From Henricia sp. BOLD:AAB3569 (Eukaryota; Echinodermata; Asteroidea; Spinulosida; Echinasteridae): a DNA stretch of 64,000 nucleotides. The position numbers were made by a program, and so were the translations under genes. Shown here piece by piece: positions 1-64,000 of this stretch (within the stretch, counting starts at the first letter, position 1; each line of letters opens with the position of its first letter). The stretch lies in NCBI GenBank assembly GCA_037783545.1, contig JBBELK010000561.1, positions 1 to 64,000 on the forward strand, written 5' to 3'. The notes below the pieces were generated by a model. The model was not told the DNA's origin. It saw only the letters and a list, made by a program, of their open reading frames with translations, and made no database searches.

Positions 1-200
1 ATGCAAAATTGACAGATTTTCGCTGGGAAATGACGGAGAAATTTCAGAGTTTAGGGAAAGCGCAGCTCGGCTACGTGGTTATTCTTCTAACCGTGGCTGT
101 TGGGACACCCTGCGCTGCGCTTGTGTACATTTGTACGGCCGTTGACTCACCCCAGATTGTGACGGGAATTAGGTCAAAGTGTGTCCCAAATGCCGGCAAA

Positions 201-290
201 TTTGGAAATCAAGGAATTTTCCAACCAACTTCAAATTTTGCATGCTCCAAACTGTATATATTCCGCACTTGTCATGCAAAATTGACAGAT
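201..290 (+). repeat. Core block shared with satellite B (example in an A unit)
   Basis: From tttggaaatc (201) to about the end of gacagatttt (290) the A unit aligns with the B unit. In the first 47 alignment columns about 40 are identical, including AACTTCAAATTTTGC without a gap. The following 37 positions match at about 23, and similarity then fades. The rest of each unit (about 170 bp in A, about 105 bp in B) shows no alignment I can see. The B counterpart starts at about 44,677. The block occurs in nearly every unit of both arrays; only one example is given. Confidence 0.85.
202..224 (+). other. Inverted repeat in the core block (A unit example)
   Basis: TTGGAAA (202-208) and TTTCCAA (218-224) form 7-bp arms around a 9-base loop, with a nested GGAATTTTCC. 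The B unit keeps a shorter version, TGGAA and TTCCA, around ggaatttcc at the matching place. Every intact A unit repeats it, so it recurs every 273 bp. Confidence 0.7.
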
Positions 291-3200
291 TTTCGCTGGG
301 AAATGACGGAGAAATTTCAGAGTTTAGGGAAAGCGCAGCTCGGCTACGTGGTTATTCTTCTAACCGTGGCTGTTGGGACACCCTGCGCTGCGCTTGTGTA
401 CATTTGTACGGCCGTTGACTCACCCCAGATTGTGACGGGAATTAGGTCAAAGTGTGTCCCAAATGCCGGCAAATTTGGAAATCAAGGAATTTTCCAACCA
501 ACTTCAAATTTTGCATGCTCCAAACTGTATATATTCCGCACTTGTCATGCAAAATTGACAGATTTTCGCTGGGAAATGACGGAGAAATTTCAGAGTTTAG
601 GGAAAGCGCAGCTCGGCTACGTGGTTATTCTTCTAACCGTGGCTGTTGGGACACCCTGCGCTGCGCTTGTGTACATTTGTACGGCCGTTGACTCACCCCA
701 GATTGTGACGGGAATTAGGTCAAAGTGTGTCCCAAATGCCGGCAAATTTGGAAATCAAGGAATTTTCCAACCAACTTCAAATTTTGCATGCTCCAAACTG
801 TATATATTCCGCACTTGTCATGCAAAATTGACAGATTTTCGCTGGGAAATGACGGAGAAATTTCAGAGTTTAGGGAAAGCGCAGCTCGGCTACGTGGTTA
901 TTCTTCTAACCGTGGCTGTTGGGACACCTCTGCGCTGCGCTTGTGTACATTTGTACGGCCGTTGACTCACCCCAGATTGTGACGGGAATTAGGTCAAAGT
1001 GTGTCCCAAATGCCGGCAAATTTGGAAATCAAGGAATTTTCCAACCAACTTCAAATTTTGCATGCTCCAAACTGTATATATTCCGCACTTGTCATGCAAA
1101 ATTGACAGATTTTCGCTGGGAAATGACGGAGAAATTTCAGAGTTTAGGGAAAGCGCAGCTCGGCTACGTGGTTATTCTTCTAACCGTGGCTGTTGGGACA
1201 CCCTGCGCTGCGCTTGTGTACATTTGTACGGCCGTTGACTCACCCCAGATTGTGACGGGAATTAGGTCAAAGTGTGTCCCAAATGCCGGCAAATTTGGAA
1301 ATCAAGGAATTTTCCAACCAACTTCAAATTTTGCATGCTCCAAACTGTATATATTCCGCACTTGTCATGCAAAATTGACAGATTTTCGCTGGGAAATGAC
1401 GGAGAAATTTCAGAGTTTAGGGAAAGCGCAGCTCGGCTACGTGGTTATTCTTCTAACCGTGGCTGTTGGGACACCCTGCGCTGCGCTTGTGTACATTTGT
1501 ACGGCCGTTGACTCACCCCAGATTGTGACGGGAATTAGGTCAAAGTGTGTCCCAAATGCCGGCAAATTTGGAAATCAAGGAATTTTCCAACCAACTTCAA
1601 ATTTTGCATGCTCCAAACTGTATATATTCCGCACTTGTCATGCAAAATTGACAGATTTTCGCTGGGAAATGACGGAGAAATTTCAGAGTTTAGGGAAAGC
1701 GCAGCTCGGCTACGTGGTTATTCTTCTAACCGTGGCTGTTGGGACACCCTGCGCTGCGCTTGTGTACATTTGTACGGCCGTTGACTCACCCCAGATTGTG
1801 ACGGGAATTAGGTCAAAGTGTGTCCCAAATGCCGGCAAATTTGGAAATCAAGGAATTTTCCAACCAACTTCAAATTTTGCATGCTCCAAACTGTATATAT
1901 TCCGCACTTGTCATGCAAAATTGACAGATTTTCGCTGGGAAATGACGGAGAAATTTCAGAGTTTAGGGAAAGCGCAGCTCGGCTACGTGGTTATTCTTCT
2001 AACCGTGGCTGTTGGGACACCCTGCGCTGCGCTTGTGTACATTTGTACGGCCGTTGACTCACCCCAGATTGTGACGGGAATTAGGTCAAAGTGTGTCCCA
2101 AATGCCGGCAAATTTGGAAATCAAGGAATTTTCCAACCAACTTCAAATTTTGCATGCTCCAAACTGTATATATTCCGCACTTGTCATGCAAAATTGACAG
2201 ATTTTCGCTGGGAAATGACGGAGAAATTTCAGAGTTTAGGGAAAGCGCAGCTCGGCTACGTGGTTATTCTTCTAACCGTGGCTGTTGGGACACCCTGCGC
2301 TGCGCTTGTGTACATTTGTACGGCCGTTGACTCACCCCAGATTGTGACGGGAATTAGGTCAAAGTGTGTCCCAAATGCCGGCAAATTTGGAAATCAAGGA
2401 ATTTTCCAACCAACTTCAAATTTTGCATGCTCCAAACTGTATATATTCCGCACTTGTCATGCAAAATTGACAGATTTTCGCTGGGAAATGACGGAGAAAT
2501 TTCAGAGTTTAGGGAAAGCGCAGCTCGGCTACGTGGTTATTCTTCTAACCGTGGCTGTTGGGACACCCTGCGCTGCGCTTGTGTACATTTGTACGGCCGT
2601 TGACTCACCCCAGATTGTGACGGGAATTAGGTCAAAGTGTGTCCCAAATGCCGGCAAATTTGGAAATCAAGGAATTTTCCAACCAACTTCAAATTTTGCA
2701 TGCTCCAAACTGTATATATTCCGCACTTGTCATGCAAAATTGACAGATTTTCGCTGGGAAATGACGGAGAAATTTCAGAGTTTAGGGAAAGCGCAGCTCG
2801 GCTACGTGGTTATTCTTCTAACCGTGGCTGTTGGGACACCCTGCGCTGCGCTTGTGTACATTTGTACGGCCGTTGACTCACCCCAGATTGTGACGGGAAT
2901 TAGGTCAAAGTGTGTCCCAAATGCCGGCAAATTTGGAAATCAAGGAATTTTCCAACCAACTTCAAATTTTGCATGCTCCAAACTGTATATATTCCGCACT
3001 TGTCATGCAAAATTGACAGATTTTCGCTGGGAAATGACGGAGAAATTTCAGAGTTTAGGGAAAGCGCAGCTCGGCTACGTGGTTATTCTTCTAACCGTGG
3101 CTGTTGGGACACCCTGCGCTGCGCTTGTGTACATTTGTACGGCCGTTGACTCACCCCAGATTGTGACGGGAATTAGGTCAAAGTGTGTCCCAAATGCCGG

Positions 3201-6200
3201 CAAATTTGGAAATCAAGGAATTTTCCAACCAACTTCAAATTTTGCATGCTCCAAACTGTATATATTCCGCACTTGTCATGCAAAATTGACAGATTTTCGC
3301 TGGGAAATGACGGAGAAATTTCAGAGTTTAGGGAAAGCGCAGCTCGGCTACGTGGTTATTCTTCTAACCGTGGCTGTTGGGACACCCTGCGCTGCGCTTG
3401 TGTACATTTGTACGGCCGTTGACTCACCCCAGATTGTGACGGGAATTAGGTCAAAGTGTGTCCCAAATGCCGGCAAATTTGGAAATCAAGGAATTTTCCA
3501 ACCAACTTCAAATTTTGCATGCTCCAAACTGTATATATTCCGCACTTGTCATGCAAAATTGACAGATTTTCGCTGGGAAATGACGGAGAAATTTCAGAGT
3601 TTAGGGAAAGCGCAGCTCGGCTACGTGGTTATTCTTCTAACCGTGGCTGTTGGGACACCCTGCGCTGCGCTTGTGTACATTTGTACGGCCGTTGACTCAC
3701 CCCAGATTGTGACGGGAATTAGGTCAAAGTGTGTCCCAAATGCCGGCAAATTTGGAAATCAAGGAATTTTCCAACCAACTTCAAATTTTGCATGCTCCAA
3801 ACTGTATATATTCCGCACTTGTCATGCAAAATTGACAGATTTTCGCTGGGAAATGACGGAGAAATTTCAGAGTTTAGGGAAAGCGCAGCTCGGCTACGTG
3901 GTTATTCTTCTAACCGTGGCTGTTGGGACACCCTGCGCTGCGCTTGTGTACATTTGTACGGCCGTTGACTCACCCCAGATTGTGACGGGAATTAGGTCAA
4001 AGTGTGTCCCAAATGCCGGCAAATTTGGAAATCAAGGAATTTTCCAACCAACTTCAAATTTTGCATGCTCCAAACTGTATATATTCCGCACTTGTCATGC
4101 AAAATTGACAGATTTTCGCTGGGAAATGACGGAGAAATTTCAGAGTTTAGGGAAAGCGCAGCTCGGCTACGTGGTTATTCTTCTAACCGTGGCTGTTGGG
4201 ACACCCTGCGCTGCGCTTGTGTACATTTGTACGGCCGTTGACTCACCCCAGATTGTGACGGGAATTAGGTCAAAGTGTGTCCCAAATGCCGGCAAATTTG
4301 GAAATCAAGGAATTTTCCAACCAACTTCAAATTTTGCATGCTCCAAACTGTATATATTCCGCACTTGTCATGCAAAATTGACAGATTTTCGCTGGGAAAT
4401 GACGGAGAAATTTCAGAGTTTAGGGAAAGCGCAGCTCGGCTACGTGGTTATTCTTCTAACCGTGGCTGTTGGGACACCCTGCGCTGCGCTTGTGTACATT
4501 TGTACGGCCGTTGACTCACCCCAGATTGTGACGGGAATTAGGTCAAAGTGTGTCCCAAATGCCGGCAAATTTGGAAATCAAGGAATTTTCCAACCAACTT
4601 CAAATTTTGCATGCTCCAAACTGTATATATTCCGCACTTGTCATGCAAAATTGACAGATTTTCGCTGGGAAATGACGGAGAAATTTCAGAGTTTAGGGAA
4701 AGCGCAGCTCGGCTACGTGGTTATTCTTCTAACCGTGGCTGTTGGGACACCCTGCGCTGCGCTTGTGTACATTTGTACGGCCGTTGACTCACCCCAGATT
4801 GTGACGGGAATTAGGTCAAAGTGTGTCCCAAATGCCGGCAAATTTGGAAATCAAGGAATTTTCCAACCAACTTCAAATTTTGCATGCTCCAAACTGTATA
4901 TATTCCGCACTTGTCATGCAAAATTGACAGATTTTCGCTGGGAAATGACGGAGAAATTTCAGAGTTTAGGGAAAGCGCAGCTCGGCTACGTGGTTATTCT
5001 TCTAACCGTGGCTGTTGGGACACCCTGCGCTGCGCTTGTGTACATTTGTACGGCCGTTGACTCACCCCAGATTGTGACGGGAATTAGGTCAAAGTGTGTC
5101 CCAAATGCCGGCAAATTTGGAAATCAAGGAATTTTCCAACCAACTTCAAATTTTGCATGCTCCAAACTGTATATATTCCGCACTTGTCATGCAAAATTGA
5201 CAGATTTTCGCTGGGAAATGACGGAGAAATTTCAGAGTTTAGGGAAAGCGCAGCTCGGCTACGTGGTTATTCTTCTAACCGTGGCTGTTGGGACACCCTG
5301 CGCTGCGCTTGTGTACATTTGTACGGCCGTTGACTCACCCCAGATTGTGACGGGAATTAGGTCAAAGTGTGTCCCAAATGCCGGCAAATTTGGAAATCAA
5401 GGAATTTTCCAACCAACTTCAAATTTTGCATGCTCCAAACTGTATATATTCCGCACTTGTCATGCAAAATTGACAGATTTTCGCTGGGAAATGACGGAGA
5501 AATTTCAGAGTTTAGGGAAAGCGCAGCTCGGCTACGTGGTTATTCTTCTAACCGTGGCTGTTGGGACACCCTGCGCTGCGCTTGTGTACATTTGTACGGC
5601 CGTTGACTCACCCCAGATTGTGACGGGAATTAGGTCAAAGTGTGTCCCAAATGCCGGCAAATTTGGAAATCAAGGAATTTTCCAACCAACTTCAAATTTT
5701 GCATGCTCCAAACTGTATATATTCCGCACTTGTCATGCAAAATTGACAGATTTTCGCTGGGAAATGACGGAGAAATTTCAGAGTTTAGGGAAAGCGCAGC
5801 TCGGCTACGTGGTTATTCTTCTAACCGTGGCTGTTGGGACACCCTGCGCTGCGCTTGTGTACATTTGTACGGCCGTTGACTCACCCCAGATTGTGACGGG
5901 AATTAGGTCAAAGTGTGTCCCAAATGCCGGCAAATTTGGAAATCAAGGAATTTTCCAACCAACTTCAAATTTTGCATGCTCCAAACTGTATATATTCCGC
6001 ACTTGTCATGCAAAATTGACAGATTTTCGCTGGGAAATGACGGAGAAATTTCAGAGTTTAGGGAAAGCGCAGCTCGGCTACGTGGTTATTCTTCTAACCG
6101 TGGCTGTTGGGACACCCTGCGCTGCGCTTGTGTACATTTGTACGGCCGTTGACTCACCCCAGATTGTGACGGGAATTAGGTCAAAGTGTGTCCCAAATGC

Positions 6201-7559
6201 CGGCAAATTTGGAAATCAAGGAATTTTCCAACCAACTTCAAATTTTGCATGCTCCAAACTGTATATATTCCGCACTTGTCATGCAAAATTGACAGATTTT
6301 CGCTGGGAAATGACGGAGAAATGTCAGAGTTTAGGGAAAGCGCAGCTCGGCTACGTGGTTATTCTTCTAACCGTGGCTGTTGGGACACCCTGCGCTGCGC
6401 TTGTGTACATTTGTACGGCCGTTGACTCACCCCAGATTGTGACGGGAATTAGGTCAAAGTGTGTCCAAATGCCGGCAAATTTGGAAATCAAGGAATTTTC
6501 CAACCAACTTCAAATTTTGCATGCTCCAAACTGTATATATTCCGCACTTGTCATGCAAAATTGACAGATTTTCGCTGGGAAATGACGGAGAAATTTCAGA
6601 GTTTAGGGAAAGCGCAGCTCGGCTACGTGGTTATTCTTCTAACCGTGGCTGTTGGGACACCCTGCGCTGCGCTTGTGTACATTTGTACGGCCGTTGACTC
6701 ACCCCAGATTGTGACGGGAATTAGGTCAAAGTGTGTCCCAAATGCCGGCAAATTTGGAAATCAAGGAATTTTCCAACCAACTTCAAATTTTGCATGCTCC
6801 AAACTGTATATATTCCGCACTTGTCATGCAAAATTGACAGATTTTCGCTGGGAAATGACGGAGAAATTTCAGAGTTTAGGGAAAGCGCAGCTCGGCTACG
6901 TGGTTATTCTTCTAACCGTGGCTGTTGGGACACCCTGCGCTGCGCTTGTGTACAATGAAAGGCCGTTGACTCACCCCAGATTGTGACGGGAATTAGGTCA
7001 AAGTGTGTCCCAAATGCCGGCAAATTTGGAAATCAAGGAATTTTCCAACCAACTTCAAATTTTGCATGCTCCAAACTGTAGATATTCCGCACTTGTCATG
7101 CAAAATTTACAGATTTTCGCTGGGAAATGACGGAGAAATTTCAGAGTTTAGGGAAAGCGCAGCTCGGCTACGTGGTTATTCTTCTAACCGTGGCTGTTGG
7201 GACACCCTGCGCTGAGCTTGTGTACATTTGTACGGCCGTTGACTCACCCCAGATTGTGACGGGAATTAGGTCAAAGTGTGTCCCACATGACGGCAAATTT
7301 GGAAATCAAGGAATTTTCCAACCAACTTCAAATTTTGCATGCTCCAAACTGTATATATTCCGCACTTATCATGCAAAATTGACAGATTTTCGCTGGGAAA
7401 TGACGGAGAAATTTCAGAGTTTAGGGAAAGCGCAGCTCGGCTACGTGGTTATTCTTCTAACCGTGGCTGTTGGGACACCCTGCGCTGCGCTTGTGTACAT
7501 TTGTACGGCCGTTGACTCACCCCAGATTGTGACGGGAATTAGGTCAAAGTGTGTCCCAA

Positions 7560-10500
7560 ATGCCGGCAAATTTGGAAATCAAGGAATTTTCCAACCAACT
7601 TCAAATTTTGCATGCTCCAAACTGTATATATTCCGCACTTGTCATGCAAAATTGACAGATTTTCGCTGGGAAATGACGGAGAAATTTCAGAGTTTAGGGA
7701 AAGCGCAGCTCGGCTACGTGGTTATTCTTCTAACCGTGGCTGTTGGGACACCCTGCGCTGCGCTTGTGTACAATGGAAAGGCCGTTGACTCACCCCAGAT
7801 TGTGACGGGAATTAGGTCAAAGTGTGTCCCAAATGCCGGCAAATTTGGAAATCAAGGAATTTTCCAACCAACTTCAAATTTTGCATGCTCCAAACTGTAT
7901 ATATTCCGCACTTGTCATGCAAAATTGACAGATTTTCGCCGGGAAATGACGGAGAAATTTCAGAGTTTAGGGAAAGCGCAGCTCGGCTACGTGGTTATTC
8001 TTCTAACCGTGGCTGTTGGGACACCCTGCGCTGCGCTTGTGTACATTTGTACGGCCGTTGACTCACCCCAGATTGTGACGGGAATTAGGTCAAAGTGTGT
8101 CCCAAATGCCGGCAAATTTGGAAATCAAGGAATTTTCCAACCAACTTCAAATTTTGCATGCTCCAAACTGTATATATTCCGCACTTGTCATGCAAAATTG
8201 ACAGATTTTCGCTGGGAAATGACGGAGAAATTTCAGAGTTTAGGGAAAGCGCAGCTCGGCTACGTGGTTATTCTTCTAACCGTGGCTGTTGGGACACCCT
8301 GCGCTGCGCTTGTGTACATTTGTACGGCCGTTGACTCACCCCAGATTGTGACGGGAATTAGGTCAAAGTGTGTTCCAAATGCCGGCAAATTTGGAAATCA
8401 AGGAATTTTCCAACCAACTTCAAATTTTGCATGCTCCAAACTGTATATATTCCGCACTTGTCATGCAAAATTGACAGATTTTCGCTGGGAAATGACGGAG
8501 AAATGTCAGAGTTTAGGGAAAGCGCAGCTCGGCTACGTGGTTATTCTTCTAACCGTGGCTGTTGGGACACCCTGCGCTGCGCTTGTGTACATTTGTACGG
8601 CCGTTGACTCACCCCAGATTGTGACGGGAATTAGGTCAATGTGTGTCCCAAATGCCGGCAAATTTGGAAATCAAGGAATTTTCCAACCAACTTCAAATTT
8701 TGCATGCTCCAAACTGTATATATTCCGCACTTGTCATGCAAAATTGACAGATTTTCGCTAGGAAAAGACGGAGAAATTTCAGAGTTTAGGGAAAGCGCAG
8801 CTCGGCTACGTGGTTATTCTTCTAACCGTGGCTGTTGGGACACCCTGCGCTGCGCTTGTGTACATTTGTACGGCCGTTGACTCACCCCAGATTGTGACGG
8901 GAATTAGGTCAAAGTGTGTCCCAAATGCCGCAAATTTGGAAATCAAGGAATTTTCCAACCAACTTCAAATTTTGCATGCTCCAAACTGTATATATTCCGC
9001 ACTTGTCATGCAAAATTGACAGATTTTCGCTGGGAAATGACGGAGAAATTTCAGAGTTTAGGGAAAGCGCAGCTCGGCTACGTGGTTATTCTTCTAACCG
9101 TGGCTGTTGGGACACCCTGCGCTGCGCTTGTGTACATTTGTACGGCCGTTGACTCACCCCATATTGTGACGGGAATTAGGTCAAAGTGTGTCCCAAATGC
9201 CGGCAAATTTGGAAATCAAGGAATTTTCCAACCAACTTCAAATTTTGCATGCTCCAAACTGTATATATTCCGCACTTGTCATGCAAAATTGACAGATTTT
9301 CGGTGGGAAATGACGGAGAAATTTCAGAGTTTAGGGAAAGCGCAGCTCGGCTACGTGGTTATTCTTCTAACCGTGGCTGTTGGGACACCCTGCGCTGCGC
9401 TTGTGTACATTTGTACGGCCGTTGACTCACCCCAGATTGTGACGGGAATTAGGTCAAAGTGTGTCCCAAATGCCGGCAAATTTGGAAATCAAGGAATTTT
9501 CCAACCAACTTCAAATTTTGCATGCTCCAAACTGTATATATTCCGCACTTGTCATGCAAAATTGACAGATTTTCGCTGGGAAATGACGGAGAAATTTCAG
9601 AGTTTAGGGAAAGCGCAGCTCGGCTACGTGGTTATTCTTCTAACCGTGGCTGTTGGGACACCCTGCGCTGCGCTTGTGTACATTTGTACGGCCGTTGACT
9701 CACCCCAGATTGTGACGGGAATTAGGTCAAAGTGTGTCCCAAATGCCGGCAAATTTGGAAATCAAGGAATTTTCCAACCAACTTCAAATTTTGCATGCTC
9801 CAAACTGTATATATTCCGCACTTGTCATGCAAAATTGACAGATTTTCGCTGGGAAATGACGGAGAAATTTCAGAGTTTAGGGAAAGCGCAGCTCGGCTAC
9901 GTGGTTATTCTTCTAACCGTGGCTGTTGGGACACCCTGCGCTGCGCTTGTGTACATTTGTACGGCCGTTGACTCACCCCAGATTGTGACGGGAATTAGGT
10001 CAAAGTGTGTCCCAAATGGCGGCAAATTTGGAAATCAAGGAATTTTCCAACCAACTTCAAATTTTGCATGCTCCAAACTGTATATATTCCGCACTTGTCA
10101 TGCAAAATTGACAGATTTTCGCTGGGAAATGACGGAGAAATTTCAGAGTTTAGGGAAAGCGCAGCTCGGCTACGTGGTTATTCTTCTAACCGTGGCTGTT
10201 GGGACACCCTGCGCTGCGCTTGTGTACAATGGAAAGGCCGTTGACTCACCCCAGATTGTGACGGGAATTAGGTCAAAGTGTGTCCCAAATGCCGGCAAAT
10301 TTGGAAATCAAGGAATTTTCCAACCAACTTCAAATTTTGCATGCTCCAAACTGTATATATTCCGCACTTGTCATGCAAAATTGACAGATTTTCGCCGGGA
10401 AATGACGGAGAAATTTCAGAGTTTAGGGAAAGCGCAGCTCGGCTACGTGGTTATTCTTCTAACCGTGGCTGTTGGGACACCCTGCGCTGCGCTTGTGTAC

Positions 10501-11757
10501 ATTTGTACGGCCGTTGACTCACCCCAGATTGTGACGGGAATTAGGTCAAAGTGTGTCCCAAATGCCGGCAAATTTGGAAATCAAGGAATTTTCCAACCAA
10601 CTTCAAATTTTGCATGCTCCAAACTGTATATATTCCGCACTTGTCATGCAAAATTGACAGATTTTCGCTGGGAAATGACGGAGAAATTTCAGAGTTTAGG
10701 GAAAGCGCAGCTCGGCTACGTGGTTATTCTTCTAACCGTGGCTGTTGGGACACCCTGCGCTGCGCTTGTGTACATTTGTACGGCCGTTGACTCACCCCAG
10801 ATTGTGACGGGAATTAGGTCAAAGTGTGTTCCAAATGCCGGCAAATTTGGAAATCAAGGAATTTTCCAACCAACTTCAAATTTTGCATGCTCCAAACTGT
10901 ATATATTCCGCACTTGTCATGCAAAATTGACAGATTTTCGCTGGGAAATGACGGAGAAATGTCAGAGTTTAGGGAAAGCGCAGCTCGGCTACGTGGTTAT
11001 TCTTCTAACCGTGGCTGTTGGGACACCCTGCGCTGCGCTTGTGTACATTTGTACGGCCGTTGACTCACCCCAGATTGTGACGGGAATTAGGTCAAAGTGT
11101 GTCCCAAATGCCGGCAAATTTGGAAATCAAGGAATTTTCCAACCAACTTCAAATTTTGCATGCTCCAAACTGTATATATTCCGCACTTGTCATGCAAAAT
11201 TGACAGATTTTCGCTAGGAAAAGACGGAGAAATTTCAGAGTTTAGGGAAAGCGCAGCTCGGCTACGTGGTTATTCTTCTAACCGTGGCTGTTGGGACACC
11301 CTGCGCTGCGCTTGTGTACATTTGTACGGCCGTTGACTCACCCCAGATTGTGACGGGAATTAGGTCAAAGTGTGTCCCAAATGCCCGCAAATTTGGAAAT
11401 CAAGGAATTTTCCAACCAACTTCAAATTTTGCATGCTCCAAACTGTATATATTCCGCACTTGTCATGCAAAATTGACAGATTTTCGCTGGGAAATGACGG
11501 AGAAATTTCAGAGTTTAGGGAAAGCGCAGCTCGGCTACGTGGTTATTCTTCTAACCGTGGCTGTTGGGACACCCTGCGCTGCGCTTGTGTACATTTGTAC
11601 GGCCGTTGACTCACCCCATATTGTGACGGGAATTAGGTCAAAGTGTGTCCCAAATGCCGGCAAATTTGGAAATCAAGGAATTTTCCAACCAACTTCAAAT
11701 TTTGCATGCTCCAAACTGTATATATTCCGCACTTGTCATGCAAAATTGACAGATTTT
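7560..11757 (+). repeat. Duplicated 1.74-kb A1 segment, offset 2,456 bp
   Basis: The segment at about 7,560-9,300 recurs at about 10,016-11,757. Both copies carry, in order, the caatggaaagg block, cgccggg, tgttccaaatgcc with gagaaatgtcag, cgctaggaaaagacgg, and caccccatattg. The offset is nine units minus one base, explained by a missing base near 8,929 (gccgcaaat) in the first copy. The second copy has gcccgcaaat at that place. Segment ends are approximate. Confidence 0.8.
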
Positions 11758-14700
11758 CGCTAGGAAATGACGGAGAAATTTCAGAGTTTAGGGAAAGCGC
11801 AGCTCGGCTACGTGGTTATTCTTCTAACCGTGGCTGTTGGGACACCCTGCGCTGCGCTTGTGTACAATGGAAAGGCCGTTGACTCACCCCAGATTGTGAC
11901 GGGAATTAGGTCAAAGTGTGTCCCAAATGCCGGCAAATTTGGAAATCAAGGAATTTTCCAACCAACTTCAAATTTTGCATGCTCCAAACTGTATATATTC
12001 CGCACTTGTCATGCAAAATTGACAGATTTTCGCTGGGAAATGACGGAGAAATTTCAGAGTTTAGGGAAAGCGCAGCTCGGCTACGTGGTTATTCTTCTAA
12101 CCGTGGCTGTTGGGACACCCTGCGCTGCGCTTGTGTACATTTGTACGGCCGTTGACTCACCCCAGATTGTGACGGGAATTAGGTCAAAGTGTGTCCCAAA
12201 TGCCGGCAAATTTGGAAATCAAGGAATTTTCCAACCAACTTCAAATTTTGCATGCTCCAAACTGTATATATTCCGCACTTGTCATGCAAAATTGACAGAT
12301 TTTCGCTGGGAAATGACGGAGAAATTTCAGAGTTTAGGGAAAGCGCAGCTCGGCTACGTGGTTATTCTTCTAACCGTGGCTGTTGGGACACCCTGCGCTG
12401 CGCTTGTGTACAATGGAAAGGCCGTTGACTCACCCCAGATTGTGACGGGAATTAGGTCAAAGTGTGTCTCAAATGCCGGCAAATTTGGAAATCAAGGAAT
12501 TTTCCAACCAACTTCAAATTTTGCATGCTCCAAACTGTATATATTCCGCACTTGTCATGCAAAATTGACAGATTTTCGCTGGGAAATGACGGAGAAATTT
12601 CAGAGTTTAGGGAAAGCGCAGCTCGGCTACGTGGTTATTCTTCTAACCGTGGCTGTTGGGACACCCTGCGCTGCGCTTGTGTACATTTGTACGGCCGTTG
12701 ACTCACCCCAGATTGTGACGGGAATTAGGTCAAAGTGTGTCCCAAATGCCGGCAAATTTGGAAATCAAGGAATTTTCCAACCAACTTCAAATTTTGCATG
12801 CTCCAAACTGTATATATTCCGCACTTGTCATGCAAAATTGACAGATTTTCGCTAGGAAATGACGCAGAAATTTCAGAGTTTAGGGAAAGCGCAGCTCGGC
12901 TACGTGGTTATTCTTCTAACCGTGGCTGTTGGGACACCCTGCGCTGCGCTTGTGTACATTTGTACGGCCGTTGACTCACCCCAGATTGTGACGGGAATTA
13001 GGTCAAAGTGTGTTCCAAATGCCGGCAAATTTGGAAATCAAGGAATTTTCCAACCAACTTCAAATTTTGCATGCTCCAAACTGTATATATTCCGCACTTG
13101 TCATGCAAAACTGTATATATTCCGCACTTGTCATTTGTACGGCCGTTGACTCACCCCAGATTGTGACGGGAATTAGGTCAAAGTGTGTCCCAAATGCCGG
13201 CAAATTTGGAAATCAAGGAATTTTCCAACCAACTTCAAATTTTGCATGCTCCAAACTGTATATATTCCGCACTTGTCATGCAAAATTGACAGATTTTCGC
13301 TGGGAAATGACGCAGAAATTTCAGAGTTTAGGGAAAGCGCAGCTCGGCTACGTGGTTATTCTTCTAACCGTGGCTGTTGGGACACCCTGCGCTGCGCTTG
13401 TGTACATTTGTACGGCCGTTGACTCACCCCAGATTGTGACGGGAATTAGGTCAAAGTGTGTTCCAAATGCCGGCAAATTTGGAAATCAAGGAATTTTCCA
13501 ACCAACTTCAAATTTTGCATGCTCCAAACTGTATATATTCCGCACTTGTCATGCAAAATTGACAGATTTTCGCTGGGAAATGACGGAGAAATTTCAGAGT
13601 TTAGGGAAAGCGCAGCTCGGCCACGTGGTTATTCTTCTAACCGTGGCTGTTGGGACACCCTGCGCTGCGCTTGTGTACATTTGTACGGCCGTTGACTCAC
13701 CCCAGATTGTGACGGGAATTAGGTCAAAGTGTGTCCCAAATGCCGGCAAATTTGGAAATCAAGGAATTTTCCAACCAACTTCAAATTTTGCATGCTCCAA
13801 ACTGTATATATTCCGCACTTGTCATGCAAAATTGACAGATTTTCGCTGGGAAATGACGGAGAATTTTCAGAGTTTAGGGAAAGCGCAGCTCGGCTACGTG
13901 GTTATTCTTCTAACCGTGGCTGTTGGGACACCCTGCGCTGCGCTTGTGTACAATGGAAAGGCCGTTGACTCACCCCAGATTGTGACGGGAATTAGGTCAA
14001 AGTGTGTCCCAAATGCCGGCAAATTTGGAAATCAAGGAATTTTCCAACCAACTTCAAATTTTGCATGCTCCAAACTGTATATATTCCGCACTTGTCATGC
14101 AAAATTGACAGATTTTCGCTGGGAAATGACGGAGAAATTTCAGAGTTTAGGGAAAGCGCAGCTCGGCTACGTGGTTATTCTTCTAACCGTGGCTGTTGGG
14201 ACACCCTGCGCTGCGCTTGTGTACATTTGTACGGCCGTTGACTCACCCCAGATTGTGACGGGAATTAGGTCAAAGTGTGTTCCAAATGCCGGCAAATTGG
14301 AAATCAAGGAATTTTCCAACCAACTTCAAATTTTGCATGCTCCAAACTGTATATATTCCGCACTTGTCATGCAAAATTGACAGATTTTCGCTGGGAAATG
14401 ACGGAGAAATTTCAGAGTTTAGGGAAAGCGCAGCTCGGCTACGTGGTTATTCTTCTAACCGTGGCTGTTGGGATACCCTGCGCTGCGCTTGTGTACATTT
14501 GTACGGCCGTTGACTCACCCCAGATTGTGACGGGAATTAGGTCAAAGTGTGTCCCAAATGCCGGCAAATTTGGAAATCAAGGAATTTTCCAACCAACTTC
14601 AAATTTTGCATGCTCCAAACTGTATATATTCCGCACTTGTCATGCAAAATTGACAGATTTTCGCTGGGAAATGACGGAGAAATTTCAGAGTTTAGGGAAA

Positions 14701-16285
14701 GCGCAGCTCGGCTACGTGGTTATTCTTCTAACCGTGGCTGTTGGGACACCCTGCGCTGCGCTTGTGTACATTTGTACGGCCGTTGACTCACCCCAGATTG
14801 TGACGGGAATTAGGTCAAAGTGTGTCCCAAATGCCCGCAAATTTGGAAATCAAGGAATTTTCCAACCAACTTCAAATTTTGCATGCTCCAAACTGTATAT
14901 ATTCCGCACTTGTCATGCAAAATTGACAGATTTTCGCTAGGAAATGACGGAGAAATTTCAGAGTTTAGGGAAAGCGCAGCTCGGCTACGTGGTTATTCTT
15001 CTAACCGTGGCTGTTGGGACACCCTGCGCTGCGCTTGTGTACAATGGAAAGGCCGTTGACTCACCCCAGATTGTGACGGGAATTAGGTCAAAGTGTGTCC
15101 CAAATGCCGGCAAATTTGGAAATCAAGGAATTTTCCAACCAACTTCAAATTTTGCATGCTCCAAACTGTATATATTCCGCACTTGTCATGCAAAATTGAC
15201 AGATTTTCGCTGGGAAATGACGGAGAAATTTCAGAGTTTAGGGAAAGCGCAGCTCGGCTACGTGGTTATTCTTCTAACCGTGGCTGTTGGGACACCCTGC
15301 GCTGCGCTTGTGTACATTTGTACGGCCGTTGACTCACCCCAGATTGTGACGGGAATTAGGTCAAAGTGTGTCCCAAATGCCGGCAAATTTGGAAATCAAG
15401 GAATTTTCCAACCAACTTCAAATTTTGCATGCTCCAAACTGTATATATTCCGCACTTGTCATGCAAAATTGACAGATTTTCGCTGGGAAATGACGGAGAA
15501 ATTTCAGAGTTTAGGGAAAGCGCAGCTCGGCTACGTGGTTATTCTTCTAACCGTGGCTGTTGGGACACCCTGCGCTGCGCTTGTGTACAATGGAAAGGCC
15601 GTTGACTCACCCCAGATTGTGACGGGAATTAGGTCAAAGTGTGTCTCAAATGCCGGCAAATTTGGAAATCAAGGAATTTTCCAACCAACTTCAAATTTTG
15701 CATGCTCCAAACTGTATATATTCCGCACTTGTCATGCAAAATTGACAGATTTTCGCTGGGAAATGACGGAGAAATTTCAGAGTTTAGGGAAAGCGCAGCT
15801 CGGCTACGTGGTTATTCTTCTAACCGTGGCTGTTGGGACACCCTGCGCTGCGCTTGTGTACATTTGTACGGCCGTTGACTCACCCCAGATTGTGACGGGA
15901 ATTAGGTCAAAGTGTGTCCCAAATGCCGGCAAATTTGGAAATCAAGGAATTTTCCAACCAACTTCAAATTTTGCATGCTCCAAACTGTATATATTCCGCA
16001 CTTGTCATGCAAAATTGACAGATTTTCGCTAGGAAATGACGCAGAAATTTCAGAGTTTAGGGAAAGCGCAGCTCGGCTACGTGGTTATTCTTCTAACCGT
16101 GGCTGTTGGGACACCCTGCGCTGCGCTTGTGTACATTTGTACGGCCGTTGACTCACCCCAGATTGTGACGGGAATTAGGTCAAAGTGTGTTCCAAATGCC
16201 GGCAAATTTGGAAATCAAGGAATTTTCCAACCAACTTCAAATTTTGCATGCTCCAAACTGTATATATTCCGCACTTGTCATGCAA
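11660..16285 (+). repeat. Duplicated 1.44-kb A1 segment, offset 3,177 bp
   Basis: The segment at about 11,660-13,105 recurs at about 14,837-16,285. The shared order is cgctaggaaatgacggag, caatggaaagg, a plain unit, caatggaaagg again, tgtctcaaatgcc, cgctaggaaatgacgcag, and tgttccaaatgcc. The offset is 12 units minus 99 bp, exactly the 98 bp lost in the truncated unit at 13,008-13,182 plus one base lost near 14,297. The first copy ends where that truncated unit begins its rearrangement. Confidence 0.8.
13008..13182 (+). repeat. Chimeric truncated A1 unit (175 bp)
   Basis: This unit lacks 98 bp net. After catgcaaaa the sequence steps back to ctgtatatattccgcactt, duplicating about 26 bp, and then jumps from cttgtcat directly to ttgtacggccg. 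The first junction has AAA and the second CAT available as shared bases, so both breaks show microhomology. The middle of the unit, including the A1/A2 diagnostic sites, is missing. Confidence 0.85.
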
Positions 16286-18984
16286 AATTGACAGATTTTC
16301 GCTGGGAAATGACGGAGAAATTTCAGAGTTTAGGGAAAGCGCAGCTCGGCTACGTGGTTATTCTTCTAACCGTGGCTGTTGGGACACCCTGCGCTGCGCT
16401 TGTGTACATTTGTACGGCCGTTGACTCACCCCAGATTGTGACGGGAATTAGGTCAAAGTGTGTCCCAAATGCCGGCAAATTTGGAAATCAAGGAATTTTC
16501 CAACCAACTTCAAATTTTGCATGCTCCAAACTGTATATATTCCGCACTTGTCATGCAAAATTGACAGATTTTCGCTGGGAAATGACGGAGAAATTTCAGA
16601 GTTTAGGGAAAGCGCAGCTCGGCTACGTGGTTATTCTTCTAACCGTGGCTGTTGGGACACCCTGCGCTGCGCTTGTGTACAATGGAAAGGCCGTTGACTC
16701 ACCCCAGATTGTGACGGGAATTAGGTCAAAGTGTGTCCCAAATGCCGGCAAATTTGGAAATCAAGGAATTTTCCAACCAACTTCAAATTTTGCATGCTCC
16801 AAACTGTATATATTCCGCACTTGTCATGCAAAATTGACAGATTTTCGCTGGGAAATGACGGAGAAATTTCAGAGTTTAGGGAAAGCGCAGCTCGGCTACG
16901 TGGTTATTCTTCTAACCGTGGCTGTTGGGACACCCTGCGCTGCGCTTGTGTACATTTGTACGGCCGTTGACTCACCCCAGATTGTGACGGGAATTAGGTC
17001 AAAGTGTGTCCCAAATGCCGGCAAATTTGGAAATCAAGGAATTTTCAAACCAACTTCAAATTTTGCATGCTCCAAACTGTATATATTCCGCACTTGTCAT
17101 GCAAAATTGACAGATTTTCGCTGGGAAATGACGGAGAAATTTCAGAGTTTAGGGAAAGCGCAGCTCGGCTACGTGGTTATTCTTCTAACCGTGGCTGTTG
17201 GGACACCCTGCGCTGCGCTTGTGTACATTTGTACGGCCGTTGACTCACCCCAGATTGTGACGGGAATTAGGTCAAAGTGTGTTCCAAATGCCGGCAAATT
17301 TGGAAATCAAGGAATTTTCCAACCAACTTCAAATTTTGCATGCTCCAAACTGTATATATTCCGCACTTGTCATGCAAAATTGACAGATTTTCGGTGGGAA
17401 ATGACGGAGAAATTTCAGAGTTTAGGGAAAGCGCAGCTCGGCTACGTGGTTATTCTTCTAACCGTGGCTGTTGGGACACCCTGCGCTGCGCTTGTGTACA
17501 TTTGTACGGCCGTTGACTCACCCCAGATTGTGACGGGAATTAGGTCAAAGTGTGTCCCAAATGCCGGCAAATTTGGAAATCAAGGAATTTTCCAACCAAC
17601 TTCAAATTTTGCATGCTCCAAACTGTATATATTCCGCACTTGTCATGCAAAATTGACAGATTTTCGCTGGGAAATGACGGAGAAATTTCAGAGTTTAGGG
17701 AAAGCGCAGCTCGGCTACGTGGTTATTCTTCTAACCGTGGCTGTTGGGACACCCTGCGCTGCGCTTGTGTACAATGGAAAGGCCGTTGACTCACCCCAGA
17801 TTGTGACGGGAATTAGGTCAAAGTGTGTCCCAAATGCCGGCAAATTTGGAAATCAAGGAATTTTCCAACCAACTTCAAATTTTGCATGCTCCAAACTGTA
17901 TATATTCCGCACTTGTCATGCAAAATTGACAGATTTTCGCTGGGAAATGACGCAGAAATTTCAGAGTTTAGGGAAAGCGCAGCTCGGCTACGTGGTTATT
18001 CTTCTAACCGTGGCTGTTGGGACACCCTGCGCTGCGCTTGTGTACATTTGTACGGCCGTTGACTCACCCCAGATTGTGACGGGAATTAGGTCAAAGTGTG
18101 TCCCAAATGCCGGCAAATTTGGAAATCAAGGAATTTTCCAACCAACTTCAAATTTTGCATGCTCCAAACTGTATATATTCCGCACTTGTCATGCAAAATT
18201 GACAGATTTTCGCTGGGAAATGACGCAGAAATTTCAGAGTTTAGGGAAAGCGCAGCTCGGCTACGTGGTTATTCTTCTAACCGTGGCTGTTGGGACACCC
18301 TGCGCTGCGCTTGTGTACATTTGTACGGCCGTTGACTCACCCCAGATTGTGACGGGAATTAGGTCAAAGTGTGTTCCAAATGCCGGCAAATTTGGAAATC
18401 AAGGAATTTTCCAACCAACTTCAAATTTTGCATGCTCCAAACTGTATATATTCCGCACTTGTCATGCAAAATTGACAGATTTTCGCTGGGAAATGACGGA
18501 GAAATTTCAGAGTTTAGGGAAAGCGCAGCTCGGCCACGTGGTTATTCTTCTAACCGTGGCTGTTGGGACACCCTGCGCTGCGCTTGTGTACATTTGTACG
18601 GCCGTTGACTCACCCCAGATTGTGACGGGAATTAGGTCAAAGTGTGTCCCAAATGCCGGCAAATTTGGAAATCAAGGAATTTTCCAACCAACTTCAAATT
18701 TTGCATGCTCCAAACTGTATATATTCCGCACTTGTCATGCAAAATTGACAGATTTTCGCTGGGAAATGACGGAGAATTTTCAGAGTTTAGGGAAAGCGCA
18801 GCTCGGCTACGTGGTTATTCTTCTAACCGTGGCTGTTGGGACACCCTGCGCTGCGCTTGTGTACAATGGAAAGGCCGTTGACTCACCCCAGATTGTGACG
18901 GGAATTAGGTCAAAGTGTGTCCCAAATGCCGGCAAATTTGGAAATCAAGGAATTTTCCAACCAACTTCAAATTTTGCATGCTCC
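13135..18984 (+). repeat. Duplicated 0.94-kb A1 segment, offset 4,913 bp
   Basis: The segment at about 13,135-14,071 recurs at about 18,048-18,984. Shared markers in order are gacgcagaaat, tgttccaaatgcc with ctcggccacgtgg, gagaattttcag, and the caatggaaagg block. The offset is 18 units minus the single base lost near 14,297. The first copy starts just after the chimeric unit ending at about 13,135, and the second stops at the indel-rich unit near 18,985. Both ends therefore sit at structural breaks. Confidence 0.75.
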
Positions 18985-21200
18985 ACTGTATATTATTCCG
19001 CACTTGTCATGCAAAATTGACAGATTTTCGCTGGGAATGACGGAGAAATTTCAAGAGTTTAGGGAAAGCCGCAGCCTCGGCTACGTGGTTATTCTTCTAA
19101 CCGTGGCTGTTGGACACCCTGCGCTGCGCTGGTGTACATTTGTACGGCCGTTGACTCACCCCAGATTGTGACGGGAATTAGGTCAAAGTGTGTCCCAAAT
19201 GCCGGCAAATTTGGAAATCAAGGAATTTTCCAACCAACTTCAAATTTTGCATGCTCCAAACTGTATATATTCCGCACTTGTCATGCAAAATTGACAGATT
19301 TTCGCTGGGAAATGACGGAGAAATTTCAGAGTTTATGGAAAGCGCAGCTCGGCTACGTGGTTATTCTTCTAACCGTGGCTGTTGGGATACCCTGCGCTGC
19401 GCTTGTGTACATTTGTACGGCCGTTGACTCACCCCAGATTGTGACGGGAATTAGGTCAAAGTGTGTCCCAAATGCCGGCAAATTTGGAAATCAAGGAATT
19501 TTCCAACCAACTTCAAATTTTGCATGCTCCAAACTGTATATATTCCGCACTTGTCATGCAAAATTGACAGATTTTCGCTGGGAAATGACGGAGAAATTTC
19601 AGAGTTTAGGGAAAGCGCAGCTCGGCTACGTGGTTATTCTTCTAACCGTGGCTGTTGGGACACCCTGCGCTGCGCTTGTGTACATTTGTACGGCCGTTGA
19701 CTCACCCCAGATTGTGACGGGAATTAGGTCAAAGTGTGTCCCAAATGCCGGCAAATTTGAAATCAAGGAATTTTCCAACCAACTTCAAATTTTGCATGCT
19801 CCAAACTGTATATATTCCGCACTTGTCATGCAAAATTGACAGATTTTCGCTGGGAAATGACGGAGAAATTTCAGAGTTTAGGGAAAGCGCAGCTCGGCTA
19901 CGTGGTTATTCTTCTAACCGTGGCTGTTGGGACACCCTGCGCTGCGCTTGTGTACATTTGTACGGCCGTTGACTCACCCCAGATTGTGACGGGAATTAGG
20001 TCAAAGTGTGTCCCAAATGCCGGCAAATTTGGAAATCAAGGAATTTTCCAACCAACTTCAAATTTTGCATGCTCCAAACTGTATATATTCCGCACTTGTC
20101 ATGCAAAATTGACAGATTTTCGCTGGGAAATGACGGAGAAATTTCAGAGTTTAGGGAAAGCGCAGCTCGGCTACGTGGGTTATTCTTCTAACCGTGGCTG
20201 TTGGGACACCCTGCGCTGCGCTTGTGTACATTTGTACGGCCGTTGACTCACCCCCAGATTGTGACGGGAATTAGGTCAAAGTGTGTCCCAAATGCCGGCA
20301 AATTTGGAAATCAAGGAATTTTCCAACCAACTTCAAATTTTGCATGCTCCAAACTGTATATATTCCGCACTTGTCATGCAAAATTGACAGATTTTCGCTG
20401 GTAAATGAAGGGAGAAATTTCTGAGTTTAGGAAAGCGCAGCTCGGCTACGTGGTTATTCTTCTAACCGTGGCTGTTGGGACACCCTGCGCTGCGCTTGTG
20501 TACATATGTATGGCCGTTGACTCACCCCAGATTGTGACGGGAATTAGGTCAAAGTGTGTCCCAAATGCTGGCAAATTTGGAAATCAAGGAATTTTCCAAC
20601 CAACTTCAAATTTTGCATGCTCCAAACTGTATATATTCCGCACTTGTCATGCAAAATTGACAGATTTTCGCTGGGAAATGACGGAGAAATTTCAGAGTTT
20701 AGGGAAAGCGCAGCTCGGCTACGTGGTTATTCTTCTAACCGTGGCTGTTGGGACACCCTGCGCTGCGCTTGTGTACATTTGTACGGCCGTTGACTCACCC
20801 CAGATTGTGACGGGAATTAGGTCAAAGTGTGTCCCAAATGCCGGCAAATTTGGAAATCAAGGAATTTTCCAACCAACTTCAAATTTTGCATGCTCCAAAC
20901 TGTATATATTCCGCACTTGTCATGCAAAATTGACAGATTTTCGCTGGGAAATGATGGAGAAATTTCAGAGTTTAGGGAAAGCGCAGCTCGGCTACGTGGT
21001 TATTCTTCTAACCGTGGCTGTTGGGACACCCTGCGCTGCGCTTGTGTACATTTGTACGGCCGTTGACTCACCCCAGATTGTGACGGGAATTAGGTCAAAG
21101 TGTGTCCCAAATGCCGGCAAATTTTGAAATCAAGGAATTTTCCAACCAACTTCAAATTTTGCATGCTCCAAACTGTATATATTCCGCACTTGTCATGCAA
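18971..21200 (+). repeat. Indel-dense degraded A1 stretch
   Basis: The unit at 18,915-19,187 holds about seven single- or two-base indels that cancel to exactly 273 bp: ctccactg lacks two A, tattatt gains a base, gggaatg loses one, tcaagag, agccgc and gcctcgg each gain one, and gttggac loses one. Further changes lie near 19,758 (-1), 20,178 (+1), 20,253 (+1), and 20,400-20,435 (gtaaatgaagggag, ttctgag, taggaaag). Most are homopolymer-length changes. Either these are older units escaping homogenisation or this patch has poor base accuracy. Confidence 0.75.
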
Positions 21201-23556
21201 AATTGACAGATTTTCGCTGGGAAATGACGGAGAAATTTCAGAGTTTAGGGAAAGCGCAGCTCGGCTACATGGTTATTCTTCTAACCGTGGCTGTTGGGAC
21301 ACCCTGCGCTGCGCTTGTGTACATTTGTACGGCCGTTGACTCACCCCAGATTGTGACGGGAATTAGGTCAAAGTGTGTCCCAAATGCCGGCAAATTTGGA
21401 AATCAAGGAATTTTCCAACCAACTTCAAATTTTGCATGCTCCAAACTGTATATATTCCGCACTTGTCATGCAAAATTGACAGATTTTCGCTGGGAAATGA
21501 CGGAGAAATTTCAGAGTTTAGGGAAAGCGCAGCTCGGCTACGTGGTTATTCTTCTAACCGTGGCTGTTGGGACACCCTGCGCTGCGCTTGTGTACATTTG
21601 TACGGCCGTTGACTCACCCCAGATTGTGACGGGAATTAGGTCAAAGTGTGTCCCAAATGCCGGCAAATTTGGAAATCAAGGAATTTTCCAACCAACTTCA
21701 AATTTTGCATGCTCCAAACTGTATATATTCCGCACTTGTCATGCAAAATTGACAGATTTTCGCTGGGAAATGACGGAGAAATTTCAGAGTTTAGGGAAAG
21801 CGCAGCTCGGCTACGTGGTTATTCTTCTAACCGTGGCTGTTGGGACACCCTGCGCTGCGCTTGTGTACATTTGTACGGCCGTTGACTCACCCCAGATTGT
21901 GACGGGAATTAGGTCAAAGTGTGTCCCAAATGCCGGCAAATTTGGAAATCAAGGAATTTTCCAACCAACTTCAAATTTTGCATGCTCCAAACTGTATATA
22001 TTCCGCACTTGTCATGCAAAATTGACAGATTTTCGCTGGGAAATGACGGAGAAATTTCAGAGTTTAGGGAAAGCGCAGCTCGGCTACGTGGTTATTCTTC
22101 TAACCGTGGCTGTTGGGACACCCTGCGCTGCGCTTGTGTACATTTGTACGGCCGTTGACTCACCCCAGATTGTGACGGGAATTAGGTCAAAGTGTGTCCC
22201 AAATGCCGGCAAATTTGGAAATCAAGGAATTTTCCAACCAACTTCAAATTTTGCATGCTCCAAACTGTATATATTCCGCACTTGTCATGCAAAATTGACA
22301 GATTTTCGCTGGGAAATGACGGAGAAATTTCAGAGTTTAGGGAAAGCGCAGCTCGGCTACGTGGTTATTCTTCTAACCGTGGCTGTTGGGACACCCTGCG
22401 CTGCGCTTGTGTACATTTGTACGGCCGTTGACTCACCCCAGATTGTGACGGGAATTAGGTCAAAGTGTGTCCCAAATGCCGGCAAATTTGGAAATCAAGG
22501 AATTTTCCAACCAACTTCAAATTTTGCATGCTCCAAACTGTATATATTCCGCACTTGTCATGCAAAATTGACAGATTTTCGCTGGGAAATGACGGAGAAA
22601 TTTCAGAGTTTAGGGAAAGCGCAGCTCGGCTACGTGGTTATTCTTCTAACCGTGGCTGTTGGGACACCCTGCGCTGCGCTTGTGTACATTTGTACGGCCG
22701 TTGACTCACCCCAGATTGTGACGGGAATTAGGTCAAAGTGTGTCCCAAATGCCGGCAAATTTGGAAATCAAGGAATTTTCCAACCAACTTCAAATTTTGC
22801 ATGCTCCAAACTGTATATATTCCACACTTGTCATGCAAAATTGACAGATTTTCGCTGGGAAATGACGGAGAAATTTCAGAGTTTAGGGAAAGCGCAGCTC
22901 GGCTACGTGGTTATTCTTCTAACCGTGGCTGTTGGGACACCCTGCGCTGCGCTTGTGTACATTTGTACGGCCGTTGACTCACCCCAGATTGTGACGGGAA
23001 TTAGGTCAAAGTGTGTCCCAAATGCCGGCAAATTTGGAAATCAAGGAATTTTCCAACCAACTTCAAATTTTGCATGCTCCAAACTGTATATATTCCGCAC
23101 TTGTCATGCAAAATTGACAGATTTTCGCTGGGAAATGACGGAGAAATTTCAGAGTTTAGGGAAAGCGCAGCTCGGCTACGTGGTTATTCTTCTAACCGTG
23201 GCTGTTGGGACACCCTGCGCTGCGCTTGTGTACATTTGTACGGCCGTTGACTCACCCCAGATTGTGACGGGAATTAGGTCAAAGTGTGTCCCAAATGCCG
23301 GCAAATTTGGAAATCAAGGAATTTTCCAACCAACTTCAAATTTTGCATGCTCCAAACTGTATATATTCCGCACTTGTCATGCAAAATTGACAGATTTTCG
23401 CTGGGAAATGACGGAGAAATTTCAGAGTTTAGGGAAAGCGCAGCTCGGCTACGTGGTTATTCTTCTAACCGTGGCTGTTGGGACACCCTGCGCTGCGCTT
23501 GTGTACATTTGTACGGCCGTTGACTCACCCCAGATTGTGACGGGAATTAGGTAAAA
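21201..23556 (+). repeat. Second homogenised A1 block, about 8-9 units
   Basis: About eight or nine consecutive 273-bp units match the A1 consensus of the first 6 kb almost exactly. Exceptions are ctacatgg near 21,267, ttccacactt near 22,822 and ggtaaaagtg near 23,551. The block lies between the indel-dense stretch and the rearranged A1/A2 border. That the same consensus lies on both sides of a 15-kb variable zone is compatible with insertion of the variable zone or with separate re-amplification from one master unit. Confidence 0.8.
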
Positions 23557-23963
23557 GTGTGTCCCAAATGCCGGCAAATTTGGAAATCAAGGAATTTTCC
23601 AACCAACTTCAAATTTTGCATGCTCCAAACTGTATATATTCCGCACTTGTCATGCAAAATTGACAGATTTTCGCTGGGAAATGACGGAGAAATTTCAGAG
23701 TTTAGGGAAAGCGCAGCTCGGCTACGTGGTTATTCTTCTAACCGTGGCTGTTGGGACACCCTGCGCTGCGCTTGTGTACATTTGTACGGCCGCAGCGCAG
23801 ATTGTGACGGGAATTAGGTCAAAGTGTGTCCCAAATGCCGGCAAATTTGGAAATCAAGGAATTTTCCAACCAACTTCAAATTTTGCATGCTCCAAACTGT
23901 ATATATTCCGCACTTTTGTACGGCCGTTGACTCACCCCAGATTGTGACGGGAATTAGGTCAAA
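23557..23963 (+). repeat. Rearranged border units between A1 and A2
   Basis: Two abnormal units mark the subtype switch. The first (23,557-23,823) is 267 bp: ttgactcacccc after acggccg is replaced by a short filler, creating CGCAGCGCAG at 23,791-23,800. This is the exact reverse complement of CTGCGCTGCG at 23,761-23,770, so the unit now has a 10-bp inverted repeat with a 20-base spacer. The second (23,824-23,963) is only 140 bp, joining gcactt directly to ttgtacggccg. Normal A2-type units follow at once. Confidence 0.85.
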
Positions 23964-24734
23964 GTGTGTCCCAAATGCCGGCAAATTTGGAAATCAAGGA
24001 ATTTTCCAACCAACTTCAAATTTTGCATGCTCCAAACTGTATATATTCTGCACTTGTCATACAAAATTGACAGATTTTCGCTGGGAAATGACGGAGAAAT
24101 TTCAGAGTTTAGGGAAAGCGGAGTTCGGCTACGTGGTTATTTCCCTAACCGTGGCTGTTGAGACACCCTGCGCTGCGCTTGTGTACATTTGTACGGCCGT
24201 TGACTCACCCCAGATTGTGACGGGAATTAGGTCAAAGTGTGCCCAAATGCCGGCAAATTTGGAAATCAAGGAATTTTCCAACCAACTTCAAATTTTGCAT
24301 GCTCCAAACTGTATATATTCCGCACTTGTCATGCAAAATTGACAGATTTTCGCTGGGAAATGACGGAGAAATTTCAGAGTTTAGGGAAAGCGGAGCTTGG
24401 CTACGTGGTTATTCCCCTAACCGTGGCTGTTGGGACACCCTGCGCTGCGCATGCGCTGGTGTACATTTGTACGGCCGTCGACTCACCCCAGATTGTGACG
24501 GGAATTAGGTCAAAGTGTGTCTCAAATGCCGGCAAATTTGGAAATCAAGGAATTTTCCAACCAACTTCAAATTTTGCATGCTCCAAACTGTATATATTCC
24601 GCACTTGTCATGCAAAATTGACAGATTTTCGCTGGGAAATGACGGAGATATTTCAGAGTTTAGGGAAAGCGGAGCTCGGCTACGTGGTTATTCCCCTAAC
24701 CGTGGCTGTTGGGACACCCTGCGCTGCACATGCG

Positions 24735-27013
24735 CTGGTGTACATTTGTACGGCCGTTGACTCACCCCAGATTGTGACGGGAATTAGGTCAAAGTGTGTC
24801 CCAAATGTCGGCAAATTTGGAAATCAAGGAATTTTCCAACCAACTTCAAATTTTGCATGCTCCAAACTGTATATATTCCGCACTTGTCATGCAAAATTGA
24901 CAGATTTTCGCTGGGAAATGACGGAGAAATTTCAGAGTTTAGGGAAAGCGGAGCTCGGCTACGTGGTTATTCCCCTAACCGTGGCTGTTGGGACACCCTG
25001 CGCTGCGCTTGTGTACATTTGTACGGCCGTTGACTCACCCCAGATTGTGACGGGAATTAGGTCAAAGTGTGTCCCAAATGCCGGCAAATTTGGAAATCAA
25101 GGAATTTTCCAACCAACTTCAAATTTTGCATGCTCCAAACTGTATATATTCCGCACTTGTCATGCAAAATTGACAGATTTTCGCTGGGAAATGACGGAGA
25201 AATTTCAGAGTTTAGGGAAAGCGGAGCTCGGCTACGTGGTTATTCCCCTAATCGTGGCTGTTGGGACACCCTGCGCTGCGCTTGTGTACATTTGTACGGC
25301 CGTTGACTCACCCCAGATTGTGACGGGAATTAGGTCAAAGTGTGTCCCAAATGCCGGCAAATTTGGAAATCAAGGAATTTTCCAACCAACTTCAAATTTT
25401 GCATGCTCCAAACTGTATATATTCCGCACTTGTCATGCAAAATTGACAGATTTTCGCTGGGAAATGACGGAGAAATTTCAGAGTTTAGGGAAAGCGGAGC
25501 TCGGCTACGTGGTTATTCCCCTAACCGTGGCTGTTGGGACACCCTGCGCTGTGCATGCGCTGGTGTACATTGGTACGGCCGTTGACTCACCCCAGATTGT
25601 GACGGGAATTAGGTCAAAGTGTGTCCCAAATGCCGGCAAATTTGGAAATCAAGGAATTTTCCAACCAACTTCAAATTTTGCATGCTCCAAACTGTATATA
25701 TTCCGCACTTGTCATGCAAAATTGACAGATTTTCGCTGGGAAATGACGGAGAAATTTCAGAGTTTAGGGAAAGCGGAGCTCGGCTACGTGGTTATTCCCC
25801 TAACCGTGGCTGTTGGGACACCCTGCGCTGCGCATGCGCTGGTGTACATTTGTACGGCCGTTGACTCACCCCAGATTGTGACGGGAATTAGGTCAAAGTG
25901 TGTCCCAAATGTCGGCAAATTTGGAAATCAAGGAATTTTCCAACCAACTTCAAATTTTGCATGCTCCAAACTGTATATATTCCGCACTTGTCATGCAAAA
26001 TTGACAGATTTTCGCTGGGAAATGACGGAGAAATTTCAGAGTTTAGGGAAAGCGGAGCTCGGCTACGTGGTTATTCCCCTAACCGTGGCTGTTGGGACAC
26101 CCTGCGCTGCGCTTGTGTACATTTGTACGGCCGTTGACTCACCCCAGATTGTGACGGGAATTAGGTCAAAGTGTGTCCCAAATGCCGGCAAATTTGGAAA
26201 TCAAGGAATTTTCCAACCAACTTCAAATTTTGCATGCTCCAAACTGTATATATTCCGCACTTGTCATGCAAAATTGACAGATTTTCGCTGGGAAATGACG
26301 GAGAAATTTCAGAGTTTAGGGAAAGCGGAGCTCGGCTACGTGGTTATTCCCCTAATCGTGGCTGTTGGGACACCCTGCGCTGCGCTTGTGTACATTTGTA
26401 CGGCCGTTGACTCACCCCAGATTGTGACGGAAATTAGGTCAAAGTGTGTCCCAAATGCCGGCAAATTTGGAAATCAAGGAATTTTCCAACCAACTTCAAA
26501 TTTTGCATGCTCCAAACTGTATATATTCCGCACTTGTCATGCAAAATTGACAGATTTTCGCTGGGAAATGACGGAGAAATTTCAGAGTTTAGGGAAAGCG
26601 GAGCTCGGCTACGTGGTTATTCCCCTAACCGTGGCTGTTGGGACACCCTGCGCTGTGCATGCGCTGGTGTACATTGGTACGGCCGTTGACTCACCCCAGA
26701 TTGTGACGGGAATTAGGTCAAAGTGTGTCCCAAATGCCGGCAAATTTGGAAATCAAGGAATTTTCCAACCAACTTCAAATTTTGCATGCTCCAAACTGTA
26801 TATATTCCGCACTTGTCATGCAAAATTGACAGATTTTCGCTGGGAAATGACGGAGAAATTTCAGAGTTTAGGGAAAGCGGAGCTCGGCTACGTGGTTATT
26901 CCCCTAACCGTGGCTGTTGGGACACCCTGCGCTGCGCATGCGCTGGTGTACATTTGTACGGCCGTTGACTCACCCCAGATTGTGACGGGAATTAGGTCAA
27001 AGTGTGTCCCAAA
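24735..27013 (+). repeat. Four-unit higher-order repeat, two copies, 1,104 bp
   Basis: Units starting at 24,794, 25,067, 25,340 and 25,619 recur in order at 25,898, 26,171, 26,444 and 26,723. Lengths run 273, 273, 279, 279 in both copies. Shared markers are ccaaatgtcggc in the first unit, cctaatcgtgg in the second and gtgcatgcgctgg with acattggtacgg in the third. I noticed one difference (gacggaaatt near 26,428 against gacgggaatt). Confidence 0.88.
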
Positions 27014-30000
27014 TGCCGGCAAATTTGGAAATCAAGGAATTTTCCAACCAACTTCAAATTTTGCATGCTCCAAACTGTATATATTCCGCACTTGTCATAC
27101 AAAATTGACAGATTTTCGCTGGGAAATGACGGAGAAATTTCAGAGTTTAGGGAAAGCGGAGTTCGGCTACGTGGTTATTCCCCTAACCGTGGCTGTTGAG
27201 ACACCCTGCGCTGCGCTTGTGTACATTTGTACGGCCGTTGACTCACCCCAGATTGTGACGGGAATTAGGTCAAAGTGTGCCCAAATGCCGGCAAATTTGG
27301 AAATCAAGGAATTTTCCAACCAACTTCAAATTTTGCATGCTCCAAACTGTATATATTCCGCACTTGTCATGCAAAATTGACAGATTTTCGCTGGGAAATG
27401 ACGGAGAAATTTCAGAGTTTAGGGAAAGCGGAGCTCGGCTACGTGGTTATTCCCCTAACCGTGGCTGTTGGGACACCCTGCGCTGCGCATGCGCTGGTGT
27501 ACATTTGTACGGCCGTTGACTCACCCCAGATTGTGACGGGAATTAGGTCAAAGTGTGTCTCAAATGCCGGCAAATTTGGAAATCAAGGAATTTTCCAACC
27601 AACTTCAAATTTTGCATGCTCCAAACTGTATATATTCCGCACTTGTCATGCAAAATTGACAGATTTTCGCTGGGAAATGACGGAGAAATTTCAGAGTTTA
27701 GGGAAAGCGGAGCTCGGCTACGTGGTTATTCCCCTAACCGTGGCTGTTGGGACACCCTGCGCTGCACATGCGCTGGTGTACATTTGTACGGCCGTTGACT
27801 CACCCCAGATTGTGACGGGAATTAGGTCAAAGTGTGTCTCAAATGCCGGCAAATTTGGAAATCAAGGAATTTTCCAACCAACTTCAAATTTTGCATGCTC
27901 CAAACTGTATATATTCCGCACTTGTCATGCAAAATTGACAGATTTTCGCTGGGAAATGACGGAGAAATTTCAGAGTTTAGGGAAAGCGGAGCTCGGCTAC
28001 GTGGTTATTCCCCTAACCGTGGCTGTTGAGACACCCTGCGCTGCGCTTGTGTACATCTGTACGGCCGTTGACTCACCCCAGATTGTGACGGGAATTAGGT
28101 CAAAGTGTGCCCAAATGCCGGCAAATTTGGAAATCAAGGAATTTTCCAACCAACTTCAAATTTTGCTACGTGGTTATTCCCCTAACCGTGGCTGTTGGGA
28201 CACCCTGCGCTGCGCTTGTGTACATTTGTACGGCCGTTGACTCACCCCAGATTGTGACGGGAATTAGGTCAAAGTGTGTCCCAAATGCCGGCAAATTTGG
28301 AAATCAAGGAATTTTCCAACCAACTTCAAATTTTGCATGCTCCAAACTGTATATATTCCGCACTTGTCATGCAAAATTGACAGATGTTCGCTGGGAAATG
28401 ACGGAGAAATTTCAGAGTTTAGGGAAAGCGGAGCTCGGCTACGTGGTTATTCCCCTAACCGTGGCTGTTGGGACACCCTGCGCTGCGCTGGTGTACATTT
28501 GTACGGCCGTTGACTCACCCCAGATTGTGACGGGAATTAGGTCAAAGTGTGTCCCAAATGCCGGCAAATTTGGAAATCAAGGAATTTTCCAACCAACTTT
28601 AAATTTTGCATGCTCCAAACTGTATATATTCCGCACTTGTCATGCAAAATTGACAGATTTTCGCTGGGAAATGACGGAGAAATTTCAGAGTTTAGGGAAA
28701 GCGGAGCTCGGCTACGTGGTTATTCCCCTAACCGTGGCTGTTGGTACACCCTGCGCTGCGCTGGTGTACATTTGTACGGCCGTTGACTCACCCCAGATTG
28801 TGACGGGAATTAGGTCAAAGTGTGTCCCAAATGCCGGCAAATTTGGAAATCAAGGGATTTTCCAACCAACTTCAAATTTTGCATGCTCCAAACTGTATAT
28901 ATTCCGCACTTGTCATGCAAAATTGACAGATTTTCGCTGGGAAATGACGGAGAAATTTCAGAGTTTAGGGAAAGCGGAGCTCGGCTACGTGGTTATTCCC
29001 CTAACCGTGGCTGTTGGGACACCCTGCGCTGCGCATGCGCTGGTGTACATTTGTACGGCCGTTGACTCACCCCAGATTGTGACGGGAATTAGGTCAAAGT
29101 GTGTCCCAAATGCCGGCAAATTTGGAAATCAAGGAATTTTCCAACCAACTTCAAATTTTGCATGCTCCAAACTGTATATATTCCGCACTTGTCATGCAAA
29201 ATTGACAGATTTTCGCTGGGAAATGATGGAGAAATTTCAGAGTTTAGGTAAAGCGGAGCTCGGCTACGTGGTTATTCCCCTAACCGTGGCTGTTGGGACA
29301 CCCTGCGCTGTGCATGCGCTGGTGTACATTGGTACGGCCGTTGACTCACCCCAGATTGTGACGGGAATTAGGTCAAAGTGTGTCCCAAATGCCGGCAAAT
29401 TTGGAAATCAAGGAATTTTCCAACCAACTTCAAATTTTGCATGCTCCAAACTGTATATATTCCGCACTTGTCATGCAAAATTGACAGATTTTCGCTGGGA
29501 AATGACGGAGAAATTTCAGAGTTTAGGGAAAGCGGAGCTCGGCTACGTGGTTATTCCCCTAACCGTGGCTGTTGGGACACCCTGCGCTGCGCATGCGCTG
29601 GTGTACATTTGTACGGCCGTTGACTCACCCCAGATTGTGACGGGAATTAGGTCAAAGTGTGTCCCAAATGCCGGCAAATTTGGAAATCAAGGAATTTTCC
29701 AACCAACTTCAAATTTTGCATGCTCCAAACTGTATATATTCCGCACTTGTCATACAAAATTGACAGATTTTCGCTGGGAAATGACGGAGAAATTTCAGAG
29801 TTTAGGGAAAGCGGAGTTCGGCTACGTGGTTATTCCCCTAACCGTGGCTGTTGAGACACCCTGCGCTGCGCTTGTGTACATTTGTACGGCCGTTGACTCA
29901 CCCCAGATTGTGACGGGAATTAGGTCAAAGTGTGCCCAAATGCCGGCAAATTTGGAAATCAAGGAATTTTCCAACCAACTTCAAATTTTGCATGCTCCAA

Positions 30001-30865
30001 ACTGTATATATTCCGCACTTGTCATGCAAAATTGACAGATTTTCGCTGGGAAATGACGGAGAAATTTCAGAGTTTAGGGAAAGCGGAGCTCGGCTACGTG
30101 GTTATTCCCCTAACCGTGGCTGTTGGGACACCCTGCGCTGCGCATGCGCTGGTGTACATTTGTACGGCCGTTGACTCACCCCAGATTGTGACGGGAATTA
30201 GGTCAAAGTGTGTCTCAAATGCCGGCAAATTTGGAAATCAAGGAATTTTCCAACCAACTTCAAATTTTGCATGCTCCAAACTGTATATATTCCGCACTTG
30301 TCATGCAAAATTGACAGATTTTCGCTGGGAAATGACGGAGAAATTTCAGAGTTTAGGGAAAGCGGAGCTCGGCTACGTGGTTATTCCCCTAACCGTGGCT
30401 GTTGGGACACCCTGCGCTGCACATGCGCTGGTGTACATTTGTACGGCCGTTGACTCACCCCAGATTGTGACGGGAATTAGGTCAAAGTGTGTCTCAAATG
30501 CCGGCAAATTTGGAAATCAAGGAATTTTCCAACCAACTTCAAATTTTGCATGCTCCAAACTGTATATATTCCGCACTTGTCATGCAAAATTGACAGATTT
30601 TCGCTGGGAAATGACGGAGAAATTTCAGAGTTTAGGGAAAGCGGAGCTCGGCTACGTGGTTATTCCCCTAACCGTGGCTGTTGAGACACCCTGCGCTGCG
30701 CTTGTGTACATCTGTACGGCCGTTGACTCACCCCAGATTGTGACGGGAATTAGGTCAAAGTGTGCCCAAATGCCGGCAAATTTGGAAATCAAGGAATTTT
30801 CCAACCAACTTCAAATTTTGCTACGTGGTTATTCCCCTAACCGTGGCTGTTGGGACACCCTGCGC
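26600..30865 (+). repeat. Duplicated 1.6-kb A2 segment, offset 2,655 bp
   Basis: The segment at about 26,600-28,210 recurs at about 29,255-30,865. Shared markers are gtgcatgcgctgg with acattggtacgg, cttgtcatacaaaatt with gagttcgg and gttgagacacc, the shortened agtgtgcccaaatg, two tgtctcaaatgcc units, acatctgtacgg, and a 103-bp internal deletion. Part of the same marker set (catacaaaatt, gagttcgg, gttgagacacc, agtgtgcccaaatg) also occurs at about 24,055-24,250, at the start of the A2 subarray. This motif cluster is therefore present three times. Confidence 0.85.
28105..28273 (+). repeat. Truncated A2 unit (169 bp, 103-bp deletion)
   Basis: The unit jumps from cttcaaattttgc to tacgtggttattcc, removing 103 bp that include the TATA-like stretch and the A1/A2 diagnostic site. 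The bases GC are shared at the junction. The identical break recurs in the unit starting at 30,760, which is a segmental copy. Confidence 0.88.
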
Positions 30866-30934
30866 TGCGCATGCGCTGGTGTACATTTGTACGGCCGTTG
30901 ACTCACCCCAGATTGTGACGGGAATTAGGTCAAA
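30760..30934 (+). repeat. Second copy of the truncated A2 unit (175 bp)
   Basis: The junction is the same as in the unit at 28,105-28,273. This copy is 6 bp longer because its tail carries the gcgcatgcgctggtg variant. It came with the 2,655-bp-offset duplication, and the duplication tract ends inside this unit just before the 6-bp difference. Confidence 0.88.
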
Positions 30935-31589
30935 GTGTGTCTCAAATGCCGGCAAATTTGGAAATCAAGGAATTTTCCAACCAACTTCAAATTTTGCATG
31001 CTCCAAACTGTATATATTCCGCACTTGTCATGCAAAATTGACAGATTTTCGCTGTGAAATGACGGAGAAATTTCAGAGTTTAGGGAAAGCGGAGCTCGGC
31101 TACGTGGTTATTCCCCTAACCGTGGCTGTTGGGACACCCTGCGCTGCACATGCGCTGGTGTACATTTGTACGGCCGTTGACTCACCCCAGATTGTGACGG
31201 GAATTAGGTCAAAGTGTGTCCCAAATGTCGGCAAATTTGGAAATCAAGGAATTTTCCAACCAACTTCAAATTTTGCATGCTCCAAACTGTATATATTCCG
31301 CACTTGTCATGCAAAATTGACAGATTTTCGCTGGGAAATGACGGAGAAATTTCAGAGTTTAGGGAAAGCGGAGCTCGGCTACGTGGTTATTCCCCTAACC
31401 GTGGCTGTTGGGACACCCTGCGCTGCGCATGCGCTGGTGTACATTTGTACGGCCGTTGACTCACCCCAGATTGTGACGGGAATTAGGTCAAAGTGTGTCC
31501 CAAATGCCGGCAAATTTGGAAATCAAGGAATTTTCAAACCAACTTCAAATTTTGCATGCTCCAAACTGTATATATTCCGCACTTGTCAT

Positions 31590-34500
31590 GCAAAATTGAC
31601 AGATTTTCGCTGGGAAATGACGGAGAAATTTCAGAGTTTAGGGAAAGCGGAGCTCGGCTACGTGGTTATTCCCCTAACCGTGGCTGTTGGGACACCCTGC
31701 GCTGCGCTTGTGTACATTTGTACGGCCGTTGACTCACCCCAGATTGTGACGGGAATTAGGTCAAAGTGTGTCCCAAATGCCGGAAAATTTGGAAATCAAG
31801 GAATTTTCCAACCAACTTCAAATTTTGCATGCTCCAAACTGTATATATTCCGCACTTGTCATGCAAAATTGACAGATGTTCGCTGGGAAATGACGGAGAA
31901 ATTTCAGAGTTTAGGGAAAGCGGAGCTCGGCTACGTGGTTATTCCCCTAACCGTGGCTGTTGGGACACCCTGCGCTGCGCTGGTGTACATTTGTACGGCC
32001 GTTGACTCACCCCAGATTGTGACGGGAATTAGGTCAAAGTGTGTCCCAAATGCCGGCAAATTTGGAAATCAAGGAATTTTTCAACCAACTTTAAATTTTG
32101 CATGCTCCAAACTGTATATATTCCGCACTTGTCATGCAAAATTGACAGATTTTCGCTGGGAAATGACGGAGAAATTTCAGAGTTTAGGGAAAGCGGAGCT
32201 CGGCTACGTGGTTATTCCCCTAACCGTGGCTGTTGGGACACCCTGCGCTGCGCTGGTGTACATTTGTACGGCCGTTGACTCACCCCAGATTGTGACGGGA
32301 ATTAGGTCAAAGTGTGTCCCAAATGCCGGCAAATTTGGAAATCAAGGGATTTTCCAACCAACTTCAAATTTTGCATGCTCCAAACTGTATATATTCCGCA
32401 CTTGTCATGCAAAATTGACAGATTTTCGCTGGGAAATGACGGAGAAATTTCAGAGTTTAGGGAAAGCGGAGCTCGGCTACGTGGTTATTCCCCTAACCGT
32501 GGCTGTTGGGACACCCTGCGCTGCGCATGCGCTGGTGTACATTTGTACGGCCGTTGACTCACCCCAGATTGTGACGGGAATTAGGTCAAAGTGTGTCCCA
32601 AATGCCGGCAAATTTCGAAATCAAGGAATTTTCCAACCAACTTCAAATTTTGCATGCTCCAAACTGTATATATTCCGCACTTGTCATGCAAAATTGACAG
32701 ATTTTCGCTGGGAAATGACGGAGAAATTTCAGAGTTTAGGTAAAGCGGAGCTCGGCTACGTGGTTATTCCCCTAACCGTGGCTGTTGGGACACCCTGCGC
32801 TGCGCTGGTGTACATATGTACGGCCGTTGACTCACCCCAGATTGTGACGGGAATTAGGTCAAAGTGTGTCCCAAATGCCGGCAAATTTGGAAATCAAGGA
32901 ATTTTCCAACCAACTTCAAATTTTGCATGCTCCAAACTGTATATATTCCGCACTTGTCATGCAAAATTGACAGATTTTCGCTGGGAAATGACGGAGAAAT
33001 TTCAGAGTTTAGGGAAAGCGGAGCTCGGCTACGTGGTTATTCCCCTAACCGTGGCTGTTGGGACACCCTGCGCTGCGCTTGTGTACATTTGTACGGCCGT
33101 TGACTCACCCCAGATTGTGACGGGAATTAGGTCAAAGTGTGTCCCAAATGCCGGCAAATTTGGAAATCAAGGAATTTTCCAACCAACTTCAAATTTTGCA
33201 TGCTCCAAACTGTATATATTCCGCACTTGTCATGCAAAATTGACAGATTTTCGCTGGGAAATGACGGAGAAATTTCAGAGTTTAGGGAAAGCGGAGCTCG
33301 GCTACGTGGTTATTCCCCTAACCGTGGCTGTTGGGACACCCTGCGCTGCGCTTGTGTACATTTGTACGGCCGTTGACTCACCCCAGATTGTGACGGGAAT
33401 TAGGTCAAAGTGTGTCCCAAATGCCGGCAAATTTGGAAATCAAGGAATTTTCCAACCAACTTCAAATTTTGCATGCTCCAAACTGTATATATTCCGCACT
33501 TGTCATGCAAAATTGACAGATGTTCGCTGGGAAATGACGGAGAAATTTCAGAGTTTAGGGAAAGCGGAGCTCGGCTACGTGGTTATTCCCCTAACCGTGG
33601 CTGTTGGGACACCCTGCGCTGCGCTTGTGTACATTTGTACGGCCGTTGACTCACCCCAGATTGTGACGGGAATTAGGTCAAAGTGTGTCCCAAATGCCGG
33701 AAAATTTGGAAATCAAGGAATTTTCCAACCAACTTCAAATTTTGCATGCTCCAAACTGTATATATTCCGCACTTGTCATGCAAAATTGACAGATGTTCGC
33801 TGGGAAATGACGGAGAAATTTCAGAGTTTAGGGAAAGCGGAGCTCGGCTACGTGGTTATTCCCCTAACCGTGGCTGTTGGGACACCCTGCGCTGCGCTGG
33901 TGTACATTTGTACGGCCGTTGACTCACCCCAGATTGTGACGGGAATTAGGTCAAAGTGTGTCCCAAATGCCGGCAAATTTGGAAATCAAGGAATTTTTCA
34001 ACCAACTTTAAATTTTGCATGCTCCAAACTGTATATATTCCGCACTTGTCATGCAAAATTGACAGATTTTCGCTGGGAAATGACGGAGAAATTTCAGAGT
34101 TTAGGGAAAGCGGAGCTCGGCTACGTGGTTATTCCCCTAACCGTGGCTGTTGGGACACCCTGCGCTGCGCTGGTGTACATTTGTACGGCCGTTGACTCAC
34201 CCCAGATTGTGACGGGAATTAGGTCAAAGTGTGTCCCAAATGCCGGCAAATTTGGAAATCAAGGGATTTTCCAACCAACTTCAAATTTTGCATGCTCCAA
34301 ACTGTATATATTCCGCACTTGTCATGCAAAATTGACAGATTTTCGCTGGGAAATGACGGAGAAATTTCAGAGTTTAGGGAAAGCGGAGCTCGGCTACGTG
34401 GTTATTCCCCTAACCGTGGCTGTTGGGACACCCTGCGCTGCGCATGCGCTGGTGTACATTTGTACGGCCGTTGACTCACCCCAGATTGTGACGGGAATTA

Positions 34501-34717
34501 GGTCAAAGTGTGTCCCAAATGCCGGCAAATTTGGAAATCAAGGAATTTTCCAACCAACTTCAAATTTTGCATGCTCCAAACTGTATATATTCCGCACTTG
34601 TCATGCAAAATTGACAGATTTTCGCTGGGAAATGACGGAGAAATTTCAGAGTTTAGGTAAAGCGGAGCTCGGCTACGTGGTTATTCCCCTAACCGTGGCT
34701 GTTGGGACACCCTGCGC
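31590..34717 (+). repeat. Seven-unit A2 higher-order repeat, offset 1,917 bp (first set)
   Basis: The segment at about 31,590-32,800 recurs at about 33,507-34,717. Shared markers are gccggaaaatttgg with gatgttcgc, gaatttttcaacc with caactttaaat, caagggattttcc followed by a 279-bp unit, and ttaggtaaagcgg. The offset equals six 273-bp units plus one 279-bp unit. A related cluster (gatgttcgc, caactttaaat, caagggatt) also lies at about 28,274-29,099. Confidence 0.83.
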
Positions 34718-34780
34718 TGCGCTTGTGTACATTTGTACGGCCGTTGACTCACCCCAGATTGTGACGGGAATTAGGTCAAA

Positions 34781-35053
34781 GTGTGTCCCAAATGCCGGCA
34801 AATTTGGAAATCAAGGAATTTTCCAACCAACTTCAAATTTTGCATGCTCCAAACTGTATATATTCCGCACTTGTCATGCAAAATTGACAGATTTTCGCTG
34901 GGAAATGACGGAGAAATTTCAGAGTTTAGGGAAAGCGCAGCTCGGCTACGTGGTTATTCTTCTAACCGTGGCTGTTGGGACACCCTGCGCTGCGCTTGTG
35001 TACATATGTACGGCCGTTGACTCACCCCAGATTGTGACGGGAATTAGGTCAAA
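34781..35053 (+). repeat. A1-type unit embedded in the A2 subarray
   Basis: This single unit reads gcgcagctcgg and attcttcta, the two A1 diagnostics, although about 10 kb of A2 lies on either side. It also has tacatatgtacgg, a variant seen nearby in an A2 unit at about 32,812. That mix suggests a short conversion tract or a double exchange, not a whole imported A1 unit. Confidence 0.88.
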
Positions 35054-35191
35054 GTGTGTCCCAAATGCCGGCAAATTTGGAAATCAAGGAATTTTCCAAC
35101 CAACTTCAAATTTTGCATGCTCCAAACTGTATATATTCCGCACTTGTCATGCAAAATTGACAGATTTTCGCTGGGAAATGACGGAGACATT

Positions 35192-38100
35192 TCAGAGTTT
35201 AGGGAAAGCGGAGCTCGGCTACGTGGTTATTCCCCTAACCGTGGCTGTTGGGACACCCTGCGCTGCGCTTGTGTACATTTGTACGGCCGTTGACTCACCC
35301 CAGATTGTGACGGGAATTAGGTCAAAGTGTGTCCCAAATGCCGGCAAATTTGGAAATCAAGGAATTTTCCAACCAACTTCAAATTTTGCATGCTCCAAAC
35401 TGTATATATTCCGCACTTGTCATGCAAAATTGACAGATTTTCGCTGGGAAATGACGGAGACATTTCAGAGTTTAGGGAAAGCGGAGCTCGGCTACGTGGT
35501 TATTCCCCTAACCGTGGCTGTTGGGACACCCTGCGCTGCGCTTGTGTACATTTGTACGGCCGTTGACTCACCCCAGATTGTGACGGGAATTAGGTCAAAG
35601 TGTGTCCCAAATGCCGGCAAATTTGGAAATCAAGGAATTTTCCAACCAACTTCAAATTTTGTATGCTCCAAACTGTATATATTCCGCACTTGTCATGCAA
35701 AATTGACAGATTTTCGCTAGGAAATGACGGAGAAATTTCAGAGTTTAGGGAAAGCGGAGCTCGGCTACGTGGTTATTCTCCTAACCGTGGCTGTTGGGAC
35801 ACCCTGCGCTGTGCATGCGCTGGTGTACATTTGTACGGCCGTTGACTCACCCCAGATTGTGACGGGAATTAGGTCAAAGTGTGTCCCAAATGCCGGCAAA
35901 TTTGGAAATCAAGGAATTTTCCAACCAACTTCAAATTTTGCATGCTCCAAACTATATATATTCCGCACTTGTCATGCAAAATTGACAGATTTTCGCTGGG
36001 AAATGACGGAGAAATTTCAGAGTTTAGGGAAAGCGGAGCTCGGCTACGTGGTTATTCCCCTAACCGTGGCTGTTGGGACACCCTGCGCTGCGCTTGTGTA
36101 CATTTGTACGGCCGTTGACTCACCCCAGATTGTGACGGGAATTAGGTCAAAGTGTGTCCCAAATGCCGGCAAATTTGGAAATCAAGGAATTTTCCAACCA
36201 ACTTCAAATTTTGCATGCTCCAAACTGTATATATTCCGCACTTGTCATGCAAAATTGACAGATGTTCGCTGGGAAATGACGGAGAAATTTCAGAGTTTAG
36301 GGAAAGCGGAGCTCGGCTATGTGGTTATTCCCCTAACCGTGGCTGTTGGGACACCCTGCGCTGCGCTGGTGTACATTTGTACGGCCGTTGACTCACCCCA
36401 GATTGTGACGGGAATTAGGTCAAAGTGTGTCCCAAATGCCGGCAAATTTGGAAATCAAGGAATTTTCCAACCAACTTCAAATTTTGCATGCTCCAAACTG
36501 TATATATTCCGCACTTGTCATGCAAAATTGACAGATTTTCGCTGGGAAATGACGGAGAAATTTCAGAGTTTAGGGAAAGCGGAGCTCGGCTACGTGGTTA
36601 TTCCCCTAACCGTGGCTGTTGGGACACCCTGCGCTGCGCTGGTGTACATTTGTACGGCCGTTGACTCACCCCAGATTGTGACGGGAATTAGGTCAAAGTG
36701 TGTCCCAAATGCCGGCAAATTTGGAAATCAAGGGATTTTCCAACCAACTTCAAATTTTGCATGCTCCAAACTGTACATATTCCGCACTTGTCATGCACAA
36801 TTGACAGATTTTCGCTGGGAAATGACGGAGAAATTTCAGAGTTTAGGGAAAGCGGAGCTCGGCTACGTGGTTATTCCCCTAACCGTGGCTGTTGGGACAC
36901 CCTGCGCTGCGCTGGTGTACATTTGTACGGCCGTTGACTCACCCCAGATTGTGACGGGAATTAGGTCAAAGTGTGTCCCAAATGCCGGCAAATTTAGAAA
37001 TCAAGGAATTTTCCAACCAACTTCAAATTTTGCATGCTCCAAACTGTATATATTCCGCACTTGTCATGCAAAATTGACAGATTTTCGCTGGGAAATGACG
37101 GAGAAATTTCAGAGTTTAGGGAAAGCGGAGCTCGGCTACGTGGTTATTCCCCTAACCGTGGCTGTTGGGACACCCTGCGCTGCGCTTGTGTACATTTGTA
37201 CGGCCGTTGACTCACCCCAGATTGTGACGGGAATTAGGTCAAAGTGTGTCCCAAATGCCGGCAAATTTGGAAATCAAGGAATTTTCCAACCAACTTCAAA
37301 TTTTGCATGCTCCAAACTGTATATATTCCGCACTTGTCATGCAAAATTGACAGATTTTCGCTGGGAAATGACGGAGACATTTCAGAGTTTAGGGAAAGCG
37401 GAGCTCGGCTACGTGGTTATTCCCCTAACCGTGGCTGTTGGGACACCCTGCGCTGCGCTTGTGTACATTTGTACGGCCGTTGACTCACCCCAGATTGTGA
37501 CGGGAATTAGGTCAAAGTGTGTCCCAAATGCCGGCAAATTTGGAAATCAAGGAATTTTCCAACCAACTTCAAATTTTGTATGCTCCAAACTGTATATATT
37601 CCGCACTTGTCATGCAAAATTGACAGATTTTCGCTAGGAAATGACGGAGAAATTTCAGAGTTTAGGGAAAGCGGAGCTCGGCTACGTGGTTATTCTCCTA
37701 ACCGTGGCTGTTGGGACACCCTGCGCTGTGCATGCGCTGGTGTACATTTGTACGGCCGTTGACTCACCCCAGATTGTGACGGGAATTAGGTCAAAGTGTG
37801 TCCCAAATGCCGGCAAATTTGGAAATCAAGGAATTTTCCAACCAACTTCAAATTTTGCATGCTCCAAACTATATATATTCCGCACTTGTCATGCAAAATT
37901 GACAGATTTTCGCTGGGAAATGACGGAGAAATTTCAGAGTTTAGGGAAAGCGGAGCTCGGCTACGTGGTTATTCCCCTAACCGTGGCTGTTGGGACACCC
38001 TGCGCTGCGCTTGTGTACATTTGTACGGCCGTTGACTCACCCCAGATTGTGACGGGAATTAGGTCAAAGTGTGTCCCAAATGCCGGCAAATTTGGAAATC

Positions 38101-39291
38101 AAGGAATTTTCCAACCAACTTCAAATTTTGCATGCTCCAAACTGTATATATTCCGCACTTGTCATGCAAAATTGACAGATGTTCGCTGGGAAATGACGGA
38201 GAAATTTCAGAGTTTAGGGAAAGCGGAGCTCGGCTATGTGGTTATTCCCCTAACCGTGGCTGTTGGGACACCCTGCGCTGCGCTGGTGTACATTTGTACG
38301 GCCGTTGACTCACCCCAGATTGTGACGGGAATTAGGTCAAAGTGTGTCCCAAATGCCGGCAAATTTGGAAATCAAGGAATTTTCCAACCAACTTCAAATT
38401 TTGCATGCTCCAAACTGTATATATTCCGCACTTGTCATGCAAAATTGACAGATTTTCGCTGGGAAATGACGGAGAAATTTCAGAGTTTAGGGAAAGCGGA
38501 GCTCGGCTACGTGGTTATTCCCCTAACCGTGGCTGTTGGGACACCCTGCGCTGCGCTGGTGTACATTTGTACGGCCGTTGACTCACCCCAGATTGTGACG
38601 GGAATTAGGTCAAAGTGTGTCCCAAATGCCGGCAAATTTGGAAATCAAGGGATTTTCCAACCAACTTCAAATTTTGCATGCTCCAAACTGTACATATTCC
38701 GCACTTGTCATGCACAATTGACAGATTTTCGCTGGGAAATGACGGAGAAATTTCAGAGTTTAGGGAAAGCGGAGCTCGGCTACGTGGTTATTCCCCTAAC
38801 CGTGGCTGTTGGGACACCCTGCGCTGCGCTGGTGTACATTTGTACGGCCGTTGACTCACCCCAGATTGTGACGGGAATTAGGTCAAAGTGTGTCCCAAAT
38901 GCCGGCAAATTTAGAAATCAAGGAATTTTCCAACCAACTTCAAATTTTGCATGCTCCAAACTGTATATATTCCGCACTTGTCATGCAAAATTGACAGATT
39001 TTCTCTGGGAAATGACGGAGAAATTTCAGAGTTTAGGGAAAGCGGAGCTCGGCTACGTGGTTATTCCCCTAACCGTGGCTGTTGGGACACCCTGCGCTGC
39101 GCTTGTGTACATTTGTACGGCCGTTGACTCACCCCAGATTGTGACGGGAATTAGGTCAAAGTGTGTCCCAAATGCCGGCAAATTTGGAAATCAAGGAATT
39201 TTCCAACCAACTTCAAATTTTGCATGCTCCAAACTGTATATATTCCGCACTTGTCATGCAAAATTGACAGATTTTCGCTGGGAAATGACGG
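35192..39291 (+). repeat. Seven-unit A2 higher-order repeat, offset 1,917 bp (second set)
   Basis: The segment at about 35,192-37,374 recurs at about 37,109-39,291. Shared markers in order are gagacatttc, attttgtatgctcc with cgctaggaa, attctccta with gtgcatgcgctgg, aaactatatata, gatgttcgc with ggctatgtgg, caagggatt with ctgtacatattcc and catgcacaatt, and aaatttagaaatc. One private change in the second copy is gattttctctggg near 39,002. Confidence 0.86.
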
Positions 39292-41090
39292 AGAAATTTC
39301 AGAGTTTAGGGAAAGCAGAGCTCGGCTACGTGGTTATTCCCCTAACCGTGGCTGTTGGGACACCCTGCGCTGCGCATGCGCTGGTGTACATTTGTACGGC
39401 CGTTGACTCACCCCAGATTGTGACGGGAATTAGGTCAAAGTGTGTCCTAAATGCCGGCAAATTTGGAAATCAAGGGATTTTCCAACCAACTTCAAATTTT
39501 GCATGCTCCAAACTGTATATATTTCGCACTTGTCATGCAAAATTGACAGATTTTCGCTGGGAAATGACGGAGAAATTTCAGAGTTTAGGGAAAGCGGAGC
39601 TCGGCTACGTGGTTATTCCCCTAACCGTGGCTGTTGGGACACCCTGCGCTGCGCTGGTGTACATTTGTACGGCCGTTGACTCACCCCAGATTGTGACGGG
39701 AATTAGGTCAAAGTGTGTCCCAAATGCCGGCAAATTTAGAAATCAAGGAATTTTCCAACCAACTTCAAATTTTGCATGCTCCAAACTGTATATATTCCGC
39801 ACTTGTCATGCAAAATTGACAGATTTTCGCTGGGAAATGACGGAGAAATTTCAGAGTTTAGGGAAAGCGGAGCTCGGCTACGTGGTTATTCCCCTAACCG
39901 TGGCTGTTGGGACACCCTGCGCTGCGCTTGTGTACATTTGTACGGCCGTTGACTCACCCCAGATTGTGACGGGAATTAGGTCAAAGTGTGTCCCAAATGC
40001 CGGCAAATTTGGAAATCAAGGAATTTTCCAACCAACTTCAAATTTTGCATGCTCCAAACTGTATATATTCCGCACTTGTCATGCAAAATTGACAGATTTT
40101 CGCTGGGAAATGACGGAGAAATTTCAGAGTTTAGGGAAAGCGGAGCTCGGCTACGTGGTTATTCCCCTAACCGTGGCTGTTGGGACACCCTGCGCTGCGC
40201 ATGCGCTGGTGTACATTTGTACGGCCGTTGACTCACCCCAGATTGTGACAGGAATTAGGTCAAAGTGTGTCCCAAATGCCGGCAAATTTGGAAATCAAGG
40301 GATTTTCCAACCAACTTCAAATTTTGCATGCTCCAAACTGTATATATTCCGCACTTGTCATGCAAAATTGACAGATTTTCGCTGGGAAATGACGGAGAAA
40401 TTTCAGAGTTTAGGGAAAGCGGAGCTCGGCTACGTGGTTATTCCCCTAACCGTGGCTGTTGGGACACCCTGCGCTGCGCTGGTGTACATTTGTACGGCCG
40501 TTGACTCACCCCAGATTGTGACGGGAATTAGGTCAAAGTGTGTCCCAAATGCCGGCAAATTTAGAAATCAAGGAATTTTCCAACCAACTTCAAATTTTGC
40601 ATGCTCCAAACTGTATATATTCCGCACTTGTCATGCAAAATTGACAGATTTTCGCTGGGAAATGACGGAGAAATTTCAGAGTTTAGGGAAAGCGGAGCTC
40701 GGCTACGTGGTTATTCCCCTAACCGTGGCTGTTGGGACACCCTGCGCTGCGCTTGTGTACATTTGTACGGCCGTTGACTCACCCCAGATTGTGACGGGAA
40801 TTAGGTCAAAGTGTGTCCCAAATGCCGGCAAATTTGGAAATCAAGGAATTTTCCAACCAACTTCAAATTTTGCATGCTTCAAACTGTATATATTCCGCAC
40901 TTGTCATGCAAAATTGACAGATTTTCGCTGGGAAATGACGGAGAAATTTCAGAGTTTAGGGAAAGCGGAGCTCGGCTACGTGGTTATTCCCCTAACCGTG
41001 GCTGTTGGGACACCCTGCGCTGCGCATGCGCTGGTGTACATTTGTACGGCCGTTGACTCACCCCAGATTGTGACGGGAATTAGGTCAAAG
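38750..41090 (+). repeat. Three-unit A2 higher-order repeat, 825 bp, about 2.5-3 copies
   Basis: Units beginning at 39,161, 39,440 and 39,713 recur at 39,986, 40,265 and 40,538, with the pattern continuing into 40,811. Lengths are 279, 273 and 273. Markers are gcgcatgcgctggtg in the first, caagggattttcc with gcgctggtg in the second and aaatttagaaatc in the third. Private changes include gtcctaaatgcc near 39,448, atatttcgc near 39,520 and gaaagcagagc near 39,315. Confidence 0.85.
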
Positions 41091-44050
41091 TGTGTCCCAA
41101 ATGCCGGCAAATTTCGAAATCAAGGAATTTTCCAACCAACTTCAAATTTTGCATGCACCAAACTGTATATATTCCGCACTTGTCATGCAAAATTGACAGA
41201 TTTTCGCTGGGAAATGACGGAGAAATTTCAGAGTTTAGGGAAAGCGGAGCTCGGCTACGTGGTTATTCCCCTAACCGTGGCTGTTGGGACACCCTGCGCT
41301 GCGCTTGTGTACATTTGTACGGCCGTTGACTCACCCCAGATTGTGACGGGAATTAGGTCAAAGTGTGTCCCAAATGCCGGCAAATTTGAAAATCAAATAA
41401 TTTTCCAACCAACTTCAAATTTTGCATGCTCCAAACTGTATATATTCCGCACTTGTCATGCAAAATTGACAGATTTTCGCTGGGAAATGACGGAGAAATT
41501 TCAGAGTTTAGGGAAAGCGGAGCTCGGCTACGTGGTTATTCCCCTAACCGTGGCTGTTGGGACACCCTGCGCTGCGCATGCGCTGGTGTACATTTGTACG
41601 GCCGTTGACTCACCCCAGATTGTGACGGGAATTAGGTCAAAGTGTGTCCCAAATGCCGGCAAATTTGGAAATCAAGGAATTTTCCAACCAACTTCAAATT
41701 TTGCATGCTCCAAACTGTATATATTCCGCACTTGTCATGCAAAATTGACAGATTTTCGCTGGGAAATGACGGAGAAATTTCAGAGTTTAGGGAAAGCGGA
41801 GCTCGGCTACGTGGTTATTCCCCTAACCGTGGCTGTTGGGACACCCTGCGCTGCGCTTGTGTACATTTGTACGGCCGTTGACTCACCCCAGATTGTGACG
41901 GGAATTAGGTCAAAGTGTGTCCCAAATGCCGGCAAATTTGGAAATCAAGGAATTTTCCAACCAACTTCAAATTTTGCATGCTCCAAACTGTATATATTCC
42001 GCACTTGTCATGCAAAATTGACAGATTTTCGCTGGGAAATGACGGAGAAATTTCAGAGTTTAGGGAAAGCGGAGCTCGGCTACGTGGTTATTCCCCTAAC
42101 CGTGGCTGTTGGGACACCCTGCGCTGCGCTGGTGTACATTTGTACGGCCGTTGACTCACCCCAGATTGTGACGGGAATTAGGTCAAAGTGTGTCCCAAAT
42201 GCCGGCAAATTTAGAAATCAAGGAATTTTCCAACCAACTTCAAATTTTGCATGCTCCAAACTGTATATATTCCGCACTTGTCATGCAAAATTGACAGATT
42301 TTCGCTGGGAAATGACGGAGAAATTTCAGAGTTTAGGGAAAGCGGAGCTCGGCTACGTGGTTATTCCCCTAACCGTGGCTGTTGGGACACCCTGCGCTGC
42401 GCTTGTGTACATTTGTACGGCCGTTGACTCACCCCAGATTGTGACGGGAATTAGGTCAAAGTGTGTCCCAAATGCCGGCAAATTTGGAAATCAAGGAATT
42501 TTCCAACCAACTTCAAATTTTGCATGCTCCAAACTGTATATATTCCGCACTTGTCATGCAAAATTGACAGATTTTCGCTGGGAAATGACGGAGAAATTTC
42601 AGAGTTTAGGGAAAGCGGAGCTCGGCTACGTGGTTATTCCCCTAACCGTGGCTGTTGGGACACCCTGCGCTGCGCTTGTGTACATTTGTACGGCCGTTGA
42701 CTCACCCCAGATTGTGACGGGAATTAGGTCAAAGTGTGTCCCAAATGCCGGCAAATTTGGAAATCAAGGAATTTTCCAACCAACTTCAAATTTTGCATGC
42801 TTCAAACTGTATATATTCCGCACTTGTCATGCAAAATTGACAGATTTTCGCTGGGAAATGACGGAGAAATTTCAGAGTTTAGGGAAAGCGGAGCTCGGCT
42901 ACGTGGTTATTCCCCTAACCGTGGCTGTTGGGACACCCTGCGCTGCGCATGCGCTGGTGTACATTTGTACGGCCGTTGACTCACCCCAGATTGTGACGGG
43001 AATTAGGTCAAAGTGTGTCCCAAATGCCGGCAAATTTGGAAATCAAGGAATTTTCCAACCAACTTCAAATTTTGCATGCTCCAAACTGTATATATTCTGC
43101 ACTTGTCATGCAAAATTGACAGATTTTCGCTGGGAAATGACGGAGAAATTTCAGAGTTTAGGGAAAGCGGAGCTCGGCTACGTGGTTATTCCCCTAACCG
43201 TGGCTGTTGGGACACCCTGTGCTGCGCTTGTGTACATTTGTACGGCCGTTGACTCACCCCAGATTGTGACGGGAATTAGGTCAAAGTGTGTCCCAAATGC
43301 CGGCAAATTTGAAAATCAAATAATTTTCCAACCAACTTCAAATTTTGCATGCTCCAAACTGTATATATTCCGCACTTGTCATGCAAAATTGACAGATTTT
43401 CGCTGGGAAATGACGGAGAAATTTCAGAGTTTAGGGAAAGCGGAGCTCGGCTACGTGGTTATTCCCCTAACCGTGGCTGTTGGGACACCCTGCGCTGCGC
43501 ATGCGCTGGTGTACATTTGTACGGCCGTTGACTCACCCCAGATTGTGACGGGAATTAGGTCAAAGTGTGTCCCAAATGCCGGCAAATTTGGAAATCAAGG
43601 AATTTTCCAACCAACTTCAAATTTTGCATGCTCCAAACTGTATATATTCCGCACTTGTCATGCAAAATTGACAGATTTTCGCTGGGAAATGACGGAGAAA
43701 TTTCAGAGTTTAGGGAAAGCGGAGATCGGCTACGTGGTTATTCCCCTAACCGTGGCTGTTGGGACACCCTGCGCTGCGCTTGTGTACATTTGTACGGCCG
43801 TTGACTCACCCCAGATTGTGACGGGAATTAGGTCAAAGTGTGTCCCAAATGCCGGCAAATTTGGAAATCAAGGAATTTTCCAACCAACTTCAAATTTTGC
43901 ATGCTCCAAACTGTATATATTCCGCACTTGTCATGCAAAATTGACAGATTTTCGCTGGGAAATGACGGAGAAATTTCAGAGTTTAGGGAAAGCGGAGCTC
44001 GGCTACGTGGTTATTCCCCTAACCGTGGCTGTTGGGACACCCTGCGCTGC
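40565..44050 (+). repeat. Seven-unit A2 higher-order repeat, offset 1,923 bp
   Basis: The segment at about 40,565-42,127 recurs at about 42,490-44,050. Shared markers are gcatgcttcaaac in a 279-bp unit, then a plain unit, then gaaaatcaaataattttcc (near 41,388 and 43,311) in another 279-bp unit. The offset equals five 273-bp plus two 279-bp units. This is the last higher-order repeat before the switch to satellite B. Confidence 0.83.
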
Positions 44051-44279
44051 GCATGCGCTGGTGTACATTTGTACGGCCGTTGACTCACCCCAGATTGTGA
44101 CGGGAATTAGGTCAAAGTGTGTTCCAAATGCCGGCAAATTTGGAAATCAAGGAATTTTCCAACCAACTTCAAATTTTGCATGCTCCAAACTGTATATATT
44201 CCGCACTTGTCATGCAAAATTGACAGATTTTCGCTGGGAAATGACGGAGAAATTTCAGAGTTTAGGGAAAGCGGAGCTC

Positions 44280-44296
44280 GGCTACGTAGACAAACT
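44280..44296 (+). other. Junction of satellite A to satellite B
   Basis: The last A unit breaks after ggctacgt (ending 44,287), and the next base begins agacaaac inside a B unit. No spacer or inserted element lies between them, and I see no shared bases beyond chance. The two families share a homologous block elsewhere in their units, but they are not aligned at this point. The first B unit carries the rare B3 marker gcctgcttaaac at about 44,307-44,318. Confidence 0.92.
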
Positions 44297-44306
44297 TCAA
44301 ATTGTG

Positions 44307-44318
44307 CCTGCTTAAACA
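44307..44318 (+). repeat. B3 marker variant (first of eight)
   Basis: The bases gcctgcttaaac replace gcctgctataac, always preceded by aaattgt. The C of cttaaac falls at 44,311, 46,350, 49,187, 53,492, 55,132, 57,387, 60,440 and 62,694. Intervals are 10, 14, 21, 8, 11, 15 and 11 units after allowing for the 11-bp and 1-bp deletions. At the seven internal sites the preceding unit ends in gtagctattttggaactagagg-type sequence, so the marker tracks a linked haplotype. Confidence 0.8.
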
Positions 44319-44357
44319 ACTCTATATCCCAAACGTGTTCTGCAAATTTCAGCAATT

Positions 44358-44374
44358 TCCCGTTTAAACCGACC
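44358..44374 (-). other. CENP-B-box-like motif in B1 units (example)
   Basis: On the minus strand this site reads ggtcggtttaaacggga. Against the CENP-B box NTTCGNNNNANNCGGGN it matches eight of nine defined positions; the first T is G. It contains the palindrome GTTTAAAC. B1 units carry the site. B2 and hybrid units have GTTCAAAC, which loses a second defined position. By simple base-frequency arithmetic a match this good is expected by chance in about 4% of unrelated 205-bp units, so it is suggestive only. CENP-B is known mainly from mammals. Confidence 0.35.
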
Positions 44375-44470
44375 GAGTTATCGTCGAATCTAGCAAAAAC
44401 TCCCTGCCGGCACAGTTTTCGCACAAGCAGACGCCTCTTTCGGGAAACATTGCGTCTGAAGTGGTCGCTA

Positions 44471-45290
44471 TCTTGGAACTGAAGGAATTTCCAGACAAAC
44501 TTCAAATTTTGCCTGCTATAACAATTCTATATCCCAAACGTGTTCTGCAAATTTCACCAATTTCCCGTTCAAACCGACCGAGTTATCGTCGAATATAGCA
44601 CAAACTCCCTGCCGGCACAGTTTTCGCACAAGCAGACGCCTCTTTCGGGAAACATTGCGTCTGAGGTGGTCGCTATTTTGGAACTGAAGGAATTTCCAGA
44701 CAAACTTCAAATTTTGCCTGCTATTACAACTCTATATCCCAACCGTGTTCTGCAAATTTCAGCAATTTCCCGTTTAAACCGACCGAGTTATCGTCGAATC
44801 TAGCAAAAACTCCCTGCCGGCACAGTTTTCGCACAAGCAGACGCCGCTTTCGGGAAACATTTCGTCTGAAGTGGTCGCTATCTTGGAACTGAAGGAATTT
44901 CCAGACAAACTTCAAATTTTGCCTGCTATAACAATTCTATATCCCAAACGTGTTCTGCAAATTTCACCAATTTCCCGTTCAAACCGACCGAGTTATCGTC
45001 GAATATAGCACAAACTCCCTGCCGGCACAGTTTTCGCACAAGCAGACGCCTCTTTCGGGAAACATTGCGTCTGAGGTGGTCGCTATTTTGGAACTGAAGG
45101 AATTTCCAGACAAACTTCAAATTTTGCCTGCTATTACAACTCTATATCCCAACCGTGTTCTGCAAATTTCAGCAATTTCCCGTTTAAACCGACCGAGTTA
45201 TCGTCGAATCTAGCAAAAACTCCCTGCCGGCACAGTTTTCGCACAAGCAGACGCCGCTTTCGGGAAACATTTCGTCTGAAGTGGTAGCTA
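44471..45290 (+). repeat. Two-unit B higher-order repeat, two copies, 410 bp
   Basis: The B2-B1 pair at 44,471-44,880 recurs at 44,881-45,290. Each pair has cgctatcttgg, ctataacaattc, a B2 body with gaggtgg, ctattacaactc with ccaaccgtg, a B1 body with gacgccgctttc, and gaaacatttcg. Confidence 0.82.
44677..44760 (+). repeat. Core block shared with satellite A (example in a B unit)
   Basis: The best part, 44,677-44,722, runs from tttggaactgaagg through aacttcaaattttgc to tgct and matches the A unit with two single-base gaps. Beyond it, ctctatatccc, gtgtt and tgcaaattt align with ctgtatatattcc, cttgt and tgcaaaatt of A. Orientation is the same in both arrays. Confidence 0.83.
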
Positions 45291-46150
45291 TTTTGGAACT
45301 AGAGGAATTTCCTGACAAACTTCAAATTTTGCCTGCTATAACAACTCTATATCCCAAACGTGTTCTGCAAATTTCAGCAATTTCTCGTTTAAACCGACCG
45401 AGTTATCGTCGAATCTAGCAAAAACTCCCTGCCGGCACAGTTTTCGCACAAGCAGACGCCACTTTCGGGAAATATTGCGTCTGAAGTGGTCGCTATCTTG
45501 GAACTGAAGGAATTTCCAGACAAACTTCAAATTTTGCCTGCTATAACAATTCTATATCCCAAACGTGTTCTGCAAATTTCACCAATTTCCCGTTCAAACC
45601 GACCGAGTTATCGTCGAATATAGCACAAACTCCCTGCCGGCACAGTTTTCGCACAAGCAGACGCCTCTTTCGGGAAACATTGCGTCTGAGGTGGTCGCTA
45701 TTTTGGAACTGAAGGAATTTCCAGACAAACTTCAAATTTTGCCTGCTATTACCATTCTATATCCCAAACGTGTTCTGCAAATTTCACCAATTTCCCGTTC
45801 AAACCGACCGAGTTATCGTCGAATATAGCAAAAACTCCCTGCCGGAACAGTTTTCGCACAAGCAGACGCCGCTTTTGGGAAACATTGCGTCTGAAGTGGT
45901 CGCTATTTTGGAACTGAAGGAATTTCCAGACAAACTTCAAATTTTGCCTGCTATTACAACTCTATATCCCAACCGTGTTCTGCAAATTTCAGCAATTTCC
46001 CGTTTAAACCGACCGAGTTATCGTCGAATCTAGCAAAAACTCCCTGCCGGCACAGTTTTCGCACAAGCAGACGCCTCTTTCGGGAAACATTGCGTCTGAA
46101 GTGGTCGCTATTTTGGAACTGAAGGAATTTCCAGACAAACTTCAAATTTT

Positions 46151-46165
46151 GCCTGCTATATCCCA
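46151..46165 (+). repeat. 11-bp deletion variant of the B unit (first of six)
   Basis: The unit reads gcctgctatatccc, whereas the consensus has an extra acaactctata after gctata. The lost 11 bp lie between two CTATA copies in the consensus, one of which is kept, as expected for slippage or recombination between short direct repeats. The same deletion occurs near 47,170, 48,184, 48,993, 60,055 and 60,250, giving 194-bp units. Confidence 0.88.
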
Positions 46166-46969
46166 AACGTGTTCTGCAAATTTCAGCAATTTCCCGTTTA
46201 AACCGACCGAGTTATCGTCGAATCTAGCAAAAACTCCCTGCCGGCACAGTTTTCGCACAAGCAGACGCCGCTTTCGGGAAACATTGCGTCTGAAGTGGTA
46301 GCTATTTTGGAACTAGAGGAATTTCCAGACAAACTTCAAATTGTGCCTGCTTAAACAACTCTATATCCCAAACGTGTTCTGCAAATTTCGGCAATTTCCC
46401 GTTTAAACCAACCGAGTTATCGTCGAATCTAGCAAAAACTCCCTGCCGGCACAGTTTTCGCACAAGCAGACGCCACTTTCGGGAAACATTGCGTCTGAAG
46501 TGGTCGCTATCTTGGAACTGAAGGAATTTCCAGACAAACTTCAAATTTTGCCTGCTATAACAATTCTACATCCCAAACGTGTTCTGCAAATTTCACCAAT
46601 TTCCCGTTCAAACCGACCGAGTTATCGTCGAATATAGCACAAACTACCTGCCGGCACAGTTTTCGCACAAGCAGACGCCTCTTTCGGGAAACATTGCGTC
46701 TGAGGTGGTCGCTATTTTGGAACTGAAGGAATTTCCAGACAAACTTCAAATTTTGCCTGCTATTACAACTCTATATCCCAACCGTGTTCTGCAAATTTCA
46801 GCAATTTCCCGTTTAAACCGACCGAGTTATCGTCGAATCTAGCAAAAACTCCCTGCCGGCACAGTTTTCGCACAAGCAGACGCCTCTTTCGGGAAACATT
46901 GCGTCTGAAGTGGTCGCTATTTTGGAACTGAAGGAATTTCCAGACAAACTTCAAATTTTGCCTGCTATA

Positions 46970-48670
46970 ACAACTCTATATCCCAAACGTGTTCTGCAAA
47001 TTTCAGCAATTTCCCGTTTAAACCGACCGAGTTATCGTCGAATCTAGCAAAAACTCCCTGCCGGAACAGTTTTCGCACAAGCAGACGCCGCTTTTGGGAA
47101 ACATTGCGTCTGAAGTGGTCGCTATTTTGGAACTGAAGGAATTTCCAGACAAACTTCAAATTTTGCCTGCTATATCCCAAACGTGTTCTGCAAATTTCAG
47201 CAATTTCCCGTTTAAACCGACCGAGTTATCGTCGAATCTAGCAAAAACTCCCTGCCGGCACAGTTTTCGCACAAGCAGACGCCGCTTTCGGGAAACATTT
47301 CGTCTGAAGTGGTAGCTATTTTGGAACTAGAGGAATTTCCTGACAAACTTCAAATTTTGCCTGCTATAACAACTCTATATCCCAAACGTGTTCTGCAAAT
47401 TTCAGCAATTTCTCGTTTAAACCGACCGAGTTATCGTCGAATCTAGCAAAAACTCCCTGCCGGCACAGTTTTCGCACAAGCAGACGCCACTTTCGGAAAA
47501 TATTGCGTCTGAAGTGGTCGCTATCTTGGAACTGAAGGAATTTCCAGACAAACTTCAAATTTTGCCTGCTATAACAATTCTATATCCCAAACGTGTTCTG
47601 CAAATTTCACCAATTTCCCGTTCAAACCGACCGAGTTATCGTCGAATATAGCACAAACTCCCTGCCGGCACAGTTTTCGCACAAGCAGACGCCTCTTTCG
47701 GGAAACATTGCGTCTGAGGTGGTCGCTATTTTGGAACTGAAGGAATTTCCAGACAAACTTCAAATTTTGCCTGCTATTACCATTCTATATCCCAAACGTG
47801 TTCTGCAAATTTCACCAATTTCCCGTTCAAACCGACCGAGTTATCGTCGAATATAGCAAAAACTCCCTGCCGGAACAGTTTTCGCACAAGCAGACGCCGC
47901 TTTTGGGAAACATTGCGTCTGAAGTGGTCGCTATTTTGGAACTGAAGGAATTTCCAGACAAACTTCAAATTTTGCCTGCTATAACAACTCTATATCCCAA
48001 ACGTGTTCTGCAAATTTCAGCAATTTCCCGTTTAAACCGACCGAGTTATCGTCGAATCTAGCAAAAACTCCCTGCCGGAACAGTTTTCGCACAAGCAGAC
48101 GCCGCTTTTGGGAAACATTGCGTCTGAAGTGGTCGCTATTTTGGAACTGAAGGAATTTCCAGACAAACTTCAAATTTTGCCTGCTATATCCCAAACGTGT
48201 TCTGCAAATTTCAGCAATTTCCCGTTTAAACCGACCGAGTTATCGTCGAATCTAGCAAAAACTCCCTGCCGGCACAGTTTTCGCACAAGCAGACGCCGCT
48301 TTCGGGAAACATTTCGTCTGAAGTGGTAGCTATTTTGGAACTAGAGGAATTTCCTGACAAACTTCAAATTTTGCCTGCTATAACAACTCTATATCCCAAA
48401 CGTGTTCTGCAAATTTCAGCAATTTCTCGTTTAAACCGACCGAGTTATCGTCGAATCTAGCAAAAACTCCCTGCCGGCACAGTTTTCGCACAAGCAGACG
48501 CCACTTTCGGAAAATATTGCGTCTGAAGTGGTCGCTATCTTGGAACTGAAGGAATTTCCAGACAAACTTCAAATTTTGCCTGCTATAACAATTCTATATC
48601 CCAAACGTGTTCTGCAAATTTCACCAATTTCCCGTTCAAACCGACCGAGTTATCGTCGAATATAGCAAAA
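46970..48670 (+). repeat. Duplicated B segment, offset 1,014 bp (five units with one 11-bp deletion)
   Basis: The segment at about 46,970-47,650 recurs at about 47,984-48,664. Both carry the 11-bp-deleted unit, gaaacatttcg with ggaactagagg, aatttcctgac, aatttctcg and cggaaaatattg. A variant of the right half also occurs at about 45,340-45,950, offset 2,028 bp (ten units minus two 11-bp deletions). Confidence 0.78.
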
Positions 48671-49391
48671 ACTCCCTGCCGGAACAGTTTTCGCACAAGC
48701 AGACGCCGCTTTTGGGAAACATTGCGTCTGAAGTGGTCGCTATTTTGGAACTGAAGGAATTTCCAGACAAACTTCAAATTTTGCCTGCTATTACAACTCT
48801 ATATCCCAACCGTGTTCTGCAAATTTCAGCAATTTCCCGTTTAAACCGACCGAGTTATCGTCGAATCTAGCAAAAACTCCCTGCCGGCACAGTTTTCGCA
48901 CAAGCAGACGCCTCTTTCGGGAAACATTGCGTCTGAAGTGGTCGCTATTTTGGAACTGAAGGAATTTCCAGACAAACTTCAAATTTTGCCTGCTATATCC
49001 CAAACGTGTTCTGCAAATTTCAGCAATTTCCCATTTAAACCGACCGAGTTATCGTCGAATCTAGCAAAAACTCCCTGCCGGCACAGTTTTCGCACAAGCA
49101 GACGCCGCTTTCGGGAAACATTGCGTCTGAAGTGGTAGCTATTTTGGAACTAGAGGAATTTCCAGACAAACTTCAAATTGTGCCTGCTTAAACAACTCTA
49201 TATCCCAACCGTGTTCTGCAAATTTCAGCAATTTCCCGTTTAAACCGACCGAGTTATCGTCGAATCTAGCAAAAACTCCCTGCCGGCACAGTTTTCGCAC
49301 AAGCAGACGCCACTTTCGGAAAATATTGCGTCTGAAGTGGTCGTTATCTTGGAACTGAAGGAATTTCCAGACAAACTTCAAATTTTGCCTG

Positions 49392-50621
49392 CTATAACAA
49401 TTCTATATCCCAAACGTGTTCTGCAAATTTCACCAATTTCCCGTTCAAACCGACCGAGTTATCGTCGAATATAGCACAAACTACCTGCCGGCACAGTTTT
49501 CGCACAAGCAGACGCCTCTTTCGGGAAACATTGCGTCTGAGGTGGTCGCTATTTTGGAACTGAAGGAATTTCCAGACAAACTTCAAATTTTGCCTGCTAT
49601 TACAACTCTATATCCCAACCGTGTTCTGCAAATTTCAGCAATTTCCCGTTTAAACCGACCGAGTTATCGTCGAATCTAGCAAAAACTCCCTGCCGGCACA
49701 GTTTTCGCACAAGCAGACGCCTCTTTCGGGAAACATTGCGTCTGAAGTGGTCGCTATTTTGGAACTGAAGGAATTTCCAGACAAACTTCAAATGTTGCCT
49801 GCTATAACAACTCTATATCCCTAACGTGTTCTGCAAATTTCAGCAATTTCCCGTTTAAACCGACCGAGTTATCGTCGAATCTAGCAAAAACTCCCTGCCG
49901 GCACAGTTTTCGCACAAGCAGACGCCTCTTTCGGGAAACATTGCGTCTGAAGTGGTCGCTATTTTGGAACTGAAGGAATTTCCAGACAAACTTCAAATTT
50001 TGCCTGCTATAACAACTCTATATCCCAAACGTGTTCGGCAAATTTCAGCAATTTTCCGTTTAAACCGACCGAGTTATCGTCGAATCTAGCAAAAACTCCC
50101 TGCCGGCACAGTTTTCGCACAAGCAGACGCCACTTTCGGGAAACATTGCGTCTGAAGTGGTCGCTATTTTGGAACTGAAAGAATTTCCAGACAAACTTCA
50201 AATTGTGCCTGCTATAACAACTCTATATCCCAAACGTGTTCTGCAAATTTCACCAATTTCCCGTTCAAACCGACTGAGTTATCGTCGAATATAGCACAAA
50301 CTCGCTGCCGGCACAGTTTTCGCACAAGCAGACGCCTCTTTCGGGAAACATTGCGTCTGAGGTGGTCGCTATTTTGGAACTGAAGGAATTTCCAGACAAA
50401 CTTCAAATTTTGCCTGCTATTACAACTCTATATCCCAACCGTGTTCTGCAAATTTCAGCAATTTCCCGTTCAAACCGACCGAGTTATCGTCGAATATAGC
50501 ACAAACTCGCTGCCGGCACAGTTTTCGCACAAGCAGACGCCGCTTTCGGGAAACATTGCGTCTGAAGTGGTAGCTATTTTGGAACTGAAAGAATTTCCAG
50601 ACACACTTCAAATTTCGCCTG
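49392..50621 (+). repeat. Six-unit B cassette, first of six occurrences
   Basis: Six consecutive units carry, in order, aaactacctgcc (B2), a B1 unit ending in caaatgttgcc, a B1 unit with tatccctaacg, a unit with gttcggc and attttccg, a B2 unit with aaactcgctgcc, and a hybrid unit with cagacacactt. The same order starts at about 53,697, 55,542, 57,592, 60,850 and 62,899; the last copy is cut by the window end. Spacing between occurrences ranges from about 8 to 21 units, so the cassette moved as a block into different contexts. Confidence 0.85.
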
Positions 50622-52598
50622 CTATAACAACTCTATATCCCAAACGTGTTCTGCAAATTTCAGCAATTTCCCGTTTAAACCGACCGAGTTATCGTCGAAT
50701 TTAGCAAAAACTCCCTGCCGGCACAGTTTTCGCACAAGCAGACGCCTCTTTCGGGAAACATTGCGTCTGAGGTGGTCGCTATTTTGGAACTGAAGGAATT
50801 TCCAGACAAACTTCAAATTTTGCCTGCTATTACAACTCTATATCCCAACCGTGTTCTGCAAATTTCAGCAATTTCCCGTTTAAACCGACCGAGTTATCGT
50901 CGAATCTAGCAAAAACTCCCTGCCGGCACAGTTTTCGCACAAGCAGACGCCTCTTTCGGGAAACATTGCGTCTGAGGTGGTCGCTATTTTGGAACTGAAG
51001 GAATTTCCAGACAAACTTCAAATTTTGCCTGCTATTACAACTCTATATCCCAACCGTGTTCTGCAAATTTCAGCAATTTCCCGTTTAAACCGACCGAGTT
51101 ATCGTCGAATCTAGCAAAAACTCCCTGCCGGCACAGTTTTCGCACAAGCAGACGCCGCTTTCGGGAAACATTTCGTCTGAAGTGGTAGCTATTTTGGAAC
51201 TAGAGGAATTTCCTGACAAACTTCAAATTTTGCCTGCTATAACAACTCTATATCCCAAACGTGTTCTGCAAATTTCAGCAATTTCTCGTTTAAACCGACC
51301 GAGTTATCGTCGAATCTAGCAAAAACTCCCTGCCGGCACAGTTTTCGCACAAGCAGACGCCACTTTCGGGAAACATTGCGTCTGAAGTGGTCGCTATTTT
51401 GGAACTGAAAGAATTTCCAGACAAACTTCAAATTGTGCCTGCTATAACAACTCTATATCCCAAACGTGTTCTGCAAATTTCACCAATTTCCCGTTCAAAC
51501 CGACTGAGTTATCGTCGAATATAGCACAAACTCGCTGCCGGCACAGTTTTCGCACAAGCAGACGCCTCTTTCGGGAAACATTGCGTCTGAGGTGGTCGCT
51601 ATTTTGGAACTGAAGGAATTTCCAGACAAACTTCAAATTTTGCCTGCTATTACAACTCTATATCCCAACCGTGTTCTGCAAATTTCAGCAATTTCCCGTT
51701 CAAACCGACCGAGTTATCGTCGAATATAGCACAAACTCGCTGCCGGCACAGTTTTCGCACAAGCAGACGCCGCTTTCGGGAAACATTGCGTCTGAAGTGG
51801 TAGCTATTTTGGAACTGAAAGAATTTCCAGACACACTTCAAATTTCGCCTGCTATAACAACTCTATATCCCAAACGTGTTCTGCAAATTTCAGCAATTTC
51901 CCGTTTAAACCGACCGAGTTATCGTCGAATTTAGCAAAAACTCCCTGCCGGCACAGTTTTCGCACAAGCAGACGCCTCTTTCGGGAAACATTGCGTCTGA
52001 GGTGGTCGCTATTTTGGAACTGAAGGAATTTCCAGACAAACTTCAAATTTTGCCTGCTATTACAACTCTATATCCCAACCGTGTTCTGCAAATTTCAGCA
52101 ATTTCCCGTTTAAACCGACCGAGTTATCGTCGAATCTAGCAAAAACTCCCTGCCGGCACAGTTTTCGCACAAGCAGACGCCTCTTTCGGGAAACATTGCG
52201 TCTGAGGTGGTCGCTATTTTGGAACTGAAGGAATTTCCAGACAAACTTCAAATTTTGCCTGCTATTACAACTCTATATCCCAACCGTGTTCTGCAAATTT
52301 CAGCAATTTCCCGTTTAAACCGACCGAGTTATCGTCGAATCTAGCAAAAACTCCCTGCCGGCACAGTTTTCGCACAAGCAGACGCCGCTTTCGGGAAACA
52401 TTTCGTCTGAAGTGGTAGCTATTTTGGAACTAGAGGAATTTCCTGACAAACTTCAAATTTTGCCTGCTATAACAACTCTATATCCCAAACGTGTTCTGCA
52501 AATTTCAGCAATTTCTCGTTTAAACCGACCGAGTTATCGTCGAATCTAGCAAAAACTCCCTGCCGGCACAGTTTTCGCACAAGCAGACGCCACTTTCG
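50070..52598 (+). repeat. Six-unit B higher-order repeat, 1,230 bp, two copies
   Basis: Sequence from about 50,070 to 51,365 recurs 1,230 bp downstream. Shared markers are gaaagaatttcc, cgactgagtt, aaactcgctgcc, cagacacactt with aatttcgcc, and gaatttagc. The match fails at the left where gttcggc and attttccg occur only in the first copy, and at the right where cggaaaatattg occurs only in the second. Confidence 0.82.
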
Positions 52599-53443
52599 GA
52601 AAATATTGCGTCTGAAGTGGTCGCTATCTTGGAACTGAAGGAATTTCCAGACAAACTTCAAATTTTGCCTGCTATAACAATTCTATATCCCAAACGTGTT
52701 CTGCAAATTTCACCAATTTCCCGTTCAAACCGACCGAGTTATCGTCGAATATAGCACAAACTCCCTGCCGGCACAGTTTTCGCACAAGCAGACGCCTCTT
52801 TCGGGAAACATTGCGTCTGAGGTGGTCGCTATTTTGGAACTGAAGGAATTTCCAGACAAACTTCAAATTTTGCCTGCTATTACCATTCTATATCCCAAAC
52901 GTGTTCTGCAAATTTCACCAATTTCCCGTTCAAACCGACCGAGTTATCGTCGAATATAGCAAAAACTCCCTGCCGGAACAGTTTTCGCACAAGCAGACGC
53001 CGCTTTTGGGAAACATTGCGTCTGAAGTGGTCGCTATTTTGGAACTGAAGGAATTTCCAGACAAACTTCAAATTTTGCCTGCTATTACAACTCTATATCC
53101 CAACCGTGTTCTGCAAATTTCAGCAATTTCCCGTTTAAACCGACCGAGTTATCGTCGAATCTAGCAAAAACTCCCTGCCGGCACAGTTTTCGCACAAGCA
53201 GACGCCGCTTTCGGGAAACATTGCGTCTGAAGTGGTCGCTACTTTGGAACTAAAGGAATTTCCAGACAAACTTCAAATTTCGCCTGCTATAACAACTCTA
53301 TATCCCAAACGTGTTCTGCAAATTTCAGCAATTTCCCGTTTAAACCGACCGAGTTATCGTCGAATCTAGCAAAAACTCCCTGCCGGCACAGTTTTCGCAC
53401 AAGCAGACGCCGCTTTCGGGAAACATTGCGTCTGAAGTGGTAG

Positions 53444-56400
53444 CTATTTTGGAACTAGAGGAATTTCCAGACAAACTTCAAATTGTGCCTGCTTAAACAA
53501 CTCTATATCCCAAACGTGTTCTGCAAATTTCGGCAATTTCCCGTTTAAACCGACCGAGTTATCGTCGAATCTAGCAAAAACTCCCTGCCGGCACAGTTTT
53601 CGCACAAGCAGACGCCACTTTCGGGAAACATTGCGTCTGAAGTGGTCGCTATCTTGGAACTGAAGGAATTTCCAGACAAACTTCAAATTTTGCCTGCTAT
53701 AACAATTCTATATCCCAAACGTGTTCTGCAAATTTCACCAATTTCCCGTTCAAACCGACCGAGTTATCGTCGAATATAGCACAAACTACCTGCCGGCACA
53801 GTTTTCGCACAAGCAGACGCCTCTTTCGGGAAACATTGCGTCTGAGGTGGTCGCTATTTTGGAACTGAAGGAATTTCCAGACAAACTTCAAATTTTGCCT
53901 GCTATTACAACTCTATATCCCAACCGTGTTCTGCAAATTTCAGCAATTTCCCGTTTAAACCGACCGAGTTATCGTCGAATCTAGCAAAAACTCCCTGCCG
54001 GCACAGTTTTCGCACAAGCAGACGCCTCTTTCGGGAAACATTGCGTCTGAAGTGGTCGCTATTTTGGAACTGAAGGAATTTCCAGACAAACTTCAAATGT
54101 TGCCTGCTATAACAACTCTATATCCCTAACGTGTTCTGCAAATTTCAGCAATTTCCCGTTTAAACCGACCGAGTTATCGTCGAATCTAGCAAAAACTCCC
54201 TGCCGGCACAGTTTTCGCACAAGCAGACGCCTCTTTCGGGAAACATTGCGTCTGAAGTGGTCGCTATTTTGGAACTGAAGGAATTTCCAGACAAACTTCA
54301 AATTTTGCCTGCTATAACAACTCTATATCCCAAACGTGTTCGGCAAATTTCAGCAATTTTCCGTTTAAACCGACCGAGTTATCGTCGAATCTAGCAAAAA
54401 CTCCCTGCCGGCACAGTTTTCGCACAAGCAGACGCCACTTTCGGGAAACATTGCGTCTGAAGTGGTCGCTATTTTGGAACTGAAAGAATTTCCAGACAAA
54501 CTTCAAATTGTGCCTGCTATAACAACTCTATATCCCAAACGTGTTCTGCAAATTTCACCAATTTCCCGTTCAAACCGACCGAGTTATCGTCGAATATAGC
54601 ACAAACTCGCTGCCGGCACAGTTTTCGCACAAGCAGACGCCTCTTTCGGGAAACATTGCGTCTGAGGTGGTCGCTATTTTGGAACTGAAGGAATTTCCAG
54701 ACAAACTTCAAATTTTGCCTGCTATTACAACTCTATATCCCAACCGTGTTCTGCAAATTTCAGCAATTTCCCGTTCAAACCGACCGAGTTATCGTCGAAT
54801 ATAGCACAAACTCGCTGCCGGCACAGTTTTCGCACAAGCAGACGCCGCTTTCGGGAAACATTGCGTCTGAAGTGGTAGCTATTTTGGAACTGAAAGAATT
54901 TCCAGACACACTTCAAATTTCGCCTGCTATAACAACTCTATATCCCAAACGTGTTCTGCAAATTTCAGCAATTTCCCGTTTAAACCGACCGAGTTATCGT
55001 CGAATTTAGCAAAAACTCCCTGCCGGCACAGTTTTCGCACAAGCAGACGCCTCTTTCGGGAAACATTGCGTCTGAAGTGGTAGCTATTTTGGAACTAGAG
55101 GAATTTCCAGACAAACTTCAAATTGTGCCTGCTTAAACAACTCTATATCCCAACCGTGTTCTGCAAATTTCAGCAATTTCCCGTTTAAACCGACCGAGTT
55201 ATCGTCGAATCTAGCAAAAACTCCCTGCCGGCACAGTTTTCGCACAAGCAGACGCCTCTTTCGGGAAACATTGCGTCTGAAGTGGTCGCTATTTTGGAAC
55301 TGAAGGAATTTCCAGACAAACTTCAAATTTTGCCTGCTATAACAACTCTATATCCCAAACGTGTTCTGCAAATTTCAGCAATTTCCCGTTTAAACCGACC
55401 GAGTTATCGTCGAATCTAGCAAAAACTCCCTGCCGGCACAGTTTTCGCACAAGCAGACGCCACTTTCGGAAAATATTGCGTCTGAAGTGGTCGTTATCTT
55501 GGAACTGAAGGAATTTCCAGACAAACTTCAAATTTTGCCTGCTATAACAATTCTATATCCCAAACGTGTTCTGCAAATTTCACCAATTTCCCGTTCAAAC
55601 CGACCGAGTTATCGTCGAATATAGCACAAACTACCTGCCGGCACAGTTTTCGCACAAGCAGACGCCTCTTTCGGGAAACATTGCGTCTGAGGTGGTCGCT
55701 ATTTTGGAACTGAAGGAATTTCCAGACAAACTTCAAATTTTGCCTGCTATTACAACTCTATATCCCAACCGTGTTCTGCAAATTTCAGCAATTTCCCGTT
55801 TAAACCGACCGAGTTATCGTCGAATCTAGCAAAAACTCCCTGCCGGCACAGTTTTCGCACAAGCAGACGCCTCTTTCGGGAAACATTGCGTCTGAAGTGG
55901 TCGCTATTTTGGAACTGAAGGAATTTCCAGACAAACTTCAAATGTTGCCTGCTATAACAACTCTATATCCCTAACGTGTTCTGCAAATTTCAGCAATTTC
56001 CCGTTTAAACCGACCGAGTTATCGTCGAATCTAGCAAAAACTCCCTGCCGGCACAGTTTTCGCACAAGCAGACGCCTCTTTCGGGAAACATTGCGTCTGA
56101 AGTGGTCGCTATTTTGGAACTGAAGGAATTTCCAGACAAACTTCAAATTTTGCCTGCTATAACAACTCTATATCCCAAACGTGTTCGGCAAATTTCAGCA
56201 ATTTTCCGTTTAAACCGACCGAGTTATCGTCGAATCTAGCAAAAACTCCCTGCCGGCACAGTTTTCGCACAAGCAGACGCCACTTTCGGGAAACATTGCG
56301 TCTGAAGTGGTCGCTATTTTGGAACTGAAAGAATTTCCAGACAAACTTCAAATTGTGCCTGCTATAACAACTCTATATCCCAAACGTGTTCTGCAAATTT

Positions 56401-58820
56401 CACCAATTTCCCGTTCAAACCGACCGAGTTATCGTCGAATATAGCACAAACTCGCTGCCGGCACAGTTTTCGCACAAGCAGACGCCTCTTTCGGGAAACA
56501 TTGCGTCTGAGGTGGTCGCTATTTTGGAACTGAAGGAATTTCCAGACAAACTTCAAATTTTGCCTGCTATTACAACTCTATATCCCAACCGTGTTCTGCA
56601 AATTTCAGCAATTTCCCGTTCAAACCGACCGAGTTATCGTCGAATATAGCACAAACTCGCTGCCGGCACAGTTTTCGCACAAGCAGACGCCGCTTTCGGG
56701 AAACATTGCGTCTGAAGTGGTAGCTATTTTGGAACTGAAAGAATTTCCAGACACACTTCAAATTTCGCCTGCTATAACAACTCTATATCCCAAACGTGTT
56801 CTGCAAATTTCAGCAATTTCCCGTTCAAACCGACCGAGTTATCGTCGAATATAGCAAAAACTCCCTGCCGGAACAGTTTTCGCACAAGCAGACGCCGCTT
56901 TTGGGAAACATTGCGTCTGAAGTGGTCGCTATTTTGGAACTGAAGGAATTTCCAGACAAACTTCAAATTTTGCCTGCTATTACAACTCTATATCCCAACC
57001 GTGTTCTGCAAATTTCAGCAATTTCCCGTTTAAACCGACCGAGTTATCGTCGAATCTAGCAAAAACTCCCTGCCGGCACAGTTTTCGCACAAGCAGACGC
57101 CGCTTTCGGGAAACATTGCGTCTGAAGTGGTCGCTACTTTGGAACTAAAGGAATTTCCAGACAAACTTCAAATTTCGCCTGCTATAACAACTCTATATCC
57201 CAAACGTGTTCTGCAAATTTCAGCAATTTCCCGTTTAAACCGACCGAGTTATCGTCGAATCTAGCAAAAACTCCCTGCCGGCACAGTTTTCGCACAAGCA
57301 GACGCCGCTTTCGGGAAACATTGCGTCTGAAGTGGTAGCTATTTTGGAACTAGAGGAATTTCCAGACAAACTTCAAATTGTGCCTGCTTAAACAACTCTA
57401 TATCCCAAACGTGTTCTGCAAATTTCGGCAATTTCCCGTTTAAACCGACCGAGTTATCGTCGAATCTAGCAAAAACTCCCTGCCGGCACAGTTTTCGCAC
57501 AAGCAGACGCCACTTTCGGGAAACATTGCGTCTGAAGTGGTCGCTATCTTGGAACTGAAGGAATTTCCAGACAAACTTCAAATTTTGCCTGCTATAACAA
57601 TTCTATATCCCAAACGTGTTCTGCAAATTTCACCAATTTCCCGTTCAAACCGACCGAGTTATCGTCGAATATAGCACAAACTACCTGCCGGCACAGTTTT
57701 CGCACAAGCAGACGCCTCTTTCGGGAAACATTGCGTCTGAGGTGGTCGCTATTTTGGAACTGAAGGAATTTCCAGACAAACTTCAAATTTTGCCTGCTAT
57801 TACAACTCTATATCCCAACCGTGTTCTGCAAATTTCAGCAATTTCCCGTTTAAACCGACCGAGTTATCGTCGAATCTAGCAAAAACTCCCTGCCGGCACA
57901 GTTTTCGCACAAGCAGACGCCTCTTTCGGGAAACATTGCGTCTGAAGTGGTCGCTATTTTGGAACTGAAGGAATTTCCAGACAAACTTCAAATGTTGCCT
58001 GCTATAACAACTCTATATCCCTAACGTGTTCTGCAAATTTCAGCAATTTCCCGTTTAAACCGACCGAGTTATCGTCGAATCTAGCAAAAACTCCCTGCCG
58101 GCACAGTTTTCGCACAAGCAGACGCCTCTTTCGGGAAACATTGCGTCTGAAGTGGTCGCTATTTTGGAACTGAAGGAATTTCCAGACAAACTTCAAATTT
58201 TGCCTGCTATAACAACTCTATATCCCAAACGTGTTCGGCAAATTTCAGCAATTTTCCGTTTAAACCGACCGAGTTATCGTCGAATCTAGCAAAAACTCCC
58301 TGCCGGCACAGTTTTCGCACAAGCAGACGCCACTTTCGGGAAACATTGCGTCTGAAGTGGTCGCTATTTTGGAACTGAAAGAATTTCCAGACAAACTTCA
58401 AATTGTGCCTGCTATAACAACTCTATATCCCAAACGTGTTCTGCAAATTTCACCAATTTCCCGTTCAAACCGACCGAGTTATCGTCGAATATAGCACAAA
58501 CTCGCTGCCGGCACAGTTTTCGCACAAGCAGACGCCTCTTTCGGGAAACATTGCGTCTGAGGTGGTCGCTATTTTGGAACTGAAGGAATTTCCAGACAAA
58601 CTTCAAATTTTGCCTGCTATTACAACTCTATATCCCAACCGTGTTCTGCAAATTTCAGCAATTTCCCGTTCAAACCGACCGAGTTATCGTCGAATATAGC
58701 ACAAACTCGCTGCCGGCACAGTTTTCGCACAAGCAGACGCCGCTTTCGGGAAACATTGCGTCTGAAGTGGTAGCTATTTTGGAACTGAAAGAATTTCCAG
58801 ACACACTTCAAATTTCGCCT
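53444..58820 (+). repeat. B segment duplicated at 3,895 bp (19 units)
   Basis: The run starting at about 53,444 (ggaactagagg, the B3 marker, then ttcggcaatttcccg and the six-unit cassette) recurs from about 57,339 and again from about 62,646. From 53,444 to 57,339 is exactly 19 units of 205 bp, and the shared run reaches about 54,925 in the first copy and 58,820 in the second. The B3-plus-ttcggcaattt unit also appears near 46,350. Confidence 0.78.
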
Positions 58821-61800
58821 GCTATAACAACTCTATATCCCAAACGTGTTCTGCAAATTTCAGCAATTTCCCGTTTAAACCGACCGAGTTATCGTCGAAT
58901 TTAGCAAAAACTCCCTGCCGGCACAGTTTTCGCACAAGCAGACGCCTCTTTCGGGAAACATTGCGTCGCTATTGGTCGCTATTTTGGAACTGAAGGAATT
59001 TCCAGACAAACTTCAAATTTTGCCTGCTATTACAACTCTATATCCCAACCGTGTTCTGCAAATTTCAGCAATTTCCCGTTTAAACCGACCGAGTTATCGT
59101 CGAATCTAGCAAAAACTCCCTGCCGGCACAGTTTTCGCACAAGCAGACGCCTCTTTCGGGAAACATTGCGTCTGAGGTGGTCGCTATTTTGGAACTGAAG
59201 GAATTTCCAGACAAACTTCAAATTTTGCCTGCTATTACAACTCTATATCCCAACCGTGTTCTGCAAATTTCAGCAATTTCCCGTTTAAACCGACCGAGTT
59301 ATCGTCGAATCTAGCAAAAACTCCCTGCCGGCACAGTTTTCGCACAAGCAGACGCCTCTTTCGGGAAACATTGCGTCTGAAGTGGTCGCTATTTTGGAAC
59401 TGAAGGAATTTCCAGACAAACTTCAAATGTTGCCTGCTATAACAACTCTATATCCCTAACGTGTTCTGCAAATTTCAGCAATTTCCCGTTTAAACCGACC
59501 GAGTTATCGTCGAATCTAGCAAAAACTCCCTGCCGGCACAGTTTTCGCACAAGCAGACGCCTCTTTCGGGAAACATTGCGTCTGAAGTGGTCGCTATTTT
59601 GGAACTGAAGGAATTTCCAGACAAACTTCAAATTTTGCTTGCTATAACAACTCTATATCCCAAACGTGTTCTGCAAATTTCACCAATTTCCCGTTCAAAC
59701 CGACCGAGTTATCGTCGAATATAGCACAAACTCCCTGCCGGCACAGTTTTCGCACAAGCAGACGCCTCTTTCGGGAAACATTGCGTCTGAGGTGGTCGCT
59801 ATTTTGGAACTGAAGGAATTTCCAGACAAACTTCAAATTTTGCCTGCTATTACCATTCTATATCCCAAACGTGTTCTGCAAATTTCACCAATTTCCCGTT
59901 CAAACCGACCGAGTTATCGTCGAATATAGCAAAAACTCCCTGCCGGAACAGTTTTCGCACAAGCAGACGCCGCTTTTGGGAAACATTGCGTCTGAAGTGG
60001 TCGCTATTTTGGAACTGAAGGAATTTCCAGACAAACTTCAAATTTTGCCTGCTATATCCCAAACGTGTTCTGCAAATTTCAGCAATTTCCCGTTTAAACC
60101 GACCGAGTTATCGTCGAATCTAGCAAAAACTCCCTGCCGGCACAGTTTTCGCACAAGCAGACGCCTCTTTCGGGAAACATTGCGTCTGAAGTGGTCGCTA
60201 TTTTGGAACTGAAGGAATTTCCAGACAAACTTCAAATTTTGCCTGCTATATCCCAAACGTGTTCTGCAAATTTCAGCAATTTCCCGTTTAAACCGACCGA
60301 GTTATCGTCGAATCTAGCAAAAACTCCCTGCCGGCACAGTTTTCGCACAAGCAGACGCCGCTTTCGGGAAACATTGCGTCTGAAGTGGTAGCTATTTTGG
60401 AACTAGAGGAATTTCCAGACAAACTTCAAATTGTGCCTGCTTAAACAACTCTATATCCCAACCGTGTTCTGCAAATTTCAGCAATTTCCCGTTTAAACCG
60501 ACCGAGTTATCGTCGAATCTAGCAAAAACTCCCTGCCGGCACAGTTTTCGCACAAGCAGACGCCTCTTTCGGGAAACATTGCGTCTGAAGTGGTCGCTAT
60601 TTTGGAACTGAAGGAATTTCCAGACAAACTTCAAATTTTGCCTGCTATAACAACTCTATATCCCAAACGTGTTCTGCAAATTTCAGCAATTTCCCGTTTA
60701 AACCGACCGAGTTATCGTCGAATCTAGCAAAAACTCCCTGCCGGCACAGTTTTCGCACAAGCAGACGCCACTTTCGGAAAATATTGCGTCTGAAGTGGTC
60801 GTTATCTTGGAACTGAAGGAATTTCCAGACAAACTTCAAATTTTGCCTGCTATAACAATTCTATATCCCAAACGTGTTCTGCAAATTTCACCAATTTCCC
60901 GTTCAAACCGACCGAGTTATCGTCGAATATAGCACAAACTACCTGCCGGCACAGTTTTCGCACAAGCAGACGCCTCTTTCGGGAAACATTGCGTCTGAGG
61001 TGGTCGCTATTTTGGAACTGAAGGAATTTCCAGACAAACTTCAAATTTTGCCTGCTATTACAACTCTATATCCCAACCGTGTTCTGCAAATTTCAGCAAT
61101 TTCCCGTTTAAACCGACCGAGTTATCGTCGAATCTAGCAAAAACTCCCTGCCGGCACAGTTTTCGCACAAGCAGACGCCTCTTTCGGGAAACATTGCGTC
61201 TGAAGTGGTCGCTATTTTGGAACTGAAGGAATTTCCAGACAAACTTCAAATGTTGCCTGCTATAACAACTCTATATCCCTAACGTGTTCTGCAAATTTCA
61301 GCAATTTCCCGTTTAAACCGACCGAGTTATCGTCGAATCTAGCAAAAACTCCCTGCCGGCACAGTTTTCGCACAAGCAGACGCCTCTTTCGGGAAACATT
61401 GCGTCTGAAGTGGTCGCTATTTTGGAACTGAAGGAATTTCCAGACAAACTTCAAATTTTGCCTGCTATAACAACTCTATATCCCAAACGTGTTCGGCAAA
61501 TTTCAGCAATTTTCCGTTTAAACCGACCGAGTTATCGTCGAATCTAGCAAAAACTCCTGCCGGCACAGTTTTCGCACAAGCAGACGCCACTTTCGGGAAA
61601 CATTGCGTCTGAAGTGGTCGCTATTTTGGAACTGAAAGAATTTCCAGACAAACTTCAAATTGTGCCTGCTATAACAACTCTATATCCCAAACGTGTTCTG
61701 CAAATTTCACCAATTTCCCGTTCAAACCGACCGAGTTATCGTCGAATATAGCACAAACTCGCTGCCGGCACAGTTTTCGCACAAGCAGACGCCTCTTTCG

Positions 61801-64000
61801 GGAAACATTGCGTCTGAGGTGGTCGCTATTTTGGAACTGAAGGAATTTCCAGACAAACTTCAAATTTTGCCTGCTATTACAACTCTATATCCCAACCGTG
61901 TTCTGCAAATTTCAGCAATTTCCCGTTCAAACCGACCGAGTTATCGTCGAATATAGCACAAACTCGCTGCCGGCACAGTTTTCGCACAAGCAGACGCCGC
62001 TTTCGGGAAACATTGCGTCTGAAGTGGTAGCTATTTTGGAACTGAAAGAATTTCCAGACACACTTCAAATTTCGCCTGCTATAACAACTCTATATCCCAA
62101 ACGTGTTCTGCAAATTTCAGCAATTTCCCGTTCAAACCGACCGAGTTATCGTCGAATATAGCAAAAACTCCCTGCCGGAACAGTTTTCGCACAAGCAGAC
62201 GCCGCTTTTGGGAAACATTGCGTCTGAAGTGGTCGCTATTTTGGAACTGAAGGAATTTCCAGACAAACTTCAAATTTTGCCTGCTATTACAACTCTATAT
62301 CCCAACCGTGTTCTGCAAATTTCAGCAATTTCCCGTTTAAACCGACCGAGTTATCGTCGAATCTAGCAAAAACTCCCTGCCGGCACAGTTTTCGCACAAG
62401 CAGACGCCGCTTTCGGGAAACATTGCGTCTGAAGTGGTCGCTACTTTGGAACTAAAGGAATTTCCAGACAAACTTCAAATTTCGCCTGCTATAACAACTC
62501 TATATCCCAAACGTGTTCTGCAAATTTCAGCAATTTCCCGTTTAAACCGACCGAGTTATCGTCGAATCTAGCAAAAACTCCCTGCCGGCACAGTTTTCGC
62601 ACAAGCAGACGCCGCTTTCGGGAAACATTGCGTCTGAAGTGGTAGCTATTTTGGAACTAGAGGAATTTCCAGACAAACTTCAAATTGTGCCTGCTTAAAC
62701 AACTCTATATCCCAAACGTGTTCTGCAAATTTCGGCAATTTCCCGTTTAAACCGACCGAGTTATCGTCGAATCTAGCAAAAACTCCCTGCCGGCACAGTT
62801 TTCGCACAAGCAGACGCCACTTTCGGGAAACATTGCGTCTGAAGTGGTCGCTATCTTGGAACTGAAGGAATTTCCAGACAAACTTCAAATTTTGCCTGCT
62901 ATAACAATTCTATATCCCAAACGTGTTCTGCAAATTTCACCAATTTCCCGTTCAAACCGACCGAGTTATCGTCGAATATAGCACAAACTACCTGCCGGCA
63001 CAGTTTTCGCACAAGCAGACGCCTCTTTCGGGAAACATTGCCTCTGAGGTGGTCGCTATTTTGGAACTGAAGGAATTTCCAGACAAACTTCAAATTTTGC
63101 CTGCTATTACAACTCTATATCCCAACCGTGTTCTGCAAATTTCAGCAATTTCCCGTTTAAACCGACCGAGTTATCGTCGAATCTAGCAAAAACTCCCTGC
63201 CGGCACAGTTTTCGCACAAGCAGACGCCTCTTTCGGGAAACATTGCGTCTGAAGTGGTCGCTATTTTGGAACTGAAGGAATTTCCAGACAAACTTCAAAT
63301 GTTGCCTGCTATAACAACTCTATATCCCTAACGTGTTCTGCAAATTTCAGCAATTTCCCGTTTAAACCGACCGAGTTATCGTCGAATCTAGCAAAAACTC
63401 CCTGCCGGCACAGTTTTCGCACAAGCAGACGCCTCTTTCGGGAAACATTGCGTCTGAAGTGGTCGCTATTTTGGAACTGAAGGAATTTCCAGACAAACTT
63501 CAAATTTTGCCTGCTATAACAACTCTATATCCCAAACGTGTTCGGCAAATTTCAGCAATTTTCCGTTTAAACCGACCGAGTTATCGTCGAATCTAGCAAA
63601 AACTCCCTGCCGGCACAGTTTTCGCACAAGCAGACGCCACTTTCGGGAAACATTGCGTCTGAAGTGGTCGCTATTTTGGAACTGAAAGAATTTCCAGACA
63701 AACTTCAAATTGTGCCTGCTATAACAACTCTATATCCCAAACGTGTTCTGCAAATTTCACCAATTTCCCGTTCAAACCGACCGAGTTATCGTCGAATATA
63801 GCACAAACTCGCTGCCGGCACAGTTTTCGCACAAGCAGACGCCTCTTTCGGGAAACATTGCGTCTGAGGTGGTCGCTATTTTGGAACTGAAGGAATTTCC
63901 AGACAAACTTCAAATTTTGCCTGCTATTACAACTCTATATCCCAACCGTGTTCTGCAAATTTCAGCAATTTCCCGTTCAAACCGACCGAGTTATCGTCGA
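55084..64000 (+). repeat. Large B duplication, offset about 5,308 bp (26 units)
   Basis: Markers from 55,084 to about 58,690 recur in the same order from 60,392 to the window end. The offset is 5,308 bp before 61,555 and 5,307 bp after it. It equals 26 units minus two 11-bp deletions (near 60,055 and 60,250) and then the 1-bp deletion near 61,555 (aactcctgcc). Besides that deletion, the only difference noticed is attgcctctg near 63,042 against attgcgtctg. At least 3.6 kb is nearly identical, making this the youngest-looking large event in B. Confidence 0.85.
58962..58980 (+). other. Locally templated substitution in a B unit
   Basis: Where the consensus reads gcgtctgaagtggtcgc, this unit reads gcgtcgctattggtcgc, with no length change. 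The new gtcgctatt duplicates the gtcgctatt that follows a few bases later. A short forward template switch explains this better than five independent substitutions. Confidence 0.7.

Follow-up and report, generated by a model that had tools for sequence, protein, structure and literature searches.

Two satellite DNAs of different unit length lie side by side at this locus and resemble each other over part of their units. Do they descend from one parent element, or has one segment been kept while the remainder was exchanged? The window (the whole stretch of 64,000 nucleotides analysed) consists of array A and array B, with nothing else between them (Table 1). Both have the head-to-tail arrangement of near-identical units that defines satellite DNA, with 161 (A) and 96 (B) copies in the window. 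A preliminary description had correctly recognised adjacent satellites of 273 and 205 bp, as the TRF results confirm, but had placed the start at position 201; since the TRF span is 1–44287, array A begins at base 1.

The two arrays and their junction

Array A holds 158 full-length copies. Most spacings between units are 273 bp (119 of 160), with 26 of 160 at 279 bp; a few units are shortened. An identity peak at a fixed multi-unit lag would point to higher-order repeats of the alpha-satellite type. Identity between A units stays flat (0.987–0.989 over lags of 1–15 units); in B it is 0.946 at lag 3 and slightly higher at lags 5 (0.957) and 10 (0.962). The B array runs beyond the window up to the contig end (C561:73575). 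At the junction, the last A unit stops at position 181, which is not part of the core, and the first B unit begins at position 54, which is; by eye, the two sides share no microhomology.

Table 1. Positions of the arrays and of representative unit features in the window.
Feature	Position	Strand	Basis or remark
Satellite array A	1..44287	+	TRF period 273, 161.3 copies
Satellite array B	44288..64000	+	TRF period 205, 96.5 copies in window
Abrupt A to B junction	44287..44288	.	Sequence and alignment
Constant-length AT-rich domain (unit positions 1–160), first complete A unit as numbered here	169..328	+	Consensus comparisons
Core (unit positions 21–145), first A unit	189..313	+	Used for core/rest comparisons
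Variable-length GC-rich domain (unit positions 161–273), same first complete A unit	329..441	+	Consensus comparisons
Inverted repeat (dyad), 7-bp arms, in first A unit	202..224	.	A only among five consensus units
First complete B unit	44440..44644	+	Unit of 205 bp
Core (unit positions 21–145), first complete B unit	44460..44584	+	Alignments
Extended B segment (positions 24–175), in-register homologous to E, more weakly to A/C/D	44463..44614	+	Alignments
B unit end (positions 176–205), without detectable relative in A/C/D/E	44615..44644	+	Alignments
CENP-B-box-like 17-mer in B	44563..44579	-	Consensus has 8 of 9 'essential' positions

Homology of the A and B units

The best local alignment of the A and B consensus units comprises 73 identities, 15 mismatches and 8 gap columns in 96 columns, with both units in the same orientation; in reverse-complement orientation the best score is 19. 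The consensus score of 67 compares with a mean of 17.9 and a maximum of 32 in 1000 dinucleotide shuffles. A second scoring scheme gives 55, against a maximum of 24 in 1000 such shuffles, and with very cheap gap extension the score is 479, against a shuffle mean of 307 and maximum of 440 (z 5.4). The units are thus homologous over about 100 bp in the same orientation, as first proposed; the shuffled controls, a check suggested at the outset, all score below the true alignment, and chance similarity is rejected. A trivial low-complexity match is ruled out by a pattern control: a core 19-mer (at most one mismatch) occurs 510,441 times in the assembly, and its reversed counterpart 5 times.

A superfamily of five families

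The search for a third repeat with the core, envisaged in the preliminary description, covered the 740.7 Mb assembly, with counts by pattern (k-mer) matching. The mitochondrial genetic code marks the assembly as that of an echinoderm, probably a starfish; a plant or insect host was considered and dropped, as WRKY and 7tm_6 searches, run with no positive control, came back empty. The core is common to three further families that form tandem arrays, namely C (295–296 bp), D (294 bp) and E (253 bp). A B-type pattern occurs 181,432 times (control 0), an E-type pattern 12,335 times (control 0), and an A-like 25-mer with two mismatches, which also catches part of C and D, 284,636 times (control 0). 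From k-mer counts multiplied by unit lengths, rather than masking, the superfamily makes up roughly 14–20% of assembly bases. Random stretches of the assembly were positive in 12 of 20 and 8 of 20 cases in two counts. One 19-mer match lies in a viral contig (L009), which a rough estimate places within chance expectation.

Families A, C, D and E are homologous over their whole units, with 81–88% consensus identity over aligned bases. Their units have two parts. Positions 1–160 contain no gap columns in any of the six pairs, while 2–60 gap columns per pair fall outside this domain; substitution rates differ significantly between the two parts in three of the six pairs. In A, C and D the indels lie outside the core, where change is also faster, and core identity exceeds that of the rest between A and D (92% versus 78%), C and D (89% versus 76%) and A and C (82% versus 68%). 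Core and rest distances rank alike (Spearman 0.85 over 21 consensus pairs, which are not independent of each other); trees built from the core and from the rest have weak resolution and give E different positions.

Probable common descent and the outlying part of B

For about 150 of the 205 bp in its unit, B keeps register with the superfamily. With the doubled B unit as the only target searched, the ACDE profile aligns to B positions 13–173 (E-value 4.6e-19), and the in-register homology spans approximately positions 24–175. Beyond the local A/B alignment it is clearest with E or with a divergent B relative (L030). Comparison with E, keeping the register, gives 28 matches in 49 positions over 127–175 and 19 in 29 over 147–175; none of 5000 shuffles did as well in either case. 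When four B-type units were each compared with five other consensus units over positions 127–175, p was at most 0.018 every time (20 comparisons). Over 147–175, L030 agrees with D at 17 of 29 positions (p 0.0002).

Gapped tests of the non-core part give a more mixed result. For B itself they are significant only against E, with no detectable similarity to the non-core parts of A, C and D (p 0.06–0.80). Among other B-type units, the B2 consensus reaches a local p of 0.001 against D and several others fall below 0.05, while the L030 unit gives p 0.12–1.0 against E. The reversed non-core part of B scored 15.5 against E (22.5 in true orientation) and that of B2 13.5 (29.5). Since the reversed control also scored fairly high, only the in-register test is strong for the B/E non-core relation. 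At the unit ends, B positions 176–205 have no detectable similarity to A, C, D or E, and positions 1–22 no convincing relation to them (18 of the 20 pairings have p > 0.05). Roughly 50 bp of the B unit are left unexplained. The original remark that the other 105 bp of B look unrelated is therefore partly wrong: positions 127–175 match E. It applies to the final 30 bp and the initial ~22 bp, for which no convincing relative was found.

These unmatched ends, and the lack of similarity in the gapped tests against A, C and D, are what would be expected if a core copy had been fused to unrelated sequence and the chimera amplified, so that core and rest differ in origin. Out-of-register A/B junctions do exist in the genome (window position 44287; C693 at about 243,552), so chimeric units can form. 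Yet the homology keeps its register beyond the local A/B alignment, and gradual divergence alone can hide similarity: at 0.5–0.7 substitutions per site (a hand-calculated rate based on consensus comparisons), the similarity score is 15 or less in 21–46% of simulated trials, and at 0.4 in 7%. Exchange of the rest, put forward in the preliminary description, is not required given the in-register homology and the fast variable domain, though it may have affected the ~50 bp of B without a relative; we consider it improbable.

A and B are probably two branches of one superfamily, whose families arose by local amplification and then diverged. The shared parent element proposed earlier is borne out by the full-length relationship of A, C, D and E and by the register of B. 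On this view the A/B similarity reflects common descent and is greatest in the part that diverges most slowly. We infer the following order of events. The ancestral unit would have joined an AT-rich domain of constant length (~160 bp) to a GC-rich domain of up to ~135 bp, and was probably about 295 bp long, because C and D have that length. The GC-rich domain would have mutated fast and lost or gained blocks. Rounds of local amplification, each starting from a single variant, may then have produced A (273), B (205), C (295–296), D (294) and E (253), followed by divergence. B would be the most diverged branch, with most of its missing 70–90 bp probably lost from the variable domain. The arrays are probably passive, of heterochromatin type and homogenised by unequal exchange.

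What seemed a modular exchange between satellites thus largely dissolves once intermediate families are found. A curiosity of two repeats becomes a superfamily with roughly half a million units in a single genome, in which at least five unit-length classes share a constant domain.

Selection, recombination and binding motifs in the core

The core had been proposed as a selected or recombination-active element. Selection receives a divided answer: the core evolves more slowly between families, but within families it is not less variable in B and C, and only slightly less so in A. Core and rest diversities are 0.0551 and 0.0393 in B (229 monomers, two sub-types pooled), 0.0316 and 0.0208 in C (176 monomers), and 0.0173 and 0.0220 in A (102 monomers). 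The window A array alone gives 0.0095 and 0.0219, a contrast that is weak over other loci. Purifying selection, as read from within-family diversity, does not show in B or C and is clear only in the window A array.

A recombination-active core finds no such partial backing. Breakpoint ends fall in the core in 10 of 20 cases, against about 9 expected (a small sample from 14 arrays), which rejects a breakpoint hot spot. Inter-family tracts of at least three diagnostic sites occur in none of 736 monomers, which rejects gene conversion as a continuing exchange of the core among families. Ten irregular junctions have no preference for the core, and two A/B junctions differ from each other. Junctions between families (two seen) and with other DNA are abrupt.

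The dyad, a 7-bp-arm inverted repeat thought to mark the retained segment as functional, is significant in A (p 0.011) and not conserved: at the same place in B, C, D and E, the best arms are only 4–5 bp (p 0.22–0.64). Another potential protein-binding site is a 17-mer in B and B2, which has 8 of 9 essential CENP-B-box positions and 12–13 of 17 identities. Among shuffled B units, 5.4% attain 8 essential positions and 1.3% combine 8 with 12 of 17. One could read the core as a binding box (CENP-B-like or dyad), selected and used in satellite recombination as proposed in Meloidogyne. However, no consensus has all nine essential positions, and A, C, C2, D and E reach at most 6–7 of 9, at other places. 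In 313 B monomers, none of the 17 positions varies more than the essential A (pi 0.393), and 8 or more of 9 are kept in 193; the copy listed in Table 1 has the common variant, in which an essential A is disrupted. With the dyad confined to A and the core without breakpoint enrichment, such a role is very unlikely.

Transposon and RNA-gene origins

A transposable element carrying the core could also have seeded both satellites. Short B stretches (about 1.9 units) do lie inside dispersed repeats, for example at C61:59613-60006 (L036), in an inverted-repeat-rich element with 797 first-look candidates, and divergent B dimers occur on C64. But both other copies of the L036 element examined (L080, L081) lack B at that place, and the insert is about 97–99% identical to the B consensus. 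For these reasons B is a newcomer there, inserted into an element that was already present. In the one element tested the B stretch is an insertion, so this element is rejected as a parent; a transposon source for the two satellites is highly improbable. An RNA gene or a tRNA/SINE origin is likewise rejected: Rfam gives no match at the gathering threshold in the window and none at E ≤ 1 in 43700–44900, and ARAGORN finds no tRNA-like sequence in the window. With no Rfam match, there is no sign of a PcP190-type origin from a 5S rRNA gene.

Helical periodicity of the constant domain

In the constant domain of all seven consensus sequences, an A/T dinucleotide period of 10.4–11.3 bp is the strongest spectral component (periods 4–30), with p at most 0.012 in each. 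In 20 of 20 alternative analysis windows, with a slightly wider period band, p is at most 0.050. Only 0–5 of 206 GC-matched genome windows reach the power of the constant domain. The rest of the unit has no significant periodicity (p 0.058–0.94). A WW periodicity of about 10 bp is reportedly also a property of rice CentO.

Nucleosome wrapping is plausibly the best testable role for the constant domain, which may persist because it wraps well. It is rather unlikely that this domain is selected as a chromatin element that positions or bends a (possibly centromeric) nucleosome, the variable domain serving as linker; such selection would be compatible with common descent. Constant domain as nucleosome and rest as linker would make unit lengths of 205–296 bp one nucleosome with differing linkers. 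The helical signal in all seven sequences and the constant length of about 160 bp suit this idea, as does B, which keeps the signal at 31–39% divergence, where simulated neutral decay leaves a signal of that strength in 2–8% of runs. On the other hand, because the families are homologous, the p values repeat one ancestral signal. The period is 10.4 in B and B2, with another phase, and 11.3 in the other five sequences; whole-unit periodicity has p below 0.05 in only four of seven; and polymorphism within B and C is no lower in the core. The stricter form, in which selection would hold a phased ~160-bp domain and leave a GC-rich linker free, with arrays in a series of 205, 253, 273 and 294–296 bp, seems unlikely. 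If true, the linker length of (possibly centromeric) chromatin would be an evolving trait readable in DNA. If the constant domain is a nucleosome footprint, the families offer a ready series for linker-length effects on heterochromatin or centromere chromatin.

Comparison with known satellite systems

Literature searches by unit length or core letters returned nothing relevant, and no starfish satellite of this kind was among the matches listed from the open-access literature, which does not in itself make it unpublished.

The cited part of the work on PcP190, a satellite of leptodactylid and hylodid frogs, describes a conserved part and a variable part (94–169 of about 190, two species) with conserved flanks, an abundance of 1.6–6.5% of the genome by dot blot, and derivation from 5S rDNA (PMC4201667). 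The likeness is one monomer with conserved and variable parts. PcP190 differs in its 5S rDNA origin and, in that part of the account, is compared mainly between species at 183–190 bp (PMC4201667); the present superfamily has no Rfam match, its families coexist in one genome at 205–296 bp, and its estimated abundance is higher.

In Meloidogyne chitwoodi and M. fallax, as far as the cited text goes, a satellite library of low overall identity shares a low-variability domain with Box 1 and Box 2 (PMC3694981). Here too several satellites in one genome share such a domain, and a CENP-B-box-like motif is present. The Meloidogyne motifs, as described there, sit exactly at monomer junctions of mixed arrays (PMC3694981), whereas here the box-like motif is confined to B and the ten junctions have no core preference.

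For mollusc satellites (BIV160, Cg170 and others), the source in its cited portion treats some repeats as parts of Helitron elements (PMC5139131). Abrupt array junctions and short satellite stretches with dispersed elements are shared with the present arrays; unlike those Helitron parts, the one case examined here is an insertion into an existing element.

Drosophila centromeric repeats, in the section cited, have a WW periodicity of ~10 bp linked to cenH3 nucleosomes (PMC5844345). Helical A/T dinucleotide periodicity within units is common to these repeats, CentO and the present families; the link there is to cenH3 nucleosomes, while here it is read from the DNA.

Arrays and abundance of the superfamily

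The assembly comprises 740.7 Mb in 2,104 contigs; the window, the initial part of contig C561 (73,575 bp), is entirely covered by two tandem arrays, A and B. Unit spacings in the window are mostly 273 bp (119/160) or 279 bp (26/160) for A, and 205 bp (89/96) or 194 bp (6/96) for B. Two of the shortened A units have an identical breakpoint, and so probably reflect one shortening event that was later copied. The B array of the window also shows a weak higher-order pattern, with identity slightly raised at lags 5 and 10.

Satellite arrays and shortened units in the window
Feature	Position	Description
Array A	1-44287	273-bp tandem unit
Array B	44288-64000	205-bp tandem unit; reaches end of C561 beyond window
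Shortened A unit	13078-13134	breakpoint overlaps 2-6 bp (all four)
Shortened A unit	23798-24327
Shortened A unit	27996-28336
Shortened A unit	30651-30997

That A and B share a homologous core, as the preliminary description proposed, is confirmed. Their consensus units align on the same strand over 96 columns (73 identities, 15 mismatches, 8 gap columns) with a score of 67, whereas 1000 dinucleotide shuffles averaged 17.9 and never exceeded 32; the similarity is upheld under two further scoring schemes, one of them weaker (z 5.4). A third repeat with the core, which the preliminary description proposed to look for, is present in several forms elsewhere in the genome: family C and its close variant C2 (295-296 bp), family D (294 bp; short arrays on contig C3) and family E (253 bp; an array on contig C940). 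A, C and D align over their whole length with 82-88% identity of aligned bases, and E shows 81-86% identity to these three.

Allowing up to one mismatch, the core 19-mer AACTTCAAATTTTGCNTGC has 510,441 matches in the assembly, and its reversed pattern has 5. At 205-296 bp per unit, these matches amount to about 105-151 Mb (14-20% of the assembly). With up to two mismatches, there are 181,432 matches to B-type 24-mers, 284,636 to A-type 25-mers (part of C and D included) and 12,335 to E-type 33-mers; each control gave 0. Superfamily satellite was also present in 20 of 40 short stretches (12/20 and 8/20) sampled at 10 or 20 kb from the starts of contigs, a set weighted by contig and not by base. 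Both A and B belong, as distant relatives, to a single, very abundant superfamily.

Two domains and the origin of B

The superfamily unit has two domains. Among A, C, D and E, positions 1-160 are free of gap columns in all six consensus pairs, while positions 161-294 contain 2-60 per pair. Substitutions are rarer in positions 1-160 in 6/6 pairs, significantly so in three (A-C, A-D and C-D). Identity in the core (positions 21-145) versus the rest is 92% versus 78% for A-D, 89% versus 76% for C-D, and 82% versus 68% for A-C. The first domain has a GC content of 0.39-0.44, against 0.57-0.59 for the second.

The remainder of the B unit had been described as looking unrelated. In gapped tests, its non-core part is not significantly similar to A, C or D (p 0.06-0.80); against E, p is ≤0.0175. 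Three other B-type units gave mixed results: the B2 sub-type against D has a local p of 0.001, and the unit of L030, a stretch of contig C64 carrying a divergent B relative, has p 0.12-1.0 against E. Reversed B non-core scores 15.5 against E, and the true orientation 22.5. Given these mixed outcomes and the high reversed score, reliance is placed on a stricter test, in which the core dictates the register of the comparison. Under this constraint, B positions 127-175 match E at 28/49 positions, of which 127-145 lie inside the core as defined but outside the A/B local alignment, and positions 147-175 match at 19/29; neither count was reached in 5000 shuffles. The L030 unit matches D at 17/29 (p 0.0002), B positions 147-175 give p 0.05-0.07 against A, C and D, and for positions 1-22 of B-type units 18 of 20 comparisons lack significance. 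A profile HMM of A, C, D and E aligns to B positions 13-173 of 205. Together, the in-register matches and the profile thus make about 150 of the 205 bp of B homologous in register; the earlier description is partly wrong, and the other roughly 50 bp have no convincing match in A, C, D or E.

Divergence combined with deletion hides the similarity in part of the simulated cases. At 0.5-0.7 substitutions per site, a hand prediction from consensus divergences, simulation with deletion gave a score ≤15 in 21-46% of cases; at 0.4 substitutions per site, this happened in 7%. The B unit can therefore be accounted for without an exchange of segments, which is a less likely origin. Most likely, what A and B retain is the slowly evolving portion of an ancestral unit that has kept its length, and not a shuffled module.

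Selection, conversion and recombination

Nucleotide diversity (π) in the core versus the rest is 0.0173 versus 0.0220 in A (102 monomers), 0.0316 versus 0.0208 in C (176) and 0.0551 versus 0.0393 in B (229, B2 included). Within the window only, the core is less diverse in A (0.0095 versus 0.0219) but not in B (0.0455 versus 0.0319). No run of at least three diagnostic sites of another family was found in 736 monomers (249 A, 174 C, 313 B); the likeness of the cores is therefore not maintained by ongoing conversion.

The interpretation in the preliminary description is partly right: a shared parent is supported, but a functional dyad and a recombination role of the core are not. In 14 arrays with 729 monomer pieces there are only ten irregular junctions, and 10 of their 20 ends fall in the core, with about 9 expected; the dyad is present in A only. 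A 17-mer of B resembles the CENP-B box at 8 of 9 essential positions, a level kept by 193/313 B monomers. Shuffled B units reach 8 essential positions in 5.4% of cases, and 8 together with 12/17 identities in 1.3%; none of the 17 positions varies more than the essential A base.

Junctions, dispersal and inserted elements

At the A/B junction in the window, A is broken at unit position 181 and B entered at position 54, with no microhomology seen. At a second A/B junction, on contig C693, A position 17 meets B position 28, and the two sides have GTC in common (by eye). About 1.9 B units lie within an inverted-repeat-rich dispersed element on contig C61 and are absent from two of two other copies examined; short B stretches can thus enter other DNA, and this element is ruled out as the source of B.

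Several arrays adjoin or contain other sequences. On C1224 (L016:1773-3729), a B array is interrupted by a retrotransposon-like fragment, by eye of non-LTR type with ATT repeats at its 3' end. A short inverted-repeat element with ends GGGCTGCTTTCGAGCGC... occurs in D arrays and near C arrays (L013 on C3, ~2.82 Mb; L010 on C2; L084 on C50). A lone B-like relic (~69% identity to B over 131 columns) directly adjoins a C array in L010:3985-4137 and in L084, and has 9 occurrences in the assembly at 99-100% identity. Short stretches of divergent B-like 209-bp units lie on C64 (L030-L033, 3.29-3.31 Mb); L030 and L032 yield near-identical matches, as do L031 and L033, which suggests duplicated segments.

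Mitochondrial and other repeats

Contig C955 (L027, L028, L029) carries three copies of the mitochondrial genome in tandem, at a spacing of 16,221 bp. Its COX1 is best read, by eye and against conserved positions, with the code of echinoderms and flatworms (table 9: AAA=Asn, AGA=Ser, TGA=Trp). The region upstream of COX1 contains 13 tRNAs; 9 of these and an ND1-like frame there are encoded on the opposite strand, which is the starfish order. The spacing agrees with starfish mitochondrial genome sizes, quoted in PMC7341131 as 16,211-16,365 bp for Linckia and 16,419-16,421 bp for Asterias. These features make the host an echinoderm, probably a starfish. A fourth COX1 match is found on C2104. By eye, a 189-bp tandem repeat on C455 (L070) is 5S rDNA-like and a 165-bp tandem repeat on C860 (L050) apparently tRNA-bearing. 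Pure (CTAACC)n, the vertebrate-type telomere repeat, forms 133 copies at C666:10000-10799 (L074).

Helical periodicity of the constant domain

In the constant domain (positions 1-160), A/T dinucleotides recur with a helical-scale period that, for periods from 4 to 30, is the top component in each of the seven consensus sequences. It measures 11.3 bp in A, C, C2, D and E, and 10.4 bp in B and B2. Shuffle p is ≤0.012 in 7/7, although these tests are not independent across families, since the families are homologous. With a slightly wider period band, p is ≤0.050 in 20/20 alternative windows, and an equally strong signal occurs in 0-5 of 206 GC-matched windows elsewhere in the genome. The GC-rich domain shows no significant periodicity in the five sequences of testable length (p 0.058-0.94); whole units reach p <0.05 in 4/7. 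When the other families decay neutrally to the divergence of B, its level of periodicity is retained in 2-8% of simulations; the phase and period of B are unlike those of the other families. A nucleosome role of the core, possible on this sequence pattern, would be the most testable idea left; in other satellites, helical A/T periodicity is tied to nucleosome wrapping, as stated in PMC5844345.
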